From: Frankia alni ACN14a
GTDB taxonomy: Bacteria > Actinomycetota > Actinomycetes > Frankiales > Frankiaceae
NCBI RefSeq assembly: GCF_000058485.1
Contig: NC_008278.1
Span: forward strand, 3,652,962 to 3,716,961
Reading direction: 5' to 3'
DNA: 64,000 bases
Part shown: positions 1-64,000 of the stretch, one piece after another
How positions within the stretch are numbered: position 1 is the first letter of the stretch
Layout of the letters: each line of letters opens with the position of its first letter
Notes under the pieces: model-generated
What the model saw: only the letters and a program-made list of their open reading frames with translations
Told to the model about the DNA's origin: nothing
The model's database searches: none
Translations under genes and position numbers: made by a program

Positions 1-284
1 GCGGCGTCGCGCCACGACAGCCCGCCGAACGCGGCGTCGACCAGGCTGACAACCGGGTTCAGATGCGCCCCGGACACCGGGCCGACCATGAGGATGACGG
101 CGAACAGGCCGGCGGCGGTCGCCGCGGCGTTCTCCATCAGCTGCAACCCGACCTGGCCCGGACTGAGCTGGACCGCGGCGATCCCCGACCCGACGACCAG
201 GGCGGCGAGCAACATGCTGCCCACCGCCTCGGCGGCCAGCCGCCGCGCCAACGCCGGCCGCCCACCCGGCTCGATGTCCGCCAC
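1..284 (-). CDS. MIP-family channel (aquaglyceroporin-like), C-terminus off the window
   Basis: The frame opens with GTG at 284 and runs off the left edge, leaving about 94 residues. The protein begins MADIEPGGRP, then a hydrophobic segment (AAEAVGSMLLAALVVGSGIA) and a second one leading to SGAHLNPVVS. This is the first NPA box of MIP channels, here reading NPV. Aquaglyceroporins next to arsenic genes let trivalent arsenic cross the membrane down its gradient. The start lies 5 bases after the arsI stop, so the two are probably co-transcribed from the divergent arsenic promoter. Family assignment is from the NPA-type loop and membrane segments; the arsenic role is inferred from the neighbours. 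The second NPA box is not visible. Confidence 0.8.
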   Translation of the reverse strand, partial: MADIEPGGRPALARRLAAEAVGSMLLAALVVGSGIAAVQLSPGQVGLQLMENAAATAAGLFAVILMVGPVSGAHLNPVVSLVDAAFGGLSWRDA

Positions 285-289
285 GGGGT

Positions 290-895
290 TCAGCGGGTCC
301 CGGCAGGCGCCGGTTCGATCGCGACATCGACGGCGGTGTCGGTGGTGTCGGTGGTATGGGCGGTGTCGGCGGCGGCGGCGGTGGTGTCGGCGGTGGTGTC
401 GGCGGCCGGGCCGCAGTCCACCCCCGGCCCGCAGGCGCAGGCCGATCCCGGCCCGCCGCCCGACCCCGGCCCGCCACCCGGCTCCACCATCCGCAGCGTC
501 GGCACCGGCCCGTCGACGACGTCGGAGAGGACCGTGTAGACCTCCCACGGCGCGCCGTCGGGGTCGTCGACCCAGACCTTGTCCTGCACCGCGTAGCAGC
601 AGGCGGTGTTCTCCTCGACCGCGGTCTCCAACCCGGCGCCCGCCAGCCGGGTCGTCGCGGCGGTGACCTCGTCGGTGGATTCGACCTCGACGCCGAGATG
701 GTTCAACGCGCCCGCGACGCCGCTGCCGCGGACCTCCGGGTTCTCGATCAGCACCAGCTTCAACGGCGGCACGTCGACGGCGAAGTTCGCGTACCCCGGC
801 CGACGCTTCGCCGGCCCGACCCCGAACAGCGTCGCGTAGAACTCCACCGCCGCGTCCACGTCGGACACGTTCAACGCCAACTGCACCCGCGCCAT
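290..895 (-). CDS. arsI: ArsI/CadI-type VOC protein, probable C-As lyase
   Basis: This single-domain vicinal oxygen chelate protein has about 201 residues. ArsI enzymes are Fe(II)-dependent dioxygenases that break the C-As bond of trivalent methyl- or phenyl-arsenicals. The features match: likely metal ligands Gln5, His66 and Glu118, and the arsenic-binding pair Cys99-Cys100 in ENTACCYAVQDKVWVDDPDG. The ATG at 895 was chosen because the fold starts at once with MARVQLALNVSDVD; upstream in-frame ATGs would run through the operator. After about residue 125 there is an unusual tail, first Gly/Pro-rich with two Cys clusters (ACACGPGVDCG), then a Thr/Asp/Ala repeat with His. The gene is divergent from arsR and directly upstream of the MIP channel. 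A cadmium-induced CadI role is the main alternative. Confidence 0.85.
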   Translation of the reverse strand: MARVQLALNVSDVDAAVEFYATLFGVGPAKRRPGYANFAVDVPPLKLVLIENPEVRGSGVAGALNHLGVEVESTDEVTAATTRLAGAGLETAVEENTACCYAVQDKVWVDDPDGAPWEVYTVLSDVVDGPVPTLRMVEPGGGPGSGGGPGSACACGPGVDCGPAADTTADTTAAAADTAHTTDTTDTAVDVAIEPAPAGTR

Positions 896-914
896 CACGA
901 TCACCCCACACATC

Positions 915-969
915 GACAGTCGTCTATGTCCCGGTGAACGGAGCATCTCCGCAGACATAGACCGCTGTC
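915..969. promoter_or_regulatory. Large inverted repeat between arsI and arsR, putative ArsR operator
   Basis: Arms 915-930 (GACAGTCGTCTATGTC) and 954-969 (GACATAGACCGCTGTC) are complementary at 14 of 16 positions, with a 23-base spacer. Each arm is itself a GACA-N8-TGTC dyad, so this may be two operator copies rather than one long palindrome. It lies between the divergent arsI and arsR starts, where ArsR-family repressors bind. Binding by the neighbouring ArsR is inferred. Confidence 0.7.
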
Positions 970-982
970 AATCCCTCGTGGC

Positions 983-1429
983 ATGCTGGACCGTATGGTC
1001 ACGACCTCGACGCCCGCCCCCGCCACGGTGTCGACCGGTCGGCCGGACGAGACCGGCAGCGAGCTGGCCGGTGCGCTCGGGGCCTGTTGCCCGCCGCTGG
1101 CCGCCACGCCCCTGTCCGCCCACGACGCCGACCAGCTCGCCGCCGTGCTCAAGGCCATCGCCGTCCCCGCCCGGCTGCGACTGTTGTCGATGATCTACGC
1201 CCGCGACGGGGGTGAAGCCTGCGTCTGTGAACTCACCGAACCCCTCGGGCTGACCCAGCCGACCGTCAGCCACCACCTGAAGGTCCTCGTCGACGCCGGC
1301 CTGATCAGCCGGGACAAACGCGGCGTCTGGGCCTACTACCGTCCCGTGCCCGGCGCCCTCGCCGCCCTCGGCGCGCTGTTCACCCCCCGGCCCGACGCCA
1401 CCGGCACACGGCCGGAGAACTGCGGGTAG
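983..1429 (+). CDS. arsR: ArsR-family arsenic-responsive repressor
   Basis: This winged-helix protein has 148 residues from ATG 983; ATG 995 (MVTTST) is an equally possible start, and neither has a clear ribosome site. The DNA-binding core covers about residues 47-115, with the recognition helix in LTQPTVSHHLKVLVDAGLIS. The sensor region EACVCEL carries Cys80 and Cys82. A separate Cys35-Cys36 pair lies in the N-terminal extension, an arrangement like the Cys-Cys plus distal Cys As(III) site known from Corynebacterium ArsR. The family dissociates from DNA on binding As(III)/Sb(III). It is transcribed away from arsI and the MIP channel and should control both directions through the inverted repeat at 915-969. 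Confidence 0.9.
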   Translation: MLDRMVTTSTPAPATVSTGRPDETGSELAGALGACCPPLAATPLSAHDADQLAAVLKAIAVPARLRLLSMIYARDGGEACVCELTEPLGLTQPTVSHHLKVLVDAGLISRDKRGVWAYYRPVPGALAALGALFTPRPDATGTRPENCG

Positions 1430-1854
1430 GGCGTGGCACGTATCGACTGCGTCGGCAAGGCCAGGAGGCTGATGGCGGTCGGGGCGCGCACGGGTCCATA
1501 ACCTCCTGCCGCTGCTGACCACACTTGGCCGTGACCACCGCCAACCGATCTACACCCTGTGCGTGATCGACAGGGTGCTGAACTGCTTCAGCCCGAACCC
1601 CATCCCGATGATCTTGGTGTTCCGCGGAACCGCGCCGTGGCGGCGCACAAGCAGGCTCAGGACAAGCGCCGCGCAAGGTCGGCGCACAGGCGGACGTCGC
1701 CGGCCGGCGGTAGGACGACTGACATACTTCCCTGGATGCCCCCGGGTCTTGTCGCAGGGGGCGCGGCGGCCCGGGGCGGCAGGTTCGCCCGGCTCTGGCC
1801 AGGGCGGGTCCACCGCCGCCGGGCTGGTCCCATCGTCGAGGAAAGGCTGGTTGC
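1430..1854. other. Gap with no convincing gene
   Basis: Short open frames exist on both strands but overlap each other and show no recognisable domain. The stretch contains one copy of a dispersed palindromic repeat (1608-1630). Its last 100 bases should carry the promoter of the FKBP gene. A decayed gene cannot be excluded. Confidence 0.5.
1608..1630 (-). repeat. Copy 1 of a 23-bp dispersed repeat centred on GTTCCGCGGAAC
   Basis: Read on the minus strand this is a perfect 12-bp palindrome (GTTCCGCGGAAC) followed by ACCAAGATCAT. It differs from the copy at 26426-26448 at one base. Similarity continues weakly beyond the 23 bp into a GGGTTCGGG block. Function unknown. Confidence 0.75.
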
Positions 1855-2184
1855 ATGGGCGTAACTATCGAGGTCCTGTCGCCGGGGGATGGCAAGACCT
1901 TCCCCAAGAAGGGGGACGCGGTGACGATTCACTACGTCGGCACCCTGCTCGGCAGCGGCAAGAAGTTCGACTCCTCCCGTGACCGGGGGGAGCCGTTCAG
2001 GACCGAGATCGGTGTCGGCAGGGTGATCAAGGGGTGGGACGAGGGGGTCCCCCAGCTCTCGCTCGGCGAGAAGGCGGTACTCACCATCACGCCCGACTAC
2101 GGGTACGGGCCTCGGGGCTTCCCGCCCGTCATCCCGCCCAACTCCGACCTCGTCTTCGAGGTGGAACTCCTCGCGATCAACTGA
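1855..2184 (+). CDS. FKBP-type peptidyl-prolyl cis-trans isomerase
   Basis: This 109-residue protein is a single FKBP12-like domain, the usual length for stand-alone FKBPs. It catalyses cis-trans isomerisation of X-Pro bonds and assists protein folding. No signal peptide or membrane segment is present, so it should be cytosolic. Family hallmarks are [66 protein letters not shown] and the final [10 protein letters not shown]. The ATG follows a GAGGAAAGG ribosome site about ten bases upstream. It stands alone and is followed by a hairpin terminator, so it is probably monocistronic. Confidence 0.95.
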
Positions 2185-2197
2185 GCTGACGCGAGAA

Positions 2198-2241
2198 GGA
2201 TCCGCGGCCCGGCTGTCGCCCTGGAGCCGGACCGCGGATCC
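2198..2241 (+). terminator. Hairpin after the FKBP gene
   Basis: Arms 2198-2212 (GGATCCGCGGCCCGG) and 2227-2241 pair at 14 of 15 positions around a 14-base loop, starting 13 bases past the stop. There is no T-tract, which is common for actinobacterial terminators. Confidence 0.65.
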
Positions 2242-2370
2242 CCCGGCCGCGTCCGTCGGCAAGGTCGTCGACCGTTGCCGGCGGGCGCCACCGAGTCACG
2301 GGGGAACGTCACCGGGCGGGAGAACCGCCGCCCGGTTCTGCGCGGCCGGCCGCGGGCGCGCGCCTCGCCG

Positions 2371-2799
2371 TCAGCGGGGCAGCAGGAACTGCGCGGCGCC
2401 GGCGATGGCCACGCCGCCGGTCTGACGCGCGCAGCTCAGGTCCACCGAGACCAGCCGGCCCTCGGGCTGCTCCTCGATGGCCGTGACCACCCCGGAGCAG
2501 GTCAGCACGTCGTCCGGCCAGACCTGCTCGCGGAAGCGGACGTGGAACCGGCGGACGTTCTCCGCGCCCAGCCAGTCGGTGGCGAAGGTGGCCAGCAGGG
2601 CCGCCTGGTGCATCCCCTGGGAGAACACCGACGGGTAGCCGGCACGTTGGGCGAACGTGTCGTCGTAGTGCATCGGGTTGAGGTCGCCCGACGCCCCCGA
2701 GTAGCGCACGAACATCTGCCGGGTGAGCGGCCCGAACGAGCGCGGCTCGGGGGAGGAACCCACCGCGAGGTCGGCGAGGGTGGTGCCGGGGGCCGTCAT
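2371..2799 (-). CDS. MaoC-like enoyl-CoA hydratase subunit
   Basis: This 142-residue protein is a single hot-dog MaoC domain. The hydratase-2 signature YSGASGDLNPMHYDDTFA is intact, with predicted catalytic Asp39 and His44. It should add water to a 2-enoyl-CoA. Its ATG overlaps the stop of the upstream gene (ATGA), so the two are translationally coupled. The upstream product has the related fold without this signature. That pairing is the pattern of heterodimeric hydratases such as HadAB/HadBC and the steroid hydratase ChsH1-ChsH2. The native substrate is unknown; the surrounding acyl-CoA genes favour catabolism over mycolate synthesis. Confidence 0.88.
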   Translation of the reverse strand: MTAPGTTLADLAVGSSPEPRSFGPLTRQMFVRYSGASGDLNPMHYDDTFAQRAGYPSVFSQGMHQAALLATFATDWLGAENVRRFHVRFREQVWPDDVLTCSGVVTAIEEQPEGRLVSVDLSCARQTGGVAIAGAAQFLLPR

Positions 2800-3344
2800 G
2801 CCTTCGTCTCCGTCCCCGTGGCCGTGGCCGCATCCGCCTTGGGCTCTGCGGTCTTGGTGGCCTCTGCGGTCGTGGTGGGCTCTGCGGTCGTGGTGGGCTC
2901 TGCGGTCGTGGTGGGCTCTGCGGTCTTGGTGGCCTTCGCGGTCTCGATGTAGGTCGCGCGGCCCTCGGCGACCAGGGTGCCCGCCTCGTCGCGGAACTCG
3001 GTGACGATGACGGCGAACTTCATGGTGCCCCCGCGCCGGCCGGGCTTCTCGTAGCGCTCGGCGAGGCGCTCGGCGGCGTAGAGGGTCTGCCCGGCGCGCG
3101 GCGGCGGGCCGTGGAAGATGTACTCCTGCTCGCCGTGCAGCAGCCGGCGGCGGTCGAACCCGTGCGGCACGCGGGCACCCTCGGGCGCCCAGCGGTTGGC
3201 GTTGATCAGAAACGTCGGCGGGACCACGGCGTCCGGGTGCTGGTATTCCGGCGCCTCGGACTGCATGGCGAGGGCGAACTCACGGATCTTGCCGCGTTCG
3301 ATCGGGAACTCCCACGCGGCGCCCGCCTCGCTGGGTGCGCTCAT
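2796..3344 (-). CDS. FAS1-like/MaoC N-terminal-type dehydratase partner subunit
   Basis: This 182-residue protein starts at ATG 3344 (MSAPSEAGAAWEFPIERGKI). About residues 10-138 form the MaoC N-terminal-like (HadA/HadC-type) hot-dog domain, with EFALAMQSEAPEYQHPDAVV and PPTFLINANRW. It lacks the Asp-His catalytic signature of its coupled neighbour and probably supplies substrate-binding surface in a heterodimer. The last 40 residues are a low-complexity tail of repeated T[K/T]TAEP units, encoded by 18-bp tandem repeats, and are not part of the fold. A longer open frame extends upstream, but homology begins near this ATG. The palindrome at 3499-3512 lies in its upstream region. Confidence 0.82.
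   Translation of the reverse strand: MSAPSEAGAAWEFPIERGKIREFALAMQSEAPEYQHPDAVVPPTFLINANRWAPEGARVPHGFDRRRLLHGEQEYIFHGPPPRAGQTLYAAERLAERYEKPGRRGGTMKFAVIVTEFRDEAGTLVAEGRATYIETAKATKTAEPTTTAEPTTTAEPTTTAEATKTAEPKADAATATGTETKA
2842..2931 (-). repeat. Five 18-bp tandem repeats inside the dehydratase gene
   Basis: Five units of a GGCTCTGCGGTCGTGGTG-like 18-mer (plus-strand reading) lie end to end, followed by a decayed sixth. They stay in frame and encode the TAEP-rich tail, so copy number can vary without breaking the gene. Confidence 0.9.
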
Positions 3345-3498
3345 CAACTGCTCCGTCGGGTCGTCGGTCGAGGTGGTCAGGCGGTGCGCCCGGGGTCGCG
3401 ATCTCACCGGCCCGTCGCCGGGCGGCGCCGTCGTGCTGCGTACTGCGTGCCGCGCCACCGTGACGTGCTGCACGCTAGCAGGAGGCAGAACAACTTTC

Positions 3499-3512
3499 TA
3501 ACACTGCCGTCA
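3499..3512. promoter_or_regulatory. Putative shared operator, site 1
   Basis: TAACA-CTGC-CGTCA differs at one position from TGAC[A/G]-N4-[C/T]GTCA. It lies 155 bases upstream of the leftward hydratase pair, in the gap before the phosphotransferase stop. Weaker evidence than the exact sites. Confidence 0.4.
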
Positions 3513-3570
3513 TTCTCCGTGGGCGTCTCCGCGGGCGCCTGTCCGCGGGCGGTGCGGTTCAGGCGGCGGT

Positions 3571-4647
3571 TCAGGCGGCGACGCGGTCGAGGCCGCGGCG
3601 GATCATCCTGATGGTGCGGCGGGCGTAGGCGGAGGCGACCCGTTCCGGCAGCCCGCCGCTGGTCATCAGCAGCACGCCGAGGCGGCTGTTGATCAGCGTC
3701 ATGACGGTGGCGGCGAGCAGTTCGTAGTAGTCGATGTGCTCGACCGGCCGGCCGGACAGCTCCTGGTAGCGGGCGATGATCGCGGCCCGGTCGGGCACGC
3801 CCTCCAGCCGGGTCAGGCGCTGCGCCTCGCAGAGGAAGTCCTCGAACATCAGCCACCAGCCGAGGTCGATGCCGGGCGGGCCGACGGTGGCCGTCTCCCA
3901 GTCGAACATCGCCTGCACGGACTCCTCGGCGCCGAAGCTGATGTTGCCGACCCGGGCGTCGCCCCACACGATGCCGGCGGAGGAGTCGTCGGGGCGCTCG
4001 CGCAGCAGGTGGTCCACGGCGGCGGCGACGGTCTCGGGCTCCCAGCGCAGGCTCGGCTGCGCCCAGGTGTGCCAGTCGCGCAGCCCCGCCAGGTAGCGGT
4101 CGAGCGCGGTGCCGGTGCCCTCGGGCGTCAGGAAGTCGAAGCCGTCGTGCACGTCGATGCGGTGCAGTGCGACCAGGGCGGCCAGCGCGTTGTCGTGCAT
4201 CACCGACCGCTGCGCCGGGCTGAGTTCGACCGTCCAGCCCTCGGCGTGCCAGCTCGGGACGTCGCCGGGCACCCGGCCGTCGACCCGGCCCATCAGGTAG
4301 AACGGCGAGCCCAGCACGGTGGGATCGGGCTCGATGTACCAGATGGTCGGCACCGGCACGCCCGGGTGCGGGGCGAGCGCCTGCATGATCCGGGCCTGGC
4401 GGACCGCGTCGGGGGTCACGAAGAGCTGGTGGCCGGTGGGCTCGATGCGCAGCACGAGGTCCTCGGCGCGGCGCGGGCCGTCCGGCGGGGTCCAGGCCAG
4501 GTGCAGGTAGAGGGTCTCGTTGGAGTAGCCGGCCTTCGGCGAGGTCAGGGGCGAGATCTCCACGTCGGTGGCGCCGTGCCGATCCCGCAGCCACCCGGCC
4601 AGGACCTCCCGGGTCTCCTCGAGATCGCGTCGTGCCGTGGTGGCCAT
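3571..4647 (-). CDS. Phosphotransferase-fold protein (APH/ACAD10-like)
   Basis: This 358-residue protein belongs to the aminoglycoside-phosphotransferase/choline-kinase superfamily. ATG 4647 follows an AAGGAG ribosome site. The N-lobe has LVLRIEP, the ATP-lysine region with Arg in place of Lys. The catalytic loop reads VWGDARVGNISF, with Trp replacing the usual His of HGD, and is followed by the metal-binding FDWETATVGPPGIDLGWW. Such proteins often sit beside acyl-CoA dehydrogenases in actinobacteria, and the related ACAD10/11 domain phosphorylates 4-hydroxyacyl-CoA. Antibiotic resistance is therefore less likely than a role in acyl or hydroxy-acyl metabolism, though this is inference. It is divergent from the LLM gene across a palindromic operator. 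Confidence 0.85.
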   Translation of the reverse strand: MATTARRDLEETREVLAGWLRDRHGATDVEISPLTSPKAGYSNETLYLHLAWTPPDGPRRAEDLVLRIEPTGHQLFVTPDAVRQARIMQALAPHPGVPVPTIWYIEPDPTVLGSPFYLMGRVDGRVPGDVPSWHAEGWTVELSPAQRSVMHDNALAALVALHRIDVHDGFDFLTPEGTGTALDRYLAGLRDWHTWAQPSLRWEPETVAAAVDHLLRERPDDSSAGIVWGDARVGNISFGAEESVQAMFDWETATVGPPGIDLGWWLMFEDFLCEAQRLTRLEGVPDRAAIIARYQELSGRPVEHIDYYELLAATVMTLINSRLGVLLMTSGGLPERVASAYARRTIRMIRRGLDRVAA

Positions 4648-4712
4648 CCTGACTCCTTCCGCCCGCGTGTCCCGGTTGTCGACCGCCCGGACCGGCTGAT
4701 CGCCCAAATACT

Positions 4713-4726
4713 AGACACGGATGTCA
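4713..4726. promoter_or_regulatory. Putative shared operator, site 2
   Basis: AGACA-CGGA-TGTCA has one mismatch to the consensus. It lies in the 89-base gap between the divergent phosphotransferase and LLM genes, 11 bases before the LLM start, where a bound repressor could block both promoters. Confidence 0.5.
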
Positions 4727-4736
4727 GAATAGGGGC

Positions 4737-5834
4737 ATGACGACGAACAGGGACCGCGATCTGACCGGTGCTGCCCGGGTGGCGGACCGCCTCGGCGCCT
4801 ACGTCCTGCCCGGCCGGGTCGCCGATCCGCGGCCCGCGATCGGTCAGGCGCAGACCGCCGAGCACCTCGGGCTCGGCACCGTGTGGCTCAGCGAGCGGTG
4901 GGGGACCAAGGACTTCGGCGTGCTCGCGGGCGCCATCGGCCAGGCCACCAGCCGGGTGCGCATCGCCTCGGGCATCACCCACTTCCTCGTGCGTCACCCC
5001 GTCGTGCTGGCCTCCACCGCGATGACGGCGCAGGCGCTCAGCAGCGGGCGCCTGACGCTGGGCTTCGGCCGTTCGGTCGGCCCGATGTGGAAGGCCGTCG
5101 GCCTGCCGGCGATGACCAACCAGGTGCTCGTCGACTCCGCCGACATGCTGCGCCGGCTGTGCCGGGGGGAGAAGGTCTCCTACGACGGCCCCGCCGGGCG
5201 CTTCCCGGTCATGCGCCTGGGCGACCTGCCCGACGTCGCGCCGCCGGAGCTGGTGTTCGCCGCGATCGGCCCGAAGAGCCTCGCGCTCGCCGGGGCGCAC
5301 TTCGACGGCGCGCTGCTGCACCCCTTCCTCACCCCGGAGGCCGTCGCCCGCTCGGTGGCGATCGTGCGCAAGTCCGCGGCCGAGGCGGGGCGTGACCCGT
5401 CGACGGTGAAGGTCTACGCCACCGTCGTGGTCGCCCCCGACCTCACGCCCGAGGAGGAGACGGCGGTGGTCGGCGCGCGGGCGGTGACCTACTTCCAGAT
5501 CCCGGGCTTCGGCGAGCGCCTCGCCGGGGTGAACGAGTGGGGCGTCGAGCCGCTGGCGGCGCTGCGCTCCCACCCGCTGATGGCCGGCCTGCGCGGGTCC
5601 GCCGACAACGTCTTCACCCGCCACCAGCTGCTCGACGTCGCCGCCACCCTGCCCCCGTCGTGGCTGACCGACGCCGCCGCGGTGGGCTCCGCGGGCACGT
5701 GCGCCGCCCGCCTCGACGACTACCTCGACGCCGGCGCCGACGAGCTGGTCCTGCACGGCTCCACCCCGGAACTGCTCGGCCCGGTGCTGCAGCACTTCGC
5801 CGCGCGAACCCCGGCGAACACAGCCGGTGCGTAG
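4737..5834 (+). CDS. F420-type LLM-class oxidoreductase
   Basis: This 365-residue TIM-barrel protein belongs to the luciferase-like monooxygenase family. It shows GLGTVWLSERWGTKDFGVLAGAI, SRVRIASGITHFLVRHP, SSGRLTLGFGRS and, near the end, AGADELVLHGSTPELLG. The length and pattern fit the actinobacterial group that uses coenzyme F420, not FMN, for hydride transfer to a carbonyl or enoyl substrate. The cofactor is inferred, not read directly. The ATG lies close behind a short AGGGG, so the transcript may be almost leaderless. The gene starts a rightward group leading to aldehyde dehydrogenase, alcohol dehydrogenase and P450. Confidence 0.88.
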   Translation: MTTNRDRDLTGAARVADRLGAYVLPGRVADPRPAIGQAQTAEHLGLGTVWLSERWGTKDFGVLAGAIGQATSRVRIASGITHFLVRHPVVLASTAMTAQALSSGRLTLGFGRSVGPMWKAVGLPAMTNQVLVDSADMLRRLCRGEKVSYDGPAGRFPVMRLGDLPDVAPPELVFAAIGPKSLALAGAHFDGALLHPFLTPEAVARSVAIVRKSAAEAGRDPSTVKVYATVVVAPDLTPEEETAVVGARAVTYFQIPGFGERLAGVNEWGVEPLAALRSHPLMAGLRGSADNVFTRHQLLDVAATLPPSWLTDAAAVGSAGTCAARLDDYLDAGADELVLHGSTPELLGPVLQHFAARTPANTAGA

Positions 5835-5861
5835 TCCGCGCGGGTACTGTTTGCACATCGG

Positions 5862-5875
5862 TGACATGAACGCCA
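5862..5875. promoter_or_regulatory. Putative shared operator, site 3
   Basis: TGACA-TGAA-CGCCA has one mismatch to the consensus and lies upstream of the aldehyde dehydrogenase. Taken alone it is within chance expectation. Confidence 0.35.
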
Positions 5876-5983
5876 GAATTAAGTGATCATACGGTCGGGC
5901 GGGAGCCCGGGCGTCGTCCTCCTCGGGCCGGTCCGGTCGTGGCCCGGCCGCCCGACCTGATCATCAGTGGGAAAGAGACCTCC

Positions 5984-7429
5984 TTGTACACCCACGAGAA
6001 TCTCTTCATCGGCGGCTGGGTGCCGCCGGCCTCGTCCAGGGTGATCGACGTGTTCTCCCCGGCGACCGAGGAGCCGATCGGGCGCGTGCCGAGCGCCTCG
6101 ATCGCCGACGTCGACGCGGCGGTGGCCGCCGCCCGCGCCGCCTTCGACACCGGCCCCTGGCCGGCGCTCGACCCGGCCGAGCGCGCGCAGATCGTCGGCC
6201 GGCTCGGCAAGGCGATCCGGGCGCGGGCGGAGGAGTTCGCCGATCTGATCTCCGCGGAGGTCGGCTCGCCACGGGCGTGGTCGACCCTCGGCCAGGTCGG
6301 GATCGCCACCGCCGTGTTCGCCACCTACAGCGGCATCGGACGCAGCCACGAGTGGGAGACGACCCGCAAGGGCGGCTTCGGCGGCCCGGTGCGGGTGCGC
6401 CAGGTGCCCGTCGGCGTGGTCGGCGCGATCGTGCCGTGGAACGCGCCGCTGTTCGTCGCCGCCCTCAAGCTCGCCCCGGCACTGCTGGCCGGCTGCACCG
6501 TCGTGCTCAAGCCGGCCCCCCAGACCCCCCTGCACACCTACCTGCTCGCCGAGGCGGCCGAGGCGGCGGGCCTGCCCCCGGGCGTGCTGTCCATCGTCCC
6601 CGGCGAGGCCGCGGCCAGCGAGCACCTGGTCCGCCACCCCGGCGTCGACAAGATCAGCTTTACCGGGTCGACGGCCATCGGCCGCCACATCGGCGAGCTG
6701 TGCGCGCGCGACCTGCGCCGCTGCACGCTGGAGCTCGGTGGCAAGTCGGCGGCGATCCTGCTGCCCGACGTCGACCTCGGCACGAGCACCGTCGAGGCGA
6801 TCGTCGGCGGGGCGATGTCCAACGGCGGGCAGATCTGCGTCTCCCAGACCCGCGTGCTCGCCCCCCGCGAGCGCTATGACGAGGTCGTCGACGCGCTCGG
6901 CGCCCGCATCGGCGCGCTCACCGTCGGCGACCCGCGCGACCCGGCCACCGAGGTCGGCCCGCTGATCTCCAGCCAGGCCCGCGAGCGGGTCGAGGGCTAC
7001 CTGAGTTCCGCCGAGGCCGACGGCGCCCGCCTGGTCACCGGCGGCGGTCGGCCCAAGGGCCTCGACCGCGGCTGGTACGTGGAGCCGACCCTGTTCGCCG
7101 ACGTCGACAACGGCATGCGGGTCGCCCGCGAGGAGATCTTCGGCCCGGTCATGGTCGTGATCGGCTACGACGGCGTCGACGACGCGGTGCGCATCGCCAA
7201 CGACTCCGACTACGGCCTCGCGGGCGCGGTGTGGACGACCGACATCGCCGCCGGCGAGGCGGTCGCCGGGCGCATCCGCGCCGGCGGCGTCGGGGTGAAC
7301 TCCAGCGCCGGAATGGATCTGGGCAGCCCGTTCGGCGGGTTCAAGCAGTCCGGCATCGGCCGCGAGGGCGGTCCGGAGGGGCTGGCGGCCTACACCGAGT
7401 ACCAGTCGATCATCCTGCCGGCGGGCTGA
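5984..7429 (+). CDS. NAD(P)-dependent aldehyde dehydrogenase
   Basis: This protein has about 481 residues from TTG 5984, which sits behind GGAAAGAG and places the family start (YTHENLFIGGWV) at the N-terminus; GTG 5939 would add 15 residues. It oxidises an aldehyde to the acid. All key elements are present: VGAIVPWNAPL, the coenzyme-binding FTGSTAIGRHIG, the general-base glutamate in [10 protein letters not shown], the nucleophilic cysteine in GGQICVSQTRV, and EEIFGPV. It lies 107 bases before an alcohol dehydrogenase, so the pair could take an alcohol through aldehyde to acid. A palindromic operator lies upstream. Confidence 0.93.
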   Translation: MYTHENLFIGGWVPPASSRVIDVFSPATEEPIGRVPSASIADVDAAVAAARAAFDTGPWPALDPAERAQIVGRLGKAIRARAEEFADLISAEVGSPRAWSTLGQVGIATAVFATYSGIGRSHEWETTRKGGFGGPVRVRQVPVGVVGAIVPWNAPLFVAALKLAPALLAGCTVVLKPAPQTPLHTYLLAEAAEAAGLPPGVLSIVPGEAAASEHLVRHPGVDKISFTGSTAIGRHIGELCARDLRRCTLELGGKSAAILLPDVDLGTSTVEAIVGGAMSNGGQICVSQTRVLAPRERYDEVVDALGARIGALTVGDPRDPATEVGPLISSQARERVEGYLSSAEADGARLVTGGGRPKGLDRGWYVEPTLFADVDNGMRVAREEIFGPVMVVIGYDGVDDAVRIANDSDYGLAGAVWTTDIAAGEAVAGRIRAGGVGVNSSAGMDLGSPFGGFKQSGIGREGGPEGLAAYTEYQSIILPAG

Positions 7430-7536
7430 CCCCCAGGCGGGCCGACCGGCCGCCGCCCCCAGCACCGAACCACCGACCAGTACCGGATCGCCGACCAGGA
7501 GCGGACCGCCGGTAGCGACGAGAGGACCACACGACA

Positions 7537-8667
7537 GTGCAGACCAAGGCCGCGGTGCTCTGGGAGCCGAACGCCCCGTGGGCGGTCGAGACGATCGAGC
7601 TCGACCCGCCCAAGCACGACGAGGTGCTGGTCGAGCTCCACGCCTCGGGCATCTGCCACTCCGACGAGCACCTCGTCACCCGCGACATGCCCTTCCGCAT
7701 CCCCTGCATCGGCGGGCACGAGGGCGCCGGGGTCGTGCGCGAGGTCGGTGCGCACGTGTCCTGGCTCAAGCCCGGCGACCACGTCGTGTTCGGGTTCATG
7801 CCGTCGTGCGGGCGCTGCCCGTCCTGCTCGACCGGCCACCAGAGCCTGTGCGACCTCGGCGCCAAGCTCTACAGCGGGCGGCACATCTCCGACGACGGCT
7901 ACCGCCACCACGCCAAGGGCGAGGACATCTCCACCGCCTGCCTGATCGGCTCGTTCGCCCACCACACGGTGGTCAACGAGGCCAGCGTCATCAAGATCGA
8001 CAACCATTACCCGCTGGACCGGGCCTGCCTGCTGGGCTGCGGGTTCGTCACCGGCTGGGGCTCGGCGGTCTACGCCGCCCAGGTCCGCCCCGGCGACGCC
8101 GTGGTCGTCGCCGGGGTCGGCGGCATCGGCGGCGCGGCCATCCAGGGCGCCAAGCTCGCCGGCGCCAAGGTGATCGTCGCGATCGAGCCGGTCGAGACGA
8201 AGAAGGACAAGGTCCTCGAGCTCGGCGCCACCCACGTCGCGACCTCCTGGCAGGAGGCCCCCGCCGTCGTCGCCGAGGCGACCTGGGACCGCGGCGCCGA
8301 CGTGTTCATCTGCGCGATGGGCGTCGGCGACGGCAAGCTGGTCAAGAAGGCCCTGCGGATGACGGCCAAGCGGGGCACCCTCGTCGTCACCAACATCCAC
8401 CCGGCGACGGAGACGTCCATCGACGTGAACCTGATGGACCTCACCCTCACCGAGAAGCGCATCATCGGCACGCTCTACGGCTCGGGCAACCCGCGCGCCG
8501 ACATCCCCAAGCTGCTGGAGCTCTCCAGCGTCGGCCAGGTCGATCTCGACATCATGGTGTCGCGGACCTACCCCCTCGACGACATCAACGACGCGTTCGA
8601 CGACCTGCGCGCGGGCACGAACCTGCGCGGCGTGCTGCGCTACCCGGCCGCCGACGCCGCCGCCTGA
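7537..8667 (+). CDS. Zinc-dependent NDMA-type alcohol dehydrogenase
   Basis: This 376-residue medium-chain dehydrogenase starts at GTG 7537. Catalytic zinc ligands are in SGICHSDEH and GGHEGAG. The structural zinc loop is CGRCPSCSTGHQSLC, and the nucleotide-binding motif is VAGVGGIGGAA. The long insert around LGAKLYSGRHISDDGYRHH and the overall sequence fit the actinobacterial NDMA-dependent group. In those enzymes the NAD is tightly bound and electrons are thought to pass to mycofactocin. No mycofactocin genes are in this window. The upstream aldehyde dehydrogenase and downstream P450 suggest successive oxidation of a hydroxylated side chain. Confidence 0.9.
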   Translation: MQTKAAVLWEPNAPWAVETIELDPPKHDEVLVELHASGICHSDEHLVTRDMPFRIPCIGGHEGAGVVREVGAHVSWLKPGDHVVFGFMPSCGRCPSCSTGHQSLCDLGAKLYSGRHISDDGYRHHAKGEDISTACLIGSFAHHTVVNEASVIKIDNHYPLDRACLLGCGFVTGWGSAVYAAQVRPGDAVVVAGVGGIGGAAIQGAKLAGAKVIVAIEPVETKKDKVLELGATHVATSWQEAPAVVAEATWDRGADVFICAMGVGDGKLVKKALRMTAKRGTLVVTNIHPATETSIDVNLMDLTLTEKRIIGTLYGSGNPRADIPKLLELSSVGQVDLDIMVSRTYPLDDINDAFDDLRAGTNLRGVLRYPAADAAA

Positions 8668-8723
8668 TCCGTCCCGCTCGCCTGCCCGGCTCGCCCCCCC
8701 CGGGTCCCGCCCTCCCCACGTCT

Positions 8724-8779
8724 CGCCGCACCCAGCGCGCCGCACCCAGCTCGTCGCACCCAGCTCGTCGCACCCAGCT
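8724..8779 (+). repeat. Four 14-bp tandem repeats between alcohol dehydrogenase and P450
   Basis: Four units of CG[C/T]CGCACCCAGC[G/T] follow each other, with a broken fifth after them. They are non-coding. Together with the 15-, 18-, 20- and 36-bp arrays elsewhere, they show that short tandem duplication is common in this genome. Confidence 0.85.
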
Positions 8780-8860
8780 CGCCGCCACCGTCCGAACGAC
8801 CACCGGAGCGCGCCGCACCCGTCCCGCGGTGCCGCCGCACAGCACGAGGAGAACCGGCCC

Positions 8861-10123
8861 ATGAGCCTGATCGCTGACGTCGACCTGGACGATCTCGACT
8901 GGTGGACCCGGCCCGCGGCCGAACGCGACGCCTACTTCGCGAGCGTGCGCGCGTCCGGGGAACGCCCCTACTTCCCCGAACTCGACCTTGCCGGCAACAC
9001 CCGGGGCCGCGGCTTCTACGCGGTGACCCGCTACGCCGACGTGATGGAGGTCAGCCGCCGGCCCGAGGACTTCTGCTCCGGCGAGGGCACCAACATCTTC
9101 GACCAGCCGCTGGACCTGCGGGAGTTCTTCGGCTCCATCATCGCGATGGACAACCCGCAGCACGCCCGTCAGCGCCGGATCATCTCCCGTGGGTTCACCG
9201 CGAAGAACCTGGAGGCGCTGCGCGCCAACGTCGGCGAGGTGACCCGGGAGGTCCTCGCGACGGTGGCGGAGAAGGGCGAGTGCGACTTCGTCACCGAGGT
9301 CGCCGCGCTGATCCCGCTGCGCATCGTCAACGACATGATGGGCATCCCGCGCAGCCAGGAGCAGTTCATCTTCGAGTCGACCAACAAGCTGCTCGGCGCC
9401 AGCGACCCGGAGTACGTCCCCGACCAGAGCCCGCGCGGGGTCGCGAAGAACCTGTCCCGGGTCGGCGACGACTTCGCCGAACTGCTGCGCGAGCTCGCCG
9501 CCGACCGGCAGCGCAACCCCGGCGACGACCTCATCAGCCTCCTCGTCGCCGCGGAGGGCGAGAACCTCACGGCGCAGGAGCTCGCCTCCTTCTTCATCCT
9601 GCTGGTCGGCGCCGGCAACGAGACCACCCGCAACGCCATCGCGCACGGCCTGCTCGCGCTGACCCAGAACCCCGACCAGCGGGCCCTGTGGGCTTCCGAC
9701 GTCGACGGCCTCACGCCGACGGCCGTCGACGAGGTCGTCCGCTGGGCGTCGCCGGTGCTGCACATGCGCCGCACCGTCACCGCCGACGGGGTGCGCCTCG
9801 GCGACCAGGAGTTCCGCGAGGGCGACAAGCTCGTGCTGTGGTACCGCTCGGCGAACCAGGACGAGTCGGTGTTCCCCGACGGCACCCGCTTCGACGTGCG
9901 CCGCGACCTCACCCCGCCGCACCTCGGCTTCGGCGCTCCCGGCCCGCACTTCTGCCTGGGCGCGCACCTCGCCCGCCTCGAGCTGTCGGTGGTGTTCAAG
10001 GCGCTGTTCGAGTACCTTCCCGACATTCACGCCGTGGAGGAGCCGCAGTTCCTGCGGACGAACTTCCTCCACGGCATCAAGCACCTCAAGGCCGCCTACA
10101 CCCCGACCACGGTCCGCGCCTGA
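8861..10123 (+). CDS. Cytochrome P450
   Basis: This 420-residue soluble class I P450 contains the oxygen-binding I-helix LLVGAGNETTRNAIAHG, the ExxR in VDEVVRWASPVLHMRRTV, and the haem loop FGAPGPHFCLGAHLAR with Cys365 as the iron ligand. It should hydroxylate a hydrophobic substrate using electrons from a ferredoxin and reductase. None is adjacent, but a small ferredoxin (29647-29844) and an FprA-type reductase (20914-22341) are encoded in the window. Homologues of this style act on terpenoids, steroids and alkyl chains; the substrate here is unknown. ATG 8861 follows GAGGAGAACC. Confidence 0.95.
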   Translation: MSLIADVDLDDLDWWTRPAAERDAYFASVRASGERPYFPELDLAGNTRGRGFYAVTRYADVMEVSRRPEDFCSGEGTNIFDQPLDLREFFGSIIAMDNPQHARQRRIISRGFTAKNLEALRANVGEVTREVLATVAEKGECDFVTEVAALIPLRIVNDMMGIPRSQEQFIFESTNKLLGASDPEYVPDQSPRGVAKNLSRVGDDFAELLRELAADRQRNPGDDLISLLVAAEGENLTAQELASFFILLVGAGNETTRNAIAHGLLALTQNPDQRALWASDVDGLTPTAVDEVVRWASPVLHMRRTVTADGVRLGDQEFREGDKLVLWYRSANQDESVFPDGTRFDVRRDLTPPHLGFGAPGPHFCLGAHLARLELSVVFKALFEYLPDIHAVEEPQFLRTNFLHGIKHLKAAYTPTTVRA

Positions 10124-10169
10124 CCGCCCTCGAGGCGCATGCAATGCCCCCCACACCCCTGGAGGCCGT

Positions 10170-10778
10170 GTGAGCCATTCCCGCGAAGAAGTGGAAGCAG
10201 CATTCAAGAACTACTACTTACTCGGGCCGGTCGCCGAGGACTGGAAGCGCTGGGCGCACGAGTGCTTCACCGAGGACGCCTGGTACAAGGACCACTACTG
10301 GGGCACCTTCCACGGCCAGGACGAGATCGAGGAGTACCTCGACGTCACCATGTCCTGGTCGCCGGGCACCTACACGCCGATGATCTGGTACACGATCGAC
10401 GGTGACACGGTGGTCTGGAAGGGCATCAACTGGGCCGACAACTACAAGGTGCCCGGCGGCCCCAAGGTCGGCGCCGAGTCGATCCAGATTCTGGAGTACG
10501 CGGGCAACGGCCAGTTCAAGTCCGAAGAGGACTACTGGATCGCGTACGAGATGAAGCGTTTCGGCAAGTGGTACGCCGAGTTCGGCCAGCCGTACACCCC
10601 CGGCGACATCACGCTGACCCGCGACGACTGGGGCACCTGGGTCGACTGGGCCCGCCCCGAGCCCGGCCACGTGCCGCGCCCGTCGTGGGTGGACCGCCCG
10701 GGCCTGAAGCCGACGTTCAACGTCAAGGAGATCGGCTTCGGCGTGCGTAACCCGACGATCGACGACCCGATCGAGTAG
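10170..10778 (+). CDS. SnoaL/NTF2-like protein of unknown function
   Basis: This 202-residue protein starts with GTG 10170 behind a clear GGAGG. The first 130 residues look like a cone-shaped SnoaL/NTF2 fold: an N-terminal helix (REEVEAAFKNYY), WAHECFTEDAWYKDHYWGTFHG, then aromatic-rich strands. The C-terminal 70 residues (WGTWVDWARPEPGHVPRP) are longer than in typical SnoaL proteins. Family members are small cyclases, isomerases, hydrolases or ligand binders. It is 46 bases downstream of the P450, so it may process the P450 product. No catalytic residues can be assigned. A strong hairpin ends the transcript. Confidence 0.75.
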   Translation: MSHSREEVEAAFKNYYLLGPVAEDWKRWAHECFTEDAWYKDHYWGTFHGQDEIEEYLDVTMSWSPGTYTPMIWYTIDGDTVVWKGINWADNYKVPGGPKVGAESIQILEYAGNGQFKSEEDYWIAYEMKRFGKWYAEFGQPYTPGDITLTRDDWGTWVDWARPEPGHVPRPSWVDRPGLKPTFNVKEIGFGVRNPTIDDPIE

Positions 10779-10786
10779 CCCGCCCC

Positions 10787-10819
10787 CGGCCGGGGCACCG
10801 CAGTCCGGTGCCCCGGCCG
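10787..10819. terminator. Bidirectional hairpin between convergent genes
   Basis: The arms CGGCCGGGGCACCG (10787-10800) and 10806-10819 are perfectly complementary over 14 bases with a 5-base loop. The hairpin lies between the rightward SnoaL-like gene and the leftward cupin gene, so it can serve both. Confidence 0.85.
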
Positions 10820-10833
10820 TCGCGCGTTGCAGG

Positions 10834-11301
10834 CTAATCCGCGGGGAGCACGCTCAGTCCGGCCGACCACAGCGGCAGCGGCGGCGGCGGGCAGGGGTGC
10901 TCGACGATCCCGCGCTCGGCGAGGTACTTGCGCCAGGCGGTCTTGTCCAGGAACGGGTGCCCGACGCCCATGATGACGCCGTACATCTCGCAGCCCTCCG
11001 GGCCGGCCTCCCAGGGGCCGAAGGTGTCGCCGTACTCCAGCATGATGTGCGAGCCGGGGCCGCAGACATGGGTGCCGTCCGAGACCTGCCCGCGGGTGAC
11101 GAAGATCGAGTGATCCCCGTGGTGCCCGTGCCGAGGCGTGATCGCGCCGGGATCCCACTTGTTGTAGAAGCAGACGTAGCGCGGCGAGAGCTGGATCCAC
11201 GCCTCCTGGATCCGCGCGATCCGCCCGTCCGGATACTCCAACCGGGTCACATCGAACCAGTGCGCGTCATCCAGCGATGTGACAATCGGTCCACCGTGCA
11301 T
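10834..11301 (-). CDS. Cupin-domain protein
   Basis: This 155-residue protein has one predicted cupin barrel. The first metal-binding motif region is ITPRHGHHGDHSIFVTRGQV, with several histidines. The second region is YGDTFGPWEAGPEGCEMYGVI, which has no clear second histidine. The family includes small dioxygenases, isomerases and sensors, and no reaction can be named. It is transcribed towards the P450/SnoaL operon and is separated from it by the shared hairpin. The long upstream gap (11302-11550) holds its promoter and that of the GNAT gene. Confidence 0.75.
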   Translation of the reverse strand: MHGGPIVTSLDDAHWFDVTRLEYPDGRIARIQEAWIQLSPRYVCFYNKWDPGAITPRHGHHGDHSIFVTRGQVSDGTHVCGPGSHIMLEYGDTFGPWEAGPEGCEMYGVIMGVGHPFLDKTAWRKYLAERGIVEHPCPPPPLPLWSAGLSVLPAD

Positions 11302-11550
11302 CGCCCGGCCCCGCTTTCCGCGGCAACAATGTCGAATGTGTCCGCATATTAGCGCGTGGTATTGTTCGCGACCAGCGATCCAGTTATCCGTCCTCCTGTC
11401 CGTGCCGTGGCCGGGCGCAACGTGTCACGTCCGTTGCTCCGGCGGAAGGGGCGCATAGCGGTGACATGCTGGTGGCCGAATCTCGCTGACAGATCGCTAC
11501 CGGCTGGAGTCAGTGTCAGGTCTGACCGCCTCTCGGGGGTGTGATCGACG

Positions 11551-12093
11551 ATGATCACCTGGCGACGGCTCGAGGAGTCCGACTTCGCCCTGCTGCGGGG
11601 GTGGCTGGAGCAGCCCTCCGTCGCCAGGTGGTGGAACCACGAGACCACGGCAGAAGCAATCAGGCGCGACTTCGGTCCCGCGGCCCGCGGCGAGGAACCG
11701 TCGGAGGATTTCCTCGCCCTGCTCGACGACCGGCCCGTCGGTCTGGTGCAACGGTGCCGCCTCGCCGACTACCCGGAGTACCGCGACGAACTGGTGCCCA
11801 TCGTGGACATCCAGGCCGGTGCCATGAGCATCGACTTCCTGATCGGCGAGCCCGACCAGCAAGGGCGCGGCCTGGGCAGCCGCCTGATCGCCTCGATGAT
11901 CGGGCGCATCTGGACCGACCACCCTGATGCGACCTGCATCGTGGTGCCGGTAGTGGCGGCCAATCGGGCGTCGTGGCGAGCACTGGAGAAGGCAGGCCTC
12001 CGACGCGTCGGGCAGGGCCCACTCGCGCCGGACAACCCCGCTGACGACCCACTGCACTACGTGTATCGCGTGGATCGGCCCGACGCCGGCTAA
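11551..12093 (+). CDS. GNAT acetyltransferase, AAC(6')-like
   Basis: This 180-residue protein has the GNAT layout: MITWRRLEESDFALLRGWLEQPSVARWW at the start, then the acetyl-CoA motif A GEPDQQGRGLGSRLI, and a C-terminal NRASWRALEKAGLRRVGQG. The opening and spacing resemble aminoglycoside 6'-N-acetyltransferases and siderophore-type acetyltransferases. Real substrate specificity cannot be inferred from sequence. It stands alone between a cupin gene and a 13E12 gene. Confidence 0.85.
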   Translation: MITWRRLEESDFALLRGWLEQPSVARWWNHETTAEAIRRDFGPAARGEEPSEDFLALLDDRPVGLVQRCRLADYPEYRDELVPIVDIQAGAMSIDFLIGEPDQQGRGLGSRLIASMIGRIWTDHPDATCIVVPVVAANRASWRALEKAGLRRVGQGPLAPDNPADDPLHYVYRVDRPDAG

Positions 12094-12208
12094 CCGCGCT
12101 TCCCGCTTGTACCCACCGGATCCCCGTGGCGACTGCGAACTCATCCCCCGGACCGCCTTCACCCGTAGGGCTGGCTGCGATCCGAAGGAGGGGCCGCTCG
12201 CTGGCTGG

Positions 12209-13642
12209 TCAGGCGGTGGCGAGCAGGTCGGCTGGGGGCTGGCTGTAGGGGTTGCGGCGGGGTCGTCGGTGAGGGTCGATGCGGTGGGGTGGGATGTAGG
12301 CGGGTCGGCCGTCGTCGAGGAAGGTGATCTGCCAGCCGTCGTGGTGGATCTGGCGGTGGTGGTGGCCGCAGAGCAGGGTGAGGTTGGACAGGGCGGTGGT
12401 GCCGCCGTCCTTCCAGTGGATCACGTGGTGGGCTTCGCACCAGGAGGGTGGCCGGTCGCAGCCTGGGAAGGTGCATCCTTGATCGCGGGCGGTGAGGGCG
12501 CGGCGCAGGTGAGCGGGAACGGTGCGGGTAGATCGTCCGATGTCGAGGGGGACGCCGGCGGGGTCGAGCAGGATCCGGCTGGTTTCGGCGTCGCAGGTCA
12601 GTCGGGCGAGCACGCTGCTGGGGAGGGGGAGACCCCAACTGGTGGTGGCGGGGGTGGCACCGGTGGCGAGCAGGGTGTTCCAGGGGATGGTGACGGTGAG
12701 GTGGGGTCGCACTCCGCCGGATTCGGGTAGTGCGGCGGCGCCGAGGGCGCGGGTGACGAGGTCGATGAGGGCGTCGGCGCGACGGCGGGCGGGGCTGCGC
12801 CGGTCAGGGGTGCCGTCGGTGGCGGGGCGGGGTGCGGCGAGGCTGTCGAGGGCGGTGCGGAGCAGGGCGGCGGCTTCGGCGTCGAGTTCGCCGCCGATCA
12901 GGGTGGTGCCGGCGGGGGTGTCGGTGAGGGTGAGGCGGCGGATGTCCGCCGGATCCGGACTTGGCTTCTCCCCACCCGGTTCCCCTGTACCACCGTCGCT
13001 GACTGGTCCGCCACCGTCTGGTCCGCCACCGTCTGGACCGCCGCTGCCGGGACGGTTGTGTTCGCCGGTGCGGCTGTCGGCGTGGGGGTCGTCGCCGCCG
13101 GGGGAGGAGTCGACGGTGGTCAGGGCCTCGCGTTGCCGGGCGGCGATTTTGATCAGTTGGTAGGGGTCGACGGTGCGGGCGAAGCCGAGCAGGGCCTGCT
13201 CGGCTTCGATCCGCTGTTCGGGTGTCACTTCAGCGGGCAGGGCGCGCATTGCGTCGCAGACGACGATGGCGTGTTCGATGGTGATGTCTCCTGCGGCCAG
13301 GGTAGTTCCGGTGGCCTGGCAGGTGGCGGCGGTGTCGCGGGCGAGGGTCACCTGCCGGCGGGCTTCCCGGGGGGACAGCGCCAACCGGTCGCGGAGCCAG
13401 GCGGCGGTGTCGACCGCGCCCTGATGGAGGGCGAAGCCGCGGTCGTGGGCCTCGACGAGCAGCCGGCCCCGGGCGGCGGCGACCCGGCCGACCAGCCGGC
13501 ACACCCCCTCGATCAGCCCGTCGAGTTCGTCGTCGGCCAGCCGCCAGGTCGCCCCGGCGAGCAGGCCGTCGACCTGCCCGGAGATGACCGCCAGCCGGGC
13601 GGGTAACCCCGGGCTGTCGCCGATGTCGTCGTCGATTTCCAT
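12209..13642 (-). CDS. 13E12-family DUF222/HNH endonuclease-domain protein
   Basis: This 477-residue protein has an N-terminal DUF222 region of about 330 residues, interrupted by a Gly/Asp/Pro-rich low-complexity stretch around 185-220. A C-terminal HNH nuclease follows. The HNH core has CTFPGCDRP (first cysteine pair), CEAHHVIHWKDGG (His-His) and LLCGHHHRQIHH. The function of the 13E12 family is not established, and it is abundant in mycobacteria and related actinobacteria. A LexA-type box 31 bases upstream of the ATG points to SOS control. The C-terminal 240 residues are closely similar to the protein at 45973-47424, so the two are paralogues. Confidence 0.9.
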   Translation of the reverse strand: MEIDDDIGDSPGLPARLAVISGQVDGLLAGATWRLADDELDGLIEGVCRLVGRVAAARGRLLVEAHDRGFALHQGAVDTAAWLRDRLALSPREARRQVTLARDTAATCQATGTTLAAGDITIEHAIVVCDAMRALPAEVTPEQRIEAEQALLGFARTVDPYQLIKIAARQREALTTVDSSPGGDDPHADSRTGEHNRPGSGGPDGGGPDGGGPVSDGGTGEPGGEKPSPDPADIRRLTLTDTPAGTTLIGGELDAEAAALLRTALDSLAAPRPATDGTPDRRSPARRRADALIDLVTRALGAAALPESGGVRPHLTVTIPWNTLLATGATPATTSWGLPLPSSVLARLTCDAETSRILLDPAGVPLDIGRSTRTVPAHLRRALTARDQGCTFPGCDRPPSWCEAHHVIHWKDGGTTALSNLTLLCGHHHRQIHHDGWQITFLDDGRPAYIPPHRIDPHRRPRRNPYSQPPADLLATA

Positions 13643-13673
13643 GAATCAACGGTAGGACAACAATCGCCGGATG

Positions 13674-13689
13674 TCGAACACGTGTTCGT
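13674..13689. promoter_or_regulatory. LexA (SOS) box upstream of the 13E12 gene
   Basis: TCGAAC-ACGT-GTTCGT matches the actinobacterial LexA consensus TCGAAC-N4-GTTCGA at all but the last base. Its inner 14 bases are a perfect palindrome. The box ends 31 bases before the ATG at 13642, the same distance as the box before the second 13E12 gene. Confidence 0.8.
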
Positions 13690-13820
13690 TCGCTGTTGGC
13701 GGAGCCGACACGGGAACCATCGCGGTGGAGCTCCCCGGAACAGGCGGACGTGCTCGGGACACGGCCGTCCGTCGTGCGGCCCTGGGAGTCGCCGGCGTCC
13801 AGGCCGCGGCCGGGCGACGG

Positions 13821-14567
13821 TCAGTCGCCGGACCGGGTGGCGCGAACCTGGAGGCGGACGTAGTCGACGACGGGTTCGGGCAGGCGGGCGGCGACTGCGT
13901 CGACGAAGTCCGCGCGTTCGCCGTGGGGGAGACGGTCGAGATGCGCGCCCAGCACCACCGTCCCCAGACAGGTCCGGAACTGCTCGACCTGTTCGAACCG
14001 GGCGGGATCCGGCGTCAGCGTCACCTCGACGTCGGTGAACCCCGCGTCGAGCAGGCGACGAGTCGTGTCGTCGACGCCGGCGAAGTTCCACACCCGCGGC
14101 GCGCTCGGCAGCACCTCGTCGAGGGCGTGGACGATGCTGGCGACATTGCCCTGGCCGCCGCATTCGAAGGCGAGCTGGGCCTCCGGCCGCATGACCGCGG
14201 CCAGATTCCTGAAGACCGTGTCGTGATCGGGCAGCCAGTGGAAGGCGGCGACGCTGACGACGGCGTCGACCGGGGTGTGGACGGGCAGCGGTTCCAGCAG
14301 ATCGGCCTGGATCACCTCGACGCGATCGAGGCGGTCGGCGAGCCGGGCGCGTAGCTGCGCGAGCATGGCGGCGGAGCCGTCCAGGGCGATCACGCGCCCG
14401 TCGGGCAGCAGGTCGAGCAGGGCGCTGGTGTCCCGCCCGGTGCCGCAACCGGCATCGAGGACCGTCTCGGCGCCGGTCAGGGTGAGCCGACCGAGCGTCT
14501 TTCTACCCCAGTACAGATGGGGGAGAGGTAACGAGTCGTAGGTGCGCGCGTCCCACTCGCGAGGCAT
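13821..14567 (-). CDS. Class I SAM-dependent methyltransferase
   Basis: This 248-residue protein has a Rossmann-type methyltransferase fold. Motif I is VLDAGCGTGRDTSALL, motif II is GRVIALDGSAAMLAQLRARL, then IQADLLEPLP and VVSVAAFHWLPD. The HWLPD block and the length resemble trans-aconitate 2-methyltransferase and related small-molecule enzymes. The N-terminal PREWDARTYDSLPLPHLYWG is also typical of that group. No substrate can be assigned. It stands alone between the 13E12 gene and the thioesterase group. Confidence 0.85.
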   Translation of the reverse strand: MPREWDARTYDSLPLPHLYWGRKTLGRLTLTGAETVLDAGCGTGRDTSALLDLLPDGRVIALDGSAAMLAQLRARLADRLDRVEVIQADLLEPLPVHTPVDAVVSVAAFHWLPDHDTVFRNLAAVMRPEAQLAFECGGQGNVASIVHALDEVLPSAPRVWNFAGVDDTTRRLLDAGFTDVEVTLTPDPARFEQVEQFRTCLGTVVLGAHLDRLPHGERADFVDAVAARLPEPVVDYVRLQVRATRSGD

Positions 14568-14694
14568 GACCCCAACAGTAGCCAGGACGACACGACTGGC
14601 GGGGCCGTCGCGGTGTCGGTTGCGGCGGCCCTCGCAGCCCCGCCGCGCCGCCGTCCGGCGCCGATGGATGCACCGGGCGGCGGCGCGGTCGGGG

Positions 14695-15642
14695 TCAGGA
14701 CGCCGGGGTGCCGCGCTCGCGGGTGATGGTGGACAGGGTGGCGGGCTTGCCGGAGGGGCCGGCCGTCGTCACCCGGTACAGCGAGACCGTGCGGCCGCGG
14801 TGGATGAGCTCGGCGGTCGCGGTCACCTCGGTGCGCAGGTCCGCCGGGCGCAGGTAGTTCACCCGGATCGCCGTCGTGCGTTCCGGGACGGCCGGGTCGG
14901 CGAGCGCCTCGGTGGCGAGCTCGGCGGTGCAGAACAGCACGCCGCCGTGCACCGTGCCGCCGCCGTTCTCGAACGCCGGGTTGGCGGGCAGGAGGAACCG
15001 GCCGACGGCGCCGTCGCGCCCGGGGCCGGCGATGGTCTCGTCCCCGGCGTCGGCCCGGGTCAGGGCCGCCAGCAGCGAATGGTGCGCGGCGGGCGGCAGC
15101 ATCGCCGGCGCGCCGTCGAGGTAACCTGCCGCCGTGCCCGGGATGCTGACGAAGCGGCAGCGGCCGATGCCGACGACGACCAGCCGGCCGTCGCCGTCGC
15201 GGACCTCGCAGCGGGCCGTCCCGCCGGCGGGATCCCGCCCGAGCAGCTCGGCGCTGGCCGTCAGCAGGTCGCCGGACCACGGCGGCGGGGTGACGACGTC
15301 TACGGAGAGCTCGGCGGTGACCGAGTGGGAGTTCTCCGGCCGGGCGTCGTAGACCTCCATCCCGATCGCGGAGTCCACCAGGACGCCGAGCGAGCCGATC
15401 GTCGCGAGGCCGTCGGGGCCGTCGAGCCACGGGCCGAGCTGCATCGTGACGCGCACGCCGCGCTCGTCGCGGCTCACCTGGCTGAGCCGGAAGCGGCTCT
15501 CGGCGTACTCCCGGGCCGGCGGGGACGCGGCGGCCGGCGCGTTCGGCGCGGGCGCGGCGTAGGTGGAGGATTCGGCGCGGGCCGCCGGGACGAGGCCACC
15601 TGTCGAGGCGTCGGCGGTCGGTGAGGTTCCGGTCTCGGTCAT
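14695..15642 (-). CDS. Double hot-dog thioesterase-like protein (PaaI type)
   Basis: This 315-residue protein appears to contain two PaaI-like hot-dog domains: about residues 45-170 (LGPWLDGPDGLATIGSLGVLVDSAIG) and 185-315 (ENGGGTVHGGVLFCTAELATEAL). The GGTVHGGVL block in the second half matches the PaaI/YbgC-type active-site loop. The first half is more divergent. Such proteins hydrolyse acyl- or aryl-CoA thioesters and relieve CoA trapping. The N-terminal 40 residues are Ala/Pro-rich and probably disordered. It lies 7 bases after the acyl-CoA dehydrogenase stop and should be co-transcribed with it. Confidence 0.8.
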   Translation of the reverse strand: MTETGTSPTADASTGGLVPAARAESSTYAAPAPNAPAAASPPAREYAESRFRLSQVSRDERGVRVTMQLGPWLDGPDGLATIGSLGVLVDSAIGMEVYDARPENSHSVTAELSVDVVTPPPWSGDLLTASAELLGRDPAGGTARCEVRDGDGRLVVVGIGRCRFVSIPGTAAGYLDGAPAMLPPAAHHSLLAALTRADAGDETIAGPGRDGAVGRFLLPANPAFENGGGTVHGGVLFCTAELATEALADPAVPERTTAIRVNYLRPADLRTEVTATAELIHRGRTVSLYRVTTAGPSGKPATLSTITRERGTPAS

Positions 15643-15649
15643 CGCCGCG

Positions 15650-16849
15650 TCACCGTAGCAGCTCGCGGGCGATGATCATCTTCTGGACCTCGGAGGCGCC
15701 CTCGCCGAGGCGCTTGACCCGCAGGTCGCGGAACCAGCGCTCCAGCGGCATCTCCTTGGACAGGCCGAGCGCGCCGAACATCTGCACGCACCGGTCCAGC
15801 ACCCGGTAGGCGGCCTCGGTGCCGTACATCTTGCACACCGACGCGTCGACCCTCACGTCCTTGCCGAGGTCGGCGTTCCAGGCCGCCTGGTACATCAGCA
15901 GCCGGGCGGCACGCAGCTCCACCTCGCTGTCGGCGATCATCCACTGGATGCCCTGCTTGTCGGCCAGCCGCGAGCCGAAGACCTCGCGCTGCTTGACCCA
16001 GTCGATCGCCATCCCCAGCGCCTGCTGGGCGATGCCGATCGGGCCGGCGGCATAGGCGATGCGCCCGGAGACCAGGAACTGCGAGGCCAGGTTGAAGCCC
16101 TGGCCCTCCTCGCCGATCCGGTTGGCGACCGGGATCCGGACGTTGTCGAAGTGCAGCTCGTACGGCGCGTAGGAGGTCATCACGTCGATCGGGAACTTGG
16201 TCAGCCCCTCGACGTCGTTCGGCAGGATGAAGCAGCTGATCCCGTCGCGCCGACCCGGCTCGCCGGTGCGGGCGTAGAGCACGCCCCAGGCCGCCGACCC
16301 GGCGTGGGTCGTCCACATCTTGGTGCCGTTGATGACGTAGTGGTCGCCGTCGCGCTCGGCGCGGCAGCGGATCGCCCGCGCCGGGTCGGAGCCGCCCGAC
16401 GGCTCGCTGATCGCGGTGAACGCCCGGCCCGCCCTACCCTCGATGATGGGGCGGGCGTACGTCTCGAACTGCTCCTTGGTCGCGGAGAACATCACCGTCG
16501 GCGGGTTGCCGCCGAACGCCCCGCAGGCCGGGAAGAACGCGCCCATCCGGCACTTCGCCGCCTCTTCGGCGACGACGACCTGGCCGAGCACGCTCAGCCC
16601 CGCGCCGCCGAACTCCGCCGGGGTCTGCAGCGCCCACAGGTCCGCCGCGCGGGCCTTGGCCTGCAGGGGCCCCAGCAACTCGGGCGGCAGGCCGGCCGCG
16701 TCGTGGGGGAGTGTGTCCTCCAGCGGGCGGACCTCGGTCTCCATGAAGCGGCGCACCGTGTCGGCGAGCATCCGGAACTCGTCCGGGAGCTCCCAGGCAC
16801 CGGTGGGGAACGTGTCGGAGCCGCTGGACGGCGTTGCCGTTACGGACAC
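15650..16849 (-). CDS. Acyl-CoA dehydrogenase
   Basis: This 399-residue flavoprotein starts at GTG 16849 behind AAGGAGG. It shows the family sequence: AFTAISEPSGGSDPARAI (FAD/substrate loop), YVINGTKMWTTHAGSA, GQGFNLASQFLVSGRIAYAA, and the C-terminal LGEGASEVQKMIIARELLR with Glu383 at the catalytic-base position. It desaturates an acyl-CoA at alpha-beta and passes electrons to ETF. The thioesterase gene follows closely and a racemase-type CoA transferase precedes it by 58 bases. The set looks like a leftward operon for a branched or cyclic acyl-CoA. Confidence 0.93.
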   Translation of the reverse strand: MSVTATPSSGSDTFPTGAWELPDEFRMLADTVRRFMETEVRPLEDTLPHDAAGLPPELLGPLQAKARAADLWALQTPAEFGGAGLSVLGQVVVAEEAAKCRMGAFFPACGAFGGNPPTVMFSATKEQFETYARPIIEGRAGRAFTAISEPSGGSDPARAIRCRAERDGDHYVINGTKMWTTHAGSAAWGVLYARTGEPGRRDGISCFILPNDVEGLTKFPIDVMTSYAPYELHFDNVRIPVANRIGEEGQGFNLASQFLVSGRIAYAAGPIGIAQQALGMAIDWVKQREVFGSRLADKQGIQWMIADSEVELRAARLLMYQAAWNADLGKDVRVDASVCKMYGTEAAYRVLDRCVQMFGALGLSKEMPLERWFRDLRVKRLGEGASEVQKMIIARELLR

Positions 16850-16907
16850 GGCGCCTCCTTCGTTGTCTGGTCGAGATCGAGATTGTGGTCGGGGGCGCGG
16901 CGGGAGA

Positions 16908-18014
16908 TCAGGTCCACCCGGCGAGGACCTCGGCCACGGTGACCGCGGTGCGCGGCGGGACCCGCGGCGCGGCGGGGACGCTGCGCGAGAACCGCGGCGC
17001 GGGGGCGGGTTGCGTCACGCCGGCGACGTCGATCAGGACCTCTCGGGCGGCCATGTGCGGGTGCGCGGTGGCCTCGTCGAAGTCCAGCACCGGGGTGACG
17101 CAGGCGTCGAGGGGGTCGAACACGGCCGCCCACTCGTCGCGGGTGCGCCCGGCGAAGGCCTTGGTGAACGCCTCGCGCAGCTCCGGCCAGCGGGCCCGGT
17201 CGTCCTGGCCGGGCAGCGTGGCCGGGTCGAGGCCAAGACCGGTGACGAACGTGGCGTAGAAGCGGGGCTCGAGCGCGCCGACGGCCATGTAGCGCCCGTC
17301 GGCGGTGGCGTAGACATCGTAGAACGGCGCGCCGGTGTCGAGGCGGTTGGAACCGCGCTCGTCGTTCCAGCGGCCCCGCCCGCGCAGCCCCCAGACCATG
17401 TGCGCGAGCAGACTCGCGCCGTCGACGATGGCCGCGTCGATGACCTGGCCGCGCCCCGAGCGCTCCCGCTCGACCAGCGCGGCGAGGATGCCCACCACCA
17501 GGTAGGTCGAGCCGCCGCCGAAGTCGCCGACCAGGTTCAGCGGCGGCAGCGGCGGCTCGCCGGCGCGGCCGACGGCGTTGAGCACGCCGGTGATCGACAG
17601 GTAGTTGATGTCGTGGCCGACCCGGTCCGCCAGCGGTCCCTGCTGGCCCCAGCCGGTCATCCGCCCATAGACCAGCCGCGGGTTGCGCCGCGCGCAGTCG
17701 TCGGGGCCGAGGCCGAGGCGCTCGGTGACGCCGGGACGGAAGCCCTCGATCAGCACGTCGGCGCCGGCGATCAGGTCCAGCACGCCGTCGCGGGAGGCGG
17801 GATCGCCCAGGTCGGCCTCGACGAGGCGGCGCCCGCGCTGCACCGGCTCGGCCGGCACGCCCGGCGCCGGCACGGACCCCGGCCGGGCCACCCGGACCAC
17901 GTCCGCGCCCAGGTCGGCGAGCATCATCGCCGCGTGCGGGCCGGGACCGATCCCGGCGAGCTCGACTACCCGGATGCCGGCGAGTGGGCCCGCGGCGCTC
18001 GTCCCTTCGGGCAA
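16908..18014 (-). CDS. CaiB/BaiF family protein, 2-methylacyl-CoA racemase type
   Basis: This 368-residue class III CoA-transferase-fold protein resembles mycobacterial MCR/AMACR. The racemase catalytic residues are conserved in spacing: His134 in GHDINYLS and Asp164 in [10 protein letters not shown], 30 residues apart as in MCR His126/Asp156. Racemases invert 2R-methylacyl-CoA esters so that acyl-CoA dehydrogenases can act, which suits the acyl-CoA dehydrogenase next downstream. The assigned start is TTG 18014 ([10 protein letters not shown]) behind GGAGGAGGG; the downstream [16 protein letters not shown] is the true fold start. CoA transfer instead of racemisation remains possible. Confidence 0.88.
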
Positions 18015-18382
18015 CGCCCGTCCCTCCTCCTGGTTCCCGCCCGTGCGCCGGGCGCCGGAAGGGATCGTCGCGCCGGCCTTCGCCGGGCGGGGTCTGGGTT
18101 CAGGTGGGCTCAGTCGAGCTCATCTGACACCATGTTTATAGCATCGGTGCCCCGTTGCAGGCATTTTATGATCTTCAATGGGCCATGGTTCTGGCATCTT
18201 CGTCGGCCGCCGAGGCGTAGCCGGTTGCGGGGCGCTTCGCGGGTCGGCGGCGGATGCGTGGGAGAGCGCCTCCATGGCTCTTCCACAGGGTTCGACCGTC
18301 CGATTTATCCCTGAGGAAGAGACAGGTAGCGCCGCTCCCAGGCACCTCGCCGCGCGGGGGCGGGGGTGGCAGACCGGGCTGG
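18015..18382. other. Intergenic region upstream of the racemase gene
   Basis: No gene was recognised. At 18125-18137 a degenerate palindrome TGACA-CCA-TGTTT lies beside an AT-rich TTTATAG. This is a weak relative of the shared operator with a 3-base spacer. The stretch should hold the leftward promoter for the racemase, dehydrogenase and thioesterase genes. Confidence 0.45.
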
Positions 18383-19990
18383 CTAGGCGCTGAGGGTGAA
18401 GCCGGTGTAGCCCTCCGCGGCGACGGCGGCGCAGCGCTTGTGGTAGCGGCCGACCCCGCCGACGTAGGGCATGAAAACCCGCGGCCGGCCCGGGATGTTG
18501 GCCCCCAGGTACCAGGAGTTCGCCTGCGGGTAGAGCGTGCGCGCGGCGGCCTCGTTGACGTGCGCGACCCAGTCCTCCTCGGCGGCGGGGTCCGCCTCGA
18601 TGGTGGCCAGGCCGCGGGCGTCGAGGTGGGCCAGGCAGTCGCCGATCCAGTCGACGTGCTGCTCCAGGGAGACGAAGGCGTTGGAGATCACCGAGGGGCT
18701 CCCGGGGCCCGCCACGACGAACAGGTTCGGGAACCCGCTTATCCCCAGGCCCAGGTAGGTGCGCGGTCCGTGCGCCCAGTGGTCGGCGAGCCGGCGCCCG
18801 CCGCGGCCGCGGATGTCCATCGCCAGCAGTGCCCCGGTCATCGCGTGGAAGCCGGTGGCGTAGACGAGGGTGTCCAGCTCGTGTACCCGCCCGCCGGTCC
18901 GCACCCCGGTCTCGGTGATCTCGGTGATCGGGTCGCGGCGGACGTCGACGAGGGTGACGTTGTCGCGGTTGAACGTGTCGTAGTAGTCGGTGTCGACGCA
19001 GATCCGCTTGGTGCCGATCGGGTGGTCGGTCGGCGTCAGCGTCGCGGCGACCTGGGGGTCGTGCACGATCTGACGGATCTTGTCGCGGACGTAGTCGGCG
19101 GCGAGGTCGTTGGCCGCCGGATCGAAGATGAGGTCGTCGAAGGCGGCCATGTACTCGAAGCCGCCCAGCCCCCAACGCGCGGAGAACTCCCGGTCGCGCT
19201 CCTCGGCCGAGGCGGTGAGGGCGTGGACGCGGTTCTGGCGCAGCAGCATCCCGCCGAACGAACGCCGGGCCCGCTCGCGGTACTCGCTGTAGTGCGCCTT
19301 GCGCTCGCGGGCCAGCTCCGGGTCCAGCGGCACGTTGAACCCCTGGACGCTGAAGTTCGCGCTGCGCTGGAACACGGTCAGATGGCCGGCGACCCGGGCG
19401 ATGAGCGGGATGCACTGGATGCCCGAGGCGCCGGTGCCGACCACTCCCACCCGCTGGCCGGCCAGGTCGACCTCCTCGTCCGGCCAGGTCGCGGTGTGCA
19501 GGACGCGCCCGGCGAAGCGGTCGGCCCCCGGGATGTCGGGGATGTTGGGCACGGACAGGCACCCGGTCGCCATCACGCAGAACCGGGCGCGGACCCGTTG
19601 ACCGCGGTCGGTGGTGACCCGCCAGCGTCCGTCGGCCTCGTCGAACGTCACCGACGCGATCCGGGTGGCGAACTCGATGTCGCGGCGCAGGTCGAAGCGG
19701 TCGGCCACGTGGCGGGCGTAGGCGAGCATCTCCGGCTGCTCGGGGAAGCGCCGGCTCCACTGCCAGTCCTGCTGGAGCTCCTCGGAGAAGGAGTAGGAGT
19801 ACTCCAGGCTCTCGATGTCGCAGCGGGCGCCCGGGTAGCGGTTCCAGTACCACGTGCCGCCGACGTCGTCGGCCGCGTCGTACGCCCGCACCCGCAGCCC
19901 CTGCCCGCGCAGGCGGTGCACCGCGTACATGCCGGCGAAGCCCGCGCCGACGATCAGAACGTCGAGATCCTCGTCATGCACCAGCACCAC
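18383..19990 (-). CDS. FAD monooxygenase, Baeyer-Villiger type
   Basis: This 535-residue class B flavoprotein starts at GTG 19990 with GGAGG upstream. FAD-binding GAGFAG is at residues 15-20, and the second, NADPH-type Rossmann GTGASG at 185-190. Between them is the Baeyer-Villiger fingerprint FAGRVLHTATWP (159-170). Also typical are DDVGGTWYWNRYPGARCD and LVYATGFHAMTG. The enzyme would insert oxygen next to a ketone, giving an ester or lactone. Homologues act on cyclic ketones, steroids and aryl ketones. It is divergent from a SnoaL-like gene across an exact copy of the shared palindrome. Confidence 0.92.
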   Translation of the reverse strand: MVLVHDEDLDVLIVGAGFAGMYAVHRLRGQGLRVRAYDAADDVGGTWYWNRYPGARCDIESLEYSYSFSEELQQDWQWSRRFPEQPEMLAYARHVADRFDLRRDIEFATRIASVTFDEADGRWRVTTDRGQRVRARFCVMATGCLSVPNIPDIPGADRFAGRVLHTATWPDEEVDLAGQRVGVVGTGASGIQCIPLIARVAGHLTVFQRSANFSVQGFNVPLDPELARERKAHYSEYRERARRSFGGMLLRQNRVHALTASAEERDREFSARWGLGGFEYMAAFDDLIFDPAANDLAADYVRDKIRQIVHDPQVAATLTPTDHPIGTKRICVDTDYYDTFNRDNVTLVDVRRDPITEITETGVRTGGRVHELDTLVYATGFHAMTGALLAMDIRGRGGRRLADHWAHGPRTYLGLGISGFPNLFVVAGPGSPSVISNAFVSLEQHVDWIGDCLAHLDARGLATIEADPAAEEDWVAHVNEAAARTLYPQANSWYLGANIPGRPRVFMPYVGGVGRYHKRCAAVAAEGYTGFTLSA

Positions 19991-20030
19991 AGTCCTCCAC
20001 CCTGACCAGATCCGGACGCTAGCCCGAATC

Positions 20031-20044
20031 TGACGGTCACGTCA
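20031..20044. promoter_or_regulatory. Putative shared operator, site 4 (exact)
   Basis: TGACG-GTCA-CGTCA has perfectly complementary arms. It lies between the divergent monooxygenase (start 19990) and SnoaL-like (start 20222) genes. Confidence 0.6.
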
Positions 20045-20221
20045 ACGAGTGTGGCCGGGTGGACGGGCGGGAGGCAAACCTGCGCAGGTGCCCTGCGGCC
20101 GTGGCAGGCTAGGGGGCATCTGACGTGCTGTTCACGCCAGTTGTCGCGCAGCCTCCCGCGCTCCGGCTCGGCCCGCGGCACCGCGTCCCCGTTCCCGCCG
20201 CCGTCCCGATCGGAGATCCCC

Positions 20222-20671
20222 ATGGACAACGCTGAGCTGCGAACCCGCGTCGGCGCCGCCCACCTGCTGGCGTCCTACACGTACTTCGCCGACTCCGGCC
20301 GGCTCGGGCCGCTGGTCGACCTCTTCCTGCCCGACGCGGTGTTCCGGATCGACGACGACACCAACGTCGGCCGGGACGCGATCGAAGCCTACTTCCGCAG
20401 CGCGGGGGAGAGCTTCCGCTCCGTCGACATCCTCCCGGGCCGCCATCACCTCAGCTCGGTCTACATCGACCCCCGCCCCGAGGGCGGCGCCGCCACGTAC
20501 GCCTGCTTCCAGTTCGTCGGCGTCCGCGGGGCGGACCACTGGGGCACCTACCGCGACGAGGTCGTCGAGGTCGACGGCACGTGGCGGTTCGCCCGCCGCC
20601 GCGTGACCGTCGAGGGCTTCGCCGCGGACTCGCCGCTGGTGCCCGCCGGCCGCCAGGCCTCGGGTGCCTGA
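20222..20671 (+). CDS. SnoaL-like/NTF2-fold protein
   Basis: This 149-residue protein starts at ATG 20222 after CGGAGATCCCC. The fold is recognisable from the helical LRTRVGAAHLLASYTYFADSGRLGPLVDLF, then LPDAVFRIDDDTNVGRDAIEAYF and a final strand with WRFARRRVTVEG. Members bind or convert small hydrophobic molecules. Catalytic residues are not evident. It is divergent from the Baeyer-Villiger enzyme, so the two may act on the same compound. Confidence 0.8.
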   Translation: MDNAELRTRVGAAHLLASYTYFADSGRLGPLVDLFLPDAVFRIDDDTNVGRDAIEAYFRSAGESFRSVDILPGRHHLSSVYIDPRPEGGAATYACFQFVGVRGADHWGTYRDEVVEVDGTWRFARRRVTVEGFAADSPLVPAGRQASGA

Positions 20672-20682
20672 CCGCGGCGCCG

Positions 20683-20742
20683 GCGCCGACACCCGACGCG
20701 CCGGCACCCGACGCGCCGGCACCCGACGCGCCGGCACCCGAC
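20683..20742 (+). repeat. Four 15-bp tandem repeats after the SnoaL-like gene
   Basis: Four units of GCGCCG[A/G]CACCCGAC lie end to end starting 12 bases after the stop codon, with a partial fifth. They are non-coding; no other function is visible. Confidence 0.88.
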
Positions 20743-20913
20743 GCGCCGACACGGGCGGTTCGAGCCGATCGGTCGACCCGCCGGCCGGTGTCATCGGAGG
20801 ATCGTGCGTGTGATCCGTCCAGTGGCACGCGTCGGCCGGTCGAGGGCGTGTCCGTGCGGTCGCCCGGTGGGGATCTGGCCGGGTGGCCGCCGTCCGTCAG
20901 AAGGAGTCGCCGT

Positions 20914-22341
20914 ATGGCCGATGATGCCGTGAACGCCCCCCTGACCGTTGCCGTGATCGGTTCCGGTCCGGCGGGCTTCTACACCGCGGGAGCGTTGCTG
21001 GAGCAGTCCGGCGTCCCGGTCCGGGTGGACCTCTACGAGCGGCTGGCCACGCCGTGGGGCCTGGTGCGGGCCGGGGTGGCGCCGGACCATCCGAAGATCA
21101 AGGCGGTGTCGTCGGTGTACGCGGCGACCGCGGCCGACGAGCGCTTCCGCTTCTTCGGCAACGTCGAGGTGGGCCGGCACGTCTCCCGCGAGGAGCTGGT
21201 CGAGCGCTACGACGCGGTGGTGTACACGGTGGGCGCGCAGGGCGAGCGGCGCCTGGGCATCCCCGGCGAGGACCTGCCGGGCAGCGTGCCCGCGGTGGAC
21301 GTCGTCGGCTGGTACAACGGCCATCCCGACTTCGCCGACCGGGCGCCCGACCTGTCCGGCCGGCGCGCGGTGGTGATCGGTGCGGGCAACGTCGCGCTCG
21401 ACGTGGCGCGGATCCTGTGCTCCCCGGTCGAGCGGCTGGCCGCGACCGACATCGCCGACCACGCCCTCGACGCCCTGCGCGCCAGCGCCATCGAGCAGGT
21501 CGTGGTGGTGGGCCGTCGCGGGCCGGCACAGGCGGCGTTCACCACCGCCGAGCTGCGCGAGCTGCCGGAGTTCACCGGGGCGGCGGTGGACGTCGACCCG
21601 GCGGAGGTCGCCGAGCAGCCCGGCGAGGAGAAACTGTCGCGGCTGATCCGACGCAACCTGGCCGTACTGCGCGACTACGCCGCAGCCCTGCCGTCGCAGG
21701 CGTCCGAGGTGTCGCAGGCGTCCCAGCCGGCCGGGGGGACCCGGCGGATGGCGCTGCGGTTCCTGCGGTCCCCGGTGGAGATCCGCGGGGAGGGCAGGGT
21801 CGCCGAGGTGGTGTTCGCCCGCAACCGGCTGGAGGTGGACGCCGAGGGCTGGGTCAGCGCCGTCGACACCGGCGAGCGGGAGGTGTTCCCGGCCGACCTG
21901 GTGGTCCGGGCGGTGGGCTACAAGGGCCTGCCGCTGGTGGGCCTGCCGTTCGACGATCGCCGCGGGATCATCCCCAACGACGCCGGGCGGGTCGCCGGGA
22001 CGGAGCGCGAGTACGTCGCCGGCTGGATCAAGCGCGGCCCGACCGGGATCATCGGGACGAACCGCAAGTGCGCCGTGGAGACGGTCGCCACGCTGCTGGC
22101 CGACGTCGCCGACGGCCGGCTGGCCCGCCGCCCGCGGGCCGGCGGCGTCGATCCGGTCGGCGAGGACGCGTCCTGGCTGCGCGAGCACCAGCCCGACCTG
22201 GTGACGGAGGCCGGCTGGCGGCTCATCGACGCGGCGGAGCGGGCGTCCGGCGAGCCGGCGGGCCGCCCGCGGGTGAAGCTGACCACGCTCGACGCGCTCG
22301 TCGACACCGCACTCAGCCGCACCCGCACCCTGACCGGCTGA
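20914..22341 (+). CDS. fprA: Ferredoxin-NADP+ reductase, FprA type
   Basis: This 475-residue protein resembles mycobacterial FprA/adrenodoxin reductase. It has the FAD motif VAVIGSGPAGFYTAGALL, ERLATPWGLVRAGVAPDHPKIK, the NADP motif VVIGAGNVALDVARIL with VVVGRRGPAQAAFTTAELREL, and the C-terminal GWIKRGPTGIIGTNRKCAVETV. ATG 20914 has AGAAGGAG upstream. Such reductases pass electrons from NADPH to ferredoxins. It may supply the P450 (8861-10123), the Rieske oxygenase (34691-36581) and the small ferredoxin (29647-29844), none of which has its own reductase nearby. That partnership is inferred. Confidence 0.92.
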   Translation: MADDAVNAPLTVAVIGSGPAGFYTAGALLEQSGVPVRVDLYERLATPWGLVRAGVAPDHPKIKAVSSVYAATAADERFRFFGNVEVGRHVSREELVERYDAVVYTVGAQGERRLGIPGEDLPGSVPAVDVVGWYNGHPDFADRAPDLSGRRAVVIGAGNVALDVARILCSPVERLAATDIADHALDALRASAIEQVVVVGRRGPAQAAFTTAELRELPEFTGAAVDVDPAEVAEQPGEEKLSRLIRRNLAVLRDYAAALPSQASEVSQASQPAGGTRRMALRFLRSPVEIRGEGRVAEVVFARNRLEVDAEGWVSAVDTGEREVFPADLVVRAVGYKGLPLVGLPFDDRRGIIPNDAGRVAGTEREYVAGWIKRGPTGIIGTNRKCAVETVATLLADVADGRLARRPRAGGVDPVGEDASWLREHQPDLVTEAGWRLIDAAERASGEPAGRPRVKLTTLDALVDTALSRTRTLTG

Positions 22342-22415
22342 CCGGCTGACGGCGGACCGGCAGCGGAGCGGGGTGGGGTGGAGCGGGGGCGATCAGCGGC
22401 GGATCGCGCCCGGGA

Positions 22416-23636
22416 TCAGTTCTCCACGCAGACGGGCTTGTCCCCCTTGGGGGTCGTCAGCTTGCCGCCCACGACCTTGGCGTACCAGTTGCAGGCGCCG
22501 ACCTTGCTGGGCTGGCCCTTCGCGAACGTCAGCGGCGGCGACCACTCGCCGAGGGACTGGCCGTTCAGCGCGTACAGGCCGTCGAGGATCTCGGCGCTGG
22601 TCGGCGTCGCGGAGACGTTCTTCGCCGCGGCGGCGAAGAACAGCCCCGCCTGCCAGCCGCGGCTGGCGAAGCCGTCCGGGTCGTTCTTCGTGTACTGCTT
22701 CAGGGCGGCCTTGAAATCGGCCAGGTAGGGCTTGTCGCCGAACCACAGCGGGGCCCCGGAGGTCAGCCATGCGCCCTCGCTGGCCGGCTGGATGAGGTTG
22801 GGCTGGAACACGCCGCCGGAGAACACGTAGGTCGGCTGGTAGCGCTGCGTCGAGCAGTCCTTGATGAGCCGCTCGGTGACCTGGGCGGGCACGTTCGTGA
22901 TGACGGCCTTCACGCCCGCGCTGCGCAGCGACAGGCACTGCGAGGTGTAGTTCGGCGCCGAGGCCGAGGCGGTCTGCACACCCGCCGAGGCGATCCCGAG
23001 GCGGGCGGAGATGCCGGAGATCAGGCCGTTGGCCTCCGCGCACGCGGCCTGCTCGGCGCAGACGACGGTGCCGAACTTCGGCGAGCCGGCGAGCTTCACG
23101 CTGTACACCTCGCCGGTGAGGTACTCGACCGAGTTGGAGGTCGCGGCGAAGAACATCGGCGACTTGCCGTACTGGGCCGTCGTGGTGATCCCGCCGATGA
23201 CGGGGATGTTGTGCTGCTCGACGTAGCTGCGCCAGGAGCCGTCGGTGGCGCCGGCGAAGTTGCCGACGAGGGCGAGGACCTTGTCCTGCTCGACGAGCTG
23301 GTGGACGGCGGCGATCGACTTGGTCGGGTCGCCCTGGTCGTCCCGGCTGATCACCTCGACCGGGTGGCCGGCGATGCCGCCGTGCGCGTTCACCCACTTC
23401 GACCAGGCGACGAGGGCGTCGAGCCCGCGCTGGTTCTGCGGGCCGAAGGCGCCGCTGTACAGGCCGACGTTACCGATCTTCAACGGTGTTCCGGTGGGTG
23501 CCGCCGTGGCGTTGGCGGGCGGGGCGTCGGCTTTCGCCCCACCATCGCTGCTGCCCCCACAGGCCGACACGGTGAGTAATAAAGCGGCGAAGGCTGCGAT
23601 ACAGCCGGACAGGGTCCGTCGTCGCCTCGGTGCCAT
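22416..23636 (-). CDS. Branched-chain amino-acid-type ABC solute-binding lipoprotein
   Basis: This 406-residue exported lipoprotein has a basic n-region, a hydrophobic core and the lipobox LTVSACGG with Cys26 as the lipidation site. A type I periplasmic-binding fold of the Leu/Ile/Val (LivJ) family follows: LKIGNVGLYSGAFGPQNQRGLDAL, GHPVEVISRDDQGDPTKSIAAV and LVGNFAGATDGSWRSYVEQHNIPVIG. Proteins of this family in catabolic clusters often bind aromatic or acyl carboxylates and not amino acids. No permease or ATPase gene accompanies it here. An exact copy of the shared palindrome lies 180 bases upstream. Confidence 0.92.
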   Translation of the reverse strand: MAPRRRRTLSGCIAAFAALLLTVSACGGSSDGGAKADAPPANATAAPTGTPLKIGNVGLYSGAFGPQNQRGLDALVAWSKWVNAHGGIAGHPVEVISRDDQGDPTKSIAAVHQLVEQDKVLALVGNFAGATDGSWRSYVEQHNIPVIGGITTTAQYGKSPMFFAATSNSVEYLTGEVYSVKLAGSPKFGTVVCAEQAACAEANGLISGISARLGIASAGVQTASASAPNYTSQCLSLRSAGVKAVITNVPAQVTERLIKDCSTQRYQPTYVFSGGVFQPNLIQPASEGAWLTSGAPLWFGDKPYLADFKAALKQYTKNDPDGFASRGWQAGLFFAAAAKNVSATPTSAEILDGLYALNGQSLGEWSPPLTFAKGQPSKVGACNWYAKVVGGKLTTPKGDKPVCVEN

Positions 23637-23815
23637 CGGTGTATCCCCTTGTCAGGTGTGCTCGACCGGCGGCGCCGACGCGCGGTCGGAGTGCGACCGG
23701 TCGATCGCCGTGATGAATTGTCAATGCGGGCGGGATGGCGGTTGCCAGCTCGCGTGGAGACCCTGAATCCCCGCCGATCCGCCCGCGGGAGCCGCATCTT
23801 CCCGCCTGGGCGTTC

Positions 23816-23829
23816 TGACGTCAATGTCA
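23816..23829. promoter_or_regulatory. Putative shared operator, site 5 (exact)
   Basis: TGACG-TCAA-TGTCA fits the consensus exactly. It is upstream of the leftward solute-binding lipoprotein gene, suggesting that substrate uptake is co-regulated with catabolism. Confidence 0.58.
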
Positions 23830-24391
23830 CACCCGGGTGGGGTTGTGGGCACGCTACCGCCGGGGGCGCCGCCGGCCGGACGGGGCCCGCCGGGCGGCCT
23901 CCGGCGGGACGCGAGGGCCCGGCTAACCAGAGGGACAGGTGCCGTCACCTGGCAGATCGACCACCCGGCCGGCATCGGCGTGCAGTCCGGACCCGACCAG
24001 GCGGCGGGTGGGGCCGCTCGGCCGTGCGGCGACGTCGAAAAGGCGGCCCGGGGCCGGGAATGACTGCGTATAATCTCGCCGTTCTGGCGGCGGAGTTTCG
24101 TATTTCGCGGCGCGCTATTCGCGCTGGCGGGTATCGTGGGCCGCTTCCCGGACCTGGTGTCGCGGCTCGGCGCGGCTCGGTCTGGGGTGGCCTCGGCGCG
24201 AAGACGGTGGTGAATCGACGTCACGGAACGGAATGCGGCGCGGGTTCGGGGATATGCCCGTTTTCGGCCCCGCGTGCTCCCGGCTACCGCCATCTTGTAA
24301 TTACTGAGAGTAGTTTTCGGGGTGGCGGCGCGGGCGGCGCGGGCAGGCCGGCGCCGCACCTTTCCCGATCCTTCTGATTGCTGTAGACACA

Positions 24392-24451
24392 GTGTCAGAC
24401 GCTGCAGAGTCAGACGCAGCGGTGTCAGACGCTGCAGAGTCAGATGCTGCG
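24392..24451 (+). repeat. Four 15-bp tandem repeats upstream of the CoA ligase
   Basis: Four alternating units, GTGTCAGACGCTGCA and GAGTCAGA[C/T]GC[A/T]GCG, give a 30-base period. Every unit contains a TCAGA core resembling half of the shared operator. The array directly abuts the GACA-CAG-TGTC dyad. It could be read in frame with the ligase but more likely is leader DNA. Confidence 0.75.
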
Positions 24452-24511
24452 GTGGTGCGGCGTCGCGCGGGCTGTGCCGTGAGAGGTCCGGACGGTTGGG
24501 AGGCCAGGTCG

Positions 24512-26164
24512 ATGAGCTCTGCTGACGCGTCGCTGCGGCAGTGGTGGGAGCTGGTGGAAGCGCGGGCCGCGGCAACGCCGGACCTGCCGATGCTGGTGGA
24601 CAACCACGACCGCCGGATCAGCTTCGGCGAGTTCCGCGAGCTGGCCCTGCGGGTCGCCGCCGGCCTGGCCGCGACGGGGGTCGGCGCCGGCACCCAGGTG
24701 AGCTGGCAGCTGCCGACCACCATCGAAAGCGCGGTGCTGATGAGCGCGCTGTCCCGCCTGGGCGCGGTGCAGAACCCGATCATCCCCCTGCTGCGCGAGG
24801 CCGAGGTCGACTTCATCGTCGAGCAGCTCGGCACGACCCTGCTGATCGTCCCGGCGGTGTTCCGTGGCTACGACTACCGGCCGATGGCCGAGACCATCGC
24901 GGCCCGGCGCGGCCTGCGCACGATGGTCTGCGATCCCTGGCTGCCGCCAGACCCGGCGACGGCGCGGCTGACCGGCCCGCCGGTCGACACGGACTGGTTC
25001 GGCGACTTCCCGCTGCCGCTCGGGGACCCCGCCACCCTGCCCCCGCCGCCCCCGCCGCCCACCGGCGACGCCGACGCCGACGTGCGTTGGGTGTTCTACT
25101 CCTCGGGTACCACGGGCTTCCCCAAGGGAGCGCGCCACACCGACGCCTCCGTCATCGCGGGGTCGAACTCGATGGTGTCCCAGCTCGGGTTCGACGAGAC
25201 CGACGTCGCCTCGATCGCCTTCCCGATCGCCCACATCGGCGGGTCGAGCGTGCTGTCGCTGGGCCTGCGGACGGCCTGCAAGGTCGTGCTCGTCGACATC
25301 TTCGACCCCCGCACGGCCCCGCTGGCCCTGGCGCGGCACGGCTCGACGATGCTCGGCAGCGCCGCGCCGCACTTCCACGCCTACTTCAACGCCCAGGCCG
25401 CCTACAACGCCCAGCGCGCCGACGGCGACGGCCCGGAGCCGCTGTTCGCCCGGCTGCGGTTCTTCATGGCCGGCGGGGCGCCGAGCGAGCCCGGAATGCA
25501 CGACCGCGCCATCGCGGAACTCGGCGGCGACGGCCTGATGAACGGCTGGGGCCTGACCGAGTTCCCGATGGCCGGCTACCCGTCGCCCGGCGATCCGCCC
25601 GAGCGGCTGCGCACCGCCGCGGGCCGCCCGGGCCCCGGTGTGCGCATCAGCGTCCGCGACCCCGACGGCACGGAGGTCCCGCGGGGCGAGGAGGGCGAGC
25701 TGTGCATCGCCGGCCCGCAGCTGTTCGCCGGCTACGTCGACGCCTCCCTCGACGCCGAGGCCTTCACCCCCGACGGCTACTTCCACACCGGTGACCTGGG
25801 CATCCACCACCCCGAGGGCTGGCTGTACATCACCGGGCGGCTCAAGGACGTCATCGTCCGCAACGCCGAGAACATCTCCGCGCTGGAGGTGGAGAACGTC
25901 CTGCTGACCCATCCCGGCATCGCCGAGGTCGCCGTCGTCGGGCTGCCCGATCTGCGCACCGGCGAGCGGTGCGCCGCGTTCGTGGTGCAGGCCGAGGGCG
26001 CGGGCCCGCTCACCCTGCCCGACCTGGCCGCCTTCTGCCGCGAGAAGGGCCTGGCCGTCTACAAGACGCCCGAACGGCTGGAGCTGCTCGACGCCATCCC
26101 CCGCAACGCGATGGGCAAGGCGCTCAAGAAGCAGCTACGCGAGTCCGTCACCGCCACCGCCTGA
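24512..26164 (+). CDS. AMP-forming acyl/aryl-CoA ligase
   Basis: This 550-residue adenylating enzyme starts at ATG 24512 with GGGAGG upstream; the frame is open to 24392 through a repeat. The P-loop-like A3 motif is WVFYSSGTTGFPKGARHT. The A5 region is NGWGLTEFPMAGYP, the A7 hinge YFHTGDLGIHHPEGWLYITGR, and the A10 lysine lies in PRNAMGKALKKQL. It activates a carboxylate to its CoA thioester. It is closely similar to the ligase at 31402-32961; both fit the cyclohexanecarboxylate-CoA ligase-like group. The exact acid is unknown. Confidence 0.9.
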   Translation: MSSADASLRQWWELVEARAAATPDLPMLVDNHDRRISFGEFRELALRVAAGLAATGVGAGTQVSWQLPTTIESAVLMSALSRLGAVQNPIIPLLREAEVDFIVEQLGTTLLIVPAVFRGYDYRPMAETIAARRGLRTMVCDPWLPPDPATARLTGPPVDTDWFGDFPLPLGDPATLPPPPPPPTGDADADVRWVFYSSGTTGFPKGARHTDASVIAGSNSMVSQLGFDETDVASIAFPIAHIGGSSVLSLGLRTACKVVLVDIFDPRTAPLALARHGSTMLGSAAPHFHAYFNAQAAYNAQRADGDGPEPLFARLRFFMAGGAPSEPGMHDRAIAELGGDGLMNGWGLTEFPMAGYPSPGDPPERLRTAAGRPGPGVRISVRDPDGTEVPRGEEGELCIAGPQLFAGYVDASLDAEAFTPDGYFHTGDLGIHHPEGWLYITGRLKDVIVRNAENISALEVENVLLTHPGIAEVAVVGLPDLRTGERCAAFVVQAEGAGPLTLPDLAAFCREKGLAVYKTPERLELLDAIPRNAMGKALKKQLRESVTATA

Positions 26165-26237
26165 CCTCGACGGCTCGACAGCTGAGTCCCGCCCGCGGAT
26201 TCCGCGCCCAAGTCAGCCCCCGGACTCGCGTGTGGCT

Positions 26238-26260
26238 GTTCCGCGGAACACCATGATCGT
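26238..26260 (+). repeat. Copy 2 of the 23-bp dispersed repeat
   Basis: The palindrome GTTCCGCGGAAC is followed by ACCATGATCGT; one base differs from copy 3. Confidence 0.75.
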
Positions 26261-26425
26261 TTCCTGCTGTCGAGGTCAGGGCGGGGCGCGGTTCTGGCAC
26301 CGGATGGGTTCCGTCCCGCCGCGGGCTCCACGCCCGTGCCGTGCCGGTGTTGCTGCCGGGCCGGGGCGGGACTCTGCTCCGGACATGATCGGCGGGGTCC
26401 GGCCTGCGGTCCGGCGGTGCGGGCG

Positions 26426-26448
26426 GTTCCGCGGAACACCATGATCAT
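26426..26448 (+). repeat. Copy 3 of the 23-bp dispersed repeat
   Basis: The palindrome GTTCCGCGGAAC is followed by ACCATGATCAT. A GGGTTCGGG block eleven to twelve bases further on is shared with copy 1. Confidence 0.75.
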
Positions 26449-26609
26449 ATTCTGGGTTCGGGGTCGGCTGGGGTTTCGGCTGCGCCGCCGGGTGTGGGCT
26501 TCCGGCGTCGCACCCCGCCATGGTTGATCTTGGGTTGGGTTTTTGTCGGTGGTGGGTGGGACGATCGTCGTGTCCGTTGATCGATGACACCTCTGGCCCG
26601 GTGATCCTG

Positions 26610-27808
26610 ATGAGTGCAGCGTCCACGTCTCCTCTTCCTCTGCCTGTTCCCTCGGCCTCGTCGGCGTCGTCGGATGCGTCCGCGCTGATCGGGGTGGATG
26701 TGGAGGCCGCGTCGTTGGGGGAGGTGGAGGAGGTGATCTGCCGGTGGGCGGGGCGGATTGCCGCGGCGAGCTGTGGCTGGCTGCTGGCGGTCGCGGCGTT
26801 CGACCGCCGCGGTGGCTGGTCGGGGATGGGGATGGGTTCGTGTGCGCACTGGCTGGCCTGGCGGTGCGGTGTCGGCCTGCGTACGGCGCGGGAGCAGGTG
26901 GCGACGGCGCGGGCGTTGGAGGGTCTTCCGATGGTGCGGGCGGCGTTCGCGGCGGGCACGGTGTCGTATGCGAAGGTGCGGGCGGTGACCCGGGTCGCCG
27001 AGCCCGCGACGGAGGAGCTGTGGCTGGCCCGTGCCCGACGGTGCTCGGCCGGTCAGGTGGAACGGCTGGTCCGTTCCTACCGGCAGGCCAACGGTGATCC
27101 GAAGGTTCGGCGGGCCGTACGGCGGGTGGCGTGGACGTTCGACGGCGACGGGATGCTGTGTCTGCGGGCGGTCCTGTCCCCGGACGAGGGCGCCCGGTTG
27201 ATCGCCGCGTTGGACGCCGCCCGGACCAGTCTCGAGGACACCACGGCCCTACCCGGCGACCATCCCCCAGCAGACGGCGGCACGGGGGGCGACGTGGGTG
27301 AGGTGCCCGCGGATGGGGAGAGGGTCGTGGCGGCGCGGGATCGGCAGCGGGACGCCGATGCATCCGGGCGTTGCTCACCGACCCGGACGGCAATCCGTTG
27401 CATCTCGGGCGGCGGCAGCGTCAGCCCGGGCAGCGGCTTCGTGACGCGGTCTACCTGCGCGACCAGGGGCGCTGCCAGTACCCGGGCTGCGGTCACACCC
27501 GCTGGTTGCACCTGCATCACCTCACCTGGTGGGGCCGCGGGGGTGACACCGACATCGACCGGCTGCTGCTGCTCTGTTCGACCCATCATCGGGCGGTGCA
27601 CGACGACGACATCAGCCTCGGCCGCGACGCGGACGGGACCGTCACCGCGCGGACCGTCGACGGCCGTGTCCTCGTCGCAGCACCACCGGTCCTGCCCGGG
27701 TCCGAGCCGGCGGGGATCCTCGCCCGCGCGACCCGCCACGTCGACCCCACCGCGATCCACACCCGCGACGGAGGACGCCTCCGCCGCGGTCGCCTCGTGG
27801 GGAGGTGA
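26610..27808 (+). pseudogene. Broken 13E12-family DUF222/HNH gene
   Basis: The N-terminal part (ATG 26610 to about 27300) reads as a DUF222 region with CGVGLRTAREQVATARALEG, AGTVSYAKVRAVTRVAEP and VLSPDEGARLIAALDAAR. The HNH part is in a different frame: from about 27362 it reads IRALLTDPDGNPLHLGR, then CQYPGCGHTRWLHLHHLTWW and LLLLCSTHHRAVHDDD, ending at 27808. Only about 45 codons separate the two, whereas related proteins have a longer middle section. A frameshift and probably an internal deletion near 27290-27365 therefore inactivated the gene. It is of a different subfamily from the two intact 13E12 genes in the window. Confidence 0.8.
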
Positions 27809-27830
27809 CCGCGGCCGGAAGGCGTCAGGG

Positions 27831-29549
27831 TCAGGAACGCGGGCTGGCCGTGGGTGGGGAGAGCGGGCCCGGGGCGTCGCCGAGGGCAGCGGCGGGCGGC
27901 ACTCCCAGCAGAGAACGCAGCCGCCGCGTCGTGGCCTCCAGCTCCGCGGCCGGGCAGACCGCCAGCACGTACCGGTCTGGGCGCAGGATGATGATCTCGT
28001 CGGCAGGGCGGCCCAGGCGCAGGTCGCGGAAGGCACCGTCGATGTCGCGCACCAGCAGCGATCCGGTCGCCGGCTCGGCGTTCGCGGTGGCGGCGGTCGC
28101 CGTCGCGGTGGCGGCGCTGTCCTCCGCGGCCGCGCCGCGCCGCGCGGTGCGGGCCGGGTCGACCCGGATGGTCAGCGCGCCCAGCGCCTGCCAGAACGCC
28201 AGACCCTCCGCGGACAGCGCCGCGGCCGGGTCGCGCCCGAGGCCGATGACGGCGAACGACGGCCCGACGACGTCGTCGAGCTTCATCCGCAGCCGGTCGG
28301 CGGTCTCCACCGACGGCTGGCCGAACATCCGGCCCACCGGGGAGCCCTTGTCCGGGGCGGCCGGAGCCAGGACCGCGCCCTCGGTGTAGCGGGGCAGTGG
28401 CTTGTACTTCATCTGCAGGATGTAGTCCCGCGCCCCCGGGATGCGCTGGACGCCGACGAAGAACGCGTCGCGGACCCGCTCGGTGAGCCGGTTGCGCGGC
28501 TCGTACATCGCGCCGACCCGGGTGGCGAAGGAGACCATGGTCTCGGCGTGGGCGCGCCGCTCGGCGTCGTAGCTGTCGAGGAGGCGTTCGTCGGCGCGGC
28601 CGGCGAGGACCGCGGCGAGCTTCCAGCCGAGGTTCGTCGCGTCCCGGATCCCGGAGTTCATCCCCTGGCCGAAGAACGGCGGCTGCAGGTGGGCGGCGTC
28701 GCCGGCGAGGAACACGGGGCCGACCCGGAAGGTCGTGGCGATGCGGGAGTGGTGCCAGTAGATCCGCCGCCGGGAGATCCGCGGCATCGGCGTGTCCCGG
28801 TAGTGCTTGGCGAGCAGGCCCATGACGACCTCGTCGGTGACCATCCGCTCGTCGGTCTCGTCGGGCAGCAGCTTGAACTCGAAGCGGCGGTGCCCGTAGG
28901 GCAGCGGGATCGTCATCGACGGGCGGACCGGGTCGCAGTGCACCGCCGAGTAGGGCGCGTCGAGCTGGTCGTCGGAGACGTCGACCACCAGCCACTTCGA
29001 CGGGTTCGTTTCGCCGACGAGCTCGACGCCGACGCTGCGGCGCACGAAGCTGCGCCCGCCGTCGGCGCCGACGAGGTAGCGGGCGGTGACGGTGACGTCC
29101 TCACCGCCACGCGTGCCGGTGAGCACCACGCCGTCGGCGGTGCGCTCCAGCCCGGTCACCTCCGTGTCGGCGTACAGCCGCACGCCGGGGAAGCGGTCGA
29201 GCCCGCGGCGCAGCGTCGCCTCCATCAGCGGCTGGAAGAACAGGTTGCGCCGCGGCCAGCCGAACGGCTGCCCGCTCGGCCCCACGTGCGCGAGGACCTT
29301 GCCCTGCGAGTTGTGGTAGCGGATCGGGGCGTTCTGGATGCAGTCGGCGAGCACCTCGTGGACCAGGCCGACGGTCTGGAACGTCCTTAACGACTCGTCG
29401 TCCACGGCGACGGCCCGCGGATAGTCGATGACCCCGGACTCCCGGTCGAGCACGACGGTGCTGACCCCGTAGGTGCCCAGCAGGTTGGCGAGCGTCACCC
29501 CGCACGGTCCCGCGCCGACGATCGCCACATCGGCCGATTCGCTGATCAT
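27831..29549 (-). CDS. FAD-dependent aromatic hydroxylase (MhpA/PheA type)
   Basis: This 572-residue class A flavoprotein monooxygenase starts at ATG 29549 after CGAGGAG. FAD binding is shown by VAIVGAGPCGVTLANLLG (residues 12-17 GAGPCG), the DG motif by LVGADGGRSFVRRSVG, and the GD motif by VFLAGDAAHLQPPFFGQGMNSG. DYPRAVAVDDESLRTFQ and the thioredoxin-like C-terminal region resemble 3-(3-hydroxyphenyl)propionate hydroxylase (MhpA). It would add an ortho hydroxyl to a phenol, giving a catechol for the extradiol dioxygenase at 38874-39434. The run of Ala/Thr around residues 455-490 is a low-complexity insert. Confidence 0.9.
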   Translation of the reverse strand: MISESADVAIVGAGPCGVTLANLLGTYGVSTVVLDRESGVIDYPRAVAVDDESLRTFQTVGLVHEVLADCIQNAPIRYHNSQGKVLAHVGPSGQPFGWPRRNLFFQPLMEATLRRGLDRFPGVRLYADTEVTGLERTADGVVLTGTRGGEDVTVTARYLVGADGGRSFVRRSVGVELVGETNPSKWLVVDVSDDQLDAPYSAVHCDPVRPSMTIPLPYGHRRFEFKLLPDETDERMVTDEVVMGLLAKHYRDTPMPRISRRRIYWHHSRIATTFRVGPVFLAGDAAHLQPPFFGQGMNSGIRDATNLGWKLAAVLAGRADERLLDSYDAERRAHAETMVSFATRVGAMYEPRNRLTERVRDAFFVGVQRIPGARDYILQMKYKPLPRYTEGAVLAPAAPDKGSPVGRMFGQPSVETADRLRMKLDDVVGPSFAVIGLGRDPAAALSAEGLAFWQALGALTIRVDPARTARRGAAAEDSAATATATAATANAEPATGSLLVRDIDGAFRDLRLGRPADEIIILRPDRYVLAVCPAAELEATTRRLRSLLGVPPAAALGDAPGPLSPPTASPRS

Positions 29550-29646
29550 TACCGTCTCCTCGTTCCCGCCCGGCTTGGTCGCTGTCCTGCGGTGTGTGTC
29601 CTGTGCTTGTCCTGCCGCCCGCCGTGGCCCTGGTACTGCAACGGTG

Positions 29647-29844
29647 CTAGTCGGCCAGGACGGAGATGGCCTGCTGGGGGCAGGCGGCGACGCCGCGGCG
29701 GGCGTCGTCCTCGGCGCCCGCGGGCACGGCGACGTCGCCGTTGAGCGCGGTGAAGCCGTCGTCGTCGAGCGGGTAGAGCTCCGGGTTCACCAGGTAGCAC
29801 TGGCCGTGCCCGGAGCACTCCTGCTGCTCCATGTGGATACGCAT
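29647..29844 (-). CDS. Small ferredoxin with a CxxHxxC cluster motif
   Basis: This 65-residue protein is the size of P450-type single-cluster ferredoxins. The cluster ligands are in CSGHGQC (Cys10, Cys16) and AACPQQAI (Cys55). His13 occupies the position that is Cys in classical 4Fe-4S ferredoxins. Similar His-containing motifs occur in mycobacterial P450 ferredoxins that carry a 3Fe-4S or 4Fe-4S cluster. LYPLDDDGFTAL is also typical. It lies between an aromatic hydroxylase and a crotonase and could feed the Rieske oxygenase or the P450; the FprA-type enzyme is a possible reductase. Confidence 0.88.
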   Translation of the reverse strand: MRIHMEQQECSGHGQCYLVNPELYPLDDDGFTALNGDVAVPAGAEDDARRGVAACPQQAISVLAD

Positions 29845-29912
29845 GTGGTGGTCGTCCTCGTGGGCTGGGGTGGGAGTCGGCTGGGGTGGGAGTCGGCTGG
29901 GCGTCGAGCCGG

Positions 29913-30692
29913 TCAGCGGAAGCGGGGCTTGCGCTTCACGTTCGGCGGAACGGGGCTGCCGCCGCGGTTGCCGCGCTGGGTGTAAGACAGCCCGGCCCGC
30001 TGGGCCAGCGACGGGGTCATGTCCAGGGACTCCCAGATGGCGCGGATGGTGCCCTGGATGGCCTCCGGGCGGCGCGCGGCGATCTCGGCGGCGAGTTCCG
30101 CGGCCCGCGGCCAGAGCTGCTCGCGGGATACCACCTCGGTGACGATACCCAGTCGCAGTGCCGTCTCGGCGGTGATCCGCTCGTCGTTGCCCAGCAGCGC
30201 CCAGCGCAGCACGTCGCCCAGGGGGATGTTGCGGGCGAGCATCCCGAGCGGCTCCAGCGCGGAGACGAGACCGCCGTTGGCGTGCGGGTCGAAGAAGGTG
30301 GCGTCCTCGGAGCAGATGATGATGTCCGACTCGTTGAGGAAGTACATGGCGCCGCCGGCGGCGATACCGTGCACCGCGGTGATCACGGGCTTCCAGACGA
30401 ACTGCTTGCGCGGGCCGAGGCGGACCCCGGGGTCCTCCTGGTTCCACTGGTTCTGGTCGTTCCACCAGGGGCCCTCCTGGATGTCCAGCCCCGTGCAGAA
30501 CGCGCGCTCGCCGGCGGCGCGCAGGACGGCGACGCGCACGTCGTCGTCGTCGCGGACCTCGTGCCAGACCGCCTCCATCTCCAGCGTCATCGTCTCCGTG
30601 AAGGAGTTGAGTCGCTCGGGGCGGTTGAGGGTGATGGTCGCGACGTGGTCGTCGACCTCGTACAGGACGGTCGTGAGGTCCTTGAGCGGCAT
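29913..30692 (-). CDS. Enoyl-CoA hydratase/isomerase (crotonase family)
   Basis: This 259-residue crotonase starts at ATG 30692 after GAGG. The oxyanion-hole strand is ERAFCTGLDIQEGPWW and the second one AVHGIAAGGAMYFLNESDIIICSEDATFFDPH. The usual catalytic glutamates of hydratases are not obvious in VSALEPLGMLARNIPLG, where Glu is kept at one position only, so isomerase or C-C lyase chemistry is possible. The C-terminal tail (GGSPVPPNVKRKPRFR) is basic. It lies 61 bases from the isochorismatase-like gene and belongs to the leftward aromatic/acyl-CoA run. Confidence 0.88.
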   Translation of the reverse strand: MPLKDLTTVLYEVDDHVATITLNRPERLNSFTETMTLEMEAVWHEVRDDDDVRVAVLRAAGERAFCTGLDIQEGPWWNDQNQWNQEDPGVRLGPRKQFVWKPVITAVHGIAAGGAMYFLNESDIIICSEDATFFDPHANGGLVSALEPLGMLARNIPLGDVLRWALLGNDERITAETALRLGIVTEVVSREQLWPRAAELAAEIAARRPEAIQGTIRAIWESLDMTPSLAQRAGLSYTQRGNRGGSPVPPNVKRKPRFR

Positions 30693-30752
30693 GAATGATC
30701 CTCGGGAGTGGGCGAGCCGGCTGGGCTGGACGGTGGGGGAGTGGGTCAGGGA

Positions 30753-31382
30753 TCAGGGGCCGGCGTCCCCGGCGCCGGCGCCCGCCTTCAGCTCGGCCAC
30801 GACCTCGTCGACGGTGGTGATCCTCGTGACCATGGCCAGGAAGTTGTCGAGCATGAACCGGTGGGTCTCGGCGGAGGCGCCCGCGGTGGCGTCCTCGGGC
30901 AGCACCACGTGGTAGCCGCGGTTGACCGCCTCCAGCGCGAGCCCCGGGATCGCGACGTTCGTCGACACGCCGGCGACGACCAGGACGCGGGTGTCGGTCA
31001 GCCGCAGCATCGCGTCGAGGTCGGTGCCGTAGAAGGCGGTGAGCCCCGTCGCGCGGCTGCTGACCAGGTCGCCCTCGCGCGGGGTCGCGGGCTCGGGGAC
31101 CTCGACGTCCACGCTGCCGGCGATCATCGTCCGGCGCTTGATGGCCATCGCGGACAGCGCCGAGTTCGCGCGCAGGCCGACCAGGTCGGGCCGGTGCTCG
31201 ATGATGGCGTGCACCACCGGCAGGCCGGCGGCGCGGAACGCCTCCGCGAGCACGCCGATGCGGGCGCCGACGTCCCGCGACGCGGCCTGCTCGGCGAGCG
31301 CGGGCAGCCGGCTCACCGCCGGATCCACGATGCCGCGCTGGAACTCGCTGATGACCAGCGCCGGCCGGCCGATGATGAGCAT
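30753..31382 (-). CDS. Isochorismatase-fold protein with altered catalytic triad
   Basis: This 209-residue protein has the cysteine-hydrolase (isochorismatase-like) fold: RPALVISEFQRGIVDP, GLPVVHAIIEHRPD, TAFYGTDLDAMLR and VLVVAGVSTNVAIPGLALEAVNRGY. Hydrolases of this family use Asp-Lys-Cys. Here the Asp position of the usual IDMQ reads SEFQ (Glu13). The Lys region reads SSRATGLTAF with no lysine. The Cys position in TNxC reads TNVA (Ala144). It is thus unlikely to work as a standard amidohydrolase; it may bind a ligand or use other chemistry. It lies 19 bases after a CoA ligase stop and is probably co-transcribed. Confidence 0.85.
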   Translation of the reverse strand: MLIIGRPALVISEFQRGIVDPAVSRLPALAEQAASRDVGARIGVLAEAFRAAGLPVVHAIIEHRPDLVGLRANSALSAMAIKRRTMIAGSVDVEVPEPATPREGDLVSSRATGLTAFYGTDLDAMLRLTDTRVLVVAGVSTNVAIPGLALEAVNRGYHVVLPEDATAGASAETHRFMLDNFLAMVTRITTVDEVVAELKAGAGAGDAGP

Positions 31383-31401
31383 GCTGATCGTCCTTAGGTG
31401 G

Positions 31402-32961
31402 TCAGACGCCGATGCGCCGGCGCAGGTCGGGCAGGGCGACCTTGCCCATCGCGTTGCGCGGCAGCGCCTCGACGATCTCGAGCCGCTCCGGGAGCTTGCG
31501 CTTGTTCAGGCCGCCGGCGAGCAGGTGGTCGCAGAGCTGGGACAGCGTCGGCGGCGTGGCGGCGTCCGCGGGCACGACCACGGCGCAGACCCGTTCGCCC
31601 GTCACCGGATCCGGCACGCCGAGCACGGCCACGTCGGCGACTGCGGGGTGGGCGGCCAGCGGCTCGGAGACCTCCCGGGCGGAGATGTTCTCCATGTTCC
31701 GGATGATCACCTCCTTGAGTCGGCCGGTGACGGTGAGGTAGGACCGCTCGTCGACGAAACCGAGGTCGCCGGTGCGGAAGAAGCCGTCGGCGTCGAACGC
31801 GTCGGCGTCGAGGGCGGCGTCGACGTAGCCGAGCATGAGCTGCGGGCCGCGGACCCGGATCTCCCCGGACTCCCCGGGGTCGGCACGCGATCCGTCGGGG
31901 CGTACGACGACGACCTCGGCGCCCTCGCCGGGCGGACCCTCGGTGCTCGCGTGGTCGGCGTCGGCGTCGTCCGCCCGCCCCCAGCAGACGTACGGGCATT
32001 CGGTCATCCCGTAGCCGGAGACGACGCCCACCCCGCCGAGGGCGTCGCGGACTTCGGCATGCAGGCTCGCCGGACGCGGGGAGCCGCCGCAGAGGAACAC
32101 CCGCGCCCGCGGGAACAGCCGCGCATGCGGGGCGGCGGCCTGGCGGGCCAGGTAGGCCCGGATGAACGGCACCCCGGACCCGACGATCGTCACGCCGTGG
32201 GCGGCGAGCAGGTCCGGGGTGCTCGCCGGGTCGAACACCTCGGCGGTCACCAGCGAACTGCCGCAGCGCAGCGCCGTGAGCAGGTGGGCAAGCCCGCCGA
32301 TGTGGGCGATCGGCGCCAGCACCGCGACCCGGTCGTCGGCCGAGACCGCCAGCGCGTCGCTGAACGTGGTGGACGCGGCGAGCAGCGCCCGGTCGGTGTG
32401 CCGGGCGCCCTTGGGGGCCGAGGTGGTGCCCGAGGTGTAGAGCAGCCAGCGCACCGGCGCCGCCGCCAACGGCCCGGACCCGTCGGCCGAGTCTGGCGAA
32501 TCAGGGGGGAGGCCGGCGGGGTCGGCGTCGGCCAGCTCGGCCGCGTCGGCCACGTCGAGGCCGGGCACCTCGGCGGCGACGGCGCGGGCCATGGCGAGGT
32601 GGTCGAACCCGCGGAAGCTCGCCGCGACGACGAGCAGCCGAGCGCCGGCCTGCCGGGTGATGAACCCGACCTCGCGCTCGCGCAGCATCGTCACCAGCGG
32701 GTTCTGGACCGCGCCCAGCCGGCTGAGCGCCGCGGCGAGGACCATCGTCGAGATCCGGTTCGGCAGCTGCCAGGACACGACGTCGTCGCGGCCGACGCCG
32801 CGCGCCGCGAGCCCCGCGGCGAGCCGCTCGGCCCGGTCGCGGAACTGCGCGAACGTGACCCGATCCCCGCCCGCGTCCACCGCGAGCGGGGCGTCGGGGG
32901 TCAGCGCCGCCCGCGTGCGGGCGAGCTCCCAGAGCGACGCCACTCCCGGCGCCGGGCTCAC
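31402..32961 (-). CDS. AMP-forming acyl/aryl-CoA ligase
   Basis: This 519-residue adenylating enzyme uses GTG 32961, which overlaps the preceding stop (GTGA), so it is translationally coupled to the upstream ligase. Motifs are WLLYTSGTTSAPKGARHT, VSGYGMTECPYVCWG, FFRTGDLGFVDERSYLTVTGRLKE and the C-terminal lysine in PRNAMGKVALPDL. The N-terminal half (VVSWQLPNRISTMVL, SRLGAVQNPLVTMLRE) is nearly the same in pattern as the ligase at 24512-26164, making them paralogues. Two ligases in tandem suggest activation of the parent acid and of a later intermediate. Confidence 0.9.
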   Translation of the reverse strand: MSPAPGVASLWELARTRAALTPDAPLAVDAGGDRVTFAQFRDRAERLAAGLAARGVGRDDVVSWQLPNRISTMVLAAALSRLGAVQNPLVTMLREREVGFITRQAGARLLVVAASFRGFDHLAMARAVAAEVPGLDVADAAELADADPAGLPPDSPDSADGSGPLAAAPVRWLLYTSGTTSAPKGARHTDRALLAASTTFSDALAVSADDRVAVLAPIAHIGGLAHLLTALRCGSSLVTAEVFDPASTPDLLAAHGVTIVGSGVPFIRAYLARQAAAPHARLFPRARVFLCGGSPRPASLHAEVRDALGGVGVVSGYGMTECPYVCWGRADDADADHASTEGPPGEGAEVVVVRPDGSRADPGESGEIRVRGPQLMLGYVDAALDADAFDADGFFRTGDLGFVDERSYLTVTGRLKEVIIRNMENISAREVSEPLAAHPAVADVAVLGVPDPVTGERVCAVVVPADAATPPTLSQLCDHLLAGGLNKRKLPERLEIVEALPRNAMGKVALPDLRRRIGV

Positions 32962-34502
32962 GGGGATTCGGGCGCGGCGAGTTCCGCCCGTAGCTCCCGC
33001 TTGAGGATCTTGCCGGCCGGACCGAGGGGCATCTGGGCGCGGAACGCGTAGCCGCGCGGCTGCTTGTAGCCGGCGAGCTGCTCGCGGGACAGCGTGCGCA
33101 GCTGCTCCTCCAGGTTCTCGGTGGTGATGTCGCCCTTGGGCACCACGACCGCGATCGGGGTCTCGCCCCACTCCGGGTGCGGGACGCCGACGACGGCCAC
33201 CAGGTCGACGTTCGGGTGCGCGCCGAGCACCCGCTCGATCTCGGCCGGGTAGACGTTGAACCCACCGGAGATGATCATGTCGGTCTTGCGGCCGGCGATG
33301 TGCAGGTAGCCGCGCTCGTCGAGGCGGCCCAGGTCACCGGTCCACAGTCCGTCGGGCCGGAAGGTCTCGGCGTTGGCCTCGGGCCGGTTCCAGTAGCCGC
33401 GGGCGACCGAGTCGGCCCTGACGACGATCTCGCCGACCTCGCCCCGGGGCAGCTCCGCGCCGTCGTCGCCGACGATGCGAATCTCCGCGTGCGGGGTCTC
33501 CCTGCCGCACGAGCTGCGCAGCGCGTCGTCCCCGGCGAAGATCGCCCGGTGATCCTCGGGGGTGAGGATCGTGACCTGCCCGCCGGCCTCGGTGGAGCCG
33601 TAGCGCTGCTGCAGGTCGCAGCCGAGCTTGCGGGCGGCCTCCTCGGCGAGGCCGGGCGGGGCGGGCGCCGAGCCGTAGCTGATCCGGCGCAGGCTGGACA
33701 CGTCGATGCCGGGCCGGGCGTCGAGCTCGCGCAGCGTGCGGATCAGCATGGTGGGGATGAACGTGGTCATCGTGACCTTCCACCGCTCGATCGTCTCCAG
33801 CACGGCGACGGGGTCGAAGCGGGGATGGATGACCATCGTCTGGCCCAGGTACAGCCACGACAGCGTCCGGATCATCCCACCCGCGGTGAAGAACGGGGTG
33901 GTCGCCAGGAACACGTCGTCGTGGCGGGACTCGGTGGAGATCGTCGTGTCGAGCACCTGGGCGAGCAGGGTCCGGTGCTCGTGCACCACGGCCTTGGGAC
34001 GACCGGTCGTCCCACTGGTGTAGAGCAGCAGGTGGATGTCGCTGTCGGTGAGGTCCGCCGGGGTGGGGTCGGTGTCGCGGCCGGCGGCGAGCGCCTTGGC
34101 GTAGTTCACGCCGACGGAGTCCCCGCCGATCTCGATGACGGTGTCGAGGGCGGCCAACGGCGCCCCCGGCCCGTCGACGTGGTCGGTGTGCACGATGGCC
34201 GCCCGGGCCCCGCTGTCGGACAGGACGTAGTCGACCTCCGGCCCGGAGAGCCGGATGTTGATCGGCACGAGCACCAGGCCCGCCTTGGCGAGCCCGTAGG
34301 TGATCTCCGGCCACTCCGGGGTGTTGCGCGCGCAGACGGCGACCCGGTCGCCCTTGGCCAGCCCCCGCCCGAGCAGGTAGGTGGCGATGCGGTTGGCGCG
34401 CTGGTCCAGCGACCGCCAGGACAGCTCCTCGTCCTCGTACACCACCGCGGCCTTGTCGGGGTAGCGGCGGGCATTGCGCCGGGCTATGTCGCCGATCAGC
34501 AT
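32958..34502 (-). CDS. AMP-forming fatty acyl-CoA ligase
   Basis: This 514-residue adenylating enzyme starts at ATG 34502 with CGAGG upstream. An in-frame TTG at 34514 is less likely. Motifs are LLLYTSGTTGRPKAVVHEH, RYGSTEAGGQVTILTPED, LWTGDLGRLDERGYLHIAGRKTDMIISGGFNVYP and the lysine in PLGPAGKILKREL. The GGFNVYPAEIE block is typical of medium/long-chain acyl-CoA synthetases (FadD group). It is the first of the coupled ligase pair. A 20-bp tandem array separates it from the Rieske beta gene. Confidence 0.9.
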   Translation of the reverse strand: MLIGDIARRNARRYPDKAAVVYEDEELSWRSLDQRANRIATYLLGRGLAKGDRVAVCARNTPEWPEITYGLAKAGLVLVPINIRLSGPEVDYVLSDSGARAAIVHTDHVDGPGAPLAALDTVIEIGGDSVGVNYAKALAAGRDTDPTPADLTDSDIHLLLYTSGTTGRPKAVVHEHRTLLAQVLDTTISTESRHDDVFLATTPFFTAGGMIRTLSWLYLGQTMVIHPRFDPVAVLETIERWKVTMTTFIPTMLIRTLRELDARPGIDVSSLRRISYGSAPAPPGLAEEAARKLGCDLQQRYGSTEAGGQVTILTPEDHRAIFAGDDALRSSCGRETPHAEIRIVGDDGAELPRGEVGEIVVRADSVARGYWNRPEANAETFRPDGLWTGDLGRLDERGYLHIAGRKTDMIISGGFNVYPAEIERVLGAHPNVDLVAVVGVPHPEWGETPIAVVVPKGDITTENLEEQLRTLSREQLAGYKQPRGYAFRAQMPLGPAGKILKRELRAELAAPESP

Positions 34503-34600
34503 CGTTCCTCGCAACTCGGGCGGGCGGAGCCGACCGGCGCCGACGCGAGGTCGGGCCGGGGGCGCCGGAATTCGGATCAGGAAGGGCGGCCCGGGATCGA

Positions 34601-34700
34601 ACGGGCCGCCTCAGACCAGGGCGGGCCGCCCCAGATCAGGGCGGGCCGCCCCAGATCAAGGCGGGCCGCCCCAGATCAAGGCGGGCCGCCTCAGATCAGG
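34601..34700 (-). repeat. Five 20-bp tandem repeats overlapping the end of the Rieske beta gene
   Basis: Five units of [A/G]CGGGCCGCC[C/T]CAGA[C/T]CA[A/G]G lie end to end. The last unit contains the stop codon and final codons of the beta-subunit gene, so the array seems to have grown from the 3' end of the gene outwards. No hairpin is formed. Confidence 0.9.
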
Positions 34701-35215
34701 AAGGACATCGTGGAGACGGGGCCGCCGGCGTTGACCAGGTGGACGGTCTTCGCGGCCAGCTTGAGGTCCCCGCCCCGCGCCCGGATCCGGTACTCGTAGC
34801 GGCCGGCCCAGACGGTCAGGTCGAACCGGTACTCGTAGATCACGAAGTTGCCGGCCACGGTCGTCGTGTCGGCGTCCTGGGCGACGACCTCCAGGTTCGT
34901 GATCAGCCGGCGCAGCACCGACGGCGGGGTCTGCGAGTGCCGGTTGCCGGAGTTGAGCTGCGCGACCCGGCTGCGGATCCGGCGGCGGTTGTCGTAGATG
35001 TAGGAGACGTTGACCTTCGGGTCGTGGTCGGGGTGCATCGGCACCCAGTACTTGGCGTCGTCGTCCCACAGCGCCTCCCACTCCGAGTACCGCGCCTCGT
35101 CGGCGAGGCGGGCCTCGGTGTAGATGAAGGAGGCCAGAGCGGGGTCGACACCGGCGGCGGGCACGGCGCCGGCGGGCGCCGCGGCAGCGGCACCGATGCT
35201 GGTGAGGTCGGACAT
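34691..35215 (-). CDS. Aromatic-ring-hydroxylating dioxygenase, beta (small) subunit
   Basis: This 174-residue protein has the NTF2-like fold of Rieske oxygenase small subunits. Marks are FIYTEARLADEARYSEWEALW, DDAKYWVPMHPD, IYDNRRRIRSRVAQL, a central SVLRRLITNLEV and the C-terminal NFVIYEYRFDLTVWAGRYEYRIR. The beta subunit is structural in the alpha3beta3 enzyme. The N-terminal 25 residues are Ala-rich and divergent. ATG 35215 lies 58 bases after the alpha stop. Its stop sits within a 20-bp tandem repeat. Confidence 0.92.
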   Translation of the reverse strand: MSDLTSIGAAAAAPAGAVPAAGVDPALASFIYTEARLADEARYSEWEALWDDDAKYWVPMHPDHDPKVNVSYIYDNRRRIRSRVAQLNSGNRHSQTPPSVLRRLITNLEVVAQDADTTTVAGNFVIYEYRFDLTVWAGRYEYRIRARGGDLKLAAKTVHLVNAGGPVSTMSFLI

Positions 35216-35273
35216 GGTGGGCGGGCTCCCTGTTGCGATGACGGACGGCTGCCTGGGGCGGTCGACGCCCCGC

Positions 35274-36581
35274 TCAGGCGTCGGGGGCGGCGGCGGTGGT
35301 CCCGGTGAGCACCTGCGACCAGTGCTTCCACCAGCCGCGCTGCGGCGTCTCCGCCGACTTGTCGTGGTTGACGATGCCGGTCTCGTCGGTGATGTCGGAC
35401 TCCTCGCCGCGGCGCAGCACGACCCACTCGGGCGAGCCCGCCGCGAGGCCGAGCTGGTTGCGGGCGCCGATCTCGCCGTCGTCGGCGATGAGGAACCCGG
35501 CCGGCCCCATGGCACCCTCGCTGCGGCGCAGGGTCTTCTCGTTGACCTCGTCCGCGCCGGGGATGAGGGCGGGCGTGGTGTAGGCGATCGCCCGGCCCGG
35601 ACCCAGCGGCTCCACCGTCATGATGTTCATCTCGGCGAGGAACAGGTTCGGGAAGATCAGCGTGTGCGGGGGGCCGACGACGAACGCCCGGTGGGTGTCC
35701 GCCGGCCCGCGCGCCTCCTCCATGGCGGCCACGTACTGCGGCAGCTTCTCGCGGCGGATCCGGCCGAACCAGATGAACTCCTCGTCGAGGCGGGTGTACT
35801 CCTTGGCGTAGTCGATCTCGGAGTGGCCGTTGCCGAGGTCGCGGACGTACACCTCGACCTTGGACGGGACGTGGGAGACCTTCGCCGGCTTCACCGCGTC
35901 GTACACGGAGGCGTGGGTGAACAGCGCGTGGTAGCCGTCCACGTTGTTCTCCATGACCATCTTCCAGTTGCAGCGCATGTCGTGCTTCATCCAGCCGGCG
36001 CGCAGGTTCAGCTCGCCGGTGGGGGACAGCGCCAGCAGCCGGTCGAGGGCGACCGTGGAGTTGCCGAGGTGCTCGCGCAGGGTGATCGCCGGCGGGTTCA
36101 GCGAGGCGAAGACGAACCCGCCGTAGCTGTCGACGGCCGAGGCCGGCGCGAGCCCCATCGCGTCGCGCACCGCGTGGAAGCTCGAGCCGTAGCCGTCGCG
36201 CATCGGCACGCCGGTGAGGTGGCCGTCGTTGCTGAACGTCCAGCCGTGGTAGGGGCAGCGGAACGACGAGCTGTTGCCGGCGTCGGCGTTGCACAGCCGG
36301 TTACCGCGGTGCGTGCAGCGGTTGGCCAGGACCCGGACCTCGCCGTCCTTGCCCCGCACGACGATCCACGGCTCGCCGGCGATGCGGCGGGTGACGTAGT
36401 CGCCGGGCTCGGGGACCTCGCTGTCGTGGGCGACGAACACCCAGCCGTTGCGGAAGATCCGGTCCATCTCCTGGTCGTACACCTCCTGGGAGGTGTAGAC
36501 GGAACCGTGGACGCGGTCAGGTTCGACGAGCGCGGCGACGTCCACCTTGCCGACCTGCGCCGACGTGTCCAACTCGGTCAT
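35274..36581 (-). CDS. Aromatic-ring-hydroxylating dioxygenase, alpha (Rieske) subunit
   Basis: This 435-residue catalytic subunit carries the Rieske 2Fe-2S ligands Cys89-x-His91 (CTHRG) and Cys109-x2-His112 (CPYHGW). The mononuclear iron site is in ENNVDGYHALFTHAS, with bridging Asp215 and ligands His218 and His223. It would insert O2 into an aromatic ring to give a cis-dihydrodiol. Its ATG overlaps the upstream DUF35 stop (ATGA). No reductase or dihydrodiol dehydrogenase is adjacent; the ferredoxin at 29647-29844 and the SDRs at 54703 and 57445 are candidates. The substrate class (benzoate, cumate or biphenyl-like) cannot be decided. Confidence 0.94.
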   Translation of the reverse strand: MTELDTSAQVGKVDVAALVEPDRVHGSVYTSQEVYDQEMDRIFRNGWVFVAHDSEVPEPGDYVTRRIAGEPWIVVRGKDGEVRVLANRCTHRGNRLCNADAGNSSSFRCPYHGWTFSNDGHLTGVPMRDGYGSSFHAVRDAMGLAPASAVDSYGGFVFASLNPPAITLREHLGNSTVALDRLLALSPTGELNLRAGWMKHDMRCNWKMVMENNVDGYHALFTHASVYDAVKPAKVSHVPSKVEVYVRDLGNGHSEIDYAKEYTRLDEEFIWFGRIRREKLPQYVAAMEEARGPADTHRAFVVGPPHTLIFPNLFLAEMNIMTVEPLGPGRAIAYTTPALIPGADEVNEKTLRRSEGAMGPAGFLIADDGEIGARNQLGLAAGSPEWVVLRRGEESDITDETGIVNHDKSAETPQRGWWKHWSQVLTGTTAAAPDA

Positions 36582-37189
36582 TGTGAGACCTCCGTCTCTG
36601 ATGGAACTGGTGCGGGGGCGGTGCCGGTTGCCCTGGGCGAGTCGGGGGTGGCGGCGTCGGTGGGTGCGGTGGGTGCGGAGGGTTCGGTGGTACTGAGGGC
36701 TGCGGTGGTACTGAGGGCTGCGGCGGGTACCGCCACCCCGCCGACGACCCGAAAGCCGACGGTGACGGGCCGGCCGATCGCGGGCGCGGACCCGGTGGCG
36801 GTGAGCGTGGTCATGATCAGTCGATGCCCGCTGGTGAGCTCGACATCCACGACGGGGTAGGGCTCGGTAACCCGGACCAGGCCCGGCTCGCGCCGGTGCA
36901 CGAGGGTCACCGCATGCACGGTGCCGGCGCGCTCGACCGGGCGCCAGCGGATGTCGGTGGCACCACAGCCGTCGCAGGCCCGCTGCTCCAGCTCGAGGGC
37001 CAGCCCGCAGTCCGCGCAGAACGGCAGCGTCAGTTCGCCCGCGGCGGCGCCGGCGTAGAGCGGCGCGAGCGACCCGTCGGCCAGCGGCGCCAGCGCCGCG
37101 TCGACCAGCCAGTCCTCGGCGTCCGGCGCGTCCGGCGCATCCGGCGCGGCGAGCGCGGCGGGGATGGCGGCGTCGGTGTTCGGGCTCAT
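36578..37189 (-). CDS. DUF35 zinc-ribbon/OB-fold protein, partner of the thiolase-fold protein
   Basis: This 203-residue protein has an N-terminal linker rich in Ala/Asp/Pro. A zinc ribbon FCADCGLALELEQRACDGCG (CxxC-CxxC) follows, then an OB-fold with AGTVHAVTLVHRREPG and PYPVVDVEL. The last 55 residues are a low-complexity Ala/Thr/Pro tail. DUF35 proteins form complexes with thiolase-fold partners. In the steroid pathway the DUF35 part of ChsH2 activates the aldolase Ltp2. Here the ATG overlaps the thiolase-fold gene stop (ATGA), supporting a stoichiometric complex. It is also coupled to the following Rieske alpha gene. Confidence 0.88.
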   Translation of the reverse strand: MSPNTDAAIPAALAAPDAPDAPDAEDWLVDAALAPLADGSLAPLYAGAAAGELTLPFCADCGLALELEQRACDGCGATDIRWRPVERAGTVHAVTLVHRREPGLVRVTEPYPVVDVELTSGHRLIMTTLTATGSAPAIGRPVTVGFRVVGGVAVPAAALSTTAALSTTEPSAPTAPTDAATPDSPRATGTAPAPVPSETEVSQ

Positions 37190-38352
37190 CGGGACGGCTC
37201 CAGGTCGAGGATCAGGCAGGCGTGGTGGTCGACCCGGCCGCCGATGCCGCCGACGAGGGCCGTGCTCGCCCCGGGCACCTGGCGTGCCCCGCCGGTGCCG
37301 CGCAGCTGCACCACGGCCTCGGCCAGCGGCGTCATCCCCTGCAGGTAGAACCCGGAGAGCTGGCCGCCGCCGGTGTTGACCGGCAGGTCGCCGCCGGGGG
37401 CGGTCGCGCCGGAGCGGACCACCTTGCCCGCCTGCCCGGGCTCGACCAGGCCGTACTCCTCCAGCAGCAACAGGGTCACCACGCTGAACGGGTCGTAGAG
37501 CTCGACGACGTCGAGGTCGGCGCGGGTGAGCCCGGCCATGGCCAGTGCGCCGTCGACGGCGGCCCGACCGCCGCCGAACCAGGACTCGCCCGGGGCGCGC
37601 CGCCGGCGCATCGGGTGGGCCTGGCCCATCCCGCGCACGTGGATGCGCGGGGCCGGGCCGGGCGTGGCCTCGCCGCTGACGACGAGGGCGACCGCGCCGT
37701 TGACCGGCCGGGCGCAGTCGAGCACGCGCAACGGGGTGGAGATCATGCGGCTGGCGAAGTAGCCCTCGGCGTCCAGCGGCTTGCGCACCACCGCGTCGGG
37801 GTTGCCCAGCGCCCACGCACGGGTCGACACGGCCACGGCGCACAGGTCCTCGGGGTCGCCGCCGGACACCGCGAAGTAGCGCGAGGCGAGCAGGGCGTAG
37901 GTGGGAACCGAGCCGAGCACGCCGCTGGCCCGCTCCAGCCCGCGCGCCCCGTCGCTGCCGCCGCTGTGGGCGTAGGTCGACCCGGACGTGCCGCCCGCGC
38001 GCAGCGGCGCGTCGGCGAAGACGCAGACCACGGTGCTGGCCAGGCCCGCCCGGATGGCGAGCACCGCCCGCTGGATCATCGCGACCGCGGTGGCGCCCTT
38101 GATCTCCACGTGCTCGAGCAGGCGCAGGTCGCCGAGGCCGCCCTGGCGGGCCAGCGCCACGCCCAGCCGGTCGGGGCGGACCCCCTGGCTGGAGTTGACG
38201 AGCAGGCCGTCGACGTCACGGGCGGTGAGCCCGGCGTCGGCGAGCGCACCCGCGACGGCCTCGATGGCGAGATCGACGGGCACACCGCCAGGAGAAAGCG
38301 ACATGGCTGTCAGACCGAGGCCGACAACCGCGGGTTCCAGGGGCGGGGCCAT
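37186..38352 (-). CDS. Thiolase-fold protein, SCP-x/Ltp2-like, probable aldolase
   Basis: This 388-residue thiolase-fold protein has VVGLGLTAMSLSPGGVPVDLAIEAV, ARDVDGLLVNSSQ, ALFAD-like VVCVFADAPLRAG, DLDVVELYDPFSVVTLLLLEEYGL and PVNTGGGQLSG. The nucleophilic Cys of true thiolases (CxSG on the N-terminal helix) is missing: the region reads HVEIKGATAVAMIQ. Cys-less members with a Tyr in the ELYD block include Ltp2, which performs retro-aldol cleavage of 3-hydroxyacyl-CoA side chains together with a DUF35 protein. It overlaps both neighbours by 1-4 bases. A true thiolytic activity is therefore less likely. Confidence 0.85.
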   Translation of the reverse strand: MAPPLEPAVVGLGLTAMSLSPGGVPVDLAIEAVAGALADAGLTARDVDGLLVNSSQGVRPDRLGVALARQGGLGDLRLLEHVEIKGATAVAMIQRAVLAIRAGLASTVVCVFADAPLRAGGTSGSTYAHSGGSDGARGLERASGVLGSVPTYALLASRYFAVSGGDPEDLCAVAVSTRAWALGNPDAVVRKPLDAEGYFASRMISTPLRVLDCARPVNGAVALVVSGEATPGPAPRIHVRGMGQAHPMRRRRAPGESWFGGGRAAVDGALAMAGLTRADLDVVELYDPFSVVTLLLLEEYGLVEPGQAGKVVRSGATAPGGDLPVNTGGGQLSGFYLQGMTPLAEAVVQLRGTGGARQVPGASTALVGGIGGRVDHHACLILDLEPSR

Positions 38353-38627
38353 CAGCTCTGGGCTCCCGGGCCCGCGAGCGCGGAGCGCCGCACGGGGTTG
38401 CGCTCGTCCCGGTAGGCGCCGACCCGCAACCAGTCCAGGCGATCCTCGGGCGCGGCCAGGCACAGGCTCGCCAGCTCGATCGGGGACAGCAGGATCGACT
38501 CGCCGGTCTCGATGTCCTCGACCAGCAGACGGGGCGAGTTTCCGCGGCGGTCCACCGAAACCCGCACGGCGGCGAACTCGTTGGCCAGCTCGGCGGACTC
38601 CAGGCCGTCGCGGCGCGGCCGGCTCAC
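38352..38627 (-). CDS. Small protein of unknown function
   Basis: This 91-residue protein has no family I recognise. Its stop overlaps the start of the thiolase-fold gene (TGATG), which supports real translation and coupling. Visible features are a likely beta-rich core, FAAVRVSVDRRGNSPRLLVEDIETGESILLS as two strands with a turn, then PIELASLCLAAPEDRLDWLR, a probable helix. No cysteines suggest a metal site, and there is no signal peptide. As first gene of the leftward run it might be a small subunit or chaperone of the complex. Confidence 0.65.
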   Translation of the reverse strand: MSRPRRDGLESAELANEFAAVRVSVDRRGNSPRLLVEDIETGESILLSPIELASLCLAAPEDRLDWLRVGAYRDERNPVRRSALAGPGAQS

Positions 38628-38873
38628 CGGTGCCCCTCTCGGGCCGGCCGCCCGCCGGTGACGGCGGCGCCGGACGGACGCGCTCCGGGGGATCTGGTGG
38701 AGGCGGGACGGTTCATGGCCCTAGGGTATACTCACTGTCAGAAACGGTGCTGGACTCACGCTCGATCCCGCCGCCCTCGGCCTGGGTGTCCGCCGGACCG
38801 GGTCGTGGCCCCGCTGCGGGACCCTGCCTGCCCGCCGAGGACAAGCGTTCCCGTCGACCCCGAGGGATGGATC

Positions 38874-39434
38874 ATGGCTGCTCCCCCGCCCGCCCAGCTC
38901 ACCCACGTCGGTCTGTACGTCAACGACGTCGACCGCATGGTCAACTTCTACTCGGAGCTGCTCGGCCTGCTCGTCATCGACCAGGGCGACTTTCTGGGCC
39001 GCCGGCTGACCTTCCTCAGCCGCCGCGTCGGCGAGCACCACCAGCTCGTGCTCGTCTCCGGCCGCAAGGTCCCCGAGGGTGAGATCGCGCTGCTCAGCCA
39101 GGTCTCCTTCCGCCTCACCGACGACGACCTCACTTCGCTGCGCTGGTTCCACGACAAGGCCCTGGAACTCGGCGCGACCGGCATGGAGGGTCGTAACCAC
39201 GGCAACAGTTGGAGCATCTACTTCCTGGACCCGGAAGGGAACCGGTTGGAGCTCTACACCCCGACGCCGTGGTATGTCAGCCAGCCCTGGCGGGTGGCGC
39301 TGGACCTGGCCGACACCGACGAGGTGATCCGGGAGAAGACCCAGGCCCTCATCGAGGAGACGGCGACCTGGTCGCCCGTGGAGACGTGGAACGCGTCGGT
39401 GGCGGAGCGTCTGCGCGCCGCCGAGAACGACTGA
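38874..39434 (+). CDS. Single-domain extradiol (VOC) ring-cleavage dioxygenase
   Basis: This 186-residue vicinal-oxygen-chelate protein starts at ATG 38874 after GAGGGATGG. It has paired beta-alpha-beta modules: LTHVGLYVNDVDRMVNFYSELLG and WSIYFLDPEGNRLELYTP. The probable iron ligands are His11, His55 or His56 and Glu126. It would cleave a catechol next to the hydroxyls (meta cleavage). It is about half the length of the two-domain type I enzymes. It heads the rightward operon that continues with hydrolase, hydratase and aldolase. A TGTCA half-site with a nearby TATACT lies in the divergent promoter region (38727-38740). Confidence 0.87.
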   Translation: MAAPPPAQLTHVGLYVNDVDRMVNFYSELLGLLVIDQGDFLGRRLTFLSRRVGEHHQLVLVSGRKVPEGEIALLSQVSFRLTDDDLTSLRWFHDKALELGATGMEGRNHGNSWSIYFLDPEGNRLELYTPTPWYVSQPWRVALDLADTDEVIREKTQALIEETATWSPVETWNASVAERLRAAEND

Positions 39435-39629
39435 CCGCCCGCACCAGGGCCGCCCGCACCAGGGCCGCCCACGCCGAGGCCGCGCGCGACCCCGCCACCG
39501 GCCCGGCCCATGGCGGCGGGGTCGTCCCGCCGCCGACCGGCCGGCCCGCTCTGGCCGCGCCCGCACGCCAGGGGGCGTCCGCGCCCGACGAGTCATCCCG
39601 ACCCGACCAACGAGGATCGTGAGCAGCGC

Positions 39630-40523
39630 ATGACCGACGAGGTCCCGTACCGCAGCATCTGGACGTACCTGCGGGACGTGCCGTTCCGCCAGGACTGGAT
39701 CGACATCGACGGGGTGTCCACCCGCTACGTCGAGGCCGGTTCCCCCGACGCCCCGGCCGTGCTCATGCTGCACGGCACCGGGGGGCACTGGGAGACCTTC
39801 GCGCCGACCATCGGCCCGCTGAGCAAGCATTTCCGCTGCATCGCGGTGGACATGGTCGGCAACGGCTTCTCCAGCAAGCCGGACTACGACTACGAGATCG
39901 CCGTCTACGAGCGCCACCTGCTGGGCCTTCTCGACGCGCTCGGCGTGCAGACCACCTACATCATCGGCATGTCGCTGGGCGCATGGGTCGCCGCCCGGCT
40001 CGCCATCGACGAGCCGGACCGGGTCCGCAAGCTGATCCTGATGTCGCCCGCGGGCCTCATCGCGACCGCGTCGAACATGGCCCGCATCCGGGCCGAGCGC
40101 ACCGCCGCCGTGGACAACCCCACCTGGGAGTCCACCAAGGCGATGTTCAACCACCTGATCGCCGACGAGGCCAACCGGCTGCCCGACGTCATCGCCCTGC
40201 GCCAGGCGATCTACCGGCTGCCGGAGACGCGCAAGGTCATCGATCATGTGCTGATCCTGCAGGACCCCGACGCCCGCGAGCGCAACCTCATCCCGCCGGA
40301 CCAGTGGTCGCGCATCGCCGCCCCGACGCTCGTCGTCGCCTCCGGCAAGGACTTCGGCGAGTACCAGAACACCGCCCGCCAGGTCGCCCGGCTGATCCCG
40401 GACTCGCGGGTCCTGGAGATGCCCGAGGTCAAGCACTGGCCGCACTTCGAGGACCCGGAGCTGTTCAACCCGGCGGCGCTGGCGTTCCTGCTGGGCGGGC
40501 AGAAGGAGTCCGAGAACGCATGA
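39630..40523 (+). CDS. Alpha/beta hydrolase, meta-cleavage product C-C hydrolase type
   Basis: This 297-residue protein has an alpha/beta-hydrolase fold. The oxyanion loop is [13 protein letters not shown], and the nucleophile elbow GMSLGAW holds Ser115. The catalytic His is in [13 protein letters not shown]. The pattern [17 protein letters not shown] and LILMSPAGL match MhpC/BphD/CmtE-type hydrolases, which split the ring-opened 2-hydroxy-6-oxo-dienoate into a carboxylic acid and 2-hydroxypenta-2,4-dienoate. It follows the dioxygenase by 195 bases of GC-rich repeats. Its stop overlaps the next start (ATGA), so it is translated with the hydratase. Confidence 0.9.
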
Positions 40524-41326
40524 CGCTCGATCCCGAACTCGTCGAGGACGCCGCCGCGCGCCTCGACGAGGCCGAGCGCACGCTGACCCCGATCCCGCAG
40601 CTGTCCCTGCAGTACCCGGACATGACGATCGAGGACGCCTACGCCGTCCAGCGCGCCTGGACCGAACGCAAGCTGGCCGCCGGCCGCGAGCTGCGCGGGC
40701 GCAAGATCGGCCTCACGTCGCGGGCGATGCAGCAGGCCGTCTCGATCACCGAGCCGGACTACGGCGCGATCTACGACGACATGTTCTTCGACGACTCCGG
40801 GGTCGTGCCCGCGGGGCGGTTCATCCGCCCGCGGGTCGAGGTCGAGCTCGCCTTCGTGCTCGCCGAGCCACTGTCCGGTCCGGGGGTCACGATCTACGAC
40901 GTGCTCGACGCCACCCGCTACGTGACTCCGGCGCTGGAGATCCTCGACGCCCGGGTGCAGATGAGCGACCCGGCGACCGGGCACCTGCGCACCATCGTCG
41001 ACACCATCTCCGACAACGCCGCCGACGCGGGGCTGGTGCTCGGTGGGCGCGCCGTGCGTCCCGACGAGGTGGACCTGCGCTGGGTGTCGGCGCTGCTGTA
41101 CCGCAACGAGACGATCGAGGAGTCCGGGGTCGCCGCGGCGGTGCTGAACCATCCGGCGAACGGCGTCGCGTGGCTGGCCAACAAGCTCGCCCCGTACAAG
41201 GTGGGTCTCGACCCGGGCCAGGTGATTCTGGCAGGCTCGTTCACCCGGCCGGTGTTCGCCCGCTCGGGCGACACCTTCCACGCCGACTACGGCCCGCTGG
41301 GCGCGATCACCTGCCGCTTCGCCTGA
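40520..41326 (+). CDS. 2-Hydroxydienoate hydratase (MhpD/HpaH family)
   Basis: This 268-residue protein belongs to the fumarylacetoacetate-hydrolase-fold hydratase/decarboxylase family. Key blocks are [55 protein letters not shown], the metal-ligand strand [15 protein letters not shown], and [12 protein letters not shown]. It adds water to 2-hydroxy-2,4-dienoates to make 4-hydroxy-2-oxo acids. The sequence is closer to the HpaH (2-oxohept-3-ene-1,7-dioate) branch than to classical MhpD, as far as pattern allows. ATG 40520 overlaps the hydrolase stop. Its product is the substrate for the aldolase downstream. Confidence 0.9.
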
Positions 41327-41371
41327 GCGGGCGGGGCGAGGAGAGGTTCTGCTGATGTGTGGAGCACTGCG

Positions 41372-42220
41372 ATGACGGCGGCCAGCGCGGCGGGGACCGC
41401 GGGCGTGACCGGCGGCGCCTTCCGGCGCCGGCTGCGCGACCCTCGGCCGGCGATCGGCATGTGGGTGGCCACCGGCAACCCCTACAACGCCGAGATCTGC
41501 GCCGGGGGCGGCCTGGACTGGCTGCTCATCGACGGTGAGCACGCCCCGAACGACGTGCGCAGCTTCCTCGCCCAGCTGCAGGCGGTCGCGCCGTACCCGG
41601 TCGCCCCGGTCGTGCGCCCCCCGACCGACGACCCCGTGATCATCAAGCAGCTCCTCGACATCGGCGCCGAGAACCTGCTGCTGCCGATGGTGGAGTCCGC
41701 CGAGCAGGCCGCGGCGATCGTCGCGGCCACCCGCTACCCACCCGCCGGCATCCGCGGTGTCGGTAGCGCGTTCGCCCGGGTGTCCCGGTGGACCCGGGTC
41801 GAGGGCTACCTGCACCGCGCCGACGACGAGATCTGCGTGATGGTCCAGATCGAATCCGCCGCCGGGCTCGCCGAGTGCGCGGCGATCGCGGCCGTCGACG
41901 GCGTCGACGGGGTCTTCTTCGGCCCCGCGGACCTCGCCGCCTCCCTCGGGCATCTGGGCCGTCCCGACCATCCCGACGTCGTCGAGGCGATCACGTCGGC
42001 GGTCGCGGTGGTCAACGCGGCGGGCAAGGCAGCCGGGGTGAACGCGTTCGCCGAGCCGCTGGCGCGGCGCTATCTCTCCCTCGGCGTCCGGTTCATCCTG
42101 GTGGGGGCGGACGTGACCCTGCTGGCGCGCGGCAGCGAGGAGCTCGCCGCGCGCTACCGCGACGTCGCGGAGAAGAGCCACTCCACCCCACCCCCGATCT
42201 CAGGGAGCGCGACGCTGTGA
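41372..42220 (+). CDS. HpaI-type 4-hydroxy-2-oxoacid aldolase
   Basis: This protein has about 282 residues. ATG 41372 has GGAG seven bases before it; GTG 41357 would add five residues. It is a class II (metal-dependent) HpcH/HpaI aldolase: [71 protein letters not shown] and [13 protein letters not shown]. These enzymes cleave 4-hydroxy-2-oxo acids to pyruvate and an aldehyde. In mhp/bph operons this step is normally done by the unrelated MhpE/BphI class, so this operon has a mixed origin. Its stop overlaps the next start (GTGA); the aldehyde dehydrogenase downstream should oxidise the product. Confidence 0.92.
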
Positions 42221-43680
42221 CCACCACGGTAACGATGCGCATCGGCGCCGAGCGGCGCGCGGGCACGACGACCTTCGACTCGATCGACCCCTACACCGGC
42301 GAAGCGTGGGCGACGGTCGCGGAGGCGAGTCGCGCCGACGTCGACGACGCGGTCGCCGCCGCGCGGGCCGCTTTCGACGGCGGGGAGTGGAGCAAGCTGT
42401 CGGGCCGGGAACGGGGCCGCCTGATGCGCCGCCTCGCGGCCGTCATCGAGGAGCACGCCGACGAGCTCGGCCTCGCCGAGACCCGCGACAACGGCAAGCT
42501 GCTGCGGGAGATGGGCGGGCAGGTCCGCAGCCTTTCCGCCTGGTACGAGTACTACGCGGGCCTGGCCGACAAGATCGACGGCCGGGTGGTCGACACCGGC
42601 CGCCCGGACTACTTCGGCTTCGTCACCCGCGAGCCGATCGGTGTCGTCGGCGCGGTCCTGCCGTGGAACTCCCCGCTGCTGCTGCTCACCTTCAAGATCG
42701 CTCCTGCGTTGGCGGCGGGCTGCACGATCGTCGCGAAGCCGTCCGAGCAGGCCCCGGTGTCGATCCTGAAGTTCGCAGACCTGTTCGAGGAGGCCGGGTT
42801 CCCGCCGGGCGTGTTCAACACCGTCAGCGGCGCCTCCCGCGAGGTGGGGGAGTGGCTTGTCGGCCATCCGGGCGTCGACCGGGTGTCGTTCACCGGCTCG
42901 GAGATCACCGGGGCGGCGGTGGCCGCCGCGGCGGCGAAGCACCTGGCCCCGGTCACCCTCGAGCTCGGCGGCAAGTCGGCGAACATCGTCTTCCCCGACG
43001 CGGACCTGGCCGCCGCGTCCAACGGGCTGATCGCCGGCATCTTCGCCGCCGCCGGTCAGACCTGCATCGCGGGTTCGCGGGCGCTCGTGCACGCCGACGT
43101 CTACGAGGAGGTCGTCGCCCGGGTGGCCGAGCGGGCCGCCCGGATCCGTCTCGGGGACCCGAAGGACCCCGAGACCGAGATGGGCCCGATCTGCTTCCCC
43201 GGCCAGCACGAGAAGATCCGCCGGTTCGTGGCACAGGCCAAGGAGCAGGGCGCCGACATCGTCGGCGGTGGCGGGGACGGCGGACTCGGCGGGCTGTTCT
43301 TCGAGCCGACCATCGTCGCGAACGTCACCAACGACGCCATGGTCTGCCAGGAGGAGATCTTCGGCCCGGTGCTGAGCGTGCTGCGCTTCTCCTCGGAGGA
43401 AGAGGCGATCGCGATCGCCAACGACTCGCGCTACGGCCTCGCCGCCGGCATCTGGACCGCCGACATCCGCCGCGCCTTCCGGATGACCAAGGCGCTGCGG
43501 GTAGGCACCGTGTGGGTCAACGCCTACCGGACGCTGAACTACGCGATGCCCTTCGGGGGTATCAAGAGCAGCGGGTTCGGCCGCGAGAACGGCACCGAGG
43601 GACTGCACGAGTACCTGCAGGAGAAGGCCGTCTGGATCGAGACGACGGGTGCCACCCGCGACCCGTTCGTCCTCGGCTGA
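42217..43680 (+). CDS. Aldehyde dehydrogenase in the meta-cleavage operon
   Basis: This 487-residue enzyme starts with GTG 42217, overlapping the aldolase stop, with AGGGAG upstream. The family motifs are complete: [32 protein letters not shown], the base Glu in [16 protein letters not shown], the nucleophile Cys in [25 protein letters not shown] and [15 protein letters not shown]. It should oxidise the aldehyde released by the aldolase, or an upstream semialdehyde, to the acid. It is distinct from the aldehyde dehydrogenase at 5984-7429 and is followed within 12 bases by the CoA transferase gene. Confidence 0.94.
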
Positions 43681-43692
43681 GAGGCGTTCGCA

Positions 43693-44964
43693 GTGACCGA
43701 GACCCCCGACCCCACCGCGCTGCCCGATGCAGCGGCCGTTCCGGCACCGAGGCGGGCCGCGTCGCCGGCGGGTGGCCTGGCGGCCGGCAAGCCCCTGGCG
43801 GGAATCACCGTCGTCTCCATCGAGCAGGCCGTGGCGGCCCCGTTCGCGACTCGCCAGCTCGCCGATCTCGGGGCACGGGTGATCAAGATCGAACGGCCGG
43901 GCGCGGGGGACTTCGCGCGCGGCTATGACGAGACCGTCAAGGGTCTGGCCAGCTACTTCGTCTGGTTGAACCGGGCGAAGGAGTCGCTGACCCTCGACCT
44001 CAAGCACCCCGAGGCCCGTGAGGTGCTGGCCGGCCTGCTGGCCGGCGCCGACGTCTTCGTGCAGAACCTCGCCCCCGGCGCCGCGGCCCGCCTCGGCCTG
44101 GACGCGGCGACGCTGCGGGCCCGCGATCCGCGGATGATCGTCTGTGACGTCTCCGGCTACGGCTCGGCAGGCCCGCTGCGCGACAAGAAGGCCTACGACC
44201 TGCTGATCCAGTGCGAGACCGGACTGTTGTCGGTCACCGGTGCGCCCGACGCACCGGCCAAGGTCGGTATCTCCGTGGCCGACATCTCCGCCGGCATGTA
44301 CGCCTACACCGCCGTCCTCACCGCGTTGTTCATGCGGGAGCGCACAGGAGAGGGCGCCGCGCTCGAGGTGTCGCTGTTCGACTCGCTCACCGAGTGGATG
44401 GCTCAGCCGATGTACTACGCCATGTACACCGGTGTCCCCCCGGCCCGCACCGGCACCAGCCACGCCTCCATCGCCCCCTACGGCGGCTTCCGGACCGGCG
44501 ACGGCGGCAGCGTGCAGCTCGGCGTGCAGAACGAGCGGGAGTGGCGGCGGTTCTGCGAGGAGGTGCTCCGCCGGCCCGAGCTGCTGGCCGACCCCCGCTA
44601 CACGACGAACGCGGGCCGCGTCCGCCACCGCGATGCGCTGACCGCCGACGTCGAGGCGGCCCTGGCCGAGGTCAGCACCGAGCAGACCCTCGCCCGGCTG
44701 AACGAGGCGGGCATCGCCAACGGCCGGATCAACACCATCGGCGACCTGCTCGCCCACCCCCAGCTCGACGTGGGCGACCGCTGGCGGGAGGTGGACTCGC
44801 CGGTCGGCCCGTTGCGCGCGGTACGCCCGCCCGTCCGCATCAGCGGGGTGGACCCGGTGATGGGCCCCGTGCCCGCCGTCGGCGAGCACACCGACGCCCT
44901 GCTCGCCGAGCTCGGTTACGACCCTGCCGACACGGCTCGTCTGCGCGCCGCCGGTGCCGTCTGA
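43693..44964 (+). CDS. CaiB/BaiF class III CoA transferase
   Basis: This 423-residue protein starts with GTG 43693 after GAGG. The fold is shown by LAGITVVSIEQAVAAPFATRQLADLG, GYGSAGPLRDKKAYDLLIQ and HASIAPYGGFRTGDG. The catalytic Asp of the formyl-CoA transferase branch is Asp197 in SVADISAGMYAY. The racemase His/Asp pair seen at 16908-18014 is absent, so CoA transfer is favoured. As last gene of the operon it could load the acid formed by the aldehyde dehydrogenase onto CoA. The N-terminal 30 residues are Ala/Pro-rich and not part of the fold. Confidence 0.9.
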   Translation: MTETPDPTALPDAAAVPAPRRAASPAGGLAAGKPLAGITVVSIEQAVAAPFATRQLADLGARVIKIERPGAGDFARGYDETVKGLASYFVWLNRAKESLTLDLKHPEAREVLAGLLAGADVFVQNLAPGAAARLGLDAATLRARDPRMIVCDVSGYGSAGPLRDKKAYDLLIQCETGLLSVTGAPDAPAKVGISVADISAGMYAYTAVLTALFMRERTGEGAALEVSLFDSLTEWMAQPMYYAMYTGVPPARTGTSHASIAPYGGFRTGDGGSVQLGVQNEREWRRFCEEVLRRPELLADPRYTTNAGRVRHRDALTADVEAALAEVSTEQTLARLNEAGIANGRINTIGDLLAHPQLDVGDRWREVDSPVGPLRAVRPPVRISGVDPVMGPVPAVGEHTDALLAELGYDPADTARLRAAGAV

Positions 44965-45972
44965 CCCGCCCTCGCCGTCTGACCCGCCGGTGCCGTCGTG
45001 AGTCGCTCGGCGAGCCGCACCTGTGAACGCATGCGCCGGGCAGGGACCCATCAACGCCGTCATGACGCAGTCCACGGCTGAGTCAGCGCGGTCTGACTCG
45101 TCACGCTGCCCGCTGATGTAGTCCGAGACGGACTCGGTGGCCCTTCGGCGCCGTCCGTGACCCGACAGCGCTGGTACCACCGGCGAGATGCGTCGCTGGC
45201 GTCTCCTGCAGCCCGTAGGGAGGCCCCGCGCAGGCGGCATCGTAGTGGTGCCTGGGTATGAGCAGGGCCGCCTGCGTCGAACTCGGCCTTGGTACGGATA
45301 CTTGCCGTTGTGGTCGTCTGGTCCATGGCTAATTCCGCCTCACGATCTCCCGGGGTGGCGTAGCCCTTTCCTTCCGTGGGTGGAGGTGCTCTTTTCGTCG
45401 ACGGGGCCTCCCCGCATCACTGGGAATTGGAGACGTTCCTGTCGCGGGGAGTTGTTCACTGCGAGTGCGCTTTCGGGCGGCGTCCCTGGGATATCGCAGC
45501 ACGCTCACGCCCGCTTCGTCAAGTCCGACGGCATCGACTCTGTCGCCCTTAGCAGAATTACCTTGAAAATCAAGCGGTGGCGACGACGAGCGACACTCCT
45601 GCTCCGGCCGGCATGCGGTCTGCGTGGCCGCCAGGACGTCCATACCCAGGCGCCGTGACCACGATGACGGGTCCGCACCGTCGTTGAGGATCGCACCATT
45701 CGGCGGGTCGCGCCAGCTCGCAGCCCTCCGCGATCACGGCTCAGTGCATGGGGTTCCCCCTCTCCCGAGCCGGTCGGGTCCAGGCCGGTTGCCGGGGATC
45801 CCGCCGGGCCGGAGGAGCCGCACGCCGGTCCGGCAGGCAGGCTACACGAGCCCGTCTAGGTGTCCGTCTAGGTTGTGTCACCACGCCGGTCCTCGGCGCG
45901 AACATTCCTCAAGATGATTACGCATCCGAACATGTGTTCGACATCCGGCTGGTGCTCGTCTAGGCTTCTCGC
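44965..45972. other. 1-kb region without a recognisable gene
   Basis: Open frames of up to 156 codons lie on the plus strand (45188-45658) and 104 on the minus strand (45329-45643). They overlap antisense and show no domain, no plausible start and no ribosome site. The stretch 45060-45640 is visibly poorer in GC than the flanks. This looks like decayed or foreign DNA. The last 50 bases hold a LexA box and the promoter of the 13E12 gene. Confidence 0.6.
45926..45941. promoter_or_regulatory. LexA (SOS) box upstream of the second 13E12 gene
   Basis: CCGAAC-ATGT-GTTCGA matches TCGAAC-N4-GTTCGA except for the first base. It ends 31 bases before the ATG at 45973, exactly as in the paralogue at 12209-13642. 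Confidence 0.8.
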
Positions 45973-47424
45973 ATGGTCTCGAATCCGGAGTCTCCGAGCC
46001 GGCTTCATGCGCTGGCCGATGAATCGACGGCGATGTCCGCGCGGATAGATGCAATGGTCGACGGTCCGGTGTGGTCGCTGTCCGACGCGGGTCTGCTGGA
46101 ATTGCTGCTGGCTTGTTCAGTGGCTTTGACGCGGCTGGCGGCCTTTCGTCTTCAGATTGTCGCCGAGGTGCACGGCCGTGGGTTGGCGCGGCGTGCTGGC
46201 GCCTGCGACACCGTCGCCTTGCTGCGCGAACGTCTGCGGGTCCGCGCGGCGGATGCCAGCCGTCTGGTCGATGTTGCGGTGGCCGTAGACGGTCCCTTGG
46301 CGGCGACGGGTAAGCGGCTGGGAGCGGGGGAGATCAGCGTCGAGCAGGCGCAGGTGATTGTGGCGGGCATGCGCTCGCTACCGACCACGGTCACCGTGGA
46401 CGTGCGGCGACGGGCTGAAGCGTTTCTCCTGCGTCAGGCGGACGAGTTCGACCCGACCGCCCTGGCTCGCCTGGCCCGCCACCTCCGCGAGACCCTGGCC
46501 TGGGCTGACGCCCACTCCGGCGACGATACTCTCGACCCGGCTCCGGCCGGTGGCAGCGAGGATGACGACTCTGCTCGCGGCGAGCCCGGCGACGGCGAGG
46601 GTGGCAGTGACGGCGGGGGCGATGGTCAGTCCAGTGGCCCCGACGATGCTGCCGCTGCGGGAGGGGAGGACCCAGCGGGGCGGCGAAGATTGTCGATCTC
46701 CGAGTTGCCGGGCGGCATGACTCGAATCAGCGGCGAGCTCGACCCTGAAGCGGCAGCCCTGCTCCGCATCGCGCTGGACCCCCTCGCGGCGCCGCGCCCG
46801 GCCGTCGACGGTGCGCTCGACCCGCGTAGCCCCGCCCGCCGGCGCGCCGATGCCCTCGTCGACCTGGTCACCCGCACACTCGACGCCGCCATGCTGCCTG
46901 TGGGTGGCGGTGTTCGCCCGCATCTGACCGTGACGATCCCCTGGTCGACAATGGTCGGTCGATCCGGCGTGCCGGCGACGACTGGCTGGGGGCAGCCCCT
47001 GCCCCGCGAGGTCCTACGTCGCCTGGCCTGTGACGCATCGGTCAGCCGCATCATCCTCGACCCCGCCGGTGTCCCCCTCGATGTTGGTCGAACCCAGCGC
47101 ACCGTCACCGCGGACATCCGCCGCGCGCTGGTCGCCCGCGACAACGGCTGCGCCTTTCCGACGTGCGATCGTCCGGCGAGCTGGACCGAGGCGCATCACA
47201 TTCGACACTGGATCGTCGGGGGCCACACCTCGCTGGACAACTGCGTGCTCCTCTGTGGCCATCACCACCGGGTCATCCACCACCAGGGTTGGACCGTTCG
47301 GCTCGGGCCCGACCGACGCCCCGAATTCCTGCCTCCGGCCTGGATCGACGCCAGCCGCACCCCTCGCCGAAACCCCTACTCACGTCATCCGCACGACCTG
47401 ATCTACGGCATCGCCGCCGGATGA
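45973..47424 (+). CDS. 13E12-family DUF222/HNH endonuclease-domain protein
   Basis: This 483-residue paralogue of the protein at 12209-13642 has a DUF222 region with LACSVALTRLAAFRLQIVAEVHGRG, an acidic low-complexity linker (about 185-225, Gly/Asp/Ser-rich), then SARRR-type block DPRSPARRRADALVDLVTRTL and the HNH domain. The HNH part has CAFPTCDRPASW, EAHHIRHW and LLCGHHHRVIHHQGW. Nuclease activity is plausible but unproven for the family. The LexA box 31 bases upstream and a hairpin after the stop suggest a separate, damage-induced transcription unit. Confidence 0.9.
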   Translation: MVSNPESPSRLHALADESTAMSARIDAMVDGPVWSLSDAGLLELLLACSVALTRLAAFRLQIVAEVHGRGLARRAGACDTVALLRERLRVRAADASRLVDVAVAVDGPLAATGKRLGAGEISVEQAQVIVAGMRSLPTTVTVDVRRRAEAFLLRQADEFDPTALARLARHLRETLAWADAHSGDDTLDPAPAGGSEDDDSARGEPGDGEGGSDGGGDGQSSGPDDAAAAGGEDPAGRRRLSISELPGGMTRISGELDPEAAALLRIALDPLAAPRPAVDGALDPRSPARRRADALVDLVTRTLDAAMLPVGGGVRPHLTVTIPWSTMVGRSGVPATTGWGQPLPREVLRRLACDASVSRIILDPAGVPLDVGRTQRTVTADIRRALVARDNGCAFPTCDRPASWTEAHHIRHWIVGGHTSLDNCVLLCGHHHRVIHHQGWTVRLGPDRRPEFLPPAWIDASRTPRRNPYSRHPHDLIYGIAAG

Positions 47425-47490
47425 CGATCGACACGCGCAGTCCACTCAGTTCCCAGGAGCTCGGCGGCAGCCGGGGCACTGCCGGCCGTC

Positions 47491-47534
47491 GCGAGCGTGC
47501 GGGATCGTGGTGCCGAGCGACCCCGCACGCTCGC
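47491..47534. terminator. Hairpin between convergent 13E12 and acyl-CoA dehydrogenase genes
   Basis: Arms GCGAGCGTGCGGG (47491-47503) and 47522-47534 are perfectly complementary over 13 bases with an 18-base loop, midway between the two convergent stop codons. Confidence 0.7.
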
Positions 47535-47567
47535 CGACGGTGCGAGCCCTCCGCTGCGTTTCTGCCG

Positions 47568-48737
47568 TCAGCGCAGCGGGTTGGGGCGCTGGACGAGCTG
47601 ACGGGCGATGACGTTGCGCTGGATCTCGTTGGTTCCCTCGCCGACGATCATCAGCGGGGCGTCACGGAAGTACCGCTCGACGTCGAACTCGGTCGAATAG
47701 CCGTAGCCGCCGTGGATGCGGATCGCGTCGAGCGTCACCGTCGCCGCCATCTCGGAGGCGAACAGCTTCGCCATTCCGGCCTCCATGTCGGCGCGGGCGC
47801 CGGAGTCGAACACCTCGGCCGCGTGCAGGATGAGCTGGCGGGCGGCGAGGATCTTCGTTCCCATGTCCGCCAGGTAGTTGCCGATCGACTGGTGTTCCCA
47901 GATCGGCTTGCCGAAGGTCTCGCGCTCCTGGGCGTAGCGAAGCGCGTCGTCGAAGGCCGCGCGAGCGACCCCGAGGGCGCGCGAGGCGACCTGGATCCGG
48001 CCCACCTCGAGTCCGGCCATCATCTGGTTGAAGCCCTTGCCGGTCACGCCGCCGAGGACCGAGTCGCCGGGCGCCCGGTACCCGTCGAAGTGCAGCTCGC
48101 AGCTCTCGATGCCCTTGTAGCCGAGCTTGGGCAGGTCCCGGGAGACGGTGAAGCCCGGGCCGTGCTCGACGAGCAGGATGCTGATGCCGCGATGCGCCGG
48201 CTTCGCCGCGGGGTCGGTCTTGCACAGCAGGGCGATCAGGCCCGACCGCCGGGCGTTGCTGATCCAGGTCTTGGCGCCGTCGACCACCCAACCGTCGCCG
48301 TCGGGCCGGGCGACGGTGCGCAGGGCCTGCAGGTCCGAGCCGCCACCGGGCTCGGTGAGCGCCATGGTGGCGCGCAGCTCGCCGGTGGCCATCCGGGGCA
48401 GGTACTTCTCGCGCTGCTCCTGGGTGCCGAAGCGCAGGATCAGCTTGGAGACGACGGAATGGCCGCCGAACGCGCCGGCGAGGCTCATCCAGCCGCGCGA
48501 CAGCTCCTCGGTCACTCGTGCGTAGCAGGACGTCGACACGCCGAAGTCGCCGTAGGGCTCCGGGATCCCGAGACCGTAGACCCCCATCTCCTTCATCTGC
48601 TCGATGAGGTCCTCGGGGTAGGTGTTGGTGTGGTCGAGCTCCTGCGCGACCGGTCGGACCTTCTCGTCGACGAAGGTCGCGACCAGGCGGACGATCTGCT
48701 CTTCCTCAGGGCTCAGACGGGTGGTCACACTCGACAC
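47568..48737 (-). CDS. Acyl-CoA dehydrogenase, medium/short-chain type
   Basis: This 389-residue flavoprotein starts at GTG 48737 behind CGAGGAG. Typical blocks are MALTEPGGGSDLQALRTVA, WVVDGAKTWISNARR, GKGFNQMMAGLEVGRIQVASRALG, RETFGKPIWEHQSIGNYLADM and IHGGYGYSTEFDVERYFRDAP. The catalytic base is Glu367 in VGEGTNEIQRNVIARQ. It should be a homotetramer, in contrast to the two-subunit enzyme on the other side of the divergent promoter. The MaoC gene upstream probably acts after it: dehydrogenation, then hydration. Confidence 0.94.
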   Translation of the reverse strand: MSSVTTRLSPEEEQIVRLVATFVDEKVRPVAQELDHTNTYPEDLIEQMKEMGVYGLGIPEPYGDFGVSTSCYARVTEELSRGWMSLAGAFGGHSVVSKLILRFGTQEQREKYLPRMATGELRATMALTEPGGGSDLQALRTVARPDGDGWVVDGAKTWISNARRSGLIALLCKTDPAAKPAHRGISILLVEHGPGFTVSRDLPKLGYKGIESCELHFDGYRAPGDSVLGGVTGKGFNQMMAGLEVGRIQVASRALGVARAAFDDALRYAQERETFGKPIWEHQSIGNYLADMGTKILAARQLILHAAEVFDSGARADMEAGMAKLFASEMAATVTLDAIRIHGGYGYSTEFDVERYFRDAPLMIVGEGTNEIQRNVIARQLVQRPNPLR

Positions 48738-48830
48738 GGAGGTCTCCTCGCCATCCGCGGGCCGCGGCGCGCCGGCCGGGCCTGGATGGTCTCACGGGGT
48801 GGTCGGGGCGGGATGGGGCCGAACAGCGGG

Positions 48831-49469
48831 TCAGCGCGCGGTGGAAGAGTCGGGCAGCGGCGGCAGGGCCGGCGGCTGCGGGCCGTGGCCGCGTCGATAG
48901 GCCAGCAGCGTGCGGCGAAAACTGATCACCTCGTCGCCGTCCTGGTTGTAACCGTGGGTGCGGACCTCCACCACCCCGACGTCCGGTCGGGACTTGCTCG
49001 GCCGCAGCCCGAGCACGATCGAGCGGGAGTAGACCGTGTCGCCCTCGAAGACCGGATGGGGGAGGCGCACCTCGTCCCAGCCCAGGTTGGCCATCACGTT
49101 CTGCGAGACATCTGTGACGCTCTGGCCGGTGACGAGGGCGAGGGTGAGGGTCGAGTTCACCAGCGTGCGGCCGAACCCCGTCTGCGCGGCGTAGTGCTGG
49201 TCGAAGTGCAGGCGCGCCGTGTTCTGGGTGAGCAGCGTGAACCAGGTGTTGTCGGTGGCGGTGATCGTCCGGCCGAGTGGATGGTCGTAGACGTCGCCGA
49301 CGGCGAAGTCCTCGAAGTAGCGCCCCTCCCAGCCGCGCCGTGCAACGAGCGGGGGCGTCGCCGCACCCGTCGCGCCGTTGGGGGAAGGCGCGGGACTGCC
49401 GGATTCTGCGCGGGTGGCGTCCCCGCCGGCGGCGGGGGCGTTCGTCGACGGATTGGTCGGTGTGGTCAT
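48831..49469 (-). CDS. MaoC-like hydratase, mesaconyl-CoA hydratase-like
   Basis: This 212-residue protein starts at ATG 49469. The N-terminal 45 residues are a Pro/Ala/Ser linker, then one hot-dog domain: GRYFEDFAVGDVYDHPLGRT, TDNTWFTLLTQNTARLHFD, GFGRTLVNSTLTLALVTGQS and PVFEGDTVYSRSIVLGLRPSKSR. The TQNTARLHFD block and the GDTVYS ending resemble mesaconyl-CoA and beta-methylmalyl-CoA dehydratases more than the classical R-specific enoyl hydratases. Water addition to a branched enoyl-CoA is the likely reaction. It is co-directional with the acyl-CoA dehydrogenase that follows 93 bases later, and divergent from another across an exact shared palindrome. Confidence 0.88.
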   Translation of the reverse strand: MTTPTNPSTNAPAAGGDATRAESGSPAPSPNGATGAATPPLVARRGWEGRYFEDFAVGDVYDHPLGRTITATDNTWFTLLTQNTARLHFDQHYAAQTGFGRTLVNSTLTLALVTGQSVTDVSQNVMANLGWDEVRLPHPVFEGDTVYSRSIVLGLRPSKSRPDVGVVEVRTHGYNQDGDEVISFRRTLLAYRRGHGPQPPALPPLPDSSTAR

Positions 49470-49568
49470 CGGTCGATCATCGATCCTCCGGCTCGGGGGC
49501 GGCGCCCGCGCCCCGTGTCGAGCCCTGTTCGCGAGCGGGCGCCCGGGCCTCCTGGTAAAGCTAGTATC

Positions 49569-49582
49569 TGACAAGGGCGTCA
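49569..49582. promoter_or_regulatory. Putative shared operator, site 6 (exact)
   Basis: TGACA-AGGG-CGTCA fits the consensus exactly. It sits between the divergent MaoC (start 49469) and acyl-CoA dehydrogenase (start 49616) genes, directly after a TAGTAT that could be a -10 element. Confidence 0.6.
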
Positions 49583-49615
49583 CGAGATGCCAGGCGGTGG
49601 GACGGAGGCCGACGA

Positions 49616-50788
49616 ATGGACCTTGACTTCTCGAAGGAGCAGGTCGAGTTCCGTGAGCAGGTGCGAACCTGGCTCGAGGAGAACGCCCCCCGGGAGATCC
49701 GCCCCGAGATGGGCCCGGCGATGCGTGAGTATGATCTCGCCTGGCAGCGCACCCAGTGGGAGGGCGGCTGGGCGGGTATCTCCTGGCCGCAGGAGTACGG
49801 CGGCCGTGGGCTTTCCCTGCTGCAGCAGCTGATCTGGTTCGAGGAGTACGGGCGCGCCGGGTTGCCGGGCATCGACGCCTGCTTCGTCGGCCTCAGCCAC
49901 GCGGGGCCGACTCTGATGACTCGCGCGAGCGAAGAGCAGAAAGCCTATCACCTGCCCCGCATCCTGCGCGGAGAGGTGATCTGGTGCCAGGGGTTCTCCG
50001 AGCCGGACGCCGGTTCCGACCTCGCCGCACTGCGCACCCGGGCCCGCATCGAGGGCGACGAGCTCGTCGTGTCCGGGCAGAAGATCTGGACCAGCTTCGC
50101 CACCCTCGCCGACTGGCAGGAGCTGCTGGTCCGCACCGACCCCGAGGGGTCCCGTCACCACGGCATCTCCTGGGTGATCTGTGACATGCACACCCCCGGC
50201 ATCGAGGTGCGCGGGATCGAGACGATCGAGGGCGGCGCCGAGTTCTGCGAGGTCTTCTACGACGACGTCCGCATCCCGCTGGAGAACGTCGTGGGTGGGC
50301 TGAACAACGGCTGGAGTGTGGCGATGTCCACCCTGTCGTTCGAGCGCGGCACCGCCTTCACCGCCAACCAGGTCCGCCTCGCCAGCACCGTGGAGAAGCT
50401 CATCGACCTGGCGAAGGAGCGCACCGGCCCCGACGGGCGGCGCCCGGCGATCGCCGACGACGAGATCGCGCGCCGGCTTGCGACCGCGCGCGCCGAGGTT
50501 GCGTCGCTGCGCGCCATGACCTACGCCGGCATCTCCCGCAACATGCACCGCGACCAGCCCGGCCCCGAGGGGTCGATGGTCAAGCTGTTCTACTCCGACA
50601 TCGCCAAGAAGGTGTACCGGCTGGCGTTCGACCTGCTCGGCGCGGACGCCCTGCGGTTCGTCTCGCGCTGGGAGCCGGGCGGCTGGTCCGGCAACTACCT
50701 GTACTCGTACTCGGTGTCCATCGGCGGGGGGACGTCCGAGGTCCAGCGCAACATCATCGGTGATCGGGTGCTCGGCCTGCCGCGCTGA
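49616..50788 (+). CDS. Acyl-CoA dehydrogenase, large subunit of a probable two-subunit enzyme
   Basis: This 390-residue flavoprotein has MDLDFSKEQVEFREQVRTWL, WCQGFSEPDAGSDLAAL, LVVSGQKIWTSFA and GGGTSEVQRNIIGDRVLGLPR at the end. The C-terminal Glu of ordinary enzymes is replaced by Gly (GGGTSEVQ). Glu243 in SFERG on the central helix could be the base, as in the alpha2beta2 FadE/ChsE enzymes of actinobacteria and in isovaleryl-CoA dehydrogenase. The smaller dehydrogenase gene 76 bases downstream is the likely partner. ChsE-type heterotetramers accept bulky steroid-like acyl-CoAs, which suggests a large or ring-bearing substrate. Confidence 0.92.
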   Translation: MDLDFSKEQVEFREQVRTWLEENAPREIRPEMGPAMREYDLAWQRTQWEGGWAGISWPQEYGGRGLSLLQQLIWFEEYGRAGLPGIDACFVGLSHAGPTLMTRASEEQKAYHLPRILRGEVIWCQGFSEPDAGSDLAALRTRARIEGDELVVSGQKIWTSFATLADWQELLVRTDPEGSRHHGISWVICDMHTPGIEVRGIETIEGGAEFCEVFYDDVRIPLENVVGGLNNGWSVAMSTLSFERGTAFTANQVRLASTVEKLIDLAKERTGPDGRRPAIADDEIARRLATARAEVASLRAMTYAGISRNMHRDQPGPEGSMVKLFYSDIAKKVYRLAFDLLGADALRFVSRWEPGGWSGNYLYSYSVSIGGGTSEVQRNIIGDRVLGLPR

Positions 50789-50864
50789 ACCCGCCTCGCG
50801 CGGGCGGTGCCTGCCGAGCACACCGAATCCCCAGCAGCCATCGAAACATCCTGAGGAGCGCACC

Positions 50865-51905
50865 GTGGACCTGCTACCCACGCCGGCCCAGATGGAGATC
50901 GCCTCCCTCGCCGCCGACTTCTTCGGCAACGAGCTGCCGATCTCGGTCATCCGGGAGCGACGCGACGCACCCGTCGTCGTGGACCGGCGGATCTGGTCGG
51001 AGAGCGCGGAGCTGGGCCTGTTCGGCCTGGGCCTCGCCGAGGAACTCGGTGGCGCCGGGTGCGAGCTGGCCGAGGAGACGCTGCTGTTCCGGGAGTTGGG
51101 CCGCCGCGTGGTGCCGGGGCCGTTCCTGCCGACCGTGCTGGGCGCCCGGGTCGCGGCGCTCGCCGGCCAGCACGAGACGGCGTCGGCGATCCTGTCCGGC
51201 AAGGCCACAGTGGGCCTGGCCCTGCGCCGCGGCCCGGACGGGTTCGACGCCGCCACCACCCCCTCGACCCTGGACGGGCAGTTCCAACTGCTGGACGCGG
51301 CCGACTCCCGCTACGTCCTGCTGATCGACCCCGCGGGCGCCGCGCTGGTGGAGACCGCCGCCCTGACCGACGTGCGCTCCGAACCGGCGATCGACCCGGG
51401 CATCCGGCTGGCCGAGGCGCGCGCGGACGCCGTGCCGATCCTCGCCTGGGTGGGCACGCAGGAAGAGCCGATCCGCCTGCGCGCGCTCGTGCTGTCGGCG
51501 GCGATCAGCGTGGGGATCGCCGAGGCGACGCGGGACATGTCCACCGAGCATGCGAAGGTGCGGGTGCAGTTCGGCCGGCCCATCGGGGTCAACCAGGCGA
51601 TCAAGCATGCCTGCGCGGACATGGCGGTGCGGGCCGAGGCCGCGCTGTCGCAGGTGCTGTTCGCGGCGATCTGCGTCCAGGACGGGCGGGCCGACGCCGA
51701 GTTCCAGGCGCTGGCCGCCAAGAGCATCGCCAGCCGGTACGCCGTCGAAAATGCCGCCGCCACCATCCAGGTGCACGGCGGTATGGGCTACACCTTCGAG
51801 CACGACTCGCACCTGTTCCTGAAGCGGGCGCACGTCCTGGACCACCTGCTCGGCGAGCCCGCCGACCATCTCGCGCGCCTGGTCGCCCAGCCGGCGGCGC
51901 AGTAG
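50865..51905 (+). CDS. Acyl-CoA dehydrogenase, small subunit of a probable two-subunit enzyme
   Basis: This 346-residue protein starts at GTG 50865 after CTGAGGAG. The N-terminal half is shorter and divergent (SESAELGLFGLGLAEELGGAG, ELGRRVVPGPFLPTVLGARV). The C-terminal half keeps ATRDMSTEHAKVRVQFGRPIGVNQAIKH and ATIQVHGGMGYTFEHDSHLFLKRA. It lacks the EGT catalytic block and the TEPxxGSD flavin loop, as small ChsE-type subunits do. With the gene at 49616 it should form an alpha2beta2 enzyme sharing FAD sites. It precedes the thiolase-fold gene by 94 bases. Confidence 0.9.
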   Translation: MDLLPTPAQMEIASLAADFFGNELPISVIRERRDAPVVVDRRIWSESAELGLFGLGLAEELGGAGCELAEETLLFRELGRRVVPGPFLPTVLGARVAALAGQHETASAILSGKATVGLALRRGPDGFDAATTPSTLDGQFQLLDAADSRYVLLIDPAGAALVETAALTDVRSEPAIDPGIRLAEARADAVPILAWVGTQEEPIRLRALVLSAAISVGIAEATRDMSTEHAKVRVQFGRPIGVNQAIKHACADMAVRAEAALSQVLFAAICVQDGRADAEFQALAAKSIASRYAVENAAATIQVHGGMGYTFEHDSHLFLKRAHVLDHLLGEPADHLARLVAQPAAQ

Positions 51906-51999
51906 CCGGCCGTTGCCGGCACCCGATCGGAGGACACATGTCTCGACCGCCGTCCCGCCCGACCCTCCTGCGCCCCTGTCTGCTCGCGGGGGCCGGGCG

Positions 52000-53145
52000 A
52001 TGAGCCGCCGGGTCGCCATCGCCGGGGTCGCGCTGTCGGATGTAGGCCGCACCGACGGCTCCACCCCGTACGCGCTGATCGCCCAGGCCAGCCGCCGTGC
52101 GCTCGCGGACGCCGGGCTCGGGCCGGGGGACGTCGACGGGCTCGCGTCGACCTCGCTCGGCACGCTGGCGCCGATCGACGTCGCCGAGTACCTGGGCCTG
52201 CGCCCCCGCTGGATCGACTCGACCACCGTCGGCGGGGCGTCGTGGGAGGTCATGGCCGCCCACGCCGCCGACGCGATCTCCGCCGGGCATGCGGACGTGG
52301 TGCTGCTCACCTACGGCTCGACCGCCCGCTCCGACCTGCGCAAGCGGTTGCGCACGGCGAGCCTGAACTGGGGCAGCCGCGGCCCGCAGTCGTGGGAGGC
52401 CCCCTACGGCCACACCCTGATCTCCAAGTACGCCATGGCCGCCCGCCGGCACATGCACGAGTTCGGCACGACGATCGAGCAGCTTGCCGAGATCGCCGTC
52501 TCCGCCCGGTTCAACGCCGGCCCCAACCCCGAGGCGTACTACCGCGACCCGATCACGATCGACGACGTGCTGTCCGGGTCGATGATCGCTGACCCGTTCA
52601 CCAAGCTGCACTGCTGCATCCGCTCGGACGGCGGCGCCGCGGCGGTGCTCGTCGCCGAGGACCGCATCGCCGACCTGCCGCGCCCGCCGGTGTGGGTGCT
52701 CGGCACGGGCGAGTGCGTGACGCACGTGTCGACCAGCCAGTGGGAGGACGTGACCACCGGGCCCGCGGCCGTCTCCGGGCCGCTGGCGTTCTCCCGGGCC
52801 GGGGTGAGCCCGGAGGACATCGACGTCGCCGAGCTCTACGACGCCTTCACGTACATGCTGATGGTCACCCTGGAGGATCTCGGCTTCTGCAAGAAGGGCG
52901 AGGGCGGCCCGTTCGTCGCCGACGGGCGGCTACGCCTCGGCGGAGCGCTGCCGACCAACACCGACGGCGGCGGCCTGTCGGCGTGCCATCCCGGGCAGCG
53001 TGGCCTGTTCCTCATCGTCGAGGCGGTGCGCCAGCTGCGTGGCGAGGCCGAGGGCCGGCAGGTGCCGGACGCCAAGCTGGCCTGCGTCAGCGGCACGGGT
53101 GGCTGGTTCTGCTCGTCGGGCACCGTCATCCTCGGGCGGGACTAG
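52000..53145 (+). CDS. Thiolase-fold protein, Ltp2/SCP-x-like, probable aldolase
   Basis: This 381-residue protein starts at ATG 52000; the frame is open further upstream but the fold begins with VAIAGVALSDVGR. Thiolase-type blocks are DVDGLASTSLG, VDAADAISAG-like HAADAISAGHADVVLLTYGS, EDIDVAELYDAFTYMLMVTLEDLG and LPTNTDGGGLSACHPG. The nucleophile-Cys region reads STTVGGASWEVMAAHA, with no Cys. Loss of Cys and a Tyr in ELYD match Ltp2-like aldolases. The DUF35 protein at 55718-56149 is its likely partner, although encoded on the other strand. It forms one operon with the two-subunit dehydrogenase. Confidence 0.86.
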   Translation: MSRRVAIAGVALSDVGRTDGSTPYALIAQASRRALADAGLGPGDVDGLASTSLGTLAPIDVAEYLGLRPRWIDSTTVGGASWEVMAAHAADAISAGHADVVLLTYGSTARSDLRKRLRTASLNWGSRGPQSWEAPYGHTLISKYAMAARRHMHEFGTTIEQLAEIAVSARFNAGPNPEAYYRDPITIDDVLSGSMIADPFTKLHCCIRSDGGAAAVLVAEDRIADLPRPPVWVLGTGECVTHVSTSQWEDVTTGPAAVSGPLAFSRAGVSPEDIDVAELYDAFTYMLMVTLEDLGFCKKGEGGPFVADGRLRLGGALPTNTDGGGLSACHPGQRGLFLIVEAVRQLRGEAEGRQVPDAKLACVSGTGGWFCSSGTVILGRD

Positions 53146-53150
53146 CCGGC

Positions 53151-54683
53151 GTGGGCGGCCCCCCGCCGCCGGACCCGCCGTTGGGCGAGCCCGAGGCGTA
53201 CGCGACGGTCGGGGCGGCGCTGGACGCCGCCGCCGAGCGGTTCGGCGAGCGGGAGGCCTACGTCGGGCCCGACGGACGGATCAGCTTCGCCACGTGGGCG
53301 GCGGCGTCCGACGCACTGGCCGGGGCGCTCGCCGCGCGGGGGATCGGGTCGGGGGACGTCGTTGCGCTGATGCTGCCCTCGTCGATCGACTACGCGATCT
53401 GCTACGCGGCGGCGGCCCGGCTGGGAGCGGTCACCACCGGGCTGAACACCCGCCTGGGTTCCCGGGAGGTGACGGGGATCCTCGAGCGGTGCCGGCCCGC
53501 GCTGGTGATCGTCGACCTGGACGCGGGCCTGCCGGCGGTGCCGGCGGGGCTGGCGGTGCTGGCGCGGTCCGAGCTCGCGGCGCTGCGGCACCACCCGGGG
53601 CTCGGGCGCGACCGCCCGGTCGTGGCGCCGGCGGACCCGGTGGTCATCATCTGGACGTCCGGGACGACCGGGCTGCCCAAGGGGGCCTGGTTCGACCACC
53701 GCAACCTCGCCGCCGCCGTCGCCTCCGCGGGGGTGATGAGCCGGCCGTTCGACCGCCGGCTCGTCGCGACGCCCTTCGCGCACGCCGGGTACATGGCCAA
53801 GATCGTCGACCAGCTCGCCTGGGGCACCACCATGGTGATCAGCCCGGTGCCCTGGTCGGCGGCGGGGATGGCGGACATCCTGCGCGACGAGCGGATCACC
53901 GTCGCCGGCGCCGTGCCCACCCAGTGGGCCAAGCTGCTGGAGCTGCCCGACGCCGAGCGGACCGTGCGCGCGGTCGCGACGCTGCGCCTGGGGCTCGCCG
54001 CGACCGCGCCCGCCGCGCCCGAGCTGGTGGAGCGGGTCGTCACCCTGCTGGGGGTGCCGCTCGTCGTCCGCTACGCGATGACCGAGTCGCCGAGCATCTG
54101 CGGCACCGAGCCGGACGATCCGCCGGAGGTGCAGTTCCGCACGGTCGGCCGGCCCCAGACCGGCATCGAGATCGCACTGCGCGACGACGCCGGGCGTGAC
54201 GTCGCGACCGGCGAGATCGGCCGGGTCTGGGTCCGCGGCGACACGGTGATGCGCGGCTACTGGAACGACGCCGAGCAGACCGCGGCGGTGCTGCGCGGCG
54301 ACGGCTGGCTCGTCAGCGGCGACTTCGGGGCGCTCGACGCCGAGGGCAACCTGCGGCTGCGCGGGCGGGCCAGCGATCTCTACATCCGCGGCGGGTACAA
54401 CGTGTACCCGCTGGAGGTGGAGAACGTGCTGGCGGAGCATCCCCGGGTGCGGCGCGCGGCGGTCGTCGGCACGCCGGCCCCGGTGATCGGCGAGATCGGG
54501 GTCGCCTTCGTCGAGCCGGCCGACCCCGCGAGCCCGCCGGACCTCGCCGAGCTGCGGGCCTGGGTGCGGGGACGGCTGGCCGACTACAAGGCGCCGGACC
54601 GCCTCGAGGTCGTCGAGGCGCTGCCGCTGACCAGCATGCTCAAGGTGGACACCGCCGCCCTGCGCACGCTGGCCGCGGGCTGA
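53151..54683 (+). CDS. AMP-forming acyl-CoA ligase
   Basis: This 510-residue adenylating enzyme uses GTG 53151, five bases after the thiolase-fold stop. A3 is VVIIWTSGTTGLPKGAWFDH. The A5 region is VRYAMTESPSICG, and A7 reads LVSGDFGALDAEGNLRLRGRASDLYIRGGYNVYP. The A10 lysine is in LTSMLKVDTAAL. The GGYNVYPLEVENVL hinge is typical of FadD enzymes. As the last gene of the operon it should activate the acid that the dehydrogenase pair and the aldolase degrade. It is not closely similar to the paired ligases at 24512 and 31402. Confidence 0.9.
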   Translation: MGGPPPPDPPLGEPEAYATVGAALDAAAERFGEREAYVGPDGRISFATWAAASDALAGALAARGIGSGDVVALMLPSSIDYAICYAAAARLGAVTTGLNTRLGSREVTGILERCRPALVIVDLDAGLPAVPAGLAVLARSELAALRHHPGLGRDRPVVAPADPVVIIWTSGTTGLPKGAWFDHRNLAAAVASAGVMSRPFDRRLVATPFAHAGYMAKIVDQLAWGTTMVISPVPWSAAGMADILRDERITVAGAVPTQWAKLLELPDAERTVRAVATLRLGLAATAPAAPELVERVVTLLGVPLVVRYAMTESPSICGTEPDDPPEVQFRTVGRPQTGIEIALRDDAGRDVATGEIGRVWVRGDTVMRGYWNDAEQTAAVLRGDGWLVSGDFGALDAEGNLRLRGRASDLYIRGGYNVYPLEVENVLAEHPRVRRAAVVGTPAPVIGEIGVAFVEPADPASPPDLAELRAWVRGRLADYKAPDRLEVVEALPLTSMLKVDTAALRTLAAG

Positions 54684-54702
54684 GCTCCGAGCCGCAGCGG
54701 GC

Positions 54703-55629
54703 TCAGCCGCCGAGGCGCAGGCCGGGGGCGCGGGTCCGGAAGATGTCCGTGGCGAACAGGGGGCCGAGCTTGGTGGCGTCCCAGCGCTTGCCGCCGTTGT
54801 TCACCACGGCCTGCTCGTGCCAGCCGCCCATGAGCTGGATGCGCTCGCCGATGGCCTTGATGACCTGGCCGCTGACGTGGCCGGCCTCGTCGCTGGCGAG
54901 CCAGGCGACGACCGGGCTGCACAGCGACGGGTCCTTGGGGTCGAACTCGTCCTCGGGCCGCTCGTCGGGCTCCAGCGGCTTGGCCTGACCGGGCATGGTG
55001 CCCGACAGACGGGTCAGGCCGCCGGGGCCGATCGCGTTCACCGTCACGCCGATGCTCGCCAGCTCCAGCGACAGCGTCAGGGTCAGCCCGACGATGCCGG
55101 CCTTCGCCGCGCTGTAGTTCGTCTGGCCGAAGTGGCCGGACAGGCCCGCGCCGGAGGTCGTGTTGATGATCCGGCCGTAGACCTTGCCGCTGTCGGCGGC
55201 CTTCGCCGCGGCCCGCCAGCGCTTCGCGACGGCCCGGCTGACCAGCCAGGTGCCGCGCAGGTGCACGCGCAGGACCAGGTCGAAGTCGGCCGTACTCATG
55301 TTCCACACGGCCTTGTCGCGCACGATGCCGGCGTTGTTGACGACGATGTCGAGGCGGCCGAACTCGTCGAAGGCCCGGGCGACGGAGGCCTCGACCTGCT
55401 CCTCGTCGCCGACGTCACCGAAGTCCGCCACGGCGGTGCCGCCGCGCTTCTCGATGATCTTCACGACCTCCTCGGCGTCCCGGCCGCGGCCCTCGCCGCT
55501 GACCGTGCTGCCGAGATCGTTGACGATGACGGTCGCGCCGTGCTTGGCGAGTTCGAGCGCGTGGCCACGGCCGATGCCGTGGCCGGCGCCGGTCACCAGT
55601 GCGATCTTGCCGTCGAGCAGGCCTGCCAT
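54703..55629 (-). CDS. Short-chain dehydrogenase, 17-beta-HSD4/hydroxyacyl-CoA type
   Basis: This 308-residue SDR has the cofactor motif VTGAGHGIGRGHALELAKHG and an extended loop after VNDLGSTVSGEGRGRDAEEVV. That loop is typical of multifunctional-enzyme (HSD17B4/MFE-2) type SDRs acting on 3-hydroxyacyl-CoA. NNAG is in VVNNAGIVRDKAVWNM. The catalytic Ser-Tyr-Lys is in NTTSGAGLSGHFGQTNYSAAKAG. The C-terminal 60 residues exceed a simple SDR. It faces the CoA-ligase gene with a 19-base gap and follows the DUF35 gene in the leftward operon. The likely role is oxidation of a 3-hydroxyacyl-CoA or ring alcohol. Confidence 0.92.
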   Translation of the reverse strand: MAGLLDGKIALVTGAGHGIGRGHALELAKHGATVIVNDLGSTVSGEGRGRDAEEVVKIIEKRGGTAVADFGDVGDEEQVEASVARAFDEFGRLDIVVNNAGIVRDKAVWNMSTADFDLVLRVHLRGTWLVSRAVAKRWRAAAKAADSGKVYGRIINTTSGAGLSGHFGQTNYSAAKAGIVGLTLTLSLELASIGVTVNAIGPGGLTRLSGTMPGQAKPLEPDERPEDEFDPKDPSLCSPVVAWLASDEAGHVSGQVIKAIGERIQLMGGWHEQAVVNNGGKRWDATKLGPLFATDIFRTRAPGLRLGG

Positions 55630-55717
55630 ACGAACTCCCTGGGTGGTAGCTGGAACGTGTGCGTCGCGGGAACGGGTGCGCGTCGCCGGAACGGCGCGGG
55701 GCTGCGCCGTCGCGGTA

Positions 55718-56149
55718 CTAGGAGCCGGCGGCAGCGCTCGCCGGGCGGAAGACCGGCGCGGTGATCTCGTCGGTCAGCTCGCGGTAGGCGACCGTCAGCG
55801 GCATGCCGATGCGCAGGTCCGCCGGGTCCACGTCGATGATGTTCGTCATCACCCGCGGCCCCTCCGCCAGGTCGACCAGGGCCGCCACGTAGGGGATCCG
55901 CTCGGCGAACGGGTGCAGGTCGTTCACGAACACCGTCGAGTAGGTGTAGAGGGTCGCCTGCCCGCTGGCGTCCTCCCAGGACACCTCCTCGCTCCAGCAG
56001 AACGGGCAGAACGGGCGGGGGTAGTGGTGCGCCCGCCCGCAGGACGCGCAGCGGGCGATCAGGAAGCGGCCCTGGCGGGCGGCGTCCCAGAAGGGCCGGT
56101 TCTCGTCCTCGATGGTCGGCAGGTCGACCCGGGGTGCGCCGGTCGCCAT
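55718..56149 (-). CDS. DUF35 zinc-ribbon/OB-fold protein
   Basis: This 143-residue protein starts at ATG 56149 behind GAGGAGG. The zinc ribbon is ARCASCGRAHHYPRPFCPFC (CxxC-x-CxxC), followed by an OB-fold ASGQATLYTYSTVFVNDLHPF, PYVAALVDLAEGPRVMTNII and GMPLTVAYRELTDEI. It is a canonical short DUF35 protein, in contrast to the longer one at 36578-37189. It may activate the thiolase-fold protein at 52000-53145. It lies in a leftward operon with the SDR and the crotonase. Confidence 0.9.
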   Translation of the reverse strand: MATGAPRVDLPTIEDENRPFWDAARQGRFLIARCASCGRAHHYPRPFCPFCWSEEVSWEDASGQATLYTYSTVFVNDLHPFAERIPYVAALVDLAEGPRVMTNIIDVDPADLRIGMPLTVAYRELTDEITAPVFRPASAAAGS

Positions 56150-56195
56150 GGGTGTCCTCCTCAGGATCAGTGGCCGCGGTCCGCGGGGCCTCGGA

Positions 56196-57179
56196 TCAGT
56201 AGCCGCGGTACTCGGGGGAGCGGCGCTGGACGAACGCGGTCACGCCTTCGGTCGAGTCGTGGGCGTGCGACTGCAGCTCCTGGGCCATGCCCTCGGCCAG
56301 GAAGGCGGCGGCCCGGTCGACGTCCGGGGACTCGTTGAACAGCCGCTTGGTCAGCGCGATGGCGCTCGTCGCGGCGCCGGCGAGGCGCTCGGCGAACCCC
56401 GCGGCGGTGGCGGCGAGCTCCTCGGCGGGCACGACCCGGTTGACCAGGCCGAGGGCGAGCGCCTCGCTCGCGGGCAGCTTCTCGCCGAAGAACGCCAGCT
56501 CCTTGGCCTTCTGCATGCCGATGCGCCGGGGCAGCAGGTAGGCGCCGCCGGCGTCGACGACCAGGCCGCGCAGCACGAACGACTCGACGAAGACCGCGCC
56601 CTCCGCCGCCACGACGAGGTCGCTGGCATACGCCAGGTGCGCGCCGAGGCCGGCCGCCGGTCCCTGGACGACGGCGATGACCGGCTTGCCGCAGTCGAGG
56701 ACCGAGGACACCAGCCGCTGCGCACCGGTCATGATGCGCCGCATGGCGTCGGTGACCCGCTTCTCGGCGCCCTGCGCGCGGCTCGCCGCGATCCCGGTGA
56801 CGTCGGCGCCGGAGCAGAAGTGCCGCCCGTTCGAGGCGAGCACCACCACCCGGACCTCCGGGTCGGCGTCGGCCTGGGCGAGCAGCTCGATGATGACGTC
56901 GCGCATCGCCGGCTGGATCGCGTTCGCGGCGTCCGGCCGGTTCAGGGTGATCGTCGCGATCCCCCCCTCGACCGAGTGCAGCACGGTGGTCCCGAGCGGG
57001 CCGGCCGGCGCGGACCCGGCCTGGACAGCCCCGGCCTGGCCGGACCCGGCCTGGACGGCTGCGGCCGGAGTGGACGCGCCCGGGGTGGGCGTGGCCGCGG
57101 CCCCGGGCGCCCCGGGGGACGCCGAGGCGTCCGAGGCCGCGGGGACGGTGGCGGCGCTGCCGGGCGCCGGCGCGCTCAT
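56196..57179 (-). CDS. Enoyl-CoA hydratase/isomerase with long disordered N-terminus
   Basis: This 327-residue protein has a normal crotonase core from about residue 62: LGTTVLHSVEGGIATITLNRPDAAN, SNGRHFCSGADVTGIA, VQGPAAGLGAHLAYASDLVVAAE, and a C-terminal SPEYRGY. The first 60 residues are Ala/Pro/Gly/Ser with short repeats (QAGSGQAGAVQAGS) and probably linker; a start nearer residue 60 is possible, but ATG 57179 is the only strong one. The usual second catalytic Glu region reads VLRGLVVDAGGAYLLPRRIG, where Asp replaces Glu, suggesting isomerase or another branch. The gene is read from the promoter containing palindrome 57340-57353. Confidence 0.86.
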   Translation of the reverse strand: MSAPAPGSAATVPAASDASASPGAPGAAATPTPGASTPAAAVQAGSGQAGAVQAGSAPAGPLGTTVLHSVEGGIATITLNRPDAANAIQPAMRDVIIELLAQADADPEVRVVVLASNGRHFCSGADVTGIAASRAQGAEKRVTDAMRRIMTGAQRLVSSVLDCGKPVIAVVQGPAAGLGAHLAYASDLVVAAEGAVFVESFVLRGLVVDAGGAYLLPRRIGMQKAKELAFFGEKLPASEALALGLVNRVVPAEELAATAAGFAERLAGAATSAIALTKRLFNESPDVDRAAAFLAEGMAQELQSHAHDSTEGVTAFVQRRSPEYRGY

Positions 57180-57339
57180 CGGACCTGCCGCCGCGGCGCG
57201 GCGGGTGCTGAGGGCATGGATGGCTCCTGTTCGTCGGTGCTCGGCGGGGATCCGACCCCGCCGTGCCCGCTTGCGGACCCGTCGGCGACGGGTTCGGCAC
57301 TCCCTGATCGAGCGGTCCCGGCTTGGGTGACCCTTGATC

Positions 57340-57353
57340 TGACAGTGATGTCC
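57340..57353. promoter_or_regulatory. Putative shared operator, site 7
   Basis: TGACA-GTGA-TGTCC has one mismatch, in the outermost base. It lies 161 bases upstream of the crotonase gene that heads the leftward crotonase, DUF35 and SDR operon. Confidence 0.48.
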
Positions 57354-57444
57354 ACTGTCCTGCCGTGGCGTGCTCTCCGGCGGAGTGTGTCCCGCCGGTG
57401 TGTATCCCGCCGGTGCGTGCCCCGGTGGGTGGCGACCGGCACGC

Positions 57445-58218
57445 TCAGCCCTCGCCGGCGGCGGCGTCGCCGTTGGCGCTGAAGCCGCCGTCGGCCGTCA
57501 CCGTCGCACCGGTGACGAAGGCGGCCTCGTCGGAGGCGAGCCACGCGGCCGTGTACGCGATGTCCATCGGGTTGCCGATGCGGGTGAGCCGTCCGCCGCC
57601 GGTGAGTGCCCCGGAGTCGCCTGCCGAGCTCACGACCCGCCCGACGACGATGGTGTTGGCGCGGATGCCGTCGGCGGCGCCCTCGACGGCCAGCGTGCGG
57701 CTCAGGGAGTTGACGCCGCCCTTGGCCGCGGCGTAGGCGCCGAACCCGGTGAACCCGGCGATGGACTGGCCCGAGGAGACGTTGACGATCGCGGCCCCGT
57801 CGGCCTCGCGCAGGTACGGCCAGGCGTACTTCGACGCCCAGAACACGTTGCCCGTCAGCGTGCCCAGCAGGATGTGGTTCCACTCCTCGGTCGTGTAGTC
57901 GGCGATCTTCTTGATCGTCGAGGCGACGGCGTCGGTCGGGGCGGCGTTGTTCACCAGCGTGCTCAGGCCGCCGAAGCGCGTGGCCACCGCGTCGACCGTG
58001 GCGTGCACGCTGGTCTCGTCGGTGACGTCGAGGGGGAAGAACTCCGCCTCGCCGCCGGCGTCGCGGATGCGCGCGACGACCTTCTCACCCTTGGCGACGG
58101 TGCGGCCGGTCACGGCCACCCGTGCCCCCTCGGCGGCGAACAGCTCCGCCATGGAGCGGCCGATACCGCGGGTCGATCCGGATATGAGCACGGTCTTGCC
58201 CGCGAGGCGGGTACCCAT
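57445..58218 (-). CDS. Short-chain dehydrogenase/reductase
   Basis: This 257-residue classical SDR has the cofactor loop VLISGSTRGIGRSMAELFAAEG, NNAA in LVNNAAPTDAVAS, and the catalytic SGQSIAGFTGFGAYAAAKGGV (Ser, Tyr, Lys). It ends with VTADGGFSANG. Gly-rich loop TGxxxGIG and an Arg after the second strand (VTGRTVAKGE) suggest NADP(H) preference. A dihydrodiol dehydrogenase for the Rieske oxygenase or a hydroxyacyl-CoA dehydrogenase are both possible. It is divergent from the LLM gene with an exact palindrome between them. Confidence 0.9.
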   Translation of the reverse strand: MGTRLAGKTVLISGSTRGIGRSMAELFAAEGARVAVTGRTVAKGEKVVARIRDAGGEAEFFPLDVTDETSVHATVDAVATRFGGLSTLVNNAAPTDAVASTIKKIADYTTEEWNHILLGTLTGNVFWASKYAWPYLREADGAAIVNVSSGQSIAGFTGFGAYAAAKGGVNSLSRTLAVEGAADGIRANTIVVGRVVSSAGDSGALTGGGRLTRIGNPMDIAYTAAWLASDEAAFVTGATVTADGGFSANGDAAAGEG

Positions 58219-58822
58219 CGTTGTGGCTTCCTTCCCTGACCTCGCCGTCGGGCTCCCCGCAGCCGAGGGGTCCGGCGGCGGGCCGCGGGAACGGACGAGA
58301 TCGGGCGGCCCGGGCGGCGGGCCGCGCTCCCCGCCGTCGGGCGGGTGTCTCGGCAGCGGCCCGCGGCGCCGACACTTGTGACGTGGCTGTCAGAACAGCA
58401 TAGTGGGTATGGCTGCCCATCCGCCTCCGGAAGCGCCCGCGCCGGACGGAGGCTGGCGCGCCTGGGCCGCGCGGGCGGCCCGAAGCCGGGCCGGAGGTGA
58501 CGCGCATCCGAGCCGTGGCGGCTCGCATCCGCCGGCCCGGGTCGGGCGGCCGGTGTCAGAACAGCCGTGTCCGCGGGCGCCGCGCCCGGCTCCCGGACGG
58601 CGACGCAGGAACCGGGGCGACGCAGGAACCGGACAGCGCCAGAACCCGACGGACGCCGACCCGTGGGACCGGCCGGCTCCCGGTGTACGACGAGCTGCGG
58701 CGCCGACCGGTTCCCGATGCTCGAGGACCCGTGGGGCTGCCCGGTCCGCGGCCGGCGGTGGTGGACGACGAAGGAGCCCGTGGGACCGCCCGGTCCCCGG
58801 CAGGCAACGACGGAAGGTGTCC
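58219..58822. other. 604-base divergent region between SDR and LLM genes
   Basis: The open frame running into the LLM gene is low-complexity Arg/Pro/Ala sequence with no domain, so it looks like leader DNA. It contains the exact operator 58379-58392 with a CATAGT behind it that may be a -10 element. That would give the LLM gene a leader of about 400 bases. Confidence 0.55.
58379..58392. promoter_or_regulatory. Putative shared operator, site 8 (exact)
   Basis: TGACG-TGGC-TGTCA fits the consensus exactly. It lies 160 bases upstream of the leftward SDR and upstream of the rightward LLM gene. Confidence 0.58.
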
Positions 58823-59740
58823 ATGCGCCTGAACCTGATGTTCCCGATGCGCGCCGTGAAGCACTACGACCGCTGGATCGCCGACGGCGACCTGGCCGAG
58901 GTCGGCCGGCTGGTGGAGGAGGCCGGCTTCGACGCGGTCTCGATGAGCGAGCATCCGATCCCCGACGACGCCTGGCTCGGCAACGGCGGGCACCACGCGT
59001 TCGACCCGTTCGTCTCGTTGAGCTTCCTGGCCGCGGCGACGACCCGGCTGCGGGTGATGACCTACGTCGCGGTCGCCGGCTACCGCAGCCCCTACCTGCT
59101 GGCGAAGTCCGCGGCGAGCCTGGACCGGCTCAGTGGCGGGCGGCTCACCCTGGGTGTCGCCGCGGGCTACCTCAAGACGGAGTTCGCCGCGCTCGGCGCC
59201 GACTTCACCCAGCGGGGACGCCTGCTGGACGCCGCCATCCCGGCGATGCGGGCCGTGTGGACGGGCCGCAGCGTCGACCGGGACGACCCGACGTTCCCGC
59301 TGCACGGGCACACCTCGCTGCCCACCCCGGCGCAGGCGGGAGGCCCGCCGATCTGGATCGGCGGCAACAGCAACGCGGCGCGGCGGCGCGCGGTCACCCT
59401 GGCCGACGGCTGGATGCCGATGGGGCAGTCCGTCGAGGTCGCCAAGATCACCAAGACGCCGCCGATGGCGGACGTGGCGGCCCTGGCCGAGGCCGTGCGC
59501 GGGGTGCAGGACCGGCGCGCCGAGGCCGGGGCGGCGCCGCTGGACGTGTCCTTCGTGCCCTACGAGGCCGAGCTGCTGCCGGACGTCGACGCCTTCGCCC
59601 GCGCCGTCGCGGCGTCCTACCGGGCCTACGAGGATGCCGGCGTCACGTGGATCACCATCGAGCCGACCAGCCGTAGCCTGGCCGCCTTCCGGGAGGACAT
59701 CGAGCGGATCGGCACCGCCCTCGCCGCCCTGGTCCGCTAG
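58823..59740 (+). CDS. LLM-class (probably F420-dependent) oxidoreductase
   Basis: This 305-residue TIM-barrel protein starts at ATG 58823 after GGAAGG. It has MFPMRAVKHYDRWIADGDLAEVGRLVEEAGFDAVSMSEHP, TTRLRVMTYVAVAGYRSPYLLAKS, LDRLSGGRLTLGVAAGYLKTEF and PPIWIGGNSNAARRRAV. The GGNS block and GVAAGYLKTEF are typical of actinobacterial F420-LLM enzymes, which reduce or oxidise carbonyl or enoyl groups. It is a distinct subfamily from the enzyme at 4737-5834. It follows a TetR-type regulator gene by direction only; they are 228 bases apart. Confidence 0.88.
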   Translation: MRLNLMFPMRAVKHYDRWIADGDLAEVGRLVEEAGFDAVSMSEHPIPDDAWLGNGGHHAFDPFVSLSFLAAATTRLRVMTYVAVAGYRSPYLLAKSAASLDRLSGGRLTLGVAAGYLKTEFAALGADFTQRGRLLDAAIPAMRAVWTGRSVDRDDPTFPLHGHTSLPTPAQAGGPPIWIGGNSNAARRRAVTLADGWMPMGQSVEVAKITKTPPMADVAALAEAVRGVQDRRAEAGAAPLDVSFVPYEAELLPDVDAFARAVAASYRAYEDAGVTWITIEPTSRSLAAFREDIERIGTALAALVR

Positions 59741-59968
59741 CCCGCCACCAGCCCGCCACGGGACGGGTGGTCGCCGAGGGCGGGTCCGGCCCGTGGGACG
59801 GGGGGATCGCCGTCCGTACGATGGAGGCCTGGCCATGGTGACGAGCGGGCGCGACGGCGACCGTGGTGGCGGCGCCGGTGGGTGGCTGACGGGGGTCCGA
59901 CGAAGGGGATGCGAGACGGTGGAGGTCCGCGTGCCGGTGCGGGCGGAGTCCGGCCCCGGGGCGGCGGC

Positions 59969-60724
59969 GTGACACCTCCGGTGGACGCGGGCGGCAACAG
60001 CCGGATCCGCCCGGTGGACGAGGCGGCCGGCAACAGCCGGGTCCGCCCGGTGGACGAGGCGGCCGGGATCGGCCGGGTCCGCCCGGTGGACGAGACGGTG
60101 GGGAACGGGCGGTTGTCCGCGACCCTGGCGATGCGCCGCCGAGCGATGGCGGCGGACCTCATCGAGCAGGCCGCGCTGGAGCTGTTCACGGTCCGGCCGA
60201 TGGACGAGGTCACCGTCGAGCAGATCGCCGCCGCCGCCGGGGTGTCGGTGCGCAGCTTCTACCGGTACTACCCGGGCAAGGAGATGATCCTCACCGCGCT
60301 GCCGGTCCGGCTCGCGACGGCGATCGCGGAGGAGACCGCCCGCCGCCCGCCGACGGAGGCGCCGTTCGCCGCGCTGCGCAACGCCGTGGACACGCTGACC
60401 GAGGAGACCAACGACTACCTGCGCCGTTGGCAGCGCGCCATGGCCCACAGCTACGGCAACGAGCGGGTCCAGCAGCTCGTCGTCACCGTCACCAGTCCGA
60501 TGCTCACCGAGGCCCTGGCCGGGCGCGCGGGGCTCCCCGCGGACGATCTGTGGCCCGAGCTGGCCGGGATCAGCGCCGCCACCGCACTCGTCGTCGGCTC
60601 CCGCCGCTGGGCGGCGCGGCGGGGAAGCCTGCGGGCGCACCTGCTCGACGCGCTCGACCTGCTCGGCCGCGGCCTGGGCTCCGGACCGGCCCCGGACGTC
60701 GCCGCGACGCCCGGTCGCGGCTAG
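59969..60724 (+). CDS. TetR-family transcriptional regulator
   Basis: This protein has about 251 residues from GTG 59969; GTG 59882 or ATG 59909 are alternatives in the same frame. The DNA-binding domain is at about residues 55-105: RRRAMAADLIEQAALELF, VTVEQIAAAAGVSVRSFYRYYPGKEMIL. A C-terminal ligand domain of TetR_C type follows (NDYLRRWQRAMAHSYGNERVQ). Before the HTH are three 12-residue repeats (GNSRVRPVDEAA-like) coded by 36-bp tandem repeats, unusual for this family. It is the only complete TetR regulator here and is a candidate binder of the shared palindrome, though no site was seen right before it. Confidence 0.88.
   Translation: MTPPVDAGGNSRIRPVDEAAGNSRVRPVDEAAGIGRVRPVDETVGNGRLSATLAMRRRAMAADLIEQAALELFTVRPMDEVTVEQIAAAAGVSVRSFYRYYPGKEMILTALPVRLATAIAEETARRPPTEAPFAALRNAVDTLTEETNDYLRRWQRAMAHSYGNERVQQLVVTVTSPMLTEALAGRAGLPADDLWPELAGISAATALVVGSRRWAARRGSLRAHLLDALDLLGRGLGSGPAPDVAATPGRG
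59993..60100 (+). repeat. Three 36-bp tandem repeats in the regulator gene
   Basis: Three near-identical units encode G[N/I][S/G]R[I/V]RPVDE[A/T][A/V] and a partial fourth follows. Unit length is a multiple of three, so the frame is kept. They extend the N-terminus ahead of the DNA-binding domain. Confidence 0.9.
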
Positions 60725-60785
60725 CGCGCAGCGCGCCCCGGCTGCCGACCTGGTGCCCCTTTGCTGCCAGAAAGCGGCCAGATCG

Positions 60786-60838
60786 TGCCGAGGTTTGGGC
60801 ACGGTTTTTCGCCCCAGAACCGTACCCAGCCCTCGGCA
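60786..60838. terminator. Long imperfect hairpin after the TetR gene
   Basis: Arms 60786-60808 and 60816-60838 match at 19 of 23 positions around a 7-base loop; two of the four differences are G-U wobbles in RNA. The left arm ends in a run of T. It lies 61 bases past the TetR stop, between convergent genes. A terminator or a small mobile palindromic element are both possible. Confidence 0.6.
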
Positions 60839-60985
60839 TGATTCTGTGCCCGAACGGTTGCACACGGTGTTTTGCCTGGTGACGGCGAATCCCCGCGCAC
60901 CGGCGGCCTCGACGGCCGTGCGCGGGGATCGTCGCATGTCCGCGCCGGGGCGCGGGGGGCCGGGCGCTGGTACCCGGGAGCCGCG

Positions 60986-61369
60986 TCAGGCTGGCGCCAG
61001 GGCCTGCTCCAGCTCCTTGATGTCGTAGTAGTCGCGGATGACGGAGATCAGGCCGTCGGCGTCGAAGGTGAACACGCCGCACCAGTGCAGGACGACGGAC
61101 CGCCCGCCCATGGTGAGGCTGTCGAGCCGTTCGGTGAAGACCACGGTGTCGGTCGAGGCCACCGTGACCAGCTCGTACTGGAACGCCGAGTACAGGGCGG
61201 CCTGACGGTCGAACTCCGCGCGGATGGCCGGACGTCCGACCACCGCCGGCTGCCACGCGCTGACGTGGTAACGGGCGTCCGCGGCGACGTAGGAGGCCGC
61301 CGCGTCATAGTCCCGTTCGACCAGCCGGTCGAGGAACTGGCTGACCAGAAGCTCGTGCTTGTCGCTCAC
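60986..61369 (-). CDS. Limonene-1,2-epoxide hydrolase-like SnoaL-fold protein
   Basis: This 127-residue protein starts at GTG 61369. It has the epoxide-hydrolase branch pattern: Arg81 and Asp83 in VFTERLDSL, then GVFTFDADGLISVIRDYYD with Asp113. These match the Arg-Asp...Asp triad of limonene epoxide hydrolase (99, 101, 132) in order and spacing. Water addition to an epoxide is the predicted reaction, but ordinary SnoaL-type functions cannot be excluded. It could act on epoxides made by the P450 or flavin oxygenases. It lies 75 bases after the flavin reductase stop, probably in one transcript. Confidence 0.8.
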   Translation of the reverse strand: MSDKHELLVSQFLDRLVERDYDAAASYVAADARYHVSAWQPAVVGRPAIRAEFDRQAALYSAFQYELVTVASTDTVVFTERLDSLTMGGRSVVLHWCGVFTFDADGLISVIRDYYDIKELEQALAPA

Positions 61370-61444
61370 TCACACTCCGTGATGGGTCGATGGGGGTGGC
61401 GGCCCGGTGGCCCGGCGGTGAGGCCGGGCCACCGGGCCCGGGGC

Positions 61445-62032
61445 TCAGGACTTCGCCTGCTCGCGGTACCTGCGCGCGCTCTCGAGCTGGGGGTGGTGGT
61501 TGCGGTCGTACTGCTCGATCCACTCCTTGGGCAGGGCGCCCCACGCCGGGCCGACGCGCAGCCGCTCGCCGTCGTGGAGCTGCTCCGCGGCGACGACGTC
61601 GGCGACGAACAGTGTGCTCTCGTCGATGTCGAGGGAGTGGACCACCCGGCCCTCGACGTAGCTGAGCGCGTCGAGCAGGATCGGGGTACCGGTGACACCC
61701 GGCTTCGTCCGGAACTGGCTGATCTTGTCGCCGTCACGGCCGGAGCTCCCGCCCAGGCCCATGAGGATGTCGAGGGAGATCGCGAACTGCTCCTCCGGGG
61801 TCGCCGCCAGCAGGTGCATGGCGAAGACGCCGGACTCGAGGACCAGGTCGTGGGTCAGGTTGTACTTCGTGAGGCTGATCGTCACGCGTGGCGCCTCGGG
61901 CACGATGCTCGCGGCTCCGGCCGACAGCGACATCAGGCCGTTCGCCCGGCCGTTCAGGATGGTGGTGACCGCCACGGGGAACGGCCGCAGCCCGTTCAGC
62001 GTCGTGGCGGCTGCCTTCAGGTCCAACGTCAT
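61445..62032 (-). CDS. Flavin reductase-like/FMN-binding split-barrel protein
   Basis: This 195-residue protein has the flavin-reductase-like split barrel: LRPFPVAVTTILNGRANGLMSLSAGAASIVPEAPRVTISL, ESGVFAMHLLAATPEEQF and LSYVEGRVVHSLDIDESTLFVADVVAAE. ATG 62032 follows CGAGGAG. Such proteins supply reduced flavin to two-component monooxygenases, or act on their own as oxidoreductases. No oxygenase component is adjacent. Its gene is divergent from the CitE-like gene across a double inverted repeat. Confidence 0.87.
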   Translation of the reverse strand: MTLDLKAAATTLNGLRPFPVAVTTILNGRANGLMSLSAGAASIVPEAPRVTISLTKYNLTHDLVLESGVFAMHLLAATPEEQFAISLDILMGLGGSSGRDGDKISQFRTKPGVTGTPILLDALSYVEGRVVHSLDIDESTLFVADVVAAEQLHDGERLRVGPAWGALPKEWIEQYDRNHHPQLESARRYREQAKS

Positions 62033-62178
62033 CGGGACTCCTCGCGTGAAGCCGGCACGGGGGCCGGGCGGGCGGGGCCGCCGCGGGGACCGTCATCCGG
62101 TTGCCCGCCGGCCGCCCCGGGCGGAACGTCGTGAACGGCGGCCCCGCCGCACCGTCCGGCAACGGGAACGGCGTGACC

Positions 62179-62211
62179 TGCCACACGTGGCACGTTATGC
62201 CACCTGCGGCA
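62179..62211. promoter_or_regulatory. Tandem inverted repeats between flavin reductase and CitE-like genes
   Basis: TGCCAC-AC-GTGGCA (62179-62192) is perfect; TGCCAC-CT-GCGGCA (62198-62211) has one mismatch between its arms. They are 19 bases apart from start to start, so a protein would bind both on nearly the same face of the helix. They differ from the shared TGAC palindrome, indicating another regulator, possibly the one at the right edge. Confidence 0.6.
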
Positions 62212-62421
62212 TGTTCTGCAAGAGTCCGGCGGCCGTCTCTGACAGCTCGTACACGGATCTCGAGCGCGAGTTCGACGTCGCGTGAGACCGGTCGGCGCTG
62301 GCGTCCATCGGTGGGCGCCGACGGGTCGGGCAGCCGGCGAACCGGGCGGAAATGTATCGTGCGTCTGACGAACACGTCACGGCTGTGGCGGCTGGCGCGC
62401 CAGGTCCGAGGGAGTGGTGAG

Positions 62422-63426
62422 GTGTCGGGACACCCGGCGGGGCAGCACGACGAGGGTCGGAACACGGGCGGCGCCGACGGCGGCTCCGTGGGTCCGGGGG
62501 ACGGCGGGCCGGGGGGCCCCGCGAGCGCGGGTGACGGCGGATCGGGCGGGGGCGCGGGTCGCTGCCGGGCGATCCTGTCGGTGCCGGCAACGGAGGAGAA
62601 GCGGATCCTGCGCGCCTTCGACCGGGGCGCCGACGAGCTCGTCCTCGATCTCGAGGACGCGGTGGCGCCGCAGCGCAAGGACGACGCCCGCGCCCTGCTG
62701 GCCGGGGTGCTCGCGGAGGTTCTCGCGGGGCCCCGGGCAGGCGGGGTCGGGGTGTCCGTGCGGGTGAACGCGATCCGGTCGCCGTGGTGCCATCTCGACA
62801 TCGCGGCCTGCGTGGGGGCCGGTGACGGGCCGCTGTCCCTCGTCGTCCCCAAGGTGTCGGACGCGGGCGATCTCGCCTTCGTCGAGCGGCTGCTCGACGG
62901 GATCGTCGCGGCCACGGGGCGCACGGCACCCGTGCGGGTGCAGGCGCTGATCGAGAACGCCGAGGGCCTGTCCCGGGTGGCGGAGATCGCCGCGCACGGC
63001 GGCCGGCTGGAGGGGCTGATCCTCGGGTACGCCGACCTCGGCGCCTCGCTGGGCCGGGCGCCGAGCACACCGCCACAGCGCTGGCTGTACGTCCAGGACC
63101 AGGTGCTCACCGCCGCGCGCGCCCACGGTCTGCGGGCCATCGACGGGCCCTATCTCGGCACCGCCGACGACGCCGGGCTGCGCGCGGCCGCCGAGCACGC
63201 CCGGGAGCTGGGCTACGACGGCAAGTGGGTCATCCACCCGGCGCAGATCGCCACCGTGCGGGAGACGTTCACCGCCGGGCCCGAGGAGGTCGCCCGCGCC
63301 CGGGCGGTGCTCGCGGCGCTCGAGGACGCGCACCGCCGCGGCGCCGGCGCGGTCGGTCTCGACGGCGAGATGATCGACGAGGCGCTGGCCGTCGCCGCCC
63401 GCCGAACCCTCGCCCGCGCGCAGTAG
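62422..63426 (+). CDS. CitE/HpcH-HpaI family C-C lyase (CoA ester lyase-like)
   Basis: This protein has about 334 residues from GTG 62422, which has GGGAG upstream; the frame is open further but low-complexity. The first 45 residues are Gly/Ser-rich, then the TIM barrel: RAILSVPATEEKRILRAFDRGADELVLDLEDAV, KDDARALLAGVL, VRVNAIRSPW, VQALIENAEGLSRV and GKWVIHPAQIATVRETF. This is the malyl-CoA/citramalyl-CoA lyase-like branch, splitting or forming a C-C bond with acetyl- or propionyl-CoA. The Arg and Glu/Asp metal residues of the branch appear present. It is divergent from the flavin reductase. Confidence 0.9.
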   Translation: MSGHPAGQHDEGRNTGGADGGSVGPGDGGPGGPASAGDGGSGGGAGRCRAILSVPATEEKRILRAFDRGADELVLDLEDAVAPQRKDDARALLAGVLAEVLAGPRAGGVGVSVRVNAIRSPWCHLDIAACVGAGDGPLSLVVPKVSDAGDLAFVERLLDGIVAATGRTAPVRVQALIENAEGLSRVAEIAAHGGRLEGLILGYADLGASLGRAPSTPPQRWLYVQDQVLTAARAHGLRAIDGPYLGTADDAGLRAAAEHARELGYDGKWVIHPAQIATVRETFTAGPEEVARARAVLAALEDAHRRGAGAVGLDGEMIDEALAVAARRTLARAQ

Positions 63427-63505
63427 CTCGCCTGCCCTGGGGCCTCCCGGGCTCAGGCGGCGGCCTCGGTCACGGGGCCGGGCTGGGTCACGGGGCCGGG
63501 CTGGG

Positions 63506-64000
63506 TCAGGCGGCGGCGTGGCCGATCGGTCGGCCGTTGAGCAGGCCCCGCTCGATGACGGTGCCCAGCAGCGCGGCGGCCTCGTCGGGGGTCTTCGGCG
63601 GGGCCATGTTGACCGCGGTGTCCGGCAACCGTTCGAGCAGGCAGAAGAACACCAGGCCGGCGACGTCGAGGTCGAGGGGATAGGTCCGCTCCACCTGTTC
63701 GAGCAGGGCCGCGTAGTCGGCCCACATCTCGTGCCCCACCTGGCGGCGCACCACGTCCAGGCGGGGGTCCTGCGGCGCCGCCTCGATCCAGGTCCGGGTG
63801 ACCCCGACGTAGCGCAGGTGGAACGCGACGAAGTCGGAGAGCCAGCCGCGCAGCCGGCCGAGACCCTCCGGGCCGAGCGTGATGCCGCGGATCTCGACGC
63901 CCAGGCGGGTGCTGACCGCCGACGCCTCGGCGCTCAGCGCCAGCAGCAGGTCCAGCTTCTCGTCGAAGTACTTGTAGAAGGTGCCGCGGGCCAGGCCGGC
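63506..64000 (-). CDS. TetR-family regulator, N-terminus off the window
   Basis: The visible 164 residues begin inside the helix-turn-helix (AGLARGTFYKYFDEKLDLLLAL) and continue into the ligand domain (LRGWLSDFVAFHLRYVGVTR, TYPLDLDVAGLVFFCLLERLPDT), ending GRPIGHAAA at 63506. The frame is open to the edge of the window. TFYKYFDEK is the typical recognition helix end of TetR proteins. Two 17-18 bp near-repeats (GTCACGGGGCCGGGCTGG) follow the stop. It could control the CitE-like and flavin reductase genes or the wider catabolic set. Confidence 0.88.
   Translation of the reverse strand, partial: AGLARGTFYKYFDEKLDLLLALSAEASAVSTRLGVEIRGITLGPEGLGRLRGWLSDFVAFHLRYVGVTRTWIEAAPQDPRLDVVRRQVGHEMWADYAALLEQVERTYPLDLDVAGLVFFCLLERLPDTAVNMAPPKTPDEAAALLGTVIERGLLNGRPIGHAAA

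Follow-up and report, generated by a model that had tools for sequence, protein, structure and literature searches.

The window analysed here, a stretch of 64,000 bases from Frankia alni ACN14a (bases 3,652,962-3,716,961; the genome is one contig with 7,497,934 bases; window G+C 72.6%), contains a 14-bp palindrome that recurs in the gaps between scattered catabolic genes. The question is whether these copies are operators of one regulon and which protein reads them. An earlier note on this DNA had proposed a single regulon and named two TetR genes, at 59969 and 63506, as possible regulators. The palindromes are very probably operators, of a kind called A below, of the local double-TetR repressor encoded from 63506, here called D1, which would govern a catabolic block.

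Occurrence and spacing of the motif

The exact motif TGACR-N4-YGTCA (TGACRNNNNYGTCA) occurs six times in the window, compared with 0.20 copies expected from dinucleotide shuffles, so fewer than one copy per 64 kb is expected by chance, as had been estimated. Five of the six are intergenic according to a codon-usage gene finder. The coordinates and sequences given in the earlier note all hold when rechecked against the window, and its eight listed sites are all intergenic by these gene calls, five of them (4713, 20031, 23816, 49569, and 58379) between divergent genes. Its four exact sites are right, but two others were overlooked, at 62366 (intergenic) and 43926 (coding, within a gene resembling CoA-transferases). 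The coding match at 43926 has lost its first T in some relatives, as chance matches would. When up to one mismatch is allowed, the window has 21 matches compared with 6.9 expected. The whole genome has 40 exact copies, while a reversed control has four, and 19 of the 40 are confined to 3,521,583-3,864,454, less than 5% of the genome.

Between 3.48 and 3.88 Mb, where intergenic DNA makes up 18.5%, the exact sites are divided into 15 intergenic and four coding (p 2e-8); the site at 3,777,208 touches a predicted gene start, so the count may alternatively be given as 16 and three. Control DNA from the same chromosome (1.2 Mb, consisting of the flanking 400-kb stretches at 3.08-3.48 and 3.88-4.28 Mb and two distant 200-kb stretches) has four intergenic and four coding sites, an excess that is not significant. 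The proposed regulon thus survives the comparison of intergenic with coding DNA. Sites with up to one mismatch in the same 3.48-3.88 Mb number 47 intergenic and 48 coding, again with 18.5% intergenic DNA (p 8e-12); because of this, the one-mismatch class is not merely chance, contrary to what had been supposed, although many single members are coding noise. Among the spacings of TGAC-Nx-GTCA from x=0 to 12, N6 alone is enriched, with 18 intergenic copies, while every other spacing has five or fewer. The motif of the window is confirmed as a real, non-chance signal.

Part of the signal had been suspected of being promoter-related, with one arm acting as a -35 box (TTGACA). It is highly improbable that the matches are promoter pieces of this type or a product of base composition: the sites do lie upstream of genes and one arm of the neighboring kind B site (see below) resembles TTGAC, but both arms are required at a single fixed spacing, intergenic DNA elsewhere on the chromosome is not enriched, reversed controls are far lower, and Frankia without the catabolic block have almost none of the extended sites described below. 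A chromosome-organization signal of the terminus region was also considered because 3.5-3.87 Mb is half way round the 7.5-Mb chromosome. The crowding of nearly half of the exact copies into so little of the genome would suit such a signal; however, it is scarcely credible given that nothing of the kind is seen in the adjoining stretches (3.08-3.48 and 3.88-4.28 Mb), that the sites are intergenic and beside the starts of catabolic genes, and that an 8.3-Mb Streptomyces chromosome has its sites clustered about the D1 homologue, at 0.85-1.15 Mb.

Two kinds of site

Alignment of the flanks separates two kinds of site, and what had been taken for a single regulon is better described as two that lie side by side. 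Kind A, to which the window sites belong, has the form WTCTGACR-N4-YGTCAc and is found from 3.52 to 3.73 Mb; its flanks are unlike: one TGAC is preceded by TC (in most cases ATC or TTC), and the GTCA of the other arm is usually followed by C or A. Kind B has the form TTGAC...GTCAA, often ACTTGACR-N4-YGTCAAGT, and is found from 3.77 to 3.84 Mb, with flanks more nearly symmetric. All five genomic matches to the exact sequence TTGACRNNNNYGTCAA are in 3.777-3.838 Mb, and most recur in genomes G003, G004, G009, G010, and G011. Among the 31 kind A and remote sites on which the asymmetry statistic rests, 23 carry the TC flank on a single arm and two carry it on both (permutation p 0.007). At a score of 14, the intergenic to coding ratio per base is 27 for an oriented asymmetric matrix and 12.9 for a symmetric matrix, a comparison that is partly circular because the training sites come from the same region.

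The two regulons have the TGACR-N4-YGTCA core and similar target enzymes in common, but differ in the symmetry of the flanks and in the candidate regulator, which is a double-domain protein for kind A and a single-domain TetR for kind B. This single-domain TetR (3788758-3789420) has a kind B site upstream in five Frankia, in genome G034, and in one genome of another family, and plausibly reads kind B. The proposal of one regulon is thus supported in a refined form, as one that spans about 200 kb and so reaches well outside the window, has asymmetric flanks, and lies next to another regulon whose motif is a sister of its own.

Predicted sites of the window

The sites and their neighbors are as follows.

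20031..20044, + strand: predicted kind A operator, exact (TGACGGTCACGTCA); between divergent genes for a Baeyer-Villiger-type flavin monooxygenase (18383-19990, -) and a SnoaL-like protein (20222, +), as assigned by Pfam
23816..23829, + strand: predicted kind A operator, exact; between divergent genes for an ABC-type periplasmic binding protein (22416-23483, -) and an acyl-CoA ligase (24512, +)
49569..49582, + strand: predicted kind A operator, exact; between divergent genes for a MaoC-like hydratase (48831-49469, -) and an acyl-CoA dehydrogenase (49616, +)
58379..58392, - strand: predicted kind A operator, exact (minus strand reads TTCTGACAGCCACGTCAC); between divergent genes for an SDR (57445-58218, -) and an F420/LLM oxidoreductase (58817, +)
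62366..62379, + strand: predicted kind A operator, exact; between divergent genes for a flavin reductase (61445-62032, -) and an HpcH/HpaI (CitE-like) lyase (62422, +)
4713..4726, - strand: predicted kind A operator, one mismatch (TTCTGACATCCGTGTCT on the minus strand; matrix score 24); between divergent genes for an APH-family phosphotransferase (3571-4647, -) and an F420/LLM oxidoreductase, TIGR03857 (4779, +)
5862..5875, - strand: predicted kind A operator, one mismatch (TTCTGGCGTTCATGTCAC on the minus strand; matrix score 24); upstream of an aldehyde dehydrogenase gene (5939-7429, +)
57340..57353, + strand: predicted kind A operator, one mismatch (ATCTGACAGTGATGTCC); upstream of an enoyl-CoA hydratase gene (56196-57179, -)
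38299..38312, - strand: probable kind A operator, one mismatch (GTCTGACAGCCATGTCG on the minus strand; matrix score 19.8); upstream of a thiolase-like gene (37186-38283, -)
18125..18138, + strand: possible degenerate kind A site with a strong left arm (ATCTGACACCATGTTTA); upstream of a CoA-transferase III gene (16908-18014, -)
3499..3512, + strand: weak candidate site, one mismatch (TTCTAACACTGCCGTCA); upstream of a FAS1-dehydratase-like gene (2796-3344, -)

Conservation was assessed by aligning the orthologous DNA of as many as five further Frankia; a search found Frankia torreyi CpI1 and Frankia sp. QA3 as near relatives. The sites are kept upstream of orthologues in these genomes, several of them within diverged flanks, as the regulon proposal requires. 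At 23816, all 14 positions are invariant in five relatives compared with 39% of the flanks, and at 62366 all 14 are invariant in four relatives, with flanks at 68%. At 20031, nine of the ten arm bases are invariant in five relatives while the central four bases vary, and 38% of flank columns are invariant. The site at 49569 is also invariant in five relatives, yet its flanks are likewise 96% invariant. The site at 58379 is kept in four relatives; the aligned contig of the fifth does not reach it. Among the one-mismatch sites, the left arm at 57340 is kept in five relatives within flanks that are just 18% invariant, nine of ten arm bases at 38299 are invariant in four relatives, and the arms at 3499 vary in F. 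torreyi, with eight of ten bases kept. Two weaker relatives with a 3-base spacer had also been listed, and only one of them stands as a possible site: at 18125, the TTCTGACACTCTGTTTATAGCAT form (TTCTGACAC..TGTTTATAG) is kept in five relatives with flanks 54% invariant, but 24385 is probably not a site and was rejected because the second arm is missing in all five relatives.

The candidate regulator

The gene for D1 begins beyond the end of the window, and two further sites are near its start.

63506-64873, - strand: D1 gene, double-TetR, 455 amino acids; the window holds the C-terminal part (63506..64000)
64868-64881: predicted kind A site over the D1 start codon (TACTCTGACATAGATGTCC)
about 65047: possible degenerate kind A site upstream of D1

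D1 has two TetR_N domains with a total of 111.7 bits (cut-off 24), which places it in the TetR family; the genome has 116 TetR_N matches. The AlphaFold model of D1 has two all-helical halves (mean pLDDT 78, pTM 0.76) and its best fold match is Mce3R (PDB 9b7y), over 445 columns with 19% identity, so that D1 has the double-TetR (Mce3R-like) architecture, with two complete TetR units per chain, each having its own HTH and the helices of a ligand domain. Full D1 orthologues have 95-98% identity in G004, G009, G010, and G011 and about 60% in Parafrankia, and both helix-turn-helix (HTH) regions hardly differ between Frankia and Parafrankia. Six genomes of genus g5 (mostly Parafrankia) retain the site over the D1 start codon though the DNA further upstream has changed, and the D1 homologue of S. 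sulphureus (49% identity) has an exact palindrome over its GTG start. A predicted operator at its own promoter, as expected for an autoregulated repressor, is found in Frankia, Parafrankia, and S. sulphureus. One arm of the D1 start site lies in coding sequence, and conservation of the other could be due to a role as the -10 region of a leaderless promoter. Other double-TetR genes, D2 (3848894-3850510) and D3 (3858190-3859641), do not have the 14-bp site at their starts.

Distribution of D1 and the motif across genomes

The extended pattern TCTGACRNNNNYGTCA has 8-13 copies in Frankia with D1 and 0-2 copies in seven Frankia without D1. Genome G003 has 12 extended sites and a contig that ends beside the D1 position. 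The presence of D1 and its sites together in Frankia could reflect inheritance of the whole gene block; because D1 and the block travel together, co-occurrence in this genus is by itself no proof of a link. D1 homologues with 42-57% identity are found in Pseudonocardia, Streptomyces, Streptosporangiaceae, and Acidimicrobiia. In 27 homologue loci outside Frankiaceae (up to 10 kb on each side, with genes called by a finder trained on Frankia), the exact motif has 18 intergenic and three coding copies where intergenic DNA is about 9%, while five control palindromes of similar composition have none intergenic and one coding in total. The N6 spacing is again the only one enriched (27 intergenic). 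The kind A flank also recurs: a Streptosporangiaceae MAG has ctattcTGACAGTCATGTCAcg, Streptomyces sp. GQFP has ctaatcTGACGTTAATGTCAcc, Acidiferrimicrobium has ggcatcTGACGGCAGTGTCAcc, and an Acidimicrobiaceae MAG has cgattcTGACAGATGTGTCAaa. In the 8.3-Mb chromosome of Streptomyces sp. GQFP, seven of nine extended sites are within 0.85-1.15 Mb and the D1 homologue is at about 0.965 Mb. Parafrankia keep D1 and its own site, with few further sites within 10-40 kb, and no site was found in some Pseudonocardia loci of more distant homologues (L174-L176).

The sites could be true operators of one regulon that are read by another regulator, either the single-domain TetR at 59981-60724 or another TetR of the block, which contains some 20 of the 116 TetR_N matches. 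Palindromes are the usual targets of TetR homodimers, and a single-domain TetR plausibly reads the sister motif B. This explanation is nonetheless unlikely: there is no site near the 59981 gene, copies of the motif are found around D1 homologues of different genera and even of another class, D1 has a site at its own start, and no other DNA-binding protein was recognized at the D1-homologue locus of Streptomyces sp. GQFP. Of the two TetR genes originally named, the evidence from these comparisons favors the double-TetR gene at 63506 as the best candidate for the kind A binder, while the gene at 59969 gained no support.

Predicted target genes and proposed mechanism

The neighbors of the window sites include F420/LLM oxidoreductases, an aldehyde dehydrogenase, a Baeyer-Villiger-type monooxygenase, a SnoaL-like protein, a solute-binding protein, an acyl-CoA ligase, a MaoC-like hydratase, an acyl-CoA dehydrogenase, an enoyl-CoA hydratase, an SDR, a flavin reductase, and an HpcH/CitE-like lyase. 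Functions found beside window sites recur beside remote sites, whose neighbors include an aldehyde dehydrogenase (at locus L150), FAS1-dehydratase/MaoC pairs, a P450, an acyl-CoA dehydrogenase, CoA-transferase III, a thiolase with a ChsH2-like partner, enoyl-CoA hydratases, SDRs, a LigB dioxygenase, and HpcH lyases. Judged by sequence, the predicted targets are genes of CoA-thioester catabolism. The substrate of the block is probably cyclic or branched, although this is a guess.

Single-domain TetR proteins dimerize and read symmetric palindromes. The kind A motif, with its symmetric core and unlike flanks, fits two unlike domains in one chain. In the proposed mechanism, the two unlike HTH domains of D1 would form an intramolecular pseudo-dimer, with one HTH reading TTCTGACR and the other reading the opposite YGTCA arm. 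D1 would then occupy promoters throughout the catabolic block, which covers some 200 kb (roughly 3.52-3.73 Mb), including those of acyl-CoA dehydrogenases, hydratases, LLM/F420 oxidoreductases, SDRs, CoA-transferases, the Baeyer-Villiger-type monooxygenase, the lyase, the solute-binding protein, and the aldehyde dehydrogenase, and would also occupy its own start codon. By analogy with the TetR family, D1 would act as a repressor, and an inducer, probably the substrate or a CoA-ester intermediate, would release it so that all promoters open together.

Comparison with known repressors

KstR, KstR2, and BkaR, which are single-domain TetR proteins of CoA-linked catabolism in mycobacteria, resemble the D1 proposal in being local repressors with a palindromic operator, autoregulation, and catabolic targets. 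The KstR and KstR2 motifs differ from kind A. D1 itself is not KstR, as the NCBIfam KstR model gives 42.5 bits against a cut-off of 280. Unlike these three proteins, D1 has a double domain, and the kind A motif is unlike the BkaR operator, GTTA(N)T(N4)A(N)TAAC (PMC3920632).

Mce3R from M. tuberculosis (PDB 9b7y) is a double TetR repressor of lipid and cholesterol-related genes with an asymmetric operator, and cryo-EM has shown a single chain with both of its unlike domains on one such operator; the structure was called the first of a duplicated TetR repressor (PMC11667970). The Mce3R operator is 25 bp, described as palindrome-free, and present in two copies 53 bp apart (PMC11667970). D1 is similar in being a single chain of two TetR units with two unlike HTH domains, but the sequence match is limited to single TetR domains, and the D1-linked sites are short pseudo-palindromes with a TGAC-N6-GTCA core spread over about 200 kb. 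D1 as an orthologue of Mce3R is ruled out, since only single-domain HTH stretches match and the operator differs. In the open-licence literature, searches on the motif, on double TetR proteins, and on Frankia TetR regulons found Mce3R as the sole relevant precedent, and the motif in N notation was not found in any bacterial paper there.

What is new is that D1, on the comparisons above, is a further example of the few double-TetR proteins, and that many genomes contribute to the prediction of its operator. It appears to represent a second double-TetR family that is not closely related to Mce3R, with dozens of predicted sites in several genera, and how two fused TetR domains read DNA thus becomes directly testable. 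A candidate regulator and operator are also assigned to a large uncharacterized block of catabolic genes in a plant symbiont that fixes nitrogen; symbiotic Frankia are stated to lack genetic tools (PMC8951365). A broader reading, offered tentatively and at somewhat less than even chances, is that of a widespread, unnamed double-TetR family (Frankia, Parafrankia, Pseudonocardia, Streptomyces, Streptosporangiaceae, and Acidimicrobiia) that would bind a half-symmetric operator as an intramolecular pseudo-dimer and control a catabolic regulon. The sister regulon in Frankia, which would be under an ordinary TetR homodimer, shares the core but has symmetric flanks, so in this broader reading flank symmetry alone would keep the two regulons apart.

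Double-TetR proteins and their N-terminal arms

D1, the 455-aa double-TetR protein proposed to bind kind A sites (WTCTGACR-N4-YGTCAc), is unusually conserved over its N-terminal arm (residues 1-20), which precedes the first DNA-binding domain; this arm is identical in all 11 of the aligned orthologues from Frankia and Parafrankia. The N-terminal arms of two other double-TetR proteins of the chromosome, D2 and D3, resemble that of D1 (for example, YPVSPVIGPEG), and the starts of their genes have no 14-bp site (TGACR-N4-YGTCA).

L027:16467-17834, minus strand: D1; residues 1-20, N-terminal arm MSENEILRRASYGPTSPVVG
Genome 3,848,894-3,850,510, minus strand: D2
Genome 3,858,190-3,859,641, plus strand: D3

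Variant sites and related motifs

A variant site, in which the TTCTGACA arm is strong and the second arm is degenerate (TTCTGACACNNTGTNTW), occurs at two positions, and relatives keep it at each.

Window 18125: upstream of a CoA-transferase gene
About 65047, just beyond the window: upstream of D1

Genome 3,769,703-3,864,454 (stretches L030-L035) carries a second set of putative operators, kind B (ACTTGACR-N4-YGTCAAGT), adjoined by genes for CoA-transferases, acyl-CoA dehydrogenases, AMP ligase, ChsH2-like protein and glyoxalase, and includes a single-domain TetR gene with a paralogue.

Genome 3788758-3789420: single-domain TetR gene, kind B site upstream
Genome 3863726-3864403: its paralogue, upstream site with kind A-like flanks

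Other features

Two window stretches encode DUF222-domain proteins, possibly mobile or decaying genes; in neither stretch did gene prediction based on codon usage yield one.

Window 45973-47424, plus strand: DUF222-domain protein
Window 26520-27800, plus strand: DUF222-domain protein, weak match

Every copy in an intergenic tandem array is core-like, with CGAC replacing TGAC.

Genome 3,750,970-3,751,040: tandem array, period 15 bases

Follow-up and report, generated by a model that had tools for sequence, protein, structure and literature searches.

P91, a small protein of an unmodelled family encoded beside Rieske dioxygenases, at the head of a catabolic operon in Frankia alni

In the genome of Frankia alni ACN14a the gene for a 91-residue protein, here called P91, stands in front of genes for a thiolase-fold protein and a DUF35 protein, and the question that this locus raises is which enzyme P91 serves. 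A sequence-only reading of the window (the whole stretch of 64,000 nucleotides that was analysed) took P91 to be the possible third subunit of a new thiolase/DUF35 complex. The next genes encode a Rieske dioxygenase. Much aerobic degradation of aromatic pollutants begins with Rieske dioxygenases, which are viewed as alpha and beta subunits served by a ferredoxin and a reductase.

The gene chain at the locus

The first three genes do overlap as the sequence-only reading described, on the minus strand and by 1 and 4 bases (Table 1). The P91 ORF starts with GTG and has GAGAGGGG about 8 nt upstream, its junction with the thiolase-fold ORF, which starts with ATG, reads TGATG, and the 4-base junction of the thiolase-fold and DUF35 genes reads ATGA. 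As the DUF35 gene also overlaps the Rieske alpha gene by 4 bases, the overlapping chain comprises at least four genes, and these stand first in a catabolic operon. In related clusters the overlap is kept between P91 and thiolase genes in 8 of 9, between thiolase and DUF35 genes in 9 of 9 and between DUF35 and alpha genes in 7 of 9. Such overlaps of 1-4 bases are common in these genomes; in the annotated stretch of pDK3 the remaining neighbouring genes on one strand make 12 pairs, and 3 of these overlap in this way as well. They mark an operon, likely with translational coupling, and are not evidence of the complex that had been read from them.

Table 1. Features of the P91 operon and of the divergent operon, in window coordinates
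Feature	Coordinates	Strand	Remarks
Second AMP-binding ligase	31402..32961	-	4-base overlap with first ligase
AMP-binding acyl-CoA ligase	32958..34502	-	IpfF position
Rieske dioxygenase beta subunit	34691..35215	-	
Rieske ring-hydroxylating dioxygenase alpha subunit	35274..36581	-	
DUF35 / ChsH2-C-type OB-fold protein	36578..37189	-	CxxC...CxxC zinc ribbon; Ala/Ser/Thr-rich C-terminal tail
Thiolase-fold protein without thiolase catalytic residues	37186..38352	-	proposed retro-aldolase (IpfD/Ltp2-like)
P91, 91-aa protein	38352..38627	-	unmodelled family accompanying Rieske dioxygenases
Promoter/operator-like element TTTCTGACA-N-TATAC	38720..38746	-	recurs 5' of P91 in related clusters
VOC-family protein	38874..39434	+	candidate one-domain extradiol dioxygenase; divergent operon
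Alpha/beta hydrolase	39627..40523	+	related to HsaD/BphD meta-cleavage hydrolases
HpaH-type 2-oxo-hept-4-ene-1,7-dioate hydratase	40520..41326	+	exceeds NCBIfam cutoff
HpaI-like aldolase	41357..42220	+	
Aldehyde dehydrogenase	42217..43680	+	

The P91 family and its constant partner

P91 is a genuine conserved protein. It is under purifying selection (dN/dS 0.14-0.33 among Frankia) and heads the same operon in Streptomyces, Tomitella, Williamsia, Mycolicibacterium and Rhodococcus. The core of the family, NEFA..(V/I)....RL.(V/I)...(S/T)....L.(P/A)(L/I).L..(L/I), is present in the Frankia protein, which scores 114.5 bits against the family profile, with relatives left out of the training of the profile scoring 66-74 bits. 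Members have about 72-112 residues and no conserved Cys or His; one candidate member, L022:7075-7344, failed to align and was dropped. The protein had been called unrecognised, and it is covered by no Pfam or NCBIfam model, searches with P91 and seven relatives giving no match beyond one sub-threshold chance match to FBO_C. A search of PDB sequences with the family profile gave no credible match. AlphaFold2 predicts four strands and helices (pLDDT 70 in full, 80 trimmed), and Foldseek returned no significant match for the models; their weak recurrent likeness to PUR-alpha repeats, with TM scores no higher than 0.59 and E near 1, was set aside as evidence.

The homologue search that the sequence-only reading proposed found the family in bacteria and archaea, and in a conserved position. 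The profile had 35 matches among 247 actinomycete genomes, 34 of them on the same strand as a Ring_hydroxyl_B gene and at most 7.2 kb from it; the 35th lies on a contig of 3.4 kb that ends within the cluster, and a second contig of the same genome carries thiolase-DUF35-alpha-beta. P91 is directly downstream of the beta gene in 26 of the 35, with a gap of 18-274 nt, and about 3 kb upstream of it in seven, with the thiolase, DUF35 and alpha genes between. The Frankia gene, which belongs to the same operon and strand as beta and lies 3.3 kb upstream of it, is likewise linked to a two-subunit Rieske dioxygenase. At least 20 of the 35 loci had no thiolase/DUF35 pair in the neighbouring stretch examined. 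At 15 plasmid loci spanning Actinomycetota, Deinococcota, Bacillota, Thermomicrobiota and Archaea, P91 again adjoins a Rieske dioxygenase, in nearly all cases immediately behind beta and mostly without a thiolase/DUF35 pair, the position being kept on plasmids of Thermus, Geobacillus, Thermomicrobium and a haloarchaeon and in phthalate- and naphthalene-type operons. It is apparent that the dioxygenase, not the thiolase, is the constant partner of the family.

On a tree of alpha subunits all thiolase-first clusters form one clade with 100/100 support. Within this clade the P91 gene comes before the thiolase-fold and DUF35 genes in every cluster, the order that the sequence-only reading proposed to check, but this order does not extend to the wider family. 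The presence of P91 is clustered on this tree, requiring 8 changes where shuffled data average about 28. A P91 gene is absent from some 40 further Rieske beta loci of these genomes and from the ibuprofen-type thiolase/DUF35 clusters of pIBU218, pBN3 and Chelativorans. As the ipf clusters function without it and so many beta loci do not have it, this chemistry does not generally require P91.

Possible roles of P91

Since the genes of its family adjoin those of Rieske dioxygenases, P91 is probably a helper of the dioxygenase and not a part of a thiolase complex. The favoured reading, considered fairly probable, is that the operon encodes an aryl-acetyl-CoA dioxygenase and retro-aldolase pathway in which P91 assists the dioxygenase as an accessory factor for assembly or stability. 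P91 would then stand outside the thiolase pair and represent, in its Frankia-type form, a family of small proteins that serve Rieske dioxygenases specifically; as a non-catalytic factor it would most likely assemble or stabilise the enzyme by binding nascent or mature alpha/beta, and it might aid ferredoxin docking. It is suggested more tentatively that P91 may found an overlooked family of dedicated Rieske accessory proteins, either assembly factors or transient third subunits, across Bacteria and Archaea and including long-studied phthalate and naphthalene operons. A small protein kept beside Rieske dioxygenases across phyla that range from Actinomycetota to the haloarchaea, and present in classical operons too, suggests a missing component; it could help explain why actinobacterial dioxygenases express poorly in foreign hosts. 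The open-access papers searched contained no mention of a small protein that assists Rieske dioxygenases. If the family has been overlooked, this may be because its members have fewer than about 110 residues and may be dispensable when the enzymes are expressed in E. coli.

In the Rieske operons for phthalate (Arthrobacter keyseri pRE1) and naphthalene (Rhodococcus opacus) the P91 homologue directly follows beta. Unlike in Frankia, it is not at the operon head and there is no thiolase/DUF35 pair, with genes for a true dihydrodiol dehydrogenase or for ferredoxin and reductase present. In the Frankia-type clade the gene next to P91 is that of the thiolase and not beta, which is a point against an accessory role. 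Hydrogenibacillus NarAaAb is active in E. coli as alpha and beta with a foreign ferredoxin and reductase (PMC11176777), which counts against a need for P91 only if the Hydrogenibacillus operon carries it.

That P91 almost always follows beta in several phyla and in Archaea, often with an overlap or a gap of 20-100 nt, and is under purifying selection would also suit a stable third (gamma) subunit of the active alpha3beta3 dioxygenase. This is unlikely, however, as the structures of Rhodococcus naphthalene dioxygenase (2B1X) and phthalate 3,4-dioxygenase (9jp5) have been solved and the P91 profile matches no PDB chain, and as related dioxygenases occur without an adjoining P91. The alpha chain of 2B1X is a near-match to one encoded beside a P91 gene, and the lack of a P91 chain for this enzyme in the PDB argues against a tightly bound subunit. 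It is also rather improbable that P91 modulates ferredoxin docking or electron transfer in dioxygenases served by [3Fe-4S]-type ferredoxins, as NarAaAb-type enzymes are (PMC11176777). A small ferredoxin gene lies less than 3 kb from beta at 11 of 46 P91 loci and at 2 of 43 others (Fisher P 0.015, uncorrected for relatedness and weak, the sample being phylogenetically clustered), yet most P91 loci have none nearby.

For P91 as the third subunit of a thiolase-fold/DUF35 complex within the thiolase-first clade, there is its place ahead of that pair in every cluster of the clade, usually overlapping. The wider family nevertheless accompanies dioxygenases, usually where there is no such pair, homologous ipf-type pairs do without P91, and solved complexes such as 6ok1 and 9myr hold no P91-like chain, so that the new three-subunit complex first proposed is very unlikely. 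The name dihydrodiol dehydrogenase, given to Thermus and Rhodococcus opacus relatives in some NCBI records, is almost certainly wrong, as P91 is far shorter than an SDR of about 250 residues with a Rossmann fold, matches no Pfam or NCBIfam model, is predicted to have no nucleotide-binding fold, has no conserved Cys or His and in several such operons adjoins a genuine SDR dehydrogenase gene.

A proposed dioxygenase and retro-aldolase pathway

The second protein of the chain has a thiolase-superfamily fold (Thiolase_C_1, E 1.2e-38; 6ok1, E 7.1e-40 over residues 6-365), its best PDB relatives by sequence including 6ok1 (Ltp2-ChsH2DUF35) and 9myr (Sal). It had been described as Cys-less, which is true of the catalytic positions only, since Cys110, 171, 213 and 379 are present. 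The canonical or SCP2-type thiolase residues (nucleophilic Cys, HDCF, GHP, C-terminal Cys) are substituted, with KGATA, YDPF and FYLQGM found there instead, and thiolases of sister clusters retain VENFCATG, HDCF and FGHP. Tyr286 (in YDPF) and Tyr336 (in GGQLSGFYLQGM) are invariant across the thiolase-first clade and align with Tyr294 and Tyr344, the catalytic tyrosines of Ltp2 (PMC12329534). From this resemblance it is proposed that the protein is an IpfD/Ltp2-like retro-aldolase. The YDHF histidine of Ltp2, replacement of which causes a 14-fold loss of efficiency (PMC12329534), is not conserved, being Pro in the thiolase-first clade and Ala in ipf types; the proline in Frankia speaks against chemistry of the Ltp2 type.

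In the proposed pathway the ligase would form an aryl-acetyl-CoA (or 2-aryl-propionyl-CoA), and the alpha3beta3 dioxygenase would place two hydroxyls, on the ring carbon that bears the side chain and on its neighbour, to give a beta-hydroxyacyl-CoA. A retro-aldol reaction at the thiolase-fold/DUF35 pair, in which Tyr286 would be the base and Tyr336 the acid, may then remove the side chain as acetyl- or propionyl-CoA and leave a catechol, no dihydrodiol dehydrogenase being required. The catechol could enter central metabolism through the products of the divergent VOC, hydrolase, hydratase, aldolase and aldehyde dehydrogenase genes.

The gene set matches that of the ipfABDEF upper pathway for ibuprofen (Sphingomonas Ibu-2; pIBU218 of Rhizorhabdus wittichii MPO218), both having a CoA ligase, Rieske alpha and beta subunits, a thiolase-fold protein without thiolase residues and a DUF35 protein. 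The thiolase-fold proteins of pIBU218 and Frankia are 46.7% identical, and the alpha subunits fall in one supported group. IpfDE is credited with propionyl-CoA and the ipf genes with isobutylcatechol (PMC9195938). The order differs, being P91-D-E-A-B-F in Frankia and A-B-D-E-F in ipf, which has no P91, and so do the lower-pathway genes. A retro-aldolase/Rieske route that was known from the breakdown of ibuprofen is placed by this cluster in Frankia as well as in other actinomycetes.

The steroid side-chain retro-aldolase Ltp2-ChsH2(DUF35) of 6ok1 has in common with Frankia the thiolase fold, the DUF35 partner and both tyrosine positions. It differs in having YDHF where Frankia has YDPF, and the Frankia DUF35 protein stands alone (Pfam OB_ChsH2_C), lacking the MaoC hydratase domain of ChsH2. 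The beta-hydroxyl is supplied by a hydratase in the Ltp2 system, whereas in Frankia it would come from the dioxygenase.

A small protein family linked to Rieske dioxygenases

The 91-residue protein at the head of the minus-strand operon, here called P91, is a true coding sequence, with dN/dS values of 0.14-0.33 across five congeners. The sequence-only reading had proposed a search for homologues, and these are found in several genera, with the position at the operon head conserved within one clade. By direct search full-length relatives head the same operon in Streptomyces, Tomitella, Williamsia, Mycolicibacterium and another Frankia, and plasmid searches add Rhodococcus DK17 with the same P91 operon, along with many further copies placed after the gene for beta, the second subunit of a Rieske ring-hydroxylating dioxygenase. 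More distant relatives in Rhodococcus HM1 and Acuticoccus also follow the alpha and beta genes, without a thiolase or DUF35. No Pfam or NCBIfam model matched any of the copies searched. Conservation falls on EF, R(L) and a later L; since neither Cys nor His is among the conserved residues, a metal or redox role is unlikely. The P91 family is the new, testable part of the cluster.

A family profile was run against 247 actinomycete genomes, and the positions of P91 were compared with matches to the beta-subunit family Ring_hydroxyl_B in the same genomes. There are at least 35 copies, with at least 26 directly behind beta, at least 7 approximately 3 kb upstream of beta, one 7.2 kb away from it and one on a split contig. 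About 40 other beta loci inspected in these genomes have no P91. As the copies of P91 track beta, yet so many beta loci are without P91, it is apparent that the presence of P91 implies a Rieske dioxygenase but a Rieske dioxygenase does not imply P91.

Because of this near-constant adjacency to beta, its small size, its lack of redox residues and its co-translation, we hold that P91 would help to assemble or stabilise the alpha3beta3 dioxygenase without taking part in catalysis, with an action on the enzyme that is probably transient. Evidence against a permanent subunit comes from 2B1X, whose alpha subunit is almost the same as one encoded beside a P91 gene, and from the absence of any P91 chain from the PDB. 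That P91 is an essential component is argued against by the existence of dioxygenases without it, and, more tentatively, by NarAaAb, which is active in E. coli from the alpha and beta subunits only (PMC11176777). Some records name relatives of P91 'dihydrodiol dehydrogenase', a function that their size, and the true SDR gene adjoining in some operons, argue against. The name stands in the NCBI records for relatives at two comparison loci (L131:3001-3255 and L134:3968-4240), where it is very likely a misannotation.

Gene overlaps and the history of the operon

Features of the P91 operon and its surroundings (window positions)
Feature	Position	Strand	Remark
Upstream element	38720-38746	minus	upstream of P91
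P91	38352-38627	minus	91-aa ORF
Thiolase-fold protein	37186-38352	minus	1-base overlap with P91
DUF35 protein	36578-37189	minus	4-base overlap with thiolase-fold gene
DUF35 C-terminal tail	36595-36750	minus	internal repeat AALSTT
Rieske alpha	35274-36581	minus	4-base overlap with DUF35 gene
Rieske beta	34691-35215	minus	downstream of alpha
Enoyl-CoA hydratase	29913-30692		near FAD monooxygenase
FAD monooxygenase	27831-29549	minus	matches MhpA-type model

The operon continues after beta with two genes for AMP-binding ligases, and it lies in a genome of 7.5 Mb on a single contig, the nearest named relative among the matches being Frankia sp. AiPs1. The run of overlaps through P91, the thiolase-fold gene and the DUF35 gene, of 1 and 4 bases, is confirmed, and its earlier interpretation, as a sign of equal synthesis and of a complex that would be new if P91 were a third subunit, is partly supported. 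Among related clusters the overlap between P91 and the thiolase-fold gene is kept in 8 of 9, that between the thiolase-fold and DUF35 genes in all 9 and that between DUF35 and alpha in 7 of 9. In the pDK3 stretch used for comparison, short overlaps also occur at 3 of 12 other gene pairs; they are ordinary in operons of this type and are therefore no argument for a complex. The C-terminal tail of the DUF35 protein is rich in Ala, Ser, Thr and Pro and holds a short internal repeat.

In a tree of the alpha subunit (86 rows) the clusters ordered P91, thiolase fold, DUF35 and alpha form a single clade with support of 100/100, which groups with clusters where P91 follows beta and with ibuprofen (ipf) clusters that lack P91, deeper joins being uncertain because of long branches. 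The presence of P91 requires 8 changes on this tree against approximately 28 in shuffles. Most simply read, P91 began as a post-beta gene and was shifted to the operon head in the P91-first clade.

An element like TTTCTGACA(C/G)TCGTATACGATATGACTATGAG lies upstream of P91 and recurs at that place in clusters of Frankia, Streptomyces, Tomitella, Williamsia, Mycolicibacterium and Rhodococcus. The arrangement CTGACA, 17 bases, TATGAG upstream of P91 looks like a putative promoter with an operator inside it.

A probable retro-aldolase and its proposed pathway

A sequence search places Ltp2 (6ok1), of the steroid side-chain retro-aldolase Ltp2-ChsH2, and Sal (9myr) among the best PDB relatives of the thiolase-fold protein. 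Its Tyr286 and Tyr336 align with Tyr294 and Tyr344, the base and acid of Ltp2 (PMC12329534), and the DUF35 protein matches the DUF35 chain of ChsH2. At the Cys/His positions of thiolases the P91-first clade has KGATA, YDPF and FYLQGM, where the thiolases of sister clusters retain VENFCATG, HDCF and FGHP. Given the Tyr pair, the DUF35 match and the lost thiolase residues, a retro-aldolase-like activity is expected of the protein. It is not classed as Ltp2 because the His of YDHF and the MaoC partner of Ltp2 are both missing here. In the sister clusters (L095-L100, L025 and L026) P91-carrying Rieske dioxygenases are paired with thiolases that keep the catalytic Cys/His and with a longer DUF35 protein of approximately 450 aa, so that the gene set is similar but the chemistry apparently different.

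The gene set of the operon equals that of the ibuprofen genes ipfABDEF, in which IpfDE are reported to release propionyl-CoA and the ipf genes to lead to 4-isobutylcatechol (PMC9195938), and the operon overall is a variant of an already known kind. From the chemistry, ipso,ortho-dioxygenation of an aryl-acetyl-CoA would give a beta-hydroxyacyl-CoA, from which a retro-aldol step would remove the side chain and so lead directly to a catechol. The divergent operon encodes a VOC protein, a HsaD/BphD-like hydrolase, a HpaH hydratase, a HpaI-like aldolase and an aldehyde dehydrogenase; the HpaH-type hydratase may, speculatively, hint at a further carboxylated arm on the ring. The FAD monooxygenase, which reaches 809 bits with the model of MhpA-type 3-(3-hydroxyphenyl)propionate hydroxylase (cutoff 546), is with the nearby enoyl-CoA hydratase a predicted second aromatic-acid module, neighbouring the first.
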